A DNA stretch of 39,043 bases from a virus, in IMG/VR virus record IMGVR_UViG_3300026947_000038, positions 1 to 39,043 of that record, one strand, 5' to 3'. The first letter of the stretch is position 1. Each line of letters begins with the position of its first letter. The translations under genes and the position numbers were made by a program. Below the pieces are notes generated by a model that saw nothing but the letters and a program-made list of their open reading frames with translations, made no database searches and was not told the origin of the DNA. This document shows positions 1 through 39,043 of this stretch, in pieces.

Positions 1-58
1 CTCAAAGTCGCGGTGCGGACCGTGTTTCTGGCCTTGCGGAAGGTCAAGATATTGGCTG

Positions 59-1255
59 TCACCCTTGTGCGGGTCTCTTCCTTGGATTTTCGGGCCTTTT
101 CTGCTGTGAGAGTCCTTCGAATGCGCGTGAAAGCTCCTTCTGTTTGCGCGCTTCCTTGACTTTCGAATAGACCATCGTGGTCGTGATCATGCTGTGGCCG
201 AGCAGTTGCTGCAGCGTCTCCAGTTTGCCGCCACGGTCCAGGAATTCGGTGGCGAAGGTGTGCCGGCTGATGTGGTATGTCAGGTGCTTTTTGATATCGA
301 CTTCCTCGAGCTTCGCGATGTCCTTCAGCATGCGGTTTGTCACCGCTTTCGCAAAGCAATCGAAGAGGTATTTGCTTTCTCCCTTCTCCCCGATCAGGTC
401 GATGTGTATCTGTGAAAGAGGTATCGAAATGAGTTTGCTGCCCTTGCGCGTCTTGAAGGGAAGGAAGATCAACGTGCTTCCGTGCAGGTTGTTCCATTCC
501 AGGAGTGAGATATCGCTGATGCGCACACCGGTGGTACAGCTGAAAAGAAAATACCTCAGCAGCTTCTTGTGGCTTGGATTGGTTGTCGTGTTGTAATAGT
601 TGAACAGCCGCTGCACTTCATCGAACAGCAAAGTCGGCTTGGTGGGTGCGGTTGTTTTGACATGGTAATTCTTGAAAGGGTTTTTGAAGCGGATCTCCTT
701 CCGCTCTGCTTCGTGCAGGTAGACCTTGATGGTCCTGAACACCCTGTGGATCGTGTTGGGCTTCAGGCCTTTTTTTATCAATGTGTTTTCAAACCGCTGT
801 ATCAGATCCACCGTGAGCTCCGCGAACAGTATCCTTTTTTGGAAGGCCTTGAGCTTGTTCAGTATCGTGATATGCGCACCGTATGTCACGGCCTCGAGCT
901 TTGGCCTGCGCACCTCTATCTCCTTTTCCATGAACTGCACGAAGTCCATGGTGGTGGAAGGATCGATGAACTCCCTCCTGAAAAGATCGGGCGTGAGGAA
1001 CTTCTCCGAGTATTGGTAGTCCAGGAAGATCTTGTGCGCCCGCGTGATCGCCTTGTTGATCTCGAAGTTGATGAACTGCGCGTTGGGTGCGTTCTGTTTC
1101 GCAAGGCCGTGGTCATGGTCGAACTGGTCCGCGCGGAGCGCGAAGCCAAGGTTGATCGGCACGGGCCTTCTGTTGATGATCGCCTTGAGATAGACGACCT
1201 GTGTGCCGTCACGTTTGGTGTGCTGCGCCAGGGTGGCCTTGGCACTAAAGCGCAT
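59..1255 (-). CDS. int: Tyrosine recombinase / phage integrase
   Basis: Site-specific recombinase that would integrate and excise the prophage. In the 398-aa form the catalytic set is visible: Arg245 in TGVRISD, His328 and Arg331 in HISRH, His354 in LLGHS and the nucleophile Tyr363 in MVYSKV. The N-terminal part (about 1-95) resembles the arm-DNA-binding domain of Bacteroidetes integrases, followed by a SAM-like core-binding domain (about 100-200). I chose the ATG at 1255 because MRFSAK is a typical start for this family; a GTG at 1294 would add 13 residues. The gene reads away from the repressor and lies at the left edge of the phage, where an attachment site is expected. Confidence 0.95.
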   Translation of the reverse strand: MRFSAKATLAQHTKRDGTQVVYLKAIINRRPVPINLGFALRADQFDHDHGLAKQNAPNAQFINFEINKAITRAHKIFLDYQYSEKFLTPDLFRREFIDPSTTMDFVQFMEKEIEVRRPKLEAVTYGAHITILNKLKAFQKRILFAELTVDLIQRFENTLIKKGLKPNTIHRVFRTIKVYLHEAERKEIRFKNPFKNYHVKTTAPTKPTLLFDEVQRLFNYYNTTTNPSHKKLLRYFLFSCTTGVRISDISLLEWNNLHGSTLIFLPFKTRKGSKLISIPLSQIHIDLIGEKGESKYLFDCFAKAVTNRMLKDIAKLEEVDIKKHLTYHISRHTFATEFLDRGGKLETLQQLLGHSMITTTMVYSKVKEARKQKELSRAFEGLSQQKRPENPRKRPAQG

Positions 1256-1272
1256 GAAACTGTCGTCTTGTT

Positions 1273-1458
1273 TTTGTAAGCGATTTGTAAGCACGTGACG
1301 TGAGCTGAAAAGGGGCTAAACAAACAGGGATCGCGGCTTTTGACCTGCGATCCCGAAAGGTTTGCGGTCCGGACGGGACTATGAACTTATTTACCAGTAC
1401 CATTGGCTCTCAAGTCTTTAGAAATATCCTTTTCTGGTTCTTTAAGCAGTTTGTAAGC
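1273..1458. promoter_or_regulatory. Three direct TTTGTAAGC copies, possible integrase arm sites
   Basis: The 9-mer TTTGTAAGC occurs at 1273-1281, 1284-1292 and 1450-1458 in the same orientation. The first two are 11 bp apart, about one helical turn. They sit just upstream of the integrase ATG, where arm-type integrase binding sites and attP often lie. The third copy is inside the coding region of a 45-aa gene. The role is inference; the copies could be chance or part of the integrase promoter region. Confidence 0.3.
1327..1354 (-). terminator. Hairpin between integrase and lysogeny genes
   Basis: GGGATCGC (1327-1334) and GCGATCCC (1347-1354) form a perfect 8-bp stem with a 12-nt loop. It lies just downstream of the 45-aa gene on the minus strand and upstream of the integrase, so it may end the repressor-side transcript. 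On the minus strand it is followed by TGTTTGTTTAG rather than a clean T run, so terminator function is weakly supported. A separate 8-bp palindrome GTCCGGAC sits at 1367-1374. Confidence 0.35.
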
Positions 1459-1524
1459 ATAAGCATGCGCTTCGCACCTGATTTTTTCTTTTTCGCCTTC
1501 AGTCAGATGAATTTTACCAGTCAT
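1387..1524 (-). CDS. 45-aa hypothetical protein coupled to the DUF4468-like gene
   Basis: Short reading frame starting MTGKIHLTEGEKEKIRCE and ending RANGTGK. Its ATG overlaps the last 11 nt of the preceding minus-strand gene (ATGACTGGTAA overlap), the usual sign of translational coupling. The sequence is hydrophilic and probably helical in its first 35 residues, with no membrane segment or known motif. It is the last gene of the repressor-side cluster. I do not recognise it; support is the overlap and its position. Confidence 0.55.
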   Translation of the reverse strand: MTGKIHLTEGEKEKIRCEAHAYAYKLLKEPEKDISKDLRANGTGK

Positions 1525-2017
1525 CGCTCTTCTCATTTTGCATTTGATTAAGCGAGGCAATCAACTTGGAGGTGAACTCCTCGATACTTTTTTTTAGGTT
1601 CTGCGATTGGCTGTTGGTCCTGATCTGACCATCGCTTTTGCAGCAATAGGTTTCCACTGAATAGCTAGCAACATCACCGATCGATTTCATGTTATTCATT
1701 GTGAATCGAAGCTTCCCTTCTTTGATGTCAATGGTAAAAGTATAGCTGAGATCAGTATAGGTCATCAAACTCAGCTTTATCAACTTACTCTCATAACCAT
1801 CGCCACGGATGAGCTCGTTCTCAATTGTGCTCTGAATTACCTTGTCCTTGTTGTGGAAATTCTTGGCTATCCATCGTGTGCTTAACTTATAGATGTCGGC
1901 CGCTGACTTGCCTTCCATTGGAATAACCTGCTGCAGCTGCGCTGACCCGCTCTCGCAGCTGAGCTGCTGGCCCATGGAAGCCAGAGGGAAACATAGAATC
2001 AGAAGAATCTTTTTCAT
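1514..2017 (-). CDS. Secreted DUF4468-like protein (lysogenic cargo)
   Basis: A 167-aa protein with a clear N-terminal signal peptide (charged KK, then a hydrophobic run ending near SMGQQ), so probably exported to the periplasm or surface. The body has the pattern of DUF4468 (TBP-like fold) proteins of Bacteroidetes: a 'gKSAADIYKLSTRWIA' helix, then alternating strands around 85-115 (LSYTFTIDIKEGKLRF). Two adjacent cysteines (ETYCCKSD) are unusual. It lies 9 nt downstream of the repressor on the same strand, so it is expected to be expressed in the lysogen, as phage 'moron' genes are. Its biochemical role is unknown. Confidence 0.65.
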   Translation of the reverse strand: MKKILLILCFPLASMGQQLSCESGSAQLQQVIPMEGKSAADIYKLSTRWIAKNFHNKDKVIQSTIENELIRGDGYESKLIKLSLMTYTDLSYTFTIDIKEGKLRFTMNNMKSIGDVASYSVETYCCKSDGQIRTNSQSQNLKKSIEEFTSKLIASLNQMQNEKSDDW

Positions 2018-2026
2018 GTTGCTATT

Positions 2027-2908
2027 TTATTGATTCAATAAAGATTGAGACCCACCATCAATTTTATCCATCCTTGCATTCAACTTAGTTTGTTGCACTT
2101 GCAGATCATTGATCAGATCCCAAAGATCTGTGGCGAAGCTGACGTTACGGCTGATATGTGCTTTATATTCCCACACTTCAATAATCTGATGCGGATGAAC
2201 AATTTTGTTTTCATGTTGGCCATTTTTATTGTCGCTCTTTAGCACGAGGCACCGATCTTCCTGCTTGATAGCCATCAGTCGGTTAATAACTCTTTTTATT
2301 CTGCATCCGCTTTCATCCACTACCACATATACCATGTTGTCTCGCACCGAAAAGATATCTTCAACATACTGAGCAATCACGATATCTCCATCTTTCAAGC
2401 CACCGCCACCCAACTGCAGCATACTATCACCGTCTACTTGAAACATCCTAAAGGATCCCTTATCATTAAAATTTGGAAGTGAAAAAGCAGGAAGCTTCTT
2501 TATAAACTTATCATCTCCATAGCCTTTTGCATATCCTGCTTGGGCCTTCACCGGGACATAAGTAATCAGTTCACGGCCGCTCTGATCTACCGTTACTGTT
2601 ACTAGTCTGATATTTTTTCCTGATAAATAACTGTTGGCGCTATCTTCATTGACAACATTGACAATCAAATTGCCTTCATCATCATTGAATGCGTTCCTTG
2701 CAACTCCATTGAGAAGAAAATCAACAGGCACATTAGTAATGCGTGAAACTGCTTCAACATATTTTAATGGAGGATCACCTTCTCTATTTAGCAAGCCACT
2801 TACAGTAGCTGAAGCTAACCCAAGTTCCCTAGCCAAGTCGCGCTGACTTTTTTTGCTCTTATCCAGTGCTAGCTTTATCCTATCTTTTATTGTCTGAACA
2901 TCAGCCAT
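2027..2908 (-). CDS. CI/LexA-type phage repressor (HTH plus S24 peptidase)
   Basis: Lysogeny repressor of 293 aa. Residues 5-67 form an XRE-type helix-turn-helix (QRDLARELGLASATVSGLL). Residues 115-245 form an S24 peptidase/oligomerisation domain with Ser162 (VDGDSM) and Lys205 (CRIKRV), and a likely autocleavage site at Ala124-Gly125 (KAQAGY), pointing to RecA-triggered induction. A 45-residue C-terminal tail has coiled-coil character. It is divergent from the early operon, with a palindromic operator in between. The putative -7 box ends only about 7 nt upstream of the ATG, so the transcript may be leaderless or nearly so, as for lambda cI from PRM. Confidence 0.93.
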   Translation of the reverse strand: MADVQTIKDRIKLALDKSKKSQRDLARELGLASATVSGLLNREGDPPLKYVEAVSRITNVPVDFLLNGVARNAFNDDEGNLIVNVVNEDSANSYLSGKNIRLVTVTVDQSGRELITYVPVKAQAGYAKGYGDDKFIKKLPAFSLPNFNDKGSFRMFQVDGDSMLQLGGGGLKDGDIVIAQYVEDIFSVRDNMVYVVVDESGCRIKRVINRLMAIKQEDRCLVLKSDNKNGQHENKIVHPHQIIEVWEYKAHISRNVSFATDLWDLINDLQVQQTKLNARMDKIDGGSQSLLNQ

Positions 2909-2915
2909 TTATAAA

Positions 2916-2964
2916 ATAAATTAGTTTTTTACTTGCATCGTATGCAAGCTTTTTCCTAACGTTG
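2916..2964. promoter_or_regulatory. Divergent early and repressor promoters sharing one operator
   Basis: Perfect 7-bp inverted repeat CTTGCAT-CGT-ATGCAAG at 2932-2948. On the plus strand, TTG (2933-2935) is followed after 21 nt by TAACGTTG (2957-2964). On the minus strand, TTG (complement of 2945-2947) is followed after 21 nt by TAATTTAT (complement of 2916-2923). Both match the Bacteroidetes TTG-N19-21-TAnnTTTG layout with one or two mismatches in the -7 box. The two operator arms would therefore be the two -33 elements, so one repressor dimer could control both directions. Pattern and spacing are seen; function is inferred. Confidence 0.6.
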
Positions 2965-2992
2965 CCTTCACAATACTTAACAACACTTCACA

Positions 2993-3226
2993 ATGATAAT
3001 CAATAACGCTTTAAGAAAGCGCATTGAAAAAGTCTTGCCTAAAAACTACCGCAAGACCATCGTAGACCGACTCAAGGAGCGCGGAAAAGACATCCACCCA
3101 AACACAGTTTACAATGTGCTGAACGGTAGCCCAAACAATGAAGTGGCCCTCGAGATTTTGAAACTCTACAACGAGCAAAAAAAGATTGTCGACAAAGCAC
3201 ATGCAATTGTAGAACAAGCAGCTTAG
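2993..3226 (+). CDS. Small putative DNA-binding protein, Cro position
   Basis: A 77-aa protein, the first gene of the rightward early operon, starting 28 nt after the putative early -7 box. Residues 15-50 (YRKTIVDRLKERGKDIHPNTVYNVLNG) look like a helix-turn-helix with a recognition helix around HPNTVYNVL, followed by a helical tail. Position opposite the repressor and size fit a Cro-like regulator, but the family is not certain. A 9-bp sequence CTTCACAAT occurs at 2966-2974 and again at 2986-2994 overlapping the start codon; it could be a further binding site. Confidence 0.7.
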   Translation: MIINNALRKRIEKVLPKNYRKTIVDRLKERGKDIHPNTVYNVLNGSPNNEVALEILKLYNEQKKIVDKAHAIVEQAA

Positions 3227-3257
3227 AATTTTTCAGCAACCACAAAACAATACGAAC

Positions 3258-3503
3258 ATGAGTAAGACCTCTGACGCCTCAAAACATACATCCATCGATG
3301 TAAGAAATGAAACCCTCATCCTTTTTGGCAATCCAAAGGATCCAGAAGTTGCCACGCGCATCAACAAAGCTTACCTGCAAGGCCGCAAGGTAGAGCTACA
3401 GGCACGGCCGAGTTTCGATACCGGACTTGGCCGATGCGGCAAGCATCTATGCCACTGCAAAGAAATCTGTCTTGAAAAATACGCTAAAGAACAGACGGTA
3501 TGA
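3258..3503 (+). CDS. 81-aa hypothetical protein with Cys-rich C-terminus
   Basis: Early-operon protein of unknown function. Residues 60-72 carry four cysteines and a histidine in CGKHLCHCKEIC, which could bind a metal ion. The N-terminal half is polar. It ends with an ATGA overlap onto the next gene (start at 3500), indicating coupled translation. I do not recognise a family. Confidence 0.7.
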   Translation: MSKTSDASKHTSIDVRNETLILFGNPKDPEVATRINKAYLQGRKVELQARPSFDTGLGRCGKHLCHCKEICLEKYAKEQTV

Positions 3504-3694
3504 AAGCCAGCGCCATTCAAACCGAGATAAGCGAATTAAAGATTGAGCTACATGAGCGCAAACAATACCACAGCTCTTATAACCTGCGCAACATGCGCAA
3601 GCGCCTTCGCAGACTCAACCGTGAACTCAAACAATGGCTGGCCAAGCACAAGACCGAACAAATCAATTGCACACAACAATTAAATCTGATATGA
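3500..3694 (+). CDS. 64-aa basic helical protein
   Basis: Short, highly charged and basic protein (RNMRKRLRRLNRELKQWLAKH), predicted almost wholly helical with coiled-coil character. It is joined by ATGA overlaps to both neighbours (3500 and 3691), so it belongs to the early operon. It may bind nucleic acid or a partner protein, but no family is recognisable. Confidence 0.65.
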   Translation: MKASAIQTEISELKIELHERKQYHSSYNLRNMRKRLRRLNRELKQWLAKHKTEQINCTQQLNLI

Positions 3695-4146
3695 ACGAGC
3701 GTCTCGTCAATTCATTCACATTCGATGAGCTGCTAGAAGCATATCACAATGCGGAAGCATGGCTCAAAAAAATCAAAGAAGTAGAGCCAGATGATCTTGC
3801 TTGGGCTATGGGCATGCCCCATGATGAAATCATAGCCAAGATTGTCTATGACAGAGGCCAAATATGGCAACGTCTCATTCAGAAAGCTCCAACATCGCAC
3901 ATCACGGAAATAGAAAATATCAAAGCTCAATTGCAAATGGCCAGCACAGACAGCCAGAAAGTACCCATCGAATCGGGCCAGAGATGGCAACACCGTCACA
4001 TTCGCGGCATGGTGATAGAAATCATTCAGAGTGAAGACAATAACTATCGATGGAAGGTAAGCCAGTTTTTTCAAAACCAATGGGCCATGACTTTCAATAT
4101 CAACAGCATGACCATCCTCAAATATTTCACCCGACTAAATCCTTAA
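3691..4146 (+). CDS. 151-aa hypothetical early protein
   Basis: Unknown early protein. The N-terminal 80 residues are acidic and helical (SFTFDELLEAYHNAEAWLKKI); the C-terminal half has a strand pattern (RWQHRHIRGMVIEIIQSEDN, YRWKVSQFF) that could be a small beta domain. I chose the ATG at 3691 because it overlaps the preceding stop as ATGA; an in-frame ATG at 3634 would overlap the previous gene by 61 nt. Confidence 0.65.
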   Translation: MNERLVNSFTFDELLEAYHNAEAWLKKIKEVEPDDLAWAMGMPHDEIIAKIVYDRGQIWQRLIQKAPTSHITEIENIKAQLQMASTDSQKVPIESGQRWQHRHIRGMVIEIIQSEDNNYRWKVSQFFQNQWAMTFNINSMTILKYFTRLNP

Positions 4147-4148
4147 CC

Positions 4149-4319
4149 ATGCCACGCAGATTTCTAGAATCAATGTATCTCAAGCTCACCAAAAAAGAGC
4201 TAGTAGACGCAATCTATAGAATGGGCCAGCGCTTCGATGATCTGGCAGGTCAGCGCAATGATCTTGCAGTGAAGCTCATGAAAGCCAAACGCAAAATCAA
4301 AAAACTGCAAGGCGCATGA
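4149..4319 (+). CDS. 56-aa hypothetical protein
   Basis: Small basic protein starting MPRRFLESMYLKLTKKEL with a helical, probably coiled-coil body (ALVKLMKAKRKIKKLQ-like C-terminus). The ATG at 4149 lies 2 nt after the upstream stop; a longer in-frame start at 4050 would overlap the upstream gene by nearly 100 nt and is less likely. The stop overlaps the next ATG (ATGA at 4316). Function unknown. Confidence 0.6.
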   Translation: MPRRFLESMYLKLTKKELVDAIYRMGQRFDDLAGQRNDLAVKLMKAKRKIKKLQGA

Positions 4320-4480
4320 GCAAAATCGATATCGATTTACAATTCGACTACAAAGACAATCCTGAGTTCACCAAGGAAACAAACAAAATGTTTCTGCTAG
4401 TGATTGCCGCATCGATGCTCATTGCCGCATTGGCACTCAGTGCATTGCTCCTATTTTTTAAATGGATTATCGAACTATAA
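4316..4480 (+). CDS. 54-aa single-pass membrane protein
   Basis: Short gene starting with an ATGA overlap at 4316. The first 24 residues are polar (SKIDIDLQFDYKDNPEFTK); residues 26-50 form one strong transmembrane helix (MFLLVIAAS... ending ALLLFFKW). Small membrane proteins of this kind in early phage operons sometimes act in superinfection exclusion or lysis control, but nothing specific identifies it. Confidence 0.6.
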   Translation: MSKIDIDLQFDYKDNPEFTKETNKMFLLVIAASMLIAALALSALLLFFKWIIEL

Positions 4481-4492
4481 AAACTAATCACT

Positions 4493-4705
4493 TTGGAAGA
4501 AACCCAAGAAAAAGAACCCAAGCTCATCACCAATCGCGGCTTCGTGGTAGATCTCATCTTCAATTTCCCGCAAGGTGTTGCTGTGGATAAAGAAAGCTAT
4601 GTGAGCGACATCATCAATCATATCAAACAAGCTTTTCTAGAAGGGAACCCGCAAGGTACAGAAGAGCAATTTGAAGCATGGCTAAAAAAATCAAAGCAAT
4701 CATAA
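4493..4705 (+). CDS. 70-aa hypothetical acidic protein (TTG start)
   Basis: No ATG is available in this frame; the frame opens with TTG at 4493, which I take as the start. The protein is acidic with a short beta pattern (NRGFVVDLIFNFPQGVAV) followed by a helix (SYVSDIINHIKQAFLE). It overlaps the next gene by 28 nt. Position in the operon supports it; function unknown. Confidence 0.55.
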   Translation: MEETQEKEPKLITNRGFVVDLIFNFPQGVAVDKESYVSDIINHIKQAFLEGNPQGTEEQFEAWLKKSKQS

Positions 4706-5037
4706 ATCAAAGTTCAGAAAAAATGAAACTCGAAATCATCGCACTCATCGACAAATTTGAAGGCATACAGCCAACAAAAAACGGATTCAAGCAGCGCTTT
4801 ATCCTTCTGCAGCCCGAACTCAAAAACGAGTTTGGAGACATGATCCGTAAAGAGCAATATTTTCCTGTAGAGATCTTTAGCAAAGAGCAAACCGACAAGC
4901 GCTTCATTGCTGCCAAAGACATGCGCAGAAAAGTAAAGGCTACCGTCTATTGCAATGGCGAGCGCTGGCTTCCAGAAGGCAAACAAGACTTTCAATACTT
5001 CATCAAGTTCTCACTGAAAGAATTGCAAAACGCATGA
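4678..5037 (+). CDS. Putative OB-fold ssDNA-binding protein (DUF3127-like)
   Basis: A 119-aa protein. Residues 22-115 have the strand order of a small OB fold: a conserved 'GFKQRFILL' strand, 'EQYFPVEIFSKEQTDKR', 'RRKVKATVYCNGERW' and a final 'FQYFIKFSLKEL' strand, resembling DUF3127-type single-stranded DNA-binding proteins of Bacteroidetes phages. It lies two genes upstream of the replicative ATPase, which fits a replication role. Family assignment is by eye and tentative. Confidence 0.55.
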   Translation: MAKKIKAIINQSSEKMKLEIIALIDKFEGIQPTKNGFKQRFILLQPELKNEFGDMIRKEQYFPVEIFSKEQTDKRFIAAKDMRRKVKATVYCNGERWLPEGKQDFQYFIKFSLKELQNA

Positions 5038-5396
5038 TCAAAGTTTTGCATGTAGCCTGGCTGCGCGCAGCCGCACTTTTCACCGATTCACATCAGCATC
5101 TCGAGGCCGAACTGCAGCGCATGAAAGAAAAGAATCTTGCACAGGAGTTTATCGACCAGAAAGACGCGCAGATTCAAAACCTGGTGGAATACTACAACCA
5201 AACCGATGAACTCATACAGGCCTACCGCATGGCACTGGCAAATGCAAAGACTGAAAATCACTTCCTCACAGAAATGCTTTTAAAAAAAATCTCGATAGAT
5301 GAATTGGTACAATACAGGCCTTCAGCCAAACTCATCATCGACAAACTAGAAACCGAAAATCTACCTCAAGTTTTAAGCGAACTCACACGTGGCTAA
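5034..5396 (+). CDS. 120-aa helical protein upstream of the helicase
   Basis: Start at 5034 chosen for the ATGA overlap with the preceding stop. The protein is mostly helical, with a coiled-coil-like region (QHLEAELQRMKEKN, then DQKDAQIQNLVEYYNQT). It overlaps the GTG start of the ATPase gene by 8 nt, so the two are probably translated together. It might be a helicase loader or accessory factor by position only; there is no ATP-binding motif. Confidence 0.65.
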   Translation: MIKVLHVAWLRAAALFTDSHQHLEAELQRMKEKNLAQEFIDQKDAQIQNLVEYYNQTDELIQAYRMALANAKTENHFLTEMLLKKISIDELVQYRPSAKLIIDKLETENLPQVLSELTRG

Positions 5397-7716
5397 AATC
5401 ACCCGACATAAAGACGAATCCACAGGCAAAGAGCATGAAATCAATCTCGATACAGGCGAGATAAATGAAGCTCAGCAAGTCCAGCAAGAACCCTGGTCGG
5501 TAAGTCTTTCCAATTCATTCGTCAAAGCCACCAGCCTGGTTGAGCAAATCACAGAGATGAAACTCAATTTCATCGATGAAACTACGCTCAATCGAGTAGC
5601 ACATGCCTTTGTGCCATTCGGTGATAAAGGTAAAAGCCTGTTCAACCAGGTATGTCTATTCCAAAATGATTTTGATACTTCAGCTCTCGAAGATGTATGG
5701 ACCAAGGCAGTCCGCACAAGCAAAGCCAAGCACGCTGGCAGCTTCCTTTCATTATGCAAAACCAAAGGCCTTGAGGTCAAGCTGAAAGAAGATGTTTGGG
5801 AATACAAGATCAAAGAACCAGGCAAGGCTCCTTATACAGTCACCGATGAGATCACTGAAGAAGAAGACAAAGAGATCAGCCAGTGGGGTTACATCGAGCG
5901 GCACCATTGCTACTACTTTGCTAGCTACAGCTTGGAGTCGGGTATTTGCACGCTTGAGCGCAAGAGCAATTTTGTGCTACGCATCCTGTTTCATATTCAG
6001 CGTGGCAAACAAAACAAGCGCGTAATAGAACTACTCAACAACCGTGGCCGCAAAGTCACAACAGATATTGAAACGAAGCAGCTCACCAGTTTTCAATCAT
6101 TTAAAGAACTGACCGAGGGAGCTGGCAATTTCATTTTTGAGGGATCACAAATAGAACTGCTCAAGATCAAAAACAAACTCTTCGAGCAAGAGAAGCCAAG
6201 CCAACAAATCGATATGCTAGGCTGGAACAAACAGGGTAAATTTTTTGCCTTCAGTAACGGACTTTTTAATTCGCAGTTTCATCCCGTAGATGAACATGGT
6301 ATCGTTACCCTGCATGAGAAAAATTATTTCATCCCTTACCATCCACTCACCGATGAATATACCAGTATCAATGAAAAGCTGTTCAGCTACAAACCAGGCA
6401 TAGTCCATTTCACCGATTGGGCCGATGCCTATTGCAAAGCCTTTGGAGACACTGGCCGTGTGGCTATTCTATTTGGAATCGCAACACTTTTTAGCGACCA
6501 TATTTTTGCTGTGCGCAGAAATTTTCCTATGCTCTTCCTTTATGGGGAAGGTGGTTCAGGCAAGTCTCGTGTAGGCACCTATTTGCAATACCTGTGGGGT
6601 GAGCCACAGCCACCGCTAAAGCTCAGCGACCGCGCCAATACTGATAAGGCTCGCATCCGCAAGATGGCGCAGTATGTAAACGCCATGGCTTTGTTTGAAG
6701 AGTTTATCAATGAGCTCGAAATGAACATCATCAAAACGATCACTGGTATTTACGACCGTTTCGGCTATGAGCGGAGCAATCTCAATAGCATGTATGGAAC
6801 TGAAACTGTGCCTATCAATAGCACCGCATTCATTACTGGTAATAGCTACCCCAACGATGATCCTCTCATGCAGCGCATCATCCTGATCGATTACAACAAA
6901 AACGTTCGGGATAACATCACGGTTGAGGCCTACAATAAACTTACGCAGATCAATCGCGAGGGTATCACACATCTTACTGGTTGGATATTGCAGTACAGAT
7001 CCTTCTTCATAGAGAATTATGAGAAAGAATTTGATGCTCAGTTTGCAGCATTCAAAAAATTATGCGAAGAACAAAAGATCATCGTACCGGATCGAATGTG
7101 CGAAAACTATTCGCTCATAGTAACAACCTATGAGGTGATCACGCATGCCGGAGTAGTATTGCCTTTCACTGTGGCTGACCTTAAAAAATTCATGCTCAGC
7201 ACCATCCGCGCACAGGCCGATAAGCGCGATGTGGGCAGCGTAACACAACGCTTCTGGGATATAGTACAGCAGCTCGCGAGTGAGGGCGCCATTCGCAATG
7301 AAAAGGAATTCAAATTCGATGGCAACGCACTAAGCATCCGCTGGACAGAGATCCACGGCATGTACATGGAGAAGCACCAGCGCCTTTATCGAAGCCCAGG
7401 TCTTGGTAAAAGCACGATGCTACAAAAGCTACGCGACAGTGGCCATATGATCACGGACTCGGGCGACAAAGAGCGATTTGACGGCAAGGTATGCCACAGC
7501 TACCGCTTTGTTTACGATAAGTTAGGAATTGATATGCTTGGCATAGTTGAATACTGGGAAGCTCAAAGAGCCAAATATTCAGGCTCGAACGGAGGCCAAA
7601 AAGTTACAGATGTAACAAAAAGTTGCAGTGAACCTAAAGAGACACGCCTTGACCAAAAAGCTGAAACAAAGCCTAAAACAGATGATTTAGACTGGATTTT
7701 ACCAAATAATGATTAA
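5389..7716 (+). CDS. Phage replicative primase/helicase-type ATPase
   Basis: Large 775-aa replication protein with a GTG start at 5389. Residues 100-140 resemble a primase C-terminal-like helical segment. The ATPase core has Walker A GEGGSGKS (386-393), a Walker B-like ALFEEF (434-439), a sensor segment ITGNSYPND (about 482-490) and a nearby QR that could be an arginine finger. A winged-helix-like C-terminal region (590-730) and a polar tail follow. This is the pattern of DUF927/SF3-like helicases that unwind phage origins. GTTACA motifs occur inside its 3' end and continue directly downstream, where an origin is suspected. Confidence 0.8.
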   Translation: MAKITRHKDESTGKEHEINLDTGEINEAQQVQQEPWSVSLSNSFVKATSLVEQITEMKLNFIDETTLNRVAHAFVPFGDKGKSLFNQVCLFQNDFDTSALEDVWTKAVRTSKAKHAGSFLSLCKTKGLEVKLKEDVWEYKIKEPGKAPYTVTDEITEEEDKEISQWGYIERHHCYYFASYSLESGICTLERKSNFVLRILFHIQRGKQNKRVIELLNNRGRKVTTDIETKQLTSFQSFKELTEGAGNFIFEGSQIELLKIKNKLFEQEKPSQQIDMLGWNKQGKFFAFSNGLFNSQFHPVDEHGIVTLHEKNYFIPYHPLTDEYTSINEKLFSYKPGIVHFTDWADAYCKAFGDTGRVAILFGIATLFSDHIFAVRRNFPMLFLYGEGGSGKSRVGTYLQYLWGEPQPPLKLSDRANTDKARIRKMAQYVNAMALFEEFINELEMNIIKTITGIYDRFGYERSNLNSMYGTETVPINSTAFITGNSYPNDDPLMQRIILIDYNKNVRDNITVEAYNKLTQINREGITHLTGWILQYRSFFIENYEKEFDAQFAAFKKLCEEQKIIVPDRMCENYSLIVTTYEVITHAGVVLPFTVADLKKFMLSTIRAQADKRDVGSVTQRFWDIVQQLASEGAIRNEKEFKFDGNALSIRWTEIHGMYMEKHQRLYRSPGLGKSTMLQKLRDSGHMITDSGDKERFDGKVCHSYRFVYDKLGIDMLGIVEYWEAQRAKYSGSNGGQKVTDVTKSCSEPKETRLDQKAETKPKTDDLDWILPNND

Positions 7717-7858
7717 AACTTTTAAAACATGAGGTTACAAAAGTTACAAAAGTTACAGCATAAAAAACCACAAATCACAGCCAAAACGCAATATCAGTGC
7801 AACACTACTGTAACGTCTGTAACCTTTTGCAACAAGTGTAACCTGTAACAATTGTAAC
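7603..7858. repeat. GTTACA iteron cluster, candidate replication origin
   Basis: GTTACA occurs on the plus strand at 7734, 7743 and 7752 (exact 9-bp steps). Its inverse TGTAAC occurs at 7809, 7818, 7837, 7844 and 7853, with a one-mismatch TGCAAC at 7828, again mostly 9 bp apart. A further inverted pair lies at 7603 and 7611 inside the helicase gene. The two oppositely oriented groups flank about 50 bp of A-rich sequence. Such phased iterons beside a replicative ATPase gene are typical of replication origins. The repeats are seen directly; origin function is inferred. Confidence 0.6.
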
Positions 7859-7876
7859 ACACCAAAATCTGTATCC

Positions 7877-8218
7877 ATGGATAACGGTCAAAAACAAAAA
7901 AGTGAGTATCCACAATTCTTCCGCAAAGGTCAGCGGGCCATTCTTCGCGGATCAGATACTACTGGTGTCATAGTTGAGATACCCGACAATCCAAATGATA
8001 GGTTGCCAGTGATGATGATCAAAGCACAAAGTGTTTATCCTACCAAAGAAAGATTTGATGAAGCTGTATCTGATATGGAGCCAATCAATGAAGAGCTTTA
8101 TAATGATTACATCAAAACATTTTGTGGACGAGTAGAGCATGGCATCAACAGACCAATGCAAGAAAAATCAATACAGATCGAATTACTCAAAATCAAAAAT
8201 TTTAACTCCTTAAAATAA
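7877..8218 (+). CDS. 113-aa hypothetical protein before the DGR
   Basis: First gene after the iteron region. The N-terminal part (FRKGQRAILRGSDTTGVIVEI) suggests a small SH3-like beta barrel, the C-terminal half is helical. It ends 3 nt before the first DGR target gene and could be co-transcribed with it. No recognisable family; no variable repeat. Confidence 0.65.
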   Translation: MDNGQKQKSEYPQFFRKGQRAILRGSDTTGVIVEIPDNPNDRLPVMMIKAQSVYPTKERFDEAVSDMEPINEELYNDYIKTFCGRVEHGINRPMQEKSIQIELLKIKNFNSLK

Positions 8219-8221
8219 ACT

Positions 8222-8677
8222 ATGAACACTCAAACGCTAAAAATCGAGATACCCAAGGGGTTCGAGATTGCGAGCTGCGATCTGAAGTCGGGCGAAATTA
8301 AATTCAAAGAGAAGCCCAAAGACTTCTGCCAGCGAATACTCACCGATGAAGATGTACTCGCTGATAACAACCATACATGGAATTCCTTCAATGAATGGTG
8401 CAAAGGACTGCGTGATTATGAAAAAGCAGATCGGTTTTTAGAACTGCTCCACAAGTCAGCCAACGGAGATTGGATTCCTGATTTCGACAATGAGAACGAA
8501 TATAAATATCGTCCCTGGTTCCTGGGCGGTTCTCGCGGCTTTCGGTGTGGCGACTACGGTCGCTGGTGCTCGACTTCGCATGTCGGCTCTCGCCTTTGCT
8601 TCAAAGAAAAGCAGCACGCAGTTCATGCGGGAGAGAAATTCACAAAATGGTTTAAGCAGTCCATTATCCTAAAATAA
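8222..8677 (+). CDS. DGR variable protein 1
   Basis: A 151-aa target of the diversity-generating retroelement. Residues 1-40 are nearly the same as in the next gene (KIEIPKG.EI...SGE.KFK.KP), so the two are paralogues. A conserved 'KYRPWF' leads into the variable segment (about residues 101-127, GGSRGFRCGDYGRWCS then VGSRLCF). About 25 conserved residues follow (HAVHAGEKFTKWFKQ), so the variable repeat is not at the extreme C-terminus as in Mtd or TvpA. The fold is probably C-type-lectin-like, as in other DGR targets. The binding partner is unknown. Confidence 0.85.
   Translation: MNTQTLKIEIPKGFEIASCDLKSGEIKFKEKPKDFCQRILTDEDVLADNNHTWNSFNEWCKGLRDYEKADRFLELLHKSANGDWIPDFDNENEYKYRPWFLGGSRGFRCGDYGRWCSTSHVGSRLCFKEKQHAVHAGEKFTKWFKQSIILK
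8523..8601 (+). repeat. DGR variable repeat VR1
   Basis: Aligns without gaps to the template repeat at 9544-9622. Of 18 adenines in the template, 14 are replaced in VR1; no non-adenine position differs within 8523-8601. Homology ends just after TGCTT. This is direct evidence of adenine-specific mutagenic homing. Confidence 0.93.
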
Positions 8678-9133
8678 ATGAATACCAAAAACGCAAAGAT
8701 CGAAATACCCAAGGGGTATGAAATCGATTCAGTTGACAATCGCTCTGGCGAAGTCAAATTCAAAAAGAAGCCAGAGAATGTCATGGCTAAAATTGAAACC
8801 GTTACAGATGTGCTCGAAGCAAACGGACTTACTCAAGAGCAATTTGATCATCAATGTGAAGGTTTTTCAGACGATGAAAAAGCTTATCGCATTTTGAAAC
8901 TCCTTGCCAAAGCCTTGAATGAAGGATGGGAACCAAACTGGAATGATGATAACGAAACCAAGTATTTCCCATGGTTTGAAATGGGCGGTTCTCGCGGCTT
9001 TCGGGCTGGCGACTTCGTTGTCTGGAACTCGGGTTCGGCTGTCGGCTCTCGCCTTGCTTTTAAATCTTACGAGCTGGCAAAGTATGCTGGCGAACAGTTT
9101 ACCAATGTTTACAAACAATTCATGACGATATGA
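8678..9133 (+). CDS. DGR variable protein 2
   Basis: A 151-aa paralogue of the preceding gene, starting directly after its stop codon. It has the same N-terminal module (KIEIPKGYEIDS, SGEVKFKKKP), the 'KYFPWF' lead-in, a variable segment (GGSRGFRAGDFVVWNS then VGSRLAF) and a conserved tail (ELAKYAGEQFTNVYKQF). Its stop overlaps the next target gene (ATGA at 9130). The tandem duplication gives two independently diversified copies of one scaffold. Confidence 0.85.
   Translation: MNTKNAKIEIPKGYEIDSVDNRSGEVKFKKKPENVMAKIETVTDVLEANGLTQEQFDHQCEGFSDDEKAYRILKLLAKALNEGWEPNWNDDNETKYFPWFEMGGSRGFRAGDFVVWNSGSAVGSRLAFKSYELAKYAGEQFTNVYKQFMTI
8982..9064 (+). repeat. DGR variable repeat VR2
   Basis: Aligns to the template from 9544. 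Fifteen of 18 template adenines are changed or lost. One non-adenine change (first base of the TAT codon to G) and a 1-nt deletion near the 3' end (CCTATGC in the template, CCTTGC here) also occur. After the deletion the match TGCTTTTAAA continues to 9064, longer than in VR1 or VR3. Confidence 0.92.
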
Positions 9134-9519
9134 AATTCAATCAACTCAAAACATTTGAAGCCGCTTGCAAGGTCGAGGGCCTCAATGCAAAGAAGGTAAT
9201 TCCTGATTTTGCGGCTTATCCAAAAGAAGATCGCAAGGCAATGATTGCACATGCCAAGTTGGTGATCATCGCTCGCGCAGCAAATCGCCTTGCCAATGAA
9301 GGCAAGGAGTGGAAACCAGATTGGAACAATAACCAGTGGGATAAATACTATCCTTGGTTCTGGATGAATGGCGGTTCTCGCGGCTTTCGGTATTTCGTCT
9401 ACGGTAGCTGGTACTCGCTTTCGCCTGTCGGCTCTCGCCTTTGCTTTATCTCAAGAGATGTGGCAGAGCACATGGGTAAGACATTCCTGAAATTGTACAA
9501 AGAGTATTTCACTGTTTAA
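9130..9519 (+). CDS. DGR variable protein 3
   Basis: A 129-aa target with a different N-terminal domain from targets 1 and 2 (FNQLKTFEAACKVEGLNAKK, then a helix with AKLVIIARAANRLANEG). The 'KYYPWF' lead-in, variable segment (GGSRGFRYFVYGSWYS then VGSRLCF) and conserved tail (DVAEHMGKTFLKLYKEYF) match the other two. From memory, proteins of this 'KYYPWF...GSRLCF' type recur in Bacteroidetes phages. It lies immediately upstream of the template repeat. Confidence 0.87.
   Translation: MKFNQLKTFEAACKVEGLNAKKVIPDFAAYPKEDRKAMIAHAKLVIIARAANRLANEGKEWKPDWNNNQWDKYYPWFWMNGGSRGFRYFVYGSWYSLSPVGSRLCFISRDVAEHMGKTFLKLYKEYFTV
9370..9447 (+). repeat. DGR variable repeat VR3
   Basis: Aligns to template positions 9546-9623. 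Fourteen of 18 template adenines are replaced; no non-adenine differences occur in the aligned core. VR3 shares with VR1 and VR2 the four changes at template adenines 9558, 9606, 9613 and 9617. Confidence 0.92.
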
Positions 9520-9540
9520 AAACCAAAAAGGTTGTGCGGT

Positions 9541-9627
9541 GGTTGGGCGGTTCTCGCAGCTTTCGGTATAACGACTACGATAACTGGAACTCGAATTCGA
9601 ATGTCAGCTCTCACCTATGCTTTTAAA
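9541..9627 (+). repeat. DGR template repeat (TR)
   Basis: Non-coding template copied by the reverse transcriptase with adenine mutagenesis. In the target frame it reads GGSRSFRYNDYDNWNSNSNV and then SSHLCF followed by a stop, with AAC/AAT codons at the diversified positions, typical of DGR templates. It lies between target 3 and the reverse transcriptase. Its 3' part (CACCTATGC) differs from all variable repeats (CGCCTTTGC or a 1-nt shorter form), which may be the IMH*/IMH distinction that sets the direction of information transfer. Confidence 0.93.
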
Positions 9628-9680
9628 ATAATAAACTGCTGCAGGCCTTGCCTCTTGGCAAAAAATTGAAAATATAAAAT

Positions 9681-9713
9681 TGAGTCGTTGGTAGCGCGAG
9701 CAAACGCGACTCA
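9681..9713 (+). other. Hairpin in the TR-RT spacer
   Basis: TGAGTCG (9681-9687) pairs with CGACTCA (9707-9713), a 7-bp stem with a 19-nt G/C-containing loop. It is downstream of the template repeat and 15 nt before the reverse transcriptase ATG. In characterised DGRs the RNA just 3' of the TR folds and primes cDNA synthesis, so this could be part of that structure. The stem is seen; function is inferred. Confidence 0.4.
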
Positions 9714-9728
9714 TGAAAAAGCAAACGA

Positions 9729-10685
9729 ATGAAAAGACTCGGTAATCTATACGAACAAATCGCTAACCTGAAAAACCTTCAGGAAGCTGATGAGAAAGCC
9801 CAAAGAGGCAAATCGAATCAGTATGGAGTACTACTGCATAATAAGAAACGTGAAGGCAATTTGTTTCTACTTCAGGACATGCTCCTGAGCAAAACATATC
9901 GCACCTCTCAATACGATATTTTTCCGATTCATGAACCCAAAGAAAGAATAGTTTACAGGCTCCCCTATTTCCCAGACCGCATCACCCATCATGCGATCAT
10001 GAACGTGCTCGAACCAATTTTCGTAAGCACATTCACTGCAGATACCTACAGCTGCATTAAAGGTCGTGGCATTCACGCCCTACTTCATAAACTGAATGCC
10101 GATTTAAAAGACATCAAAGGCACGCAATACTGCCTCAAATTCGATATAAAGAAATTTTACCCTAGCATCGATCATGACGTTCTCAAGGCCCTCCTAAGAA
10201 GGAAATTCAAAGACCAGGATCTTCTTTGGTTACTCAATGAGATTATTGATAGCGCACCTGGTCTCCCGATCGGGAACTACCTGAGCCAATACCTTGCTAA
10301 TTTTTACCTCACGTATTTCGACCATTGGATCAAGGAAGACAAGAGCCAGAAGTATTATTACCGCTATGCTGATGACATCGTCATTCTGCATTCCGACAAA
10401 GTAGCCCTTCACAAGTTACTACTTGAGATCAAGAATTACCTGCTCGAGCTTAAACTGGACGTCAAGGACAATCATCAGGTATTTCCCGTGGAAGCTCGCG
10501 GCATTGATTTCGTTGGGTATGTTTTCAGGCATACCCATGTTAAAATAAGAAAGTCGATCAAGCAAAATTTTGCTCGCAAGCTCAGCAAAAACCCCAATCA
10601 TTTATCTAAGCCTTCCTACCTAGGATGGCTTATTCACGCCAACGCAAAACACCTAACCAAAAAATTAATACATGAAAAAATTTAA
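9729..10685 (+). CDS. DGR reverse transcriptase
   Basis: A 318-aa group II-like reverse transcriptase. Visible motifs: FDIKKFYPSID (138-148) with catalytic Asp139, LPIGNYLSQ (179-187), which matches the DGR-type [ILV]GxxxSQ motif that lowers fidelity at adenines, YADD (213-216), and GIDFVGY (258-264). There is no maturase or endonuclease domain. With one TR and three VRs beside it, the DGR role is well supported. The gene overlaps the next by 14 nt. No typical four-helix Avd gene is recognisable next to it, so accessory function may be supplied by an unrecognised neighbour or be absent. Confidence 0.95.
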   Translation: MKRLGNLYEQIANLKNLQEADEKAQRGKSNQYGVLLHNKKREGNLFLLQDMLLSKTYRTSQYDIFPIHEPKERIVYRLPYFPDRITHHAIMNVLEPIFVSTFTADTYSCIKGRGIHALLHKLNADLKDIKGTQYCLKFDIKKFYPSIDHDVLKALLRRKFKDQDLLWLLNEIIDSAPGLPIGNYLSQYLANFYLTYFDHWIKEDKSQKYYYRYADDIVILHSDKVALHKLLLEIKNYLLELKLDVKDNHQVFPVEARGIDFVGYVFRHTHVKIRKSIKQNFARKLSKNPNHLSKPSYLGWLIHANAKHLTKKLIHEKI

Positions 10686-10968
10686 AGATTTCAACATTAC
10701 ACCCAACGTCAATCCTTTTGTCGGAGATAAAATTTCCGTCAAAAAACTTTTCAATACACCGATCAAAGTCCTTGATCATAAAATAGAGCCATCTAAACAA
10801 AAGGCAGGGACCGAATGCCTGACACTCCAAATTGAAAAAGGCACAGAAAAGCGAATAGTATTTACTGGCTCAAAGGTGCTTATCGATATGATCAAAAGAG
10901 TGCCTAAGGATGCTTACCCTTTTGAGACTACAATCAAAGGAGACAATGATTATTTCGAATTCACTTAA
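10672..10968 (+). CDS. 98-aa protein coupled to the DGR reverse transcriptase
   Basis: Starts inside the last codons of the reverse transcriptase gene. It begins with a basic segment (MKKFKDFNITPNVNPFVGDK) and continues with a beta-rich body (CLTLQIEKGTEKRIVFTGSKVL, DYFEFT) reminiscent of small OB-like nucleic-acid-binding proteins. From memory a similar gene follows this RT type in other Bacteroidetes phages, but I cannot check that. It is a candidate DGR accessory factor or ssDNA-binding protein. Confidence 0.7.
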   Translation: MKKFKDFNITPNVNPFVGDKISVKKLFNTPIKVLDHKIEPSKQKAGTECLTLQIEKGTEKRIVFTGSKVLIDMIKRVPKDAYPFETTIKGDNDYFEFT

Positions 10969-10981
10969 AAAAGAGCAAACA

Positions 10982-11353
10982 ATGAAACCCAAAATGTACA
11001 GCAGCAAGAGCAACTCAATGCTGCACGATCACATCCTGGACGGAACCTTTGCTAGCTATGAAGGCCTGCAAGTCGCCAAGGGAAAATTCTCCAAGCAAGA
11101 ATACACCGAATTGCTCGAGCGCATCATCTTGCGACTACGCGATCGTGTGGTTGACTTCCGTGTAAAGGAGGGCATGGCTGAAATTGCCAAAAGAGCACTC
11201 AGCATTTTGTTTGCAGTTCTATTTACTTACATGCAGATCAACGGTGATGATTTAGAGATGCGCAGATCCACACGCACCAGGTCATCAGCTCGCAGCGGCC
11301 GCCACAGCAGCAGATCACAACGCAATGGGAGAAGGAGGCTCGAGGAACTATGA
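10982..11353 (+). CDS. 123-aa protein with membrane segment and Arg/Ser-rich tail
   Basis: Start at 10982 chosen because upstream in-frame starts overlap the previous gene. Residues 36-70 are amphipathic helix (QEYTELLERIILRLRDRVVDF), 70-84 are hydrophobic (RALSILFAVLFTYM), and 95-120 are an unusual arginine/serine-rich basic tail that could bind nucleic acid or lipid. It ends in an ATGA overlap with the next gene. No family recognised. Confidence 0.6.
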   Translation: MKPKMYSSKSNSMLHDHILDGTFASYEGLQVAKGKFSKQEYTELLERIILRLRDRVVDFRVKEGMAEIAKRALSILFAVLFTYMQINGDDLEMRRSTRTRSSARSGRHSSRSQRNGRRRLEEL

Positions 11354-11556
11354 TAAAATTGATTCTGGCAACGGATGAAAATCTCTATTCACTAATCAAG
11401 TGCACAGCGAATTGTGATGATCCAGCATTGATTATTCTCAAGGATCCAGAAGAGATATATCCCAAGGAACTTCCTTTCATAATGCCACAACCGATTACTT
11501 CTATTTACCACAGCAGAAAATCAGATGATCAACCTTGGAAGAAGAAATGGAAGTAA
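11350..11556 (+). CDS. 68-aa hypothetical protein
   Basis: Short early protein, ATGA-coupled to the gene before. The first half (MIKLILATDENLYSLIKCT) looks alpha/beta; the C-terminus is basic (KSDDQPWKKKWK). No recognisable motif. Confidence 0.5.
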   Translation: MIKLILATDENLYSLIKCTANCDDPALIILKDPEEIYPKELPFIMPQPITSIYHSRKSDDQPWKKKWK

Positions 11557-11762
11557 CAAATTGTGACATCCATTCACAGCGTCCACCAATGGACAAACTC
11601 AAGTCCTGGATATTTCTCCCGCAGCTGTTGAACATCGCTAGTCTGCTGGCCGTAGAAAGCTTTGTAATTGCGGTTGACTTCATCTTAACACCGCGAGGCT
11701 GCAGCGGCCATGTGCCCATCACCTCGGTGCCTTCAGCATATTCTTTCACACAACAAAACTAA
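11547..11762 (+). CDS. 71-aa hypothetical membrane-associated protein
   Basis: ATG at 11547 overlaps the end of the preceding gene; a TTG at 11535 would add four residues. Residues 21-47 are hydrophobic and could span the membrane (WIFLPQLLNIASLLAVESF onward). The C-terminus is polar with no known motif. Supported mainly by operon context. Confidence 0.45.
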   Translation: MEVTNCDIHSQRPPMDKLKSWIFLPQLLNIASLLAVESFVIAVDFILTPRGCSGHVPITSVPSAYSFTQQN

Positions 11763-11765
11763 TTC

Positions 11766-12233
11766 ATGCATAGAACTTTCACGGTACCCGTAAAACCTCA
11801 TCTCAAGAAATTCATCCTAAAAAGATTCGCGCAAAAATCGGCCATCATTTGTGTAGAGCATGAATCCATCGAAAACAAGACAGGATCCTCTTTCGATAAA
11901 ATGATCCAACTATGCCTACGCGACAACAGGAAACGCTCTGAATTCAATGATCAATACAGGGACAAGCTAACCGCTGAGCTGACGATTAAGTTGGGCACGG
12001 AATTGAACAAACTTAGCCCTCGCATTGGCAAACTGATGCGCATCAATATTTACGCTGACAATCTTTTTAAGGAAGCTCTGATGGTCTGGATTGAAGCACA
12101 AGGCGAAGATGGCATTGCGCCTTACAGTGCATGCAAGAGCTTTCTGAAATTTTACGATATAGATGAGAACGACTACGCACTTCAAACCGCTTATCAATAC
12201 TATCAGAGGAAAAATGGCAGCAAACAGAAATAA
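11766..12233 (+). CDS. 155-aa putative late-gene regulator
   Basis: Last gene of the early block, just before the fibre module. It is a charged, helical protein: a basic N-terminus (VPVKPHLKKFILKRFAQK), a middle region rich in Lys/Arg (DNRKRSEFNDQYRDKLTAEL), and a C-terminal segment (YSACKSFLKFYDIDENDYAL) that could form a helix-turn-helix. Its size and position resemble late activators such as RinA, ArpU or Mu C, so it is a candidate to recognise the late promoter motif. No family match can be confirmed by eye. Confidence 0.6.
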   Translation: MHRTFTVPVKPHLKKFILKRFAQKSAIICVEHESIENKTGSSFDKMIQLCLRDNRKRSEFNDQYRDKLTAELTIKLGTELNKLSPRIGKLMRINIYADNLFKEALMVWIEAQGEDGIAPYSACKSFLKFYDIDENDYALQTAYQYYQRKNGSKQK

Positions 12234-12274
12234 TTTAATCGCCATTTTGAATTAACGACCACTTTCATTTAAAA

Positions 12275-12337
12275 ATGACCTTTGACTTGCTTAAAAAAGT
12301 AGCCAAAAGCTCAAGTCAAAATGTGAGGTCAATGTGA
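12275..12337 (+). other. Leader hairpin and 20-codon ORF before the fibre operon
   Basis: TTTGACTTG (12281-12289) pairs with CAAGTCAAA (12312-12320), a perfect 9-bp stem; GACC (12277) and GGTC (12327) can extend it. A 20-codon frame starting at 12275 (MTFDLLKKVAKSS...) stops in ATGTGA, overlapping the GTG start at 12334. The structure covers the region where the fibre-operon ribosome would load, so it may control translation or act as a leader peptide. Function is inferred. Confidence 0.35.
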
Positions 12338-12954
12338 GTTATCTGCAAAACATCAAGCGTCTTTCAGGTACGGACAATCCTGGAGGACTCACGCAGCTGC
12401 AAGTCATTCGCAAAGCCGATGTGATGGCCATCCCATCGCCATCGGGCAATACCGTTTATGGCTCCATCTCCTTTGCTTCAGGCCAGGGCGTCTATACTTT
12501 TGACGTAACACTGGATAGCCCGCGTATTCAAACCAAGCAAAAAACTGGGCGCGAGGGCAACTCCAAAACTAAGACTCTGCCCTTCGCCATTCCCAAAGAC
12601 CAGGATGCAATTCGAACCATGCTCCTGCAAATGGAGAATGACGAGTTTATCGTTCTCTTCAAAGACGGCACAGGCCGCCAGAAGATATTCGGGTTGCTCC
12701 ATGCCCCAGTGCTGTTCTCATTCAACCACGACAGCGGTGCCAAGGTGGCCGATAGCAACAATTATGAATGTCAATTCTACTATACAGGCCCCGACAATGA
12801 ATTTTTCTATCAAGGATCCATCAGCTCCGCTCCTTCTGGTCCGCCACCTGCAGTGGTAAAATTCAATGGAGCCGTGATCGCTTCCCTTTCGCCTGGTGAC
12901 GTGCTCAATATTTCAAGCGACTATTCGCTCTCATCTTATTTCGTTGTATCATGA
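12334..12954 (+). CDS. Putative virion protein, tail/fibre-associated
   Basis: A 206-aa protein with GTG start. Residues 45-160 are beta-rich (TVYGSISFASGQGVYTFDV..., FIVLFKDGTGRQKIFG, YECQFYYTG), resembling small beta-sandwich tail proteins seen next to fibre genes in Bacteroidetes phages. A final 40-residue segment (VVKFNGAVIASLSPGDVLNI) looks like a separate small domain. It overlaps the fibre gene by ATGA, supporting a role in fibre or tail-tip structure. Exact function uncertain. Confidence 0.55.
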   Translation: MSYLQNIKRLSGTDNPGGLTQLQVIRKADVMAIPSPSGNTVYGSISFASGQGVYTFDVTLDSPRIQTKQKTGREGNSKTKTLPFAIPKDQDAIRTMLLQMENDEFIVLFKDGTGRQKIFGLLHAPVLFSFNHDSGAKVADSNNYECQFYYTGPDNEFFYQGSISSAPSGPPPAVVKFNGAVIASLSPGDVLNISSDYSLSSYFVVS

Positions 12955-15900
12955 CCGCACAGCAGCTCAAGAATTTTATTCGCACCACGCTCGTTGCTTT
13001 GCGTAACATAGGGCAAGAGTACACAACCTTTGATGCCGTTATCGACTTTATCGTTCAGGGAGCTACATCAGCCATTCAAAGCTGGAGCAGCTCGCTCACA
13101 TTCAATACAGACGGATCAGGATCTGGCGCCTTTTGTACTTCAACGGACACGGACAACAACCTTCGTTTTTGGAAAACAAAAACAGATGGCAACATCAACC
13201 ATCAGCCGCCAACAAATCCACTGGTCACAGAGGATAGCTATTGGAAAGAAGTAAGTCCAAGTGATGGCAGTGCGATCAAAGAATGGGCAGCTGGTGTATA
13301 CCCTGCTGGTCTTGTTATTGTGTATTATGATCTCAGTGGCGCAGGATCAGATCCTTCTCTTTTTGTTCTTCTTGATCCAACCAGACCTTTCACTTCGACA
13401 AATCTTTCAACAGAATTGGCCGCTGGAAAATGGAAAAGAATTGGAATAAACCTTAGCTACACTCCGGAAGATGTTGCCAACAAAGAGACAGGAAGCGCTC
13501 CTACTGATAATACCACAAAATATCCAAGTAGCCACACTGTTTACACGGCACTTGCTACAAAGCAAAATAATCTAGGATTCACTCCCGAAAATGTTGCCAA
13601 TAAAGCGACATCGTTGGCAAGTAATGACAACACGCATTACCCAACTACAGCGGCAGCGAAAGCGGCCGATGATGCGAATCTGGCCCTTGCTTATTCTTAC
13701 ACTGACTCGGCAATTGCTGGGTCATTCAATTACAGGGGGACTTATGATGGATCGAGCGGCAACTATCCAAGCTCGGGCGGAAGATACACAGCGGGCGCTC
13801 CTGCAAAAGGCGATGCTTGGGAAATTCTCAATGCTTGCACAATTCAAGGAACGCCTTACGATCAAGGTGATATTCTCGTAGCGAAAGTAAACGGTGCAGG
13901 GAATACATCCTCCGACTGGGGAACGAGTGAGCATAACACCCAACAGGCAACTATATCATTGCGTGGTACTGCGATGGTGGTTGATACTACGACTATTCAA
14001 ACGCCTGGCACTACCGATGATCAGAAGATGGTTACCGCTGTGAAATTCTGGCAAGGCATTGCAACGCTCAAAGGTCAAACAAATACATGGACATTGGCAC
14101 AGACTTTTTCCGCTGCGCCTGTCTTTAGCAGTGTCACCGCAAGTCAATATTTGAAAGTTGATAGCGGAAAGGCATTGACTTCTGTAGCTTCAATTCCTGA
14201 TAGCGATATTTCTTACGCAAATAAAAACGCAAATCTAGTTTTCGCTGGCCCAGCTTCTGGCGGAGCTGCTGCTCCTTCTTTCCGTTCTTTGGTGCCCTCG
14301 GATATTCCTGCATTGGCATATTGGGGATTGAACGGCACGAGCACTTTAACTGGAGCGGTAACAATTACAAGCAATGCCGCGAATCAATTAACATACAATG
14401 GTGCATGGACTGCTTCCGCTAACAATCAGTATCACGAGATTTTCAACCCAACAATCACACTTAGATCAACTGCAAGCGATGCCCTATCAACCCTTTACTG
14501 GAATCCCACAATAAATATTTCATCTACGCTGCAAGACGCCAGTGTTTTGAATATCAATGCGAATTATGTTTTAAAAGCAGGTGTTGCATCAGGATCATCA
14601 AGCACGATCTTCGTCACAAGTTCCGGAGTATCTGGAATGACCTCTACGACTTACAACAATGTAGCTCCAGCAAGTACCACAGGGATTGGAACGGGAGCCC
14701 TGTTCACAATCGTTATTTCTGCATCAAATGTTGCGCCTACTTCTATCAATTGCACTACAAATGGAAGCAACTATCAGATCGGGGATACAATTACTTTTAA
14801 TGGATCGCAATTCGGAAGCGGAAGCGGCTCATTTACTTTCAGAGTTGGCAATGTGAATGGGCTTTCTCTTGGTGCAAATGCTGCAGCAATTGTTGTTCAA
14901 CACAGTCTTCCGCTTATCAACAATGGAATAATCAACAAGCAAATCAGCTTTAGAGATTCTACAAATTCAGAGATTGGATCACTTGCTACTTTATTTTATA
15001 CGGGCAATAGCCAAAAGGCATTTGCTATATATGACAGGAATGGTCAGGCTTTATTATTTGACGGTTCTTCATTGATATCTTCTCGCAATTTGCAATTGAG
15101 TGGAAATGTTTCTTTCACCACAGTGAACGGCACAAGTTTCACGGCTACTGTCAATAATACCCCAACTTTCACCAATTCCATTTATTTAAGTAATCCCAAC
15201 GTAAGGGTACAGGCCGCAAATTTGAATGCTGCCGCATATAGGGACACTTCTGTAATTATTGTCGGTGTCATTAATACCTTGAACACGCTTGTTGGAGGAT
15301 CGAGTTATACAAACGGAACCTATTCTAACGTATCATTGACAGGAGGCACTGGATCAGCTGCTACGGCAAATATCACGGTGTCTGGCGGGGCTGTAACCGC
15401 ATGTACTATTGTGTCAAATAGCGGTGGTGGCCAAAATTATTCGGTTGGGGATGTGCTCAGCGCCAGCCCCTCTTCCATTGGAGGAACTGGAAGTGGTTTT
15501 AGCATAACAGTGGCTTCCGTTGATTTCGCAAACGTGGTGGTGAGTTCATTCAGCTATTCACGAGCAATTAGTGATGCAAAAAGCCAGAACAATTATGTTG
15601 GTTTTTACGGGGACGTCAGTGTAAATATTACGTCTACGCAAGCGGGAACTTTGACAGGATTTCTTTGGAACCCTCAGGTTGCTTCAATTGGCTCTTTCTC
15701 CCGTTATGGAGTCAGAATAGTATCCTCTAGCGATTTGAACGGATTCGGTACCGCTACACCTAACGCCAATATGCACATTGTTGGCGCGGGTTCAAATCCA
15801 ACCTTAAAAACGGTTGGCGCTGGAACGGGCACCAATTATTCATACGTTGCCTACCAATCTGATGGAACCACATTGATTAATTTCCTAAAGGACAATGGGG

Positions 15901-16094
15901 ATTTTCAAGTAGGCCTCTCATCCTCAAAACTTGGATTTTTTGGAACATCAGCATTAGCTCAGGCTACCAACGCAGGAGCAGCCGCTACTTTTACGGCCAA
16001 TTCCGGAACAGGTGTAAACGATGCTTCTACTTTCGATGGGTATACGCTCAAACAAATAGTTAAAGCTTTGAGAAACTATGGATTGCTGCAATAA
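12951..16094 (+). CDS. Large tail fibre protein with carbohydrate-binding-like modules
   Basis: A 1047-aa protein. Residues 45-101 (SSLTFNTDGSGSGAFC..., QPPTNPLVTEDSYW) and 104-165 (EWAAGVYPAGLVIVYYD..., AGKWKRIG) look like CBM5/12-type modules. Residues 168-240 carry two fibre-shaft repeats (YTPEDVANK, FTPENVANK). A long Gly/Ser/Thr/Asn-rich stalk follows, including SSYTNGTYSNVSLTGGTG repeat-like units. The C-terminus (DGYTLKQIVKALRNYGLL) resembles a motif I associate with Bacteroidetes phage fibres. It probably binds the host surface. It has no DGR variable repeat. Confidence 0.8.
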   Translation: MTAQQLKNFIRTTLVALRNIGQEYTTFDAVIDFIVQGATSAIQSWSSSLTFNTDGSGSGAFCTSTDTDNNLRFWKTKTDGNINHQPPTNPLVTEDSYWKEVSPSDGSAIKEWAAGVYPAGLVIVYYDLSGAGSDPSLFVLLDPTRPFTSTNLSTELAAGKWKRIGINLSYTPEDVANKETGSAPTDNTTKYPSSHTVYTALATKQNNLGFTPENVANKATSLASNDNTHYPTTAAAKAADDANLALAYSYTDSAIAGSFNYRGTYDGSSGNYPSSGGRYTAGAPAKGDAWEILNACTIQGTPYDQGDILVAKVNGAGNTSSDWGTSEHNTQQATISLRGTAMVVDTTTIQTPGTTDDQKMVTAVKFWQGIATLKGQTNTWTLAQTFSAAPVFSSVTASQYLKVDSGKALTSVASIPDSDISYANKNANLVFAGPASGGAAAPSFRSLVPSDIPALAYWGLNGTSTLTGAVTITSNAANQLTYNGAWTASANNQYHEIFNPTITLRSTASDALSTLYWNPTINISSTLQDASVLNINANYVLKAGVASGSSSTIFVTSSGVSGMTSTTYNNVAPASTTGIGTGALFTIVISASNVAPTSINCTTNGSNYQIGDTITFNGSQFGSGSGSFTFRVGNVNGLSLGANAAAIVVQHSLPLINNGIINKQISFRDSTNSEIGSLATLFYTGNSQKAFAIYDRNGQALLFDGSSLISSRNLQLSGNVSFTTVNGTSFTATVNNTPTFTNSIYLSNPNVRVQAANLNAAAYRDTSVIIVGVINTLNTLVGGSSYTNGTYSNVSLTGGTGSAATANITVSGGAVTACTIVSNSGGGQNYSVGDVLSASPSSIGGTGSGFSITVASVDFANVVVSSFSYSRAISDAKSQNNYVGFYGDVSVNITSTQAGTLTGFLWNPQVASIGSFSRYGVRIVSSSDLNGFGTATPNANMHIVGAGSNPTLKTVGAGTGTNYSYVAYQSDGTTLINFLKDNGDFQVGLSSSKLGFFGTSALAQATNAGAAATFTANSGTGVNDASTFDGYTLKQIVKALRNYGLLQ

Positions 16095-16112
16095 TAAAAT
16101 CAATACATAATC

Positions 16113-16532
16113 ATGGGCAACATCAATCAACTTATCGCACTAAAACCCGTGCAAATCGGCTCAATCGTTCTGAACAAGAAATTCGAATGGATTTTCTTTC
16201 AGTTCCGAAAGGATACGAAGACGGCTATGTTGAACGGCATGGTTCGGTTTTATGATCAGAACGGAAACGAGATCAATCAAAATCCGATTGTACCGATCGC
16301 TATTCAGACAGAGACGCGGGACGGGCGTGATTTTATCAATTCAGCCAATGGTGCTTATTGTGTTGTCGAGCTCGATGGCACTTATTCGGAGGTGATCTCG
16401 GGCAATGCTGTGGATGCATCATCGATCATTTCTCAGTTCCAATACTTCGCCAACCTGCTATCGAATGGAGTGGATATTCTGCAACTCATCCCGGCTGTCG
16501 TTGCCGATCTGGACAATCGAGGTATGCTCTAA
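16113..16532 (+). CDS. 139-aa fibre-operon protein
   Basis: Follows the fibre gene by 18 nt. Beta-rich N-terminal two thirds (KFEWIFFQFRKDTKTAMLNG, then GRDFINSANGAYCVVELDG), then a helical end (SIISQFQYFANLLSNGV). It may be a fibre chaperone or small structural protein; no family recognised. Confidence 0.6.
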   Translation: MGNINQLIALKPVQIGSIVLNKKFEWIFFQFRKDTKTAMLNGMVRFYDQNGNEINQNPIVPIAIQTETRDGRDFINSANGAYCVVELDGTYSEVISGNAVDASSIISQFQYFANLLSNGVDILQLIPAVVADLDNRGML

Positions 16533-16564
16533 TCGATGAATTTCAAAACGAAAAAAAATAAGCC

Positions 16565-17035
16565 ATGAAACAAACCAAAGTCACAGAGAAAAAAGAAGAA
16601 AGGGAGATCGGCTATTACGAAGCGGTTGACCTTCGAAATTTGTTGTCGCGTTCAGGATACAACACAAAGGAATTAAGCAGCGAGAACTTCCTCGATATGC
16701 ACTATTTGAAGTTGGGCCTGAGTAGAAAGATTAAGGAAGTGGATGATTCTGTGCAGGCTTTTGCGAAAGAAACGAATCATGAAATCGTGCCAGTTGGGAA
16801 CAGCATGGCGGTTTACAAACACTTAAAGAAACTACCGAAAAAAACAAACGAAGAAGAGCAATTCGAACACGAAAACGCCACCAAAGAATTCATTGATCGC
16901 AAAAAACTGTTGGAGGATGTGAAATTGAATGGTTTGAAATTCAACTTCATGACCCTCGATGAATTCAGATCGTGGGCAGGCAATGTTGAGGGTCAATTTG
17001 AACTCGCTGATTATCTGCTTAAACTGGAGCAATAG
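16565..17035 (+). CDS. 156-aa hypothetical protein
   Basis: Highly charged, helical protein (MKQTKVTEKKEEREIGYYEA; later KKLPKKTNEEEQFEHENATK). It lies between the fibre operon and the methylase gene and has no membrane segment or obvious motif. Could be a tail-fibre assembly or regulatory protein by position only. Confidence 0.6.
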   Translation: MKQTKVTEKKEEREIGYYEAVDLRNLLSRSGYNTKELSSENFLDMHYLKLGLSRKIKEVDDSVQAFAKETNHEIVPVGNSMAVYKHLKKLPKKTNEEEQFEHENATKEFIDRKKLLEDVKLNGLKFNFMTLDEFRSWAGNVEGQFELADYLLKLEQ

Positions 17036-17088
17036 GATCCTTTGAAAAAAATATTGGCGGAAAGTGAGCGCTAAAACCCAATATTTTA

Positions 17089-17883
17089 ATGAACAAAAAG
17101 ACACCCATCAGTTATTACGGTGGAAAGCAGAAATTGCTTTCAACCATTCTCTCAAAGATCCCCGACCATAAATTATACTGCGAGCCGTTCCTGGGCGGAG
17201 CTGCGGTCTTTTTTGGAAAAAACCAGAGTGAGGTAGAAGTGATCAACGACACGAACAAAGAGCTGATCAATTTCTATCGCGTTTGCAAAGAGAAGTTCTT
17301 GGATCTGCAAAGTCTGATCAGAATAACGCTACATAGCCGCAAATGCCACCAGGACGCAAAAATCATCTATGCGAATCCACATCTATTTACAGATGTGCAA
17401 CGCGCCTGGTCCGTGTGGATATTGAGCTCACAATCCTTCAGCGCAATTCTGGACGGATCCTGGGGTTATGACATTGCAAAACGCACAACCACGAAAAGAA
17501 TAAACAACAAGCGAGAGCAGTTTACTGAGGACCTGGCGCTTCGTCTTCAGGACGCTCAGATCGAATGCGCGGATGCTGTTTATATTATCAACAGCCGCGA
17601 TTCAGTTGACAGCTTTTTCTATTGTGATCCACCTTATTTCAATTCGGATTGCGGGCACTATGATGGCTATACTGTTGACGACTTTGAAAACTTACTCAAG
17701 ACGCTGTCCAAGGTGAAAGGCAAATTTCTGCTGAGCAGTTATCCTTCTGAATTGCTGAAGAAATACGTGAGGGCCAAGAAATGGCGTCAGTGGAGCCTGG
17801 AAACTGGCGTTAGCGTAAACAACAAAGGAGGCGGCTATCAAAAAAGAAAGATTGAAGTGCTGACGGCCAACTATGAAATATAG
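17089..17883 (+). CDS. DNA adenine-N6 methyltransferase (Dam/D12 class)
   Basis: A 264-aa D12-class methylase. Key motifs: YYGGK (9-13), the AdoMet-binding EPFLGGAAVFF (32-42), NDTNKELINFY (53-63) and catalytic DPPY (180-183). No cognate restriction enzyme gene is nearby, so it is probably an orphan phage methylase that protects phage DNA or alters host regulation; Dam-like specificity (GATC) is likely for the family but not proven here. Its stop codon is adjacent to the AGCCCGGAC arm of the structured region downstream. Confidence 0.88.
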   Translation: MNKKTPISYYGGKQKLLSTILSKIPDHKLYCEPFLGGAAVFFGKNQSEVEVINDTNKELINFYRVCKEKFLDLQSLIRITLHSRKCHQDAKIIYANPHLFTDVQRAWSVWILSSQSFSAILDGSWGYDIAKRTTTKRINNKREQFTEDLALRLQDAQIECADAVYIINSRDSVDSFFYCDPPYFNSDCGHYDGYTVDDFENLLKTLSKVKGKFLLSSYPSELLKKYVRAKKWRQWSLETGVSVNNKGGGYQKRKIEVLTANYEI

Positions 17884-17904
17884 CCCGGACTATTTTTAAG
17901 TTAA

Positions 17905-18021
17905 TGCGACTCAACAAAAAAACCTCATCACTGAGTTCGTCCGGGCTAATGGGGAAAATGAGCCGAGATCATTCAATGACGAGGTTCTGAAAACTTTTTG
18001 TTGAGTCGCGATGCAAATATA
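17905..18021 (-). ncRNA. Candidate small RNA with nested inverted repeats
   Basis: GCGACTCAACAAAAA (17906-17920) pairs perfectly with TTTTTGTTGAGTCGC (17995-18009). Inside, AACCTCATCA (17921-17930) pairs with TGACGAGGTT (17977-17986) with one mismatch. On the minus strand a perfect TATATTTG -7 box lies at 18021-18014, so transcription would start at the outer stem, and the inner stem is followed by TTTTTTTG, as in an intrinsic terminator, giving about 95 nt. AGCCCGGAC (17882-17890) can also pair with GTCCGGGCT (17939-17947), which excludes the nested fold. Pairing is seen; RNA expression is inferred. Confidence 0.45.
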
Positions 18022-18037
18022 GTTGAAAGCCTTGCCC

Positions 18038-18080
18038 GAAACCCCGTATTAATCCAGATTTTCAGTATGAAATAATTTCG
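18038..18080 (+). promoter_or_regulatory. Late promoter, copy 1 (protease-capsid operon)
   Basis: GAAACCCCGTATTAAT at 18038-18053, then 20 nt after the core a -7-like box TAATTTCG at 18073-18080, then the protease ATG at 18093. It is one of four copies with the same 14-bp core and spacing. It lies back to back with the minus-strand TATATTTG box of the candidate small RNA. Confidence 0.65.
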
Positions 18081-18092
18081 TGTATTCTAAAA

Positions 18093-19559
18093 ATGCACGA
18101 ACTGTTCAAATACCGTAGCTGGGCAATCTCTAGGAGCTATTTCAACCATCACTTTCCTGTGATAACGAATGCGCTGCTTAACGGCCATAGCTTGGACCAT
18201 TTCATTCGCAAAAAATCCCTTGAAGATTTCGAGCCGACTTTAATGGCATTGCTCTCGCATCAAGCTGACCAAGGAGTGAGCATTACTTTCAGTAAGGATG
18301 CTGCTTCAGGGATGCTAGTTGCAAAAGTCGGCAGCAAGAACATTGCCGTCATTCCGATGATCGGTCCCCTCACCAAATATGGGGATTTGTGCTCGATGGG
18401 TATGCAAGGATACCAGGCGCTGCTCGCGCAGGTAAATGCAAATCCCAACATTGATGCAACACTTTACGTGGCCGATACTCCAGGCGGAACCGTGGACGGA
18501 ACACCTGAATTCGGTCTTGCCATAGCGAACAGCAAAAAGCCCGTTGGGTTTTTCACTGACAACATGCTTGCAAGCGCAGGTTATTGGTTGGCCAGTCAAT
18601 CGGACGTCATAGTGGGGAACAAGAATAATCCTACCGAAGTCGGTAGCATCGGAGTATTGATGGCTGTGCCCAACTATCAGAACATGATGAAGGCTGGCCA
18701 GTTCCCCGAAGTGACGATTTTCCGCGCAGACCAGAGCACTGACAAAGCACAGTTGAATAGCATTGAGCCGATTTCTGACGGAGCAAAAGCAGATCTCCAG
18801 TCAGGGCTTAACGATACGGCAGATTCTTTCATCGATACGGTGAAGCAAGGCAGAGGTGAAAAACTGGATCTTACCACGAAAGGATTGTTCACTGGCGCCA
18901 TGTTCAATGTGAACGATGCGAAGAAAGCAGGATTGATCGATTCAGTCGGCACCCTCCAGACAGCACTTAGCAAACTGGCAGAGCTCGCGCGAAATGGCGA
19001 CAAGCAGAAGCCATCTTATCAAGGCACTAATTCAAATGCAAATACAATGAAGTTTTCCAAACTCAGCTCTCTATTCGGCTTTGGTAAGTCGAAAGAGGCA
19101 AAAGAGTTCGTCATGAAGATGACAAACTCCGAAGGCCTTCAGAGCGAAGACACCGCTTCCCTTGAAGCAGCCGAAAAAGCGCTCGCTGATAAGGAAACGG
19201 AGGTCACGCAACTGAAAGAGGCCAACGAGCAGAAGCAAACAAAGATTGCTTCACTCGAGCAAAACGTTACTGAGCTACAGGCTCAGGTGAAATCCATTCA
19301 AGAAGAGAACACGAAGGCTGTTGCTTCATTGAATGAGAAAGTGGCTTCTCTTGAAAAAGAGAACAAAGAGCAAAAAGAAAAACTCGAAAAGAAGCCCACA
19401 GGTCAAGCCACTACGGTGATCGCCAAAGAAGAAAAAGAATCAACCGTCAATGGTGATCCTTCTGAAGTGAAGAAGAAGATGGATCAGTATATGACTTCTG
19501 TCGATGAAACTGTAGCTCAGATCCGAAAACAAAAAGAAACATCATCTCAAATCAAATAA
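18093..19559 (+). CDS. Head maturation protease (S49/SppA-like) fused to scaffold
   Basis: A 488-aa protein. Residues 75-290 form an S49 peptidase with TPGGTV (129-134) and the nucleophile Ser161 in LASAGYW, plus EVGSIGV (182-188). Residues 325-488 are a charged coiled coil (long Lys/Glu/Gln/Ala runs) typical of a capsid scaffold. An in-frame ATG at 19047 (Met319, MKFSKLSSLFGFG) could start a separate scaffold protein of 170 aa, as Nu3 lies inside lambda gene C. It is directly upstream of the capsid gene and first in a late operon. Confidence 0.85.
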   Translation: MHELFKYRSWAISRSYFNHHFPVITNALLNGHSLDHFIRKKSLEDFEPTLMALLSHQADQGVSITFSKDAASGMLVAKVGSKNIAVIPMIGPLTKYGDLCSMGMQGYQALLAQVNANPNIDATLYVADTPGGTVDGTPEFGLAIANSKKPVGFFTDNMLASAGYWLASQSDVIVGNKNNPTEVGSIGVLMAVPNYQNMMKAGQFPEVTIFRADQSTDKAQLNSIEPISDGAKADLQSGLNDTADSFIDTVKQGRGEKLDLTTKGLFTGAMFNVNDAKKAGLIDSVGTLQTALSKLAELARNGDKQKPSYQGTNSNANTMKFSKLSSLFGFGKSKEAKEFVMKMTNSEGLQSEDTASLEAAEKALADKETEVTQLKEANEQKQTKIASLEQNVTELQAQVKSIQEENTKAVASLNEKVASLEKENKEQKEKLEKKPTGQATTVIAKEEKESTVNGDPSEVKKKMDQYMTSVDETVAQIRKQKETSSQIK

Positions 19560-19562
19560 AAA

Positions 19563-20813
19563 ATGAAAAAGCTCCTTGGAGTAGGTTTACTTTTTTTGTT
19601 GTCAGCGCTTAGCGCTGTTACAGCAAGCCCTCTGCCCCTTTTGATCCCAATGATCAAACCGCAGAGTTTTTTGCTCGGCATCTCTGATGCCGACCTCACC
19701 GCTATCACAGGGTATGCCGCCAATAATCAGGCTATGATCATAGCCTCGCTTATCAACTCACTGGACATCGGCAATGACGTGATGGTGCTGCCAGGCGTGA
19801 AGAATAAGATCCCGATGCCCAAGCTTACGGTTGGAAAAGGATTCCGTCCTTTCAGTGCCACTCAGCAATTCAAAACAGGCCAGTTGAAATACACGGATCG
19901 TTATTTGACAGTTTATCCTGGCAAGCGTGAATTGCAGATCAACCCAGAGGATTATGAGAACACCTACCTGGCATGGATGAACTCTGCAGGCTCAAGTGCT
20001 GATAAATCGCAGAATGATATCCCTTATGCTGCATTCATGTGGGATCTCGTAATCCGTCAGTTGTCTGCAGAGATCAATGATGAAACGGCTTATAAAGGTT
20101 TTGACAACACAACAGCAACTGTTTATAACGCTGGATCCACTTACAGCGCGGGTAATATCATTACTTATGCAAGTACAACCAACAACCCCAACAACGTGTT
20201 GGATTATTGGTTGTGTTTGGCAACTACGACAGCAGGTCAAAATCCTGACAATACTCCAGCCAAATGGCAATACGTAAGTGCGCGCGCGGTTGCTCCTGGA
20301 CTTGAGTCTTACATTCTTACGGAAATTTCTGGATCTAACATCTCCCCTGTAGCCACTGGTGCGATCACGGGCACAGCAGGTGTAGCGATCGCGGCTTTTA
20401 CCAAGTTGTTCAGAGCTTTCTCTCCAGCATATAAAAGCAATGGAATCATTATCAGTTGCTCTTATACGGATTACGAATTTCTAATCGATGATTTGCTTGT
20501 TACTTATAGCAAGTATACGCGCGATGACATCAAGGCGCTGCCTTTTATCATGCTGCCAAACAGCAATGCGAAATGTATCGTCAAGCCTGCGTCATGGCTG
20601 GGTCAAAGCCGCAGATTAATAGCGGGTCCTTATTTGCCAAACGATCCAAACGGCCGACACATGAACTTATACATGGGCACGGATTTGCTTTCAGATCTTC
20701 AGAAGATCAGCATCAAGACGCCTGAGTTGTGGAACGTGAACGCAGGGATCAAAGTGCGTCTCGGTTTCCAGATACAAGATGTTACCGCAATTAAAGTAGG
20801 AGACCAATCTTAA
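19563..20813 (+). CDS. Major capsid protein with CBM-like insert
   Basis: A 416-aa protein next to the protease/scaffold; the body (TVGKGFRPFSATQQF..., LFRAFSPAYKSNGI..., YTRDDIKALPFIML) fits an HK97-type capsid. Residues 1-22 look like a signal peptide (KK, hydrophobic core, AVTA/S junction), which is odd for a capsid; Met30 (19650) is an alternative start that removes it. Residues 186-238 (YNAGSTYSAGNIITY..., NPDNTPAKWQYV) match the layout of a chitin-binding/CBM5-12 module and probably protrude from the shell as a surface decoration. Confidence 0.78.
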   Translation: MKKLLGVGLLFLLSALSAVTASPLPLLIPMIKPQSFLLGISDADLTAITGYAANNQAMIIASLINSLDIGNDVMVLPGVKNKIPMPKLTVGKGFRPFSATQQFKTGQLKYTDRYLTVYPGKRELQINPEDYENTYLAWMNSAGSSADKSQNDIPYAAFMWDLVIRQLSAEINDETAYKGFDNTTATVYNAGSTYSAGNIITYASTTNNPNNVLDYWLCLATTTAGQNPDNTPAKWQYVSARAVAPGLESYILTEISGSNISPVATGAITGTAGVAIAAFTKLFRAFSPAYKSNGIIISCSYTDYEFLIDDLLVTYSKYTRDDIKALPFIMLPNSNAKCIVKPASWLGQSRRLIAGPYLPNDPNGRHMNLYMGTDLLSDLQKISIKTPELWNVNAGIKVRLGFQIQDVTAIKVGDQS

Positions 20814-20819
20814 TCCGCC

Positions 20820-21215
20820 ATGAAGGATCCAAAAGATATGACACCGGAAGAGCTGCAAGAAGCGCTTGCAGCTCTTTCAAAAAAGAACGAGGAGTTAGTA
20901 TCAGCCAAAGAAGCCAGCGACAAGAAAGTTGCTGACCTCGCTGATGAAAATTCTACTCTGAAGAAAGAGAAGAAAGCCATCGAGCCAGTCACTTTTGAAG
21001 TGACCAAAGGCGGTACAAGTGGCAAGGGCCATGAATATGAAGCTGGCACCTACGAATTCACGTGCCCCAAGTTCACTTGGGACAATGGTGATGAAATCGA
21101 TGTCCGCGCCATGGCCAATTCCACCGATGAGAAGGAGCGCAACAAGCTCGTCGAGATGGCTAATGAGCTTGTCATGCGCAACTCGGGAATTGTAAGGCTT
21201 CAAACCAAAGACTAA
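20820..21215 (+). CDS. 131-aa virion-associated protein, coiled coil plus beta domain
   Basis: Follows the capsid gene by 6 nt. Residues 1-55 are a coiled coil (ELQEALAALSKKNEELVSAK); residues 58-131 are a small conserved-looking domain (FEVTKGGTSGKGHEYEAGTY, PKFTWDNGDEIDVRAMANST). It could be a head decoration or connector protein. Family not recognised. Confidence 0.6.
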   Translation: MKDPKDMTPEELQEALAALSKKNEELVSAKEASDKKVADLADENSTLKKEKKAIEPVTFEVTKGGTSGKGHEYEAGTYEFTCPKFTWDNGDEIDVRAMANSTDEKERNKLVEMANELVMRNSGIVRLQTKD

Positions 21216-21221
21216 AAGCCC

Positions 21222-21776
21222 ATGAATGATTTGCTCTATACGCCAGGAGCCGATAACCTGGCAGGCCTGGTAGATCAGATCTACCTGTGCCCTGTTTCCC
21301 AGATCGCTTCGTTGCCTGCATTGCAGGCAGCAACCAGCATCAAGACAGCGGCCACTGCTATCACTTGCACTACCGGCAACAATTTCAAGAGGCTGTATTT
21401 CACTGATGAGACAGCAAAGGTTGAAACGAAATCCGTTGGTCCACGTGATGGCAAAGCAAGGGAAACAACACTCACATGCCGTTACCCGAAAATCGGAACG
21501 GCACTCGAAGATGCGATACGACAATACCAGAACACTCCCGTTGTGATCATTTACAAGAATGCCGCTGACGGAAAATTGTATCTGCTTGGTGTTTCGCAAT
21601 TGGATATCACCAACACAACTTTGAGCACTGCTATCCCTTGCAATTTCGAGAGTGCTGATGCATCAACAGGTGAAAAGCGTGCCGACCAAAACGGGGCGAT
21701 GTTCACTTGGAAATTCACAAGTGTACACGGTCCTGTCGAATATGCCAGCACTATACCTTTAACCCCTGCTCCATAA
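21222..21776 (+). CDS. 184-aa putative virion beta-sandwich protein (tail-tube-like)
   Basis: Strand-rich protein (FKRLYFTDETAKVETKSVG, ARETTLTCRYPKIG, VVIIYKNAADGKLYLLG, FTWKFTSVHGPVEYAS) in the style of phage tail-tube or similar beta-sandwich virion proteins. It lies between capsid and portal genes, where a tube or decoration protein would be plausible. The stop codon overlaps the next ATG. Confidence 0.5.
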   Translation: MNDLLYTPGADNLAGLVDQIYLCPVSQIASLPALQAATSIKTAATAITCTTGNNFKRLYFTDETAKVETKSVGPRDGKARETTLTCRYPKIGTALEDAIRQYQNTPVVIIYKNAADGKLYLLGVSQLDITNTTLSTAIPCNFESADASTGEKRADQNGAMFTWKFTSVHGPVEYASTIPLTPAP

Positions 21777-21973
21777 TGCCTAAGACCAATACCAATTCTG
21801 TCCAGGCCACCGTTTTGCCCAAGGAAGTTGCCGAGCAATTTGAGATTGCAGAAGGCGTCCTGGCTCAATTTGTTTGCGGTGAGTTTGGACAGATTGATTT
21901 GACGAAGATCAATCTTGAATTGGCCAGCCGACTGGCCGAAAAAGGATATCTTCTTAAAAAGAAACTGGTTTAA
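21776..21973 (+). CDS. 65-aa hypothetical protein
   Basis: ATG at 21776 shares bases with the preceding stop (TAATG). Mostly helical and mildly acidic (LPKEVAEQFEIAEGVLAQF), ending with a basic KKKLV. It is the last gene before a strong terminator. An earlier in-frame start at 21707 lies inside the upstream gene and is less likely. Confidence 0.55.
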   Translation: MPKTNTNSVQATVLPKEVAEQFEIAEGVLAQFVCGEFGQIDLTKINLELASRLAEKGYLLKKKLV

Positions 21974-22002
21974 AAATCAGGTTCAGGTTTGTTTTTTGGG
22001 GT

Positions 22003-22034
22003 AAAGCCACCGTTCCCAAACGGTGGCTTTTTTA
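22003..22034 (+). terminator. Rho-independent terminator after capsid operon
   Basis: AAAGCCACCGTT (22003-22014) pairs perfectly with AACGGTGGCTTT (22019-22030) around a CCCA loop, followed by a T-rich run (TTTTTTATT). It ends the operon that starts at late promoter copy 1 and lies directly upstream of copy 2. Confidence 0.9.
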
Positions 22035-22036
22035 TT

Positions 22037-22080
22037 GAAACCCCGTATTAATTCACTCGAAGATATTCAATCGAAATTTG
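22037..22080 (+). promoter_or_regulatory. Late promoter, copy 2 (portal operon)
   Basis: GAAACCCCGTATTAAT at 22037-22052, then 21 nt after the core the -7-like box GAAATTTG (22073-22080). The ATG of the next gene is only 4 nt after the box, so the transcript is probably leaderless. Confidence 0.65.
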
Positions 22081-22084
22081 GTCC

Positions 22085-22408
22085 ATGCAAATTGACATTG
22101 GAAGTGTGCTCACCAAGTTCGATGACACGTATGATGACGTGTCAATGAACGTGAAGGAGTACGGCATCCGCTTCATCACTTCCGATGGCAGGGTGCGTAC
22201 CATGCGCTGCCGTAAGAACGTGACCACTCCAAAGGTCAAGCTTCGAAAGCCGTTATCATCGACAGGGCGCACGATGTTCCATCTCAAGCGCAACGGTACA
22301 ATGCTGGTGCATGATCTGGATATCGATCAGCCGCGCACGGTGAAAGTTTTTTCGATCAGTCATTTCAGGGACTTCAACGAAACCGAATGGGCGACAGTGC
22401 GACATTAG
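22085..22408 (+). CDS. 107-aa hypothetical protein, first gene of portal operon
   Basis: Beta-rich protein (VSMNVKEYGIRFITSDGRVR, RTMFHLKRNGTMLVHDLD) that could be a small connector or accessory head protein. Its mRNA is predicted leaderless from late promoter copy 2. It overlaps the portal gene by 22 nt. No family recognised. Confidence 0.6.
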   Translation: MQIDIGSVLTKFDDTYDDVSMNVKEYGIRFITSDGRVRTMRCRKNVTTPKVKLRKPLSSTGRTMFHLKRNGTMLVHDLDIDQPRTVKVFSISHFRDFNETEWATVRH

Positions 22409-23763
22409 ATAAGCCATTGAAAAAAATCAGCAATGTCGATAATGGCGACTGGTTGGGAGATGCTCATTGGAGCAATCTGACTGGCGGCATTTATGAAACC
22501 ACCAAGGCAGAGGTAGAACCTGATGCGGTGCTGCCCAATGTACGCGCCACTAATTTCAAATGGGCTCGGTGGGGGCACGACAACGACTATCCGCAGCGGT
22601 TGATCGATGTGGTGAAATCAGATCCAGTGGCCGCTTTGATCGAGAAGAAAATTTTTTTCCATTGGGGCAAAGGATTGTATTTCTACAACAAAACTGTTGA
22701 CGATAAAGGTAATGAGAAGATCACCGTAGTGCCCGATGAAAAAGTACCCCAAGAGATCAAGGACTTTATGTTCGAGAACGACTGGCCGAATTTCATGCAG
22801 GGAATCATCAGCGATTATGAATGGTGGCACTGTTTTTTTGTTCAATACATCACAAGTGCCACAGGCAAAGTATTGCAAGTGAAATGGCAACGGGCCAAGA
22901 ATGTGCGGCCCGAGTTGCGCGATATCAACACAGGTGAAGAGAAAAATTACTACTTGAGTGGAATGTGGCCTTATCCACGCATTGAACAATATATTTCGGT
23001 GCCTGCGTTCGATTTGAAGACAAAGGAAAGCGGCATCAAGCGCCATCAATTTGTCAGTATCGATAAGGATTATTTTCCGGATCCTGCGTGGCACAGCATC
23101 ACCAAATGGCTTTATATCTCGGCCAAAATCCCGAGGTGGATCCTCGCGAACATCGACAATGCGATGAACATCAAATACCATGTGAAGATCCCGATGAAAT
23201 ATTTCCTGGATCGCCATCCAGAGGAAGCCTACCTGAACAAAACGGAGGCCGATCGCAAAAAGGCAATTCAGGATGACATGGCAGATACTTTCAAGAAAAT
23301 GGATCTGTTCCTGTCAGGTGCGAAAAACGTGAGCAAGGCTTTTTACAGTGTGTTCGCTGTTGACGATAACGGAGAAGCCATGCCTGGCTGGGAGATCACC
23401 GTACTTGACAATAAGATCAACGATGAAGCCTGGTTAAAGGCTGCAGGAACTGCATCGATGTATACCGTGAGTGGAACAGGTTTGAGCCCTTCGATCGCAG
23501 GATCCATTTTGCCCAATGGGCTTGGCTCAGGAAGCGGCAGCGATTTGCGTGAACAGTTCAACTATTATATCCAAGTAAATACTTCCATCCCAAGACAGAC
23601 CACACTCGAGCCCTGGGAGATCATCAAGAAACTGAACGGCTGGGATCCCAATCTGCATCTAGGGTACAAAGACATTGTGCTCCAATCAGTGGACCAAAAT
23701 CCTAACGGATTCAAGATGGGCAACCAAAGCAATCCCACAGGGCAACCACCAACCGCAAACTGA
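22387..23763 (+). CDS. Portal protein
   Basis: A 458-aa protein of portal size and layout: N-terminal arm (WARWGHDNDYPQRLIDVVKS), clip/stem region with helices (IPRWILANIDNAMNIKYHV; KTEADRKKAIQDDMADTFKK), and a C-terminal region with 'SGSDLREQFNYYIQVN' typical of phage connectors. It would form the dodecameric ring at the capsid vertex. It is followed directly by the head-tail adaptor. Confidence 0.78.
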   Translation: MGDSATLDKPLKKISNVDNGDWLGDAHWSNLTGGIYETTKAEVEPDAVLPNVRATNFKWARWGHDNDYPQRLIDVVKSDPVAALIEKKIFFHWGKGLYFYNKTVDDKGNEKITVVPDEKVPQEIKDFMFENDWPNFMQGIISDYEWWHCFFVQYITSATGKVLQVKWQRAKNVRPELRDINTGEEKNYYLSGMWPYPRIEQYISVPAFDLKTKESGIKRHQFVSIDKDYFPDPAWHSITKWLYISAKIPRWILANIDNAMNIKYHVKIPMKYFLDRHPEEAYLNKTEADRKKAIQDDMADTFKKMDLFLSGAKNVSKAFYSVFAVDDNGEAMPGWEITVLDNKINDEAWLKAAGTASMYTVSGTGLSPSIAGSILPNGLGSGSGSDLREQFNYYIQVNTSIPRQTTLEPWEIIKKLNGWDPNLHLGYKDIVLQSVDQNPNGFKMGNQSNPTGQPPTAN

Positions 23764-24971
23764 TGGCACTGATAACAACCATAGCGGAGCTGAAGAAATA
23801 CATTTCGATCGATGATAATGTGAACTTGTCAACGATGCAGCCGTTCATTGACGAGGCCGAGTTGTTGTTCATCGTTGATTTATTGGGCTCTGCGTTCTAT
23901 TCAGAATTTCTTGCTGCCTACACTGCCAACGTTGCAATGACGGGCGACAATGGCAAGCTGCTGCCCTATGTGCAGCGCTGCCTCGCCAATTATACCATCA
24001 TGCAGGCATTGCCACAGCTGGCTACCACGATCGGGGATATGGGTGTGCGTCAGTTCAAAGCGGACAACAGCGATGCGGTACCGCAATGGCTTCTGGAAAA
24101 AAACCAGTTCAACGCGCTGAAGAACGGTGACATCCATGCCGAAAAGCTTTTGGAATTCCTTGAGGCAAACGCCACGCCAAATCCTACCAAAACGATTTGG
24201 GCAAACCTCTTGACGTTCAATCTGGATGGAAGCGGTGACGGATTATACTGCATCCAGACTGATACAGGAAACAAAGTGCGCTATTGGAAAACCTTGATCA
24301 ACGCAAACACTGGCAACCAACCTCCAACGGATCCCAATACCACTTCCGATGCCAACTGGGTCGAAGTACCTGCAGGTATTTATGCCACATGGGCAGCGTC
24401 TTCGGCCAATACGAAAAACAATGGCTACCTGGTACGGAACGCATTGATAGCTTCGAAATACATCGATATTTCACAAAGCAGGAGGATCTTCCTCAAGCTG
24501 CGTCAAAAGTTTCAAGAGATAGAGGCACGGTGGGCTCCGCTCTGGGTAGGTACCGATCAGTACAATGAATTCATCGACCAGATCAAATCCAATTCGGTAT
24601 CGGCCGCCAACCAAAAATTGATCGACAAGATCACGGCCATCGTCTGTAAGATGGGTCTGCACATTCAACTGCCTTTTATTCGAGTCTCCATTCAAAGCGA
24701 TGGACTTTGGCTGTATAGCGAGCCTGCAATGACATTGCGCGACCGTTGGTTCATGGCCGAATCTGAGCAGATCGAGGAGTTGCGCTGTGCGTTAAAAGAC
24801 GGTGAGCTTGGTTACGTGAAGGACCAGGAGGCAATGAGACAGTTCATCATTGCAAACATAAATGACTATCCGAAGATAAAGGAGTCAACTATCTACACGG
24901 TGCAACCTTCCCCAGGTCCTACCTGGACACCGCCCGAAAACCATTGGCATAACAAACATTTTGTTGTATAA
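23763..24971 (+). CDS. Head-tail adaptor-like protein (DUF6712-type) with CBM-like insert
   Basis: Start overlaps the portal stop (TGATG). Residues 1-140 resemble DUF6712-type phage proteins (TTIAELKKYISIDDNVN, FIDEAELLFIVDLLGSAF). Residues 146-202 are a module nearly collinear with one in the fibre: LTFN.DGSG.G..C, TDT.N, R.WKT, QPPT.P and W.EV. The DUF6712-like body resumes afterwards (KYIDISQSRRIFLKLRQKF...). The insert suggests an exposed carbohydrate-binding-like domain on the neck. Confidence 0.7.
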   Translation: MALITTIAELKKYISIDDNVNLSTMQPFIDEAELLFIVDLLGSAFYSEFLAAYTANVAMTGDNGKLLPYVQRCLANYTIMQALPQLATTIGDMGVRQFKADNSDAVPQWLLEKNQFNALKNGDIHAEKLLEFLEANATPNPTKTIWANLLTFNLDGSGDGLYCIQTDTGNKVRYWKTLINANTGNQPPTDPNTTSDANWVEVPAGIYATWAASSANTKNNGYLVRNALIASKYIDISQSRRIFLKLRQKFQEIEARWAPLWVGTDQYNEFIDQIKSNSVSAANQKLIDKITAIVCKMGLHIQLPFIRVSIQSDGLWLYSEPAMTLRDRWFMAESEQIEELRCALKDGELGYVKDQEAMRQFIIANINDYPKIKESTIYTVQPSPGPTWTPPENHWHNKHFVV

Positions 24972-24987
24972 ACTTTTAAGCGAACTG

Positions 24988-25332
24988 ATGAAAAAATTTG
25001 TCTTGTGGGCTTTATCCGTATTGGTAGTATTCTTTTTCGTAAGGGCAACAGTAAAAGATGAGGTAGTGGTAGATGAGCATATCATTCTATGGTTGATCCA
25101 AGCGATCGTAATTCCATGGGCAGTTTATATGACGCTCCAGGTATTCAGTTTGAAAACGAAAGTGGCCGTGCTCGAGACAGAGAACAGAAACCATGTGGAC
25201 GGAGGAAAGAAGCTGGAGCAGAGCATGGAAAAATTTGAGCTTGAGATAAAATCGGAACTCAAAGAGGTGCGTAAGGAGCTGAGGGAAATCCCGCTGCAAT
25301 TGGCAAACATGATGAAGAACAACAAACCTTAG
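24988..25332 (+). CDS. 114-aa two-TM protein with coiled coil (holin-like)
   Basis: The ATG at 24988 gives a protein with TM helices at about 4-20 and 31-52, then a charged coiled coil (ELEIKSELKEVRKELREI-like). Located directly before the CHAP endolysin gene, it may act as a holin or spanin-like lysis protein. An in-frame TTG at 24961 would add 9 residues. Confidence 0.6.
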   Translation: MKKFVLWALSVLVVFFFVRATVKDEVVVDEHIILWLIQAIVIPWAVYMTLQVFSLKTKVAVLETENRNHVDGGKKLEQSMEKFELEIKSELKEVRKELREIPLQLANMMKNNKP

Positions 25333-25338
25333 AGAATC

Positions 25339-25794
25339 ATGAATATCAGAGAACAAATCGTTGCGATCGCGGCTGCAGAGAACGGAGTAAAAGAAAATCC
25401 TCCGGGCAGCAACATGCAAAAGTATGGACTATGGATGGGCTTCAACGGTGTAGCCTGGTGCGACATTTTTGTCAGCTGGGTTTACTGGTTGGTGGGCAAG
25501 CCTCTACAGACTGGTGAATTCGGAAAAGGCAGCGCATCTGTGCCTGCATTTTTCAACAAATTCAAAACGAAGGCAACGCAGGATCCCAAACCTGGTGACA
25601 TTGTTATTTATGACTGGAACGGAGACAAGCTGGGTGATCACATTGGGATCTTCGATTGTTGGATAGAACCTGGCAGGAGCTTCAAAGCATGGGAAGGGAA
25701 TACAAGCACTCAAAACGACAGCAACGGTGGTGAAGTGATGCAACGTCAGCGCTACAAGCAAAGCGTGCTCGCGTTCATCAATCTTTTGGATTGA
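25339..25794 (+). CDS. CHAP-domain endolysin
   Basis: A 151-aa peptidoglycan hydrolase of the CHAP (NlpC/P60-like) type. Catalytic Cys41 lies in AWCDIFVSW and His101 in KLGDHIGIF, with PKPGDIVIYDW between. No signal peptide, so it needs a holin; two holin-like genes flank it (24988 and 26223). It would break cell-wall peptides at the end of the lytic cycle. Confidence 0.85.
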   Translation: MNIREQIVAIAAAENGVKENPPGSNMQKYGLWMGFNGVAWCDIFVSWVYWLVGKPLQTGEFGKGSASVPAFFNKFKTKATQDPKPGDIVIYDWNGDKLGDHIGIFDCWIEPGRSFKAWEGNTSTQNDSNGGEVMQRQRYKQSVLAFINLLD

Positions 25795-25836
25795 AAAATT
25801 AAACGGGGAACAGCGAACTGAACAGTGAATATTTTT

Positions 25837-26067
25837 ATGAGAGCGAAATTTTATGTCCAGTCTGTGAAAGACATGGGCAACAACTACAAAGAAGTAGAGC
25901 TGAGCGCGGTTTATGCGGGTGACAAGAACTCAGAAGATAATCAATTTGCATCGGCCACACCTAGCGGAAGCCTAAAAATGATCATCAGCAATCCGAACGA
26001 GGAAGTACAAAATTTTTTCAAACCGCAGAAGAGCTATTACTTGGATTTCTCTGAGGCGCAAAGCTGA
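25837..26067 (+). CDS. 76-aa hypothetical protein
   Basis: ATG at 25837 preferred over GTG at 25825. Beta-rich small protein (AKFYVQSVKDMGNNYKEVE, SGSLKMIISNPNEEVQNFF). Last gene before a long terminator-like hairpin. Not recognised. Confidence 0.6.
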   Translation: MRAKFYVQSVKDMGNNYKEVELSAVYAGDKNSEDNQFASATPSGSLKMIISNPNEEVQNFFKPQKSYYLDFSEAQS

Positions 26068-26074
26068 TTTGTCT

Positions 26075-26149
26075 AAAAAGGGCTGTAGTTCAGTTCGCAT
26101 AACAATGAGCGATTTTGCAGAAATGCAATTGGCATTCTCAGCCCTTTTT
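26075..26149. terminator. Bidirectional terminator-like hairpin
   Basis: AAAAAGGGCTG (26075-26085) pairs perfectly with CAGCCCTTTTT (26139-26149), and T runs flank it on both strands. The 53-nt apical part contains a smaller stem with a GAAA tetraloop (TTGCA-GAAA-TGCAA). It separates the lysis genes from late promoter copy 3. Confidence 0.7.
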
Positions 26150-26155
26150 TTCTTC

Positions 26156-26198
26156 CAAACCCCGTATTAAAAAAACAAAGGTGACTGGCCGATTTTCG
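26156..26198 (+). promoter_or_regulatory. Late promoter, copy 3 (holin-tail operon)
   Basis: CAAACCCCGTATTAAA at 26156-26171, then 20 nt after the core the box GATTTTCG (26191-26198), directly preceded by GACTGGCC (26183-26190), which copy 4 also has in the same place. The first gene starts at 26223. Confidence 0.65.
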
Positions 26199-26222
26199 GG
26201 GTAAACTAAAATCCGAAAACCA

Positions 26223-26723
26223 ATGTCGAAGCCTATCAAGGAGACCAAACTTGGCCAGTTTCTGTCTTCCAATTTTCCAAAGGTATTAAGCACCGTTGGT
26301 GATGCACTTCCCAACTCAGGTGTTCTAGGTATCGTAAAGAATCTCATCGGATCAGACGAGAGTCTGAGCCCCGCGCAAAAGTCCGAAGCTTTGCAGAAGG
26401 TGCAAGACTTTGAAAAGGAGATCTTCGAGGCCGAGCTAAAGGACCGCGACAGCGCGCGCAACCGAGAGATCCAGATCAACGCCACGGCCAATTCAAGTTG
26501 GCTTAGCCGGAACACGGTAAGCATCATCGCACTGTCCTATACGATTTTCAATTTTGTGATCTACATCATGATCCTTGCCTTCAACTTGAAGATAGCAGAG
26601 AACATGCAGGTGCTGATCGTCAATTCGATTACCAACATTGCCATGTTGATCGTGGGATATTATTTCGGCAGTAGCATGGAGCGGCATAAAACGATCGGTG
26701 CCGATGATCTAAAGAAAGCATGA
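26223..26723 (+). CDS. Holin-like protein (3TM-type family)
   Basis: A 166-aa protein. A cytoplasmic helical region carries a charged stretch (EAELKDRDSARNREIQ) typical of the 3TM/GTA-type holin family, then TM helices at about 99-121 and 130-149 and a short polar tail (ERHKTIGADDLKKA). It would time membrane permeabilisation for the endolysin encoded upstream, although a separate promoter drives it. Confidence 0.72.
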   Translation: MSKPIKETKLGQFLSSNFPKVLSTVGDALPNSGVLGIVKNLIGSDESLSPAQKSEALQKVQDFEKEIFEAELKDRDSARNREIQINATANSSWLSRNTVSIIALSYTIFNFVIYIMILAFNLKIAENMQVLIVNSITNIAMLIVGYYFGSSMERHKTIGADDLKKA

Positions 26724-27232
26724 TCGAAGTAAAATCATATCAGCTTGCGGAGATCGTGCCAAGAACCGTCATCGATGATTTTCGGAGCAAGATCCGCGCG
26801 GGCATTTCTGATAAATCCGTCCCTACTGAAGTGCTTCAGTTCATAGAAGCGCTCGCGGGCAAGATGCCTGATTTCGGGCGCAATGGTATAGAGACGTTCT
26901 GCTGGTCTGGTCAATCGCTTCTGTTAGCTGGGATGAAGGAATTCAACGGAGAGCCGGTTGATCCAATCGAAAGCTATTCGGTTGAATTTCCCAAGCTGCA
27001 GGCCGTTGACCATCGTTCGACGATGCTCAGGCTTTTTCACAAAAAAGGCAAACAAGGCCTGGTGGATTATCTGAAGGCTAGACTAAGCGGCACGCGACTG
27101 AAGAGCGCGATGCACATACTTAGCGTTGAAGTGTTCCATGAAAAGCGCTCCAATGATTACGAAAAAATGATGGACGAGATCAAAGCGAGCAAAAAATTTG
27201 AATCGGAGGTAGATCTTGAAGAAAGAGTATAG
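26720..27232 (+). CDS. 170-aa hypothetical tail-operon protein
   Basis: ATGA-coupled to the holin gene. Mixed helix/strand protein (QLAEIVPRTVIDDFRSKI; LKARLSGTRLKSAMHILSVE). It overlaps the next gene by 17 nt. By position and overlap the pair could be tail-assembly factors, but no slippery site was checked and no family is recognised. Confidence 0.55.
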   Translation: MIEVKSYQLAEIVPRTVIDDFRSKIRAGISDKSVPTEVLQFIEALAGKMPDFGRNGIETFCWSGQSLLLAGMKEFNGEPVDPIESYSVEFPKLQAVDHRSTMLRLFHKKGKQGLVDYLKARLSGTRLKSAMHILSVEVFHEKRSNDYEKMMDEIKASKKFESEVDLEERV

Positions 27233-28001
27233 CATATCGGAATTGTTCCATGATGATTGGCGAAGGATTAATCCCAGGCATCATGCGGAAATCTTTGCAT
27301 TGCAGCAGCAGCTGTCTGTGATGCCAAAAGAACAGGAGCATTATGGGTTTATACTGCTGCGTATCCTTATGTTGCTGAGACGAAAACCATTGTTCATCCG
27401 GAACCTGTTTTTCTTCCGTCTCTCTTATCTGCTGAGCCGTAGAATTTTCATTCTCAGCAATGAGCAGGCCGTTGACATTTACAACGATTTGAAGTTTCTC
27501 AGAGAGCCGTGGCACTTCTTCCCCGAAATAAAAAACCTGGTCAAACCTGACGACTACCTGGCGCAGCACACGTTCGATCATTTCATCTATGCCGATGGCG
27601 AATTCACCAGCTATCTGGTCAACTTCGATGACAAGTACCTTCGCAAGCTGGTGGTGACGCTTTATCGCGAAACCAAGGGAGAGCATTTCTATAGGGACGA
27701 AGTGAACTTCAGAGCGGCAAAGCTCGAGATCAAGGCCTGGCAGCTGCAATTGGTGTTCTTCACTTTTTCGCATGTACGACAGTTCATCGTGAAGCGCTGC
27801 AAAAACCTGTTACCATCGAGGCCTGCAGAAGGCAATGAAAAACCGAAATGCAGCTTTCCCATGTGGGATGATGTAAAACATTCCGCAGTGCGCACGCTTG
27901 TGTTCGGTGATTTCACCGCCATCGGAAGAGCCAATGTTTACGATGTTCTTGATCATTTGGAGAAAATAGCCAAAGAGAAAAAAGAAAATGCCAAAGCTTA
28001 A
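27216..28001 (+). CDS. 261-aa hypothetical tail-operon protein (TTG start, SD present)
   Basis: Start is TTG at 27216, with a GGAGGT about 5 nt upstream (27205-27210), a rare strong Shine-Dalgarno for this phage. The protein has helical segments (FILLRILMLLRRKPLFIRNL) and a C-terminal charged region ending KEKKENAKA. Membrane-like stretches are amphipathic rather than fully hydrophobic. Unknown function; may assist tail assembly. Confidence 0.55.
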   Translation: MKKEYSISELFHDDWRRINPRHHAEIFALQQQLSVMPKEQEHYGFILLRILMLLRRKPLFIRNLFFFRLSYLLSRRIFILSNEQAVDIYNDLKFLREPWHFFPEIKNLVKPDDYLAQHTFDHFIYADGEFTSYLVNFDDKYLRKLVVTLYRETKGEHFYRDEVNFRAAKLEIKAWQLQLVFFTFSHVRQFIVKRCKNLLPSRPAEGNEKPKCSFPMWDDVKHSAVRTLVFGDFTAIGRANVYDVLDHLEKIAKEKKENAKA

Positions 28002-28497
28002 ACTCACTAACCTTTCGGATTATAAGCAATATTGGACCGACATTGCTACCAGCCACAAGCAGATCGATGGATACTACTATGGTGACAAGGATGTGGTCGG
28101 CAATGCGCAGAAGGGTAATGCGTTTGCACGTTTTCTTTGGATAACTCCTTATGAAAACACCAGGTACACGGATGCACTATCCGACAACATTCAAAAGAAA
28201 AAAAAGGCAACCATTGCCTACTTCAAAAAAACGCCTTCCAACAAGTTTACAGATATCGACACGACTTTCCAGGAATGCGAAAGCGTGATCGAGGACATCG
28301 TTTCAAAACTTATCCTTGATAAAAAAGGGCAGGATGTCAACGGGACATGGACGATGGTCACAGTCGATATCAATTCGTTACAGATGGAGCCCGTGGAAGA
28401 GATCTTTGGAAGCAATCATTACATCGGCTGCGAACTGTCGATGGAATTCAGTGACAATACGAATATCTCTTATGATCCAAACAAATGGAATGCTTAA
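27988..28497 (+). CDS. 169-aa putative tail completion/neck protein
   Basis: Beta/alpha protein (YKQYWTDIATSHKQIDGYYY; CELSMEFSDNTNISYDPNKW) overlapping the preceding gene by 14 nt. The end (NISYDPNKWNA) resembles small tail-completion or adaptor proteins of Bacteroidetes phages. Assigned by context and resemblance only. Confidence 0.5.
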   Translation: MPKLKLTNLSDYKQYWTDIATSHKQIDGYYYGDKDVVGNAQKGNAFARFLWITPYENTRYTDALSDNIQKKKKATIAYFKKTPSNKFTDIDTTFQECESVIEDIVSKLILDKKGQDVNGTWTMVTVDINSLQMEPVEEIFGSNHYIGCELSMEFSDNTNISYDPNKWNA

Positions 28498-28500
28498 CCT

Positions 28501-30726
28501 ATGCCTATACAAATTGTAAGTGGTAATCTTAACCTAGTATGTGATTCTGGAAATTTCGAAAGCGACCCAAGCACATGGAACAGCGGTGGGTACAATATTA
28601 TCACTTCTGAATTTTCTTCTTCAAGATCACCAGAAGCATCCACCAAGGATTTAAATTCATTAAAATTATTAGGCAATATCTCCTTTCCTTCTGGAGCGCA
28701 GAACTACAGAGCCCTTAATTACAGTGTATTTCATCCAACGGCAAATAAAAAGTACATATGCTACTGTAATGTAAGAACCCCTTCTTCAAATCAATTTGCT
28801 TCTGATAATTGCAGTATCCATTTAGAGCTAGTTGCTTCAGGTTGGACTGAAATCAGCGCTACTCCAATTTTGATCTCAGATTGTAAAGATACCTGGAAAC
28901 AAGTGGTCGTAATGGTAAGCGCTCCAAGCAGCCCAGCATCAAACGCGTTTCCTAGATTAATGATCTACAAAACCTCTGGGTCAGCAGATGATATCAATTC
29001 AGGTGGAGTACTTTACATAGATCAGTTTGAAATCTATGAATACAACGATGTTGCTGTAGTTAGCAATCTTGATTTCACAACGACCATAACTACCGACAGT
29101 GGTGCAGGTGATGGAAGTATAACGGTAAATGCATCAGGAGGTACAAGCCCTTATCTTTACTCGCTTGGCGGTGTAGCTTGGCAGTCTTCCAATGTATTTA
29201 ACGGGCTGATTGGCGGATATACTTATCAGATCTTTGTCAAGGATGTAACACTGTTTACAGTAAGCAAAACTGTAGCTGTGAATATGGCTGCGCCTCCATT
29301 TAGTTTTACTACCACGGTTACAAATGAAAGCGTGGTGGGAGGTAATGACGGCCAGATTGTGGTAATCGTAACTGGCACTGGAGCTCCATTTCAGTACACA
29401 AAAGATTCAGGATACAATTGGCAAAGTGGCAATGTGTTTTCTGGACTGCCCCCAGGCGATTATAGTGTTTTTGTTAGACCGGCTGGTGATACTAATGTTT
29501 CCCATTGGGTAGGTGCGGTAGTCACTGTTTTGGCCGGATCAGTCTTTTTTTCAAAAACATGGTGGAGTCGAAATCATATCATTCATCAAGCATCAGCTGC
29601 CAGTGGGTGGCAATCGCTCACAAATGTGCGCATGTACAATGACGTGCAGCTGTTCAATCCCGATGACAATTCCTGGTCGAGTATTGGCATGAAGGTGGAT
29701 CTTCCTGTGGATGCCAATGGCAACGTTGTTTTTTACAACAGAAGGGCATTTGACAAGATTCTCGTTGCCAATCCACCGGACAAGCTTGCGCAAAATGTAA
29801 TCAAGCTCACCGATCGCATCCGCTTCTTCAGGAACAATGTAGGCCAGCTCCAGGACACGGATGTGACGCCTGCTTCCACGGTTGCATCGGTGGCAGAGCT
29901 CGTGATGCTTGGAGGTCTGAGCAAATACCAGTGGGCAAAGCTTGGATATCCTGGCGTTTTCGAGCAGAAATTCTTGACATGGGCACCAAAAGTGAAACCC
30001 GTTGACAAGAACCAGGAGGATTACCTCACCTATTTCTCCAACCGCGGAACGCCAATCGTTACACTGAAGCGGAAGTTGATGCTGTATTACGATGACGGAA
30101 CCACCGATACCAAAACGGACGTGCTTGTGAACGGATCCGCGGTGTCGGGAGATCTCTATGAGTTCCGTTCAGGCCCTGTGGGCAGTGGTGCGATCGGCTA
30201 TGCAGCTGCAGCGGGCAAAACTTTGTTGAAGTATGATTTCTCGTTGCTTGACCAATCCGATATAGTGATAAGCGATGTCAGAACGTATGTGCTCGATGCG
30301 GTGAGCCATCCGCGCAAACGTCTGATCATGTTCTTGAATTCGCTCGGAGGTTATGAAGTGCTGCGTTTCACGGGAGCCATCGAGAAAAACGTTGTTGTCA
30401 GCAAGAACGAAGTAGTAAAGTTCCTTCCGTATAATTATTCCGCTACCGATGGCCAGTTTGAAATGAACGATGCCGTGATCCGCGAGAGCGACAATTTGAG
30501 CAGCGGCTATTTCACCGATCAATACGGCAAGGATTGGCTCGACTACATGAAGGATCTGTTATTGAGCAAACGTGTTTTTGATGTGACCAATGGAGATCGT
30601 CTACCGTTGAAAATCCAGCCTGCCACCTATCCCATGGGCGCGGACCAGAACTATGAATATTTCGTGCGCTTTGTCGCTGGCGATGCTTACGAAGATGAAA
30701 ACTACACACCCAGGGTGATATCATGA
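28501..30726 (+). CDS. Tail protein with CBM-like and SprB-like adhesin repeats
   Basis: A 741-aa protein. Residues 10-182 resemble a galactose-binding beta-sandwich (CBM4/9-like) ending LYIDQFEIYE. Residues 191-262 and 268-345 are two SprB-like repeats (TTITTDSGAGDGSITV...SGG.SPY.YS, TTVTNESVVGGNDGQIVV...). The C-terminal 380 residues look like a conserved tail-tip protein (KPVDKNQEDYLTYFSNRG; TDQYGKDWLDYMKDLL). The front half is more AT-rich than the back half, suggesting adhesin-like segments were added to an older tail gene. Likely role: host attachment at the tail tip. Confidence 0.65.
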   Translation: MPIQIVSGNLNLVCDSGNFESDPSTWNSGGYNIITSEFSSSRSPEASTKDLNSLKLLGNISFPSGAQNYRALNYSVFHPTANKKYICYCNVRTPSSNQFASDNCSIHLELVASGWTEISATPILISDCKDTWKQVVVMVSAPSSPASNAFPRLMIYKTSGSADDINSGGVLYIDQFEIYEYNDVAVVSNLDFTTTITTDSGAGDGSITVNASGGTSPYLYSLGGVAWQSSNVFNGLIGGYTYQIFVKDVTLFTVSKTVAVNMAAPPFSFTTTVTNESVVGGNDGQIVVIVTGTGAPFQYTKDSGYNWQSGNVFSGLPPGDYSVFVRPAGDTNVSHWVGAVVTVLAGSVFFSKTWWSRNHIIHQASAASGWQSLTNVRMYNDVQLFNPDDNSWSSIGMKVDLPVDANGNVVFYNRRAFDKILVANPPDKLAQNVIKLTDRIRFFRNNVGQLQDTDVTPASTVASVAELVMLGGLSKYQWAKLGYPGVFEQKFLTWAPKVKPVDKNQEDYLTYFSNRGTPIVTLKRKLMLYYDDGTTDTKTDVLVNGSAVSGDLYEFRSGPVGSGAIGYAAAAGKTLLKYDFSLLDQSDIVISDVRTYVLDAVSHPRKRLIMFLNSLGGYEVLRFTGAIEKNVVVSKNEVVKFLPYNYSATDGQFEMNDAVIRESDNLSSGYFTDQYGKDWLDYMKDLLLSKRVFDVTNGDRLPLKIQPATYPMGADQNYEYFVRFVAGDAYEDENYTPRVIS

Positions 30727-32591
30727 TAGGGATACAATTGGAAGGTGATACGGAATTTTTGGATACTTTGTCTGATACTTCGATAGAGCTGACATTGAAC
30801 AATCCATTGCTGGGCGATGCGGAGAACATAAGTCCTGGATCATATTCAATGCCCTTCAAATTGCCCGCGGCCGATGTAAGCCCAAGCAACGAAGCAAAAC
30901 TGAATCACCCTGCTGTGCTTGAGAACAATGCCGCTTTCCAGATCCAAAAGGCTTCGTTGTTTTATGACGGTGTGCCTTTCAAAAAAGGCAACCTGAAGGT
31001 GAACGCAACGGACGCCAAAAACCTGGACACTTATTTCACTTTCGGATTGAACGCGATCGACCCGAATTTCAAGACGGCAAGGCTGAGGGACATCATGGAT
31101 GAGAATGTGGTGATCGATGCTTCCGTTATCGTCAAAATTATCTATGTCAAAAAAACCGTCAATTCAGGATGGTCTATCACCATCAACGGAAAGAATTATT
31201 CGGGCACTGATGCCTCTGCGATCGCAAGCGCCATCAACAATGATCGTCCCAACTTCAGTCCAGACTCCGCATCCAGAATGGCCCCGTATGCAGATCTTCA
31301 TCTTACAGGAGCAACCCCTGGAGGATTGGCCGCACCTTACATCGGTATAAAATTGAGGCAGCAGACCAGCGTTGTTTCTGGTTTCGATGACGGGGATCCG
31401 AATGACCCTCTTGCGGTGTCGGTGGATGCGAGCGAGACGGCCAACTACCAGTTTGAGAGTTTTGACATGACGGCCTATTACAATGCGTTCAAGACTTTTC
31501 TGTCAGGCTATTTGACGGGAGCTTTCCCCTCCGATAAATACCGCTTCCCCGTGATGTTCAACGCCAATCTTTATGATGGTGTTGATTCGGTGACGAAAAG
31601 CTCCGAAGTGATCAATGCGGTGAGTTCGACAGGACTCCTGGTCAATGACTGGGTCGCCCTGAAAAACCACAATTCGCTTCAACCTGTCGTGCTGTTGAAA
31701 TATGCACTCGACAAGATCGCAGCGCATTTCAATTTTTCTTGGGACGGTGATTTTTACAGTGACGCTGAGCTGCCGAACATGCTCATCGACTCGAGCGTGA
31801 CGCTGGACCTCCCGCAGGATTTCATCGGCAGCAGCAAGTTCGTTTTCTGGCGCAGGGATTTCAATATCAACGAGCTCGTGCCCGATATCACAGTAGTGGA
31901 GCTCCTCAAGGGGCTCGCAAGCAGATACAATCTAGCGGTGTATTTCAACGAGATCACCCAAAAAGTCAGGCTATGCTACAAAGAGAACATTGCCAAGGCA
32001 AGCGTTTACGATGAGATCACTCCGCTCTCCTCTCCTGTCACCAATATCGAAGACCAGCGCGTGACAGGATACACTCTCATCTGCAAGAAAGAAACAACGG
32101 ATCTTTTGTCGACCGTTGATGAAGCCCTTTCGGTCGGTGTTCCGCAGGAAACGATAGAGATCACCTGTGGAAGGTTGCAGACTTCGAATTATCATTTTAC
32201 AGATGGGTTGCTGACGGGACCCCGCACAAGCCGCAAGAACAATGTGCAGGGTTTCGGCCTGCGTGTTTTCCATTTTCTTGGCATGTACAACAACGGTGCA
32301 TTTTCCTATCAGCGTGCCGACATCAATGGAGGCGACTTCTATGAGCCTCTGGCGGATTTCATTTTCAACATCGGCATCTACTCCAAGCGCTATCTCTATT
32401 GGCTCTCGTTCAAAAAGAACTGGAGGCGCGTGACGTTGAATGTCGATTGGCCGGTGCGTATGCTCATGAAATTCGATTGGGGACTGAAGCGTAGGTTTGA
32501 TCGCAGTAATTTTTTGGTCGACTCGATCAAGATCACGATGACCAACAAGAGTGTGCAGGCAAGTGAAGTGACGATGTACACGATGAAATAA
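30723..32591 (+). CDS. 622-aa tail-tip/baseplate protein
   Basis: ATGA-coupled to the adhesin-like tail gene. Long mixed protein starting with a 'PGSYSMPFKLPAADVSPSNE' segment, several beta regions and a C-terminal 'LVDSIKITMTNKSVQASEVT'. Size and place before the tape measure gene fit a tail-tip hub component. Exact family not recognised. Confidence 0.6.
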   Translation: MIGIQLEGDTEFLDTLSDTSIELTLNNPLLGDAENISPGSYSMPFKLPAADVSPSNEAKLNHPAVLENNAAFQIQKASLFYDGVPFKKGNLKVNATDAKNLDTYFTFGLNAIDPNFKTARLRDIMDENVVIDASVIVKIIYVKKTVNSGWSITINGKNYSGTDASAIASAINNDRPNFSPDSASRMAPYADLHLTGATPGGLAAPYIGIKLRQQTSVVSGFDDGDPNDPLAVSVDASETANYQFESFDMTAYYNAFKTFLSGYLTGAFPSDKYRFPVMFNANLYDGVDSVTKSSEVINAVSSTGLLVNDWVALKNHNSLQPVVLLKYALDKIAAHFNFSWDGDFYSDAELPNMLIDSSVTLDLPQDFIGSSKFVFWRRDFNINELVPDITVVELLKGLASRYNLAVYFNEITQKVRLCYKENIAKASVYDEITPLSSPVTNIEDQRVTGYTLICKKETTDLLSTVDEALSVGVPQETIEITCGRLQTSNYHFTDGLLTGPRTSRKNNVQGFGLRVFHFLGMYNNGAFSYQRADINGGDFYEPLADFIFNIGIYSKRYLYWLSFKKNWRRVTLNVDWPVRMLMKFDWGLKRRFDRSNFLVDSIKITMTNKSVQASEVTMYTMK

Positions 32592-32598
32592 AAAAGCG

Positions 32599-33063
32599 AT
32601 GGCAAACTACAGTCCGCGGTTGGTAGACAAGATGAACGAGATAGCACATCGCTATGCGGTGATGATGAGGCAATCGCTTTACACCGTGCTGAAACAATAC
32701 AGCAACACGGGCGAAGGATTGGCAAGTTTGATCGTGGATGTCGTGGACGGTGATGAAAGCAAGTCACCACAGATCAAGATCGCGTTCGAGGACCATTTGA
32801 TTTTCCTGGACAAAAGAAAACTGCAGTGGACCAAGTTGCCCGAGGTTGAAAAACTGATCGCGTGGGCCGAGACAAAGGAAGCGGATCCTAAAAAAGCGAA
32901 GAAGCTTGCCTGGGCTGTGGCGTGGGACAAAAAGAAACACGATACCTGGAAGCGCAGGCCCTGGCGAAAGAAAAGCTTGAGCTCTGTATTGAAGGATATG
33001 AACAAAGTGATAATCGCTGCATTCGACAAAGCGATAGAGGACGATATCGCAGCTGCAGCTTAA
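32599..33063 (+). CDS. 154-aa tail-associated protein
   Basis: A basic protein (KKHDTWKRRPWRKKSLSSVL) with helical ends, 12 nt upstream of the tape measure gene. Resembles small tail-completion or HK97 gp10-like proteins in size and the final helix (MNKVIIAAFDKAIEDDIA). Assignment is positional. Confidence 0.5.
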   Translation: MANYSPRLVDKMNEIAHRYAVMMRQSLYTVLKQYSNTGEGLASLIVDVVDGDESKSPQIKIAFEDHLIFLDKRKLQWTKLPEVEKLIAWAETKEADPKKAKKLAWAVAWDKKKHDTWKRRPWRKKSLSSVLKDMNKVIIAAFDKAIEDDIAAAA

Positions 33064-33075
33064 CAAACAAAGACA

Positions 33076-35439
33076 ATGGCAGAGATCGTAGTAAAACTAG
33101 TGAACGGAGAGCTTGCTGGAAGGACAGCGCAAGAGCTCGCGAAAAATATCAGCGCCTGCACGCAGGAGGCCAAGAAAGCGCAGATCGGTACGCAGGCTTG
33201 GATCGATGCCAACAACAAACTGGCGGATGCAAAGGCGCTTCAAGAGGATTACCAGAACCAACTGAAATCGACAGCTGCGGCCAGCGACAACCTGAAGAAA
33301 TCATTTGGTGGCATCCTCAACCAGATCCCAGGGTTTTCGCAGCTCTCAGGGGCGATGCAGGGCGCGCAGGGAAGTGTCGGAGGATTGACCAGCGGATTCG
33401 GTTTGCTGCGCGGAGCGATTGCGGCCACTGGCATAGGACTGTTGGTCATCGCTGTGAGCACGCTGGTGATGTGGTTCAGCAAAACCGAGACTGGCGGCAA
33501 CGTGCTAGCGGGCGTTTTCCGTGCAGTGGGTCAAGTAGTGAATCTACTGTTCGGAAAGATCATGGATTTCGGCAAGTCATTGTGGGAGGCCATCAACAAT
33601 CCAAAGCAGCTGCTCAACGACCTCGTGCAGTTCCTCGAGGACCAGGTAATCAACCGTTTCAAGGCGTTCGGTGTGGCGTTCGATGCGATCAACAAAATAA
33701 TCCATGGTGATTTCAAGAACGGCTTGAAGCAATTGACCGATGCAGCGGGTATGTGGAGCCTTGGAGTGGCCAACATCACCGACAAGATGACAAAGCTCGG
33801 CAAAGAGGTTGCGGCTGCAGCTGTAGAGGGTTACAATTTCGTGCAGGTGATGGACGATATCGAGGACCGCCAGGCACAGATGGAGATCACCGCCAAGGAA
33901 AACGAGAACCTGGTCAACCAGCTTTTGCTGCAGGCGAAAAACGTGGGAAAAACTTTCGAGGATCGGTTGGCGCTTTTGGACAAAGCGGATGCGATCACGC
34001 GCAAGAGCTACCAGGACCAACTATCGCTTTCAAAGGAGTATGTCGATGCTGTCAATAAAGAGGTTGCAGCTGAGCTCACCAAGCAAGGGCTTGCCGTGAC
34101 GGCCGACAACTACACTGCAGAGCAGCGCGACAAGATCAAGGATGCCACGCTAGCTTATCTCAACCTCAAAGGCCAGGAGATCGACCTCGAGGAGAAGATC
34201 GCCAACCGCAGGGAACAGATCCTTGGCAAACAGGAGAAGGCTGACGAGAAGGCTGCAGCTGCCAGGCAGAAGCAACTGGACGATGAGCTGAAGGCATCGG
34301 AGAATATCGTGGCGCTGAAGGCAGAGAACCAGGAGAAGGGATTGCAGCAGGAGATCGACTCGATCAATTCCGACACGCAGAAGAAAATCGATGCGTTGGT
34401 CGGAAGCCAATCGCAGATAGACGAGCAGCGCGAGCTGCTCGAGGACATTGCCCAGCGGAAGATCCAGGAGATAAAGGACAAGTATGCGAAGGATGCTGCG
34501 AAGAAGCAGTTGGATGATGCCAACAAGGCCAATGATCTGGAATTGGTGACCGAACAAAATGCTTTGACGGAGAGATTCTTGGCTCGACAGATTTCCTACC
34601 AACAATATTTGGATGGGAGCGAAAAAGCGGTCAAGGACAGCGAGCAGAGAAAGTTGAAGATCATCGAAAATTCATTAGGCAGGGAGAGCAAAGAATATCA
34701 AGACCAATACAAAAAAATCCTCGATCAGGAAGCAAAATTCTCCGAAGCCCATCTTAAAAATGTTTTGCAAGCAACGCAAGCGCAAGCAAACATCTTGGGA
34801 AATATTTTCGGGCAGCTTGGGGCCTTGCAACAAGAGGGGACAGAGGAACAGAAAGGTTTCTTGATAGCCCAGGCGACCATGCAAATGATTGCCGGTGCAG
34901 TTGGTGCTTATATGCAAGCCCAAGAGGCTTTTCCACCACCTGTCAGCTACGTAATTGGAGCTATTGCTGCAGCAACCGCAGTGGCAACTGGATTGGCCCA
35001 AATCAATAAAATAAAATCAACGCAAGTACCCAAGGCACAGACAACGCAAAAGCAATTTGCAACAGGTGGTTATACAGGTGAAGGAGGCGTCTATGAACCT
35101 GCTGGAATAGTTCATCGCGGTGAGATAGTTTGGAGCCAGGAGGACGTGGCCAGATTTGGGGGAATTGCTGCAGTTGAATCAATTCGACCTACTTCCTTGG
35201 CTAATTTTGCTGTTGGCGGTCCAGTGAATCCTTATGTCGATAACAGCAGGCCTTCCGTTTCAAGCCACAATGCTCCTCCATCGCCAGTGGCTCCGATCAT
35301 AGATTATGAACGCCTGGCAGCCGAGCTTAACAGGCATGTGGAAAACAAGATCATGAAAATCGAGGTGCACCAGAATCTGCAGGACACGAAAAAAGGACTC
35401 GACACTCTCAGTACAATACAGAATCTGGCTAATGTCTAG
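33076..35439 (+). CDS. Tail length tape measure protein
   Basis: A 787-aa protein with a hydrophobic helix at about 110-134 (IAATGIGLLVIAVSTLVMWF), long charged coiled coils from about 210 to 570, a second hydrophobic region near 595-640 (VSYVIGAIAAATAVATGLAQ), and a Gly-rich end (GGYTGEGGVYEPAGIVHRGE). This is the classical tape measure layout; at about 0.15 nm per residue it predicts a tail of roughly 120 nm. Its 3' end overlaps a convergent minus-strand gene by 11 bp. Confidence 0.88.
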   Translation: MAEIVVKLVNGELAGRTAQELAKNISACTQEAKKAQIGTQAWIDANNKLADAKALQEDYQNQLKSTAAASDNLKKSFGGILNQIPGFSQLSGAMQGAQGSVGGLTSGFGLLRGAIAATGIGLLVIAVSTLVMWFSKTETGGNVLAGVFRAVGQVVNLLFGKIMDFGKSLWEAINNPKQLLNDLVQFLEDQVINRFKAFGVAFDAINKIIHGDFKNGLKQLTDAAGMWSLGVANITDKMTKLGKEVAAAAVEGYNFVQVMDDIEDRQAQMEITAKENENLVNQLLLQAKNVGKTFEDRLALLDKADAITRKSYQDQLSLSKEYVDAVNKEVAAELTKQGLAVTADNYTAEQRDKIKDATLAYLNLKGQEIDLEEKIANRREQILGKQEKADEKAAAARQKQLDDELKASENIVALKAENQEKGLQQEIDSINSDTQKKIDALVGSQSQIDEQRELLEDIAQRKIQEIKDKYAKDAAKKQLDDANKANDLELVTEQNALTERFLARQISYQQYLDGSEKAVKDSEQRKLKIIENSLGRESKEYQDQYKKILDQEAKFSEAHLKNVLQATQAQANILGNIFGQLGALQQEGTEEQKGFLIAQATMQMIAGAVGAYMQAQEAFPPPVSYVIGAIAAATAVATGLAQINKIKSTQVPKAQTTQKQFATGGYTGEGGVYEPAGIVHRGEIVWSQEDVARFGGIAAVESIRPTSLANFAVGGPVNPYVDNSRPSVSSHNAPPSPVAPIIDYERLAAELNRHVENKIMKIEVHQNLQDTKKGLDTLSTIQNLANV

Positions 35440-35989
35440 GTTTTTTCAACCTGCTTCCGGCTTCAATATCGAGTCCAATTCCAATGGTGAAAACAACGGC
35501 TCCTGCTACGGACAATCCTTTTATCGTATCCAAATCAGGGTTTTTTTGACTTGCCAAAAGCAGTGCTGATGCAGTGCAAAGTATAGCGGTCAATTGGAAT
35601 ACTTTTGCTGTAGTCCTGTCCCTTCTGAAACTGTTTATTCTGAGCTCCAGGCTATCGAAACTCTGCCTCAAAAGATCATCTTTGAATTTCGACTCATCAA
35701 TGGACGGTTGAGGTTCGATAGGATCCAGCTCGATTTTTTTGAATGCTATCTTGACGTTCGAATTGGATAGTATGATCATCAGGTTTCTGTATTCATCTTT
35801 ATCATCATCGAACACCACAGAGTCCATGTCATCATAAGAGAGTGTACCTTGCGTTGTTCCCATTGATCTCCCACCTATACCCGTCACTTTTGCAGTAATT
35901 TTTTGGCCATCTTTTTTTGTCACTCTCACCAATTGGGCGTTTGCGATCAACGAGACAGAAATGCTCAGGATAAGGATTGTGTATTTCAT
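35429..35989 (-). CDS. Secreted/membrane cargo protein (moron)
   Basis: The only minus-strand gene in the late region. ATG at 35989 chosen because it gives a clear signal peptide (MKYTILILSISVSLIANAQ); the longer frame lacks one. The body has beta strands (LVRVTKKDGQKITAKVTG; SYDDMDSVVFDDDKDEY) and two C-terminal hydrophobic segments (about 128-147 and 157-174). A weak -7-like AAGATTTG lies upstream near 36021-36028. Likely lysogen-expressed cargo inserted between tape measure and terminase genes. Confidence 0.65.
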   Translation of the reverse strand: MKYTILILSISVSLIANAQLVRVTKKDGQKITAKVTGIGGRSMGTTQGTLSYDDMDSVVFDDDKDEYRNLMIILSNSNVKIAFKKIELDPIEPQPSIDESKFKDDLLRQSFDSLELRINSFRRDRTTAKVFQLTAILCTASALLLASQKNPDLDTIKGLSVAGAVVFTIGIGLDIEAGSRLKKPRH

Positions 35990-36030
35990 GATCTGAAAAT
36001 CATGGAAAAAACATGGAATTGCAAATCTTG

Positions 36031-36074
36031 GAAACCCCGTATTAAATAATGGCCAGATCGACTGGCCATTTTTG
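36031..36074 (+). promoter_or_regulatory. Late promoter, copy 4 with internal palindrome (terminase operon)
   Basis: GAAACCCCGTATTAAA at 36031-36046, box CATTTTTG at 36067-36074. Between them AATGGCCAG (36048-36056) and CTGGCCATT (36062-36070) form a perfect 9-bp inverted repeat around 5 nt that overlaps the -7 box, a possible extra operator. The next ATG (36079) is 4 nt after the box. Confidence 0.65.
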
Positions 36075-36078
36075 CACC

Positions 36079-36240
36079 ATGATTGACCTTGTTCTTTTTT
36101 ATGCAGTCGGTTGCCTCTGCTCGCTTGCATTGATCAACCTTCTCCCCTCGTGGCGCATCCATCCCAGCTGGTGCTGGTATTCCTGGGCCTTCGTCATAGT
36201 GATAGTTTGTCTCATTGTGCTGTCAAATCTTTTCAAATGA
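36079..36240 (+). CDS. 53-aa membrane protein at head of terminase operon
   Basis: Starts MIDLVLFYAVGCLCSLALIN; two hydrophobic stretches (2-19 and 32-50). ATG at 36079 chosen because the in-frame ATG at 36049 lies inside the promoter. Predicted leaderless mRNA. Stop overlaps the next ATG (ATGA at 36237). Function unknown. Confidence 0.6.
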   Translation: MIDLVLFYAVGCLCSLALINLLPSWRIHPSWCWYSWAFVIVIVCLIVLSNLFK

Positions 36241-36878
36241 AGCTGGGTGCATACGATCCGCAGAAGGTGGCGGCCGAAAAAATCAAAAGGGAGACCACGC
36301 AGATAAGGCCCGATGCATCGTTCAGTTTCGGTGCCGGAAAGAAAGAGGCTATTGTCACTAAAAAATCCGAGGATCCCAAAATCGTGATCAGCCAAACGGT
36401 GGTCGATGAGATCGATCGCGAGCGGATCCGATTGAAGAAGGAAAGGAACATCCTCAGCTCGCAAAACGCAAAGCTTGTTGAAGAAGCCCGCGAGAGGTTT
36501 GCCAAGGAAAGCCCTTTGCTTGCAGAGGAGTTCATGAGGGGGAATGTGCCGTGCCCCGGACTCCGCGAGCACTATGCAAAGATGCAATCGGTGCTCGAGC
36601 AGAACGTACGCCTTTACGACCGTCTTGAACATTTGAAAAAAGAAGGCGAGATGCCCGCTGAAGAACCGAAGGCAGACTTCGATAATGCGACAAAGATACT
36701 GGTGCTCGAGGCCGAGCGGCAGAAGCTTGCCGAGATGATCCACAAGACAAACAAGAAACTCTCGGGTGGGCTCAAACCGAAAAACCCCGAGCGCGTGGTC
36801 CTATGGAAGGAAAAGATCGCGTTGGCCCAGGCGAAGCGTGACGATATCAATGCACAACTCAAAAGACTGCGCCCATGA
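36237..36878 (+). CDS. 213-aa helical protein before small terminase
   Basis: Start at 36237 is ATGA-coupled. Rich in Lys/Glu/Arg with long coiled coils (VDEIDRERIRLKKERNILSS; ATKILVLEAERQKLAEMIHK). Placed directly before the small terminase; may assist packaging or head completion. Family not recognised. Confidence 0.6.
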   Translation: MKLGAYDPQKVAAEKIKRETTQIRPDASFSFGAGKKEAIVTKKSEDPKIVISQTVVDEIDRERIRLKKERNILSSQNAKLVEEARERFAKESPLLAEEFMRGNVPCPGLREHYAKMQSVLEQNVRLYDRLEHLKKEGEMPAEEPKADFDNATKILVLEAERQKLAEMIHKTNKKLSGGLKPKNPERVVLWKEKIALAQAKRDDINAQLKRLRP

Positions 36879-37489
36879 TCGAGGACGACAACCAAAGCGG
36901 CCTGGTGGAAGACAAACTGCAGAAAGCCGATGGTGTTTTTTTGAAGCAACGCTCTGCTAACAAGACCAACCAGTCGACCGTCAATCGGATCTACGACTAT
37001 TACCACAGCGACAGCCGCCTGGAGCTGGACGAAGACGAGACAGCTATAATGCACCGATGGGAAAAAGCATGGTTGCTCCTTTGCCGCCATCGCACACCGA
37101 AAACGGTCGCTGAGCTGCTCGTGAAATTGTTCGGCATAAAACGCTCCACCGCTTTCGATGACGTGCGCAATGCGATGGACATGTTCTCGGATCCGCGCAA
37201 GGATCTCACAGCTGCCAAGCGCGCGATCGCAGAGGACGGGATATTGAAGGGAGCCGACAAAGCATGGAAGACAGGTGATCTGAAGATGCATGCCGAATAC
37301 ATGAAGCAGTATATCGAGATCAACGGATTGAAAAATGCTTCATCACAGGATTCGGCTCTCGCGGACCTGATCAAGAATTTGAAACCGCAGCAGATCGTCA
37401 TCACTTCCACGAAGGAAGAGGCCACAAAACAGGCCGAGCAGCTGCGCGACAGTTTGATGCAGTACATTCCCTTCGAGATAGTTGAATGA
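36875..37489 (+). CDS. Small terminase subunit (putative)
   Basis: A 204-aa protein, ATGA-coupled to the upstream gene and to the large terminase. The middle (TVAELLVKLFGIKRSTAFDD) looks like a DNA-binding helix-turn-helix that would recognise the packaging site; the rest is helical, suited to an oligomeric ring. Identity rests mainly on order and this HTH-like stretch. Confidence 0.72.
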   Translation: MIEDDNQSGLVEDKLQKADGVFLKQRSANKTNQSTVNRIYDYYHSDSRLELDEDETAIMHRWEKAWLLLCRHRTPKTVAELLVKLFGIKRSTAFDDVRNAMDMFSDPRKDLTAAKRAIAEDGILKGADKAWKTGDLKMHAEYMKQYIEINGLKNASSQDSALADLIKNLKPQQIVITSTKEEATKQAEQLRDSLMQYIPFEIVE

Positions 37490-38991
37490 AAGAGAAAGTC
37501 CAGAAGATCAAGCGCTACCTGAATCCCGCAGCGCAGATGCATCTGCTCGGCAGGGCCATCTATGAGATTTTCATCGCTGGCCGTGGAGCGAGCAAAAGTT
37601 TCACCAACGGATTGGACCAGGCAAGGAAAGTGGAGAAGATGCCGCGAAGCCTCGGGCTTTTTAACAGTCCGACCTATTCGATGATCTATACCAAGACGTT
37701 GATACCGATGAAGGCCGCATGGGAGCAGCACATCGGTTACAAGGAAGGCATCCACTATGTGGTCGGCAAGGTGCCACCGAAGCATTTCGAAAAACCTTAT
37801 CACAGGCCGCACCGCTATGAGAACGTGATCACTTTCTGGACAGGGAGGAGCATCGTCTTCGGGAGTTTCGACCGTGCCGCGCTTATCAGCGGTGGATCCT
37901 ACGATGATGTCGTGACCGATGAAGCGTATCTCATCGAAAAAGAGGATTACGACAATTTCGTGATTCCCACTGTGCGCGGCACGCATCCGTCTTTCCGCGA
38001 TTGCGAATTCCATCTGCAGCAACGCTTCACAAGCTCCATGCCGTACAAGAACCAGGGCGATTATCTACTTGAGTATTATCATAAGGCAAAAAGCAATCCG
38101 AAGATGTACGGCTTCACGGGTTGGGAACCGAACGCGAAGATCCAGCTCGGCAGCACGTTCATGAACATACACGGATTGCCCGGTGGCAAAAAAGCGTTGG
38201 AGGTCATGATCGCTGAGATGGACAAGCTGTCGGCACGCGTGATGATCCACAACCAGCGGGTGAAGAGCTGGGGCAACCTGTTCTATCCGTTGCTCGCCAA
38301 GAAGCATTGGTATACACCCAAGGCGAACGACAGGTTGATATCGCTCGACCTGAATGCATTGACTGCCAAGCGCAACGCATCGTTCGATGAGAGCAGCGAT
38401 GATTACAATCCCGATATGCCGATCCATGTGAGCCACGATTGGGGCGTGTTCAACTGCATCACGATAGACCAGGAGTATCCGCGTGAGGTGCGCTTCATCA
38501 ACACGATGCACGTGCACAACCCAAGGATCATCACCGACCTGGCCGATGACTTCGCTGAGTACTATCGCATGCACCGCAACAAGATCCTTTACCAGTGGGG
38601 CGACAAGTCGGGCAACAACAGGCAGGCCAACGCAAAGCTCAACCACTTCGAGCAGTTCGCTGAACGCTTGCGCGACAAAGGATGGCGTGTGATACAGAAG
38701 AAGACGGGCGACATCGAGCACCTCGACCGACACCTGTTCATCAACAGGCTGCATGCTGAAGAGGATACACGTCTGCCCAGGATCAGGTACAACGCCAGGT
38801 GCGAGGACTTCCGCATCGCGCTCGAGAGCGCACCGATGAAGGACTCGAAGAAGGACAAGAGCTCGGAGCTCAACGCCTCCATCAGGCCCGAGCATGCCAC
38901 CCACTACACCGATGCCCACGACTATCGGCTGTACCATGGTCTCTTCCACAGGACGAAGGGCAGTCCCATGGGCGGCTATACCAGCCTCTGA
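37486..38991 (+). CDS. Large terminase subunit
   Basis: A 501-aa packaging motor. ATPase: Walker A AGRGASKS (31-38), Walker B VVTDEA (142-147). RNase H-like nuclease: acidic residues at SHDWG (about D318), WGDKSG (about D372) and TDAHDY (about 475-480). It cuts and pumps DNA into the portal. Base composition is more GC-rich than in the early genes. Unusually for tailed phages, it lies after the tail genes rather than before the portal. Confidence 0.9.
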   Translation: MKEKVQKIKRYLNPAAQMHLLGRAIYEIFIAGRGASKSFTNGLDQARKVEKMPRSLGLFNSPTYSMIYTKTLIPMKAAWEQHIGYKEGIHYVVGKVPPKHFEKPYHRPHRYENVITFWTGRSIVFGSFDRAALISGGSYDDVVTDEAYLIEKEDYDNFVIPTVRGTHPSFRDCEFHLQQRFTSSMPYKNQGDYLLEYYHKAKSNPKMYGFTGWEPNAKIQLGSTFMNIHGLPGGKKALEVMIAEMDKLSARVMIHNQRVKSWGNLFYPLLAKKHWYTPKANDRLISLDLNALTAKRNASFDESSDDYNPDMPIHVSHDWGVFNCITIDQEYPREVRFINTMHVHNPRIITDLADDFAEYYRMHRNKILYQWGDKSGNNRQANAKLNHFEQFAERLRDKGWRVIQKKTGDIEHLDRHLFINRLHAEEDTRLPRIRYNARCEDFRIALESAPMKDSKKDKSSELNASIRPEHATHYTDAHDYRLYHGLFHRTKGSPMGGYTSL

Positions 38992-39020
38992 TTCATATTT
39001 CTCTTTTTTTCAGATTGGCA

Positions 39021-39043
39021 ATGGCCAAAAAAGGTAAGGCACG
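39021..39043 (+). CDS. Start of a gene cut by the window edge
   Basis: ATG at 39021 begins MAKKGKA; the window ends 23 nt later. It follows the large terminase by 29 nt and reads the same way, so it probably continues the packaging or head operon. Only seven codons are visible. Confidence 0.3.

Follow-up and report, generated by a model that had tools for sequence, protein, structure and literature searches.

A 14-mer, AAACCCCGTATTAA, occurs four times in the window (the whole 39,043-base stretch analysed here, IMG/VR virus record IMGVR_UViG_3300026947_000038), and these four boxes are probably activator sites of late promoters, most likely read by the product of the gene at positions 11766–12233, through which the late operons would be switched on together. 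Boxes of this kind seem to define a phage late promoter class that is both widespread and new. We lean towards a class that spans Bacteroidota phages, in which GTCCT(A/T) takes the place of the -33 element, undescribed tandem ribbon-helix-helix-like proteins act as activators, the mRNAs are largely leaderless, and the window's box, and presumably its reader too, have been rewritten.

The phage of the window is temperate, and encodes an integrase, a CI-like repressor, a primase-like gene and a reverse transcriptase, followed by head, portal, lysis, tail and terminase genes. Four late operons lie on the plus strand: the head maturation protease and the next genes (18093–21973); portal-like, endolysin and the next genes (22085–26067); structural genes up to the tail tape measure (26223–35439); and a small membrane-like ORF, the genes at 36111 and 36875 and a terminase large subunit-like gene at 37486–38991 (together 36079–38991). 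The window also holds a diversity-generating element (8222–10685) with repeats of approximately 124 nt at 8523, 8982 and 9368 (target-like, in genes) and at 9544 (template-like), where several target genes adjoin the template and the reverse transcriptase (9729–10685) lies downstream of the repeats.

An earlier note on this DNA had reported an identical 14-bp core at 18039, 22038, 26157 and 36032, and exactly these four copies were found, all on the plus strand, with no fifth copy at up to two mismatches on either strand of the window. No other 14-mer in the window is repeated as often as AAACCCCGTATTAA; among order-1 Markov controls (n = 100), the commonest 14-mer had at most two copies in 99 sequences and four copies in one, possibly of low complexity. 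A three-mismatch match at 12184 is within a gene and was taken as chance. Each copy precedes a late operon on the coding strand. The short intergenic gaps described previously hold for copies 1 to 3 (17883–18093, 21973–22085 and 26067–26223), but the stretch around copy 4, between 35439 and 36079, is also spanned by an opposite-strand ORF (35429–36130). The downstream octamers of the form nA(A/T)(A/T)TT(T/C)G, said to follow at 20–21 nt, were confirmed at 20, 21, 20 and 21 nt past the four boxes, and start codons are found 12, 4, 24 and 4 nt past these -7-like octamers.

At site 1, the box (18039–18052) and its -7-like box TAATTTCG (18073–18080) precede the head protease operon, whose start codon is at 18093. 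The box of site 2 (22038–22051) comes right after a terminator-like hairpin and T-run (22003–22034; z −4.42), and its -7-like box GAAATTTG (22073–22080) leads into the ATG of 22085 and on to the portal gene. At site 3, where a terminator-like hairpin is likewise found upstream, the box (26157–26170) and GATTTTCG (26191–26198) precede 26223, whose small protein product has hydrophobic stretches, and the next genes. Site 4 (box 36032–36045; -7-like box CATTTTTG, 36067–36074; ATG at 36079) lies between the tape measure gene and the terminase operon. Here, a terminator-like hairpin (36048–36070; z −3.95) sits between the two elements and its T-run doubles as the -7 box. The hairpin is found at the same place in most relatives (GGCGAC..GTCGCC), so that terminator and promoter seem to have merged into one element (36032–36079). 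All of these features are on the plus strand, and the boxes of sites 1 and 4 have orthologues in relatives. Because the start codon falls 4 nt past the -7 box, copies 2 and 4 are predicted to give leaderless mRNAs.

Sigma-A promoters of Bacteroidota carry TTTG at -33 and TAnnTTTG at -7 (PMC7366714, PMC9723704). In the proposed phage late promoters the -7 box is at the expected place: an nAnnTTTG-like octamer, with variation, lies 20–22 nt from the box in 40/40 aligned sites, with 39 having a spacing of 21 or 22 nt. In contrast, GTCCT(A/T), or AAACCCCGTATTAA in the window, occupies the place of the -33 element, and the TTG of an ordinary -33 element is present in just 3/40 sites. The Flavobacterium sigma-A -7 box spans -12 to -5 (PMC9723704), so with a start codon 4 nt downstream of it the mRNA would begin at that codon. 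The start codon is 3–5 nt past the -7 box in 21/34 sites, and many late mRNAs are thus predicted to be leaderless; such mRNAs make up 5.5% in F. psychrophilum (PMC9723704), and 5' UTRs shorter than 10 nt about 3.7% in B. thetaiotaomicron (PMC7366714). Repeats that are exact, intergenic and in some cases next to hairpins could also be RNA-processing, termination, replication or packaging sites rather than promoters. A fixed distance to a -7 box near the start codon and an orientation that tracks an inverted operon (described below) make this reading extremely improbable.

Relatives of the window comprised phage contigs found by searches with window proteins and a prophage in a Cyclobacteriaceae genome (G011). 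In nine fully read contigs and the prophage, GTCCTA, then a -7 box, then a start codon are found at matching gene positions, namely site 0 (before 12334), site 1 (18093), site 2 (22085), site 3 (lysis/tail region) and site 4 (after the tape measure gene), with not all contigs spanning every site. As an example, contig L122 (record G001) carries ATAACCCGTCCTAA four times. GTCCTA was present in 24/24 upstream regions of the relatives' orthologues of 12334, 18093 and 22085, while the best k-mer not overlapping it, CTTTTT, was present in 8/24. Two further contigs found via the 11766 protein, L165 and L173, have GTCCTA as well, in tandem at site 0; these tandem boxes (L165:2273–2345 and L173:8444–8494) lie about 22 and 45 nt apart and are approximately in phase with the helix. 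A subgroup of the relatives (G005, G006 and G007) has the module 11766-12334-12951 in inverted orientation, and its boxes are turned around as well.

The search for the motif in related phages that the earlier note had proposed therefore recovered the gene positions and the spacing but not the window's core, since the relatives carry GTCCTA. For the same reason, an exact scan of viral contigs with the 14-mer yielded many single, mostly chance matches, and two in L077. Read against the relatives' sequences, the 14-bp core turns out to be the form that a shorter box, GTCCT(A/T), takes in a single phage; this shorter box had been overlooked. The window is the odd member of the group: its box reads GTATTA where relatives have GTCCT(A/T), all four copies are changed in this way, and its operon starting at 12334 is without a box, whereas relatives have one there.

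The seven bases immediately before the box were more alike within than between genomes (likeness of 0.59 versus 0.36; 0/2,000 permutations); the outer box flanks were not more alike within than between genomes. Likeness before the box within a genome, and not between genomes, suggests a phage-encoded reader, with each phage having its own version of the box. We nonetheless weighed a host alternative sigma factor or other host regulator as the reader, as the -7 element is of the host type and ECF sigma factors are numerous in Bacteroidota (PMC7366714). In the 3.6-Mb genome G011, however, the box plus -7 occurs six times, four of these in one prophage, and is thus nearly confined to the prophage instead of being scattered at random in the host genome, a scatter by which the earlier note's proposal would have been refuted. 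Together with the co-variation of boxes within each phage, including the change of all four window copies, this makes a host reader very improbable. The conserved position, the fixed -7 distance, the scarcity of a -33 TTG, the operon-tied orientation and the near absence from the host chromosome outside the prophage all support the earlier proposal of an activator-type late promoter with the core at the -33 place.

A box adjoining a promoter in a temperate phage with a CI-like repressor might also be an operator, at which a repressor silences late genes in the lysogen. No box was noted at the window's repressor region, however, and the phages Leef_1, 6H and other isolates carry boxes too. Moreover, late promoters without a -33 element should need help rather than silencing, and we consider the operator highly improbable. 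An activator site is the reading that we retain.

The best candidate for the activator is the product of 11766–12233 (plus strand; 155 aa; family b), which the earlier note had already suggested testing, which is favoured by co-occurrence with the boxes and for which a structure model was made (mean pLDDT 84). For residues 1–101, the best structural matches of the model were four relaxosome chains, with modest Z scores (5.8–6.4); chain length and entry titles suggest that these chains are TraY. TraY is a relaxosome protein of the F plasmid. The predicted fold weakly resembles a tandem ribbon-helix-helix protein, and the order of strands and helices fits. The candidate differs from TraY-type proteins in that it is without a sequence match to them, has extra C-terminal helices and is found in a phage context. 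Foldseek comparison of the model with the PDB gave no significant match (weak E-values), and the family had no match in Pfam, NCBIfam or PHROGs scans or among PDB sequences. Among predicted viral structures, Leef_1 gp39 was the only strong match. One residue that is otherwise fixed among ten close relatives, a G at the start of a helix, is D44 in the window's protein, and this change might explain the GTATTA box. In three prophages (L228, L238 and L241), a box lies upstream of the candidate's own gene (at 337, 408 and 401, respectively, with each locus oriented on the gene), as in positive autoregulation.

To assess the association independently of the boxes, 14 loci of 11–20 kb (13 new genomes and a neighbour set) were fetched by the 11766 family alone. 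In all 14, the gene strand carried GTCCT(A/T) with a correctly spaced -7 core. The -7 core accompanied 41/80 boxes, compared to 4.3% over all pentamers (background 4–7%), a fraction that is somewhat favourable as the -7 pattern used for the count was written after a first look at the loci. The strand difference (9/72 boxes with a -7 on the opposite strand) and the unguided k-mer counts are independent of the choice of pattern. In unrelated viral contigs, 35/530 boxes had a -7. In the 14 loci, roughly one GTCCT(A/T) in two had no -7 box, as expected for a 6-mer. Few boxes were found 300–600 nt downstream of distant family members, but they were found when 20 kb was scanned. Among whole genomes, the family was present in 54/380 of the order and 9/395 of the class.

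Linkage alone could yield such co-occurrence, and the boxes might be late promoters read by another phage protein, with the 11766-type protein merely linked (e.g., as a head or assembly factor). Consistent with this, boxes but no clear 11766 homologue were found in Cellulophaga phage Ingeline_1 and Bacteroides phage BT-TP2. Conversely, the 11766 family predicted boxes in every one of the 14 loci, distant prophages included, and its predicted fold is DNA-binding-like, while the other conserved early protein, the product of 10910–11353, was not found in the prophages G130 and G067. A different phage reader consequently seems unlikely, and the 11766 family remains our favoured one. The 10910–11353 product itself, a small protein conserved in most close relatives, with a hydrophobic helix and an arginine-rich tail, was rejected as the activator, as both of the prophages in which it was not found have boxes; its model was also poor.

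The boxes extend well beyond the close relatives. GTCCTA boxes and an 11766-type protein are both present in G130 and G067, which are more distant prophages, and an extended profile of the family matched proteins in Polaribacter phage Leef_1 (gp39) and Microcystis phage Mea-Yong924-1, and weakly in Flavobacterium phage 6H. Leef_1 and Mea-Yong924-1 have GTCCTT boxes of their own, with six GTCCTTTT copies in the former and five in the latter, and 6H carries GTCTTAAA boxes. In an unguided k-mer count, GTCCTT ranked first in Ingeline_1 and BT-TP2, where the candidate proteins are not clear homologues of the 11766 family. Mea-Yong924-1 (L187, MZ447863.1) has Bacteroidota-type -7 boxes and shares TTAACACGCTGTCCTT with the Bacteroidota prophage L240 (G494); a bacterium of the Bacteroidota living alongside the cyanobacterium may be its true host. 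A literature search for the box, or for late gene control in Bacteroidota phages, found no description, with most subscription journals outside the search.

We infer the binding, activation, timing and start sites of the late promoters as follows. A phage protein, most likely the 11766–12233 product, would bind the box at about -46 to -33, in place of the host -33 element, and recruit the host sigma-A RNA polymerase. The recruited polymerase would then require the -7 box only and start about 5 nt past it. The four late operons would be switched on together, and several late mRNAs would begin at or near the start codon. If this is true, the short box and a single protein family can each be predicted from the other in phages of marine, freshwater, soil and gut origin, and the pair could serve as a marker for late operons in genomes and an aid to grouping phages and prophages. 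It would also provide a phage-controlled switch for Bacteroides and Flavobacterium, and many late mRNAs would be leaderless, a rare type in these hosts. The window's GTATTA box would be a natural example in which box and reader have both diverged, and could help in the study of changes in DNA-binding specificity.

As in activator-dependent phage late promoters, a common site was found before several late operons, on one strand and at one spacing. Among known systems, the middle promoters of phage T4 combine a MotA box with a -10 element and involve AsiA. The promoters described here are similar in that a phage box stands in for the upstream promoter element, with constant spacing to the -10 or -7 box of the host, but differ in the box, the protein and the host phylum, and in that late genes are concerned and no anti-sigma partner was identified. 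MotA or AsiA homologues were not detected among the window proteins scanned (part of the ORFs, in which divergence could hide them). Phage Mu C and phage P2 Ogr are late activators, and the candidate 11766–12233 product had no Mor/C or Ogr match in Pfam, NCBIfam and PHROGs scans. The arrangement in the window resembles theirs in that one phage activator would serve several late operons via a repeated site, whereas the sequence and the position of the box are different.
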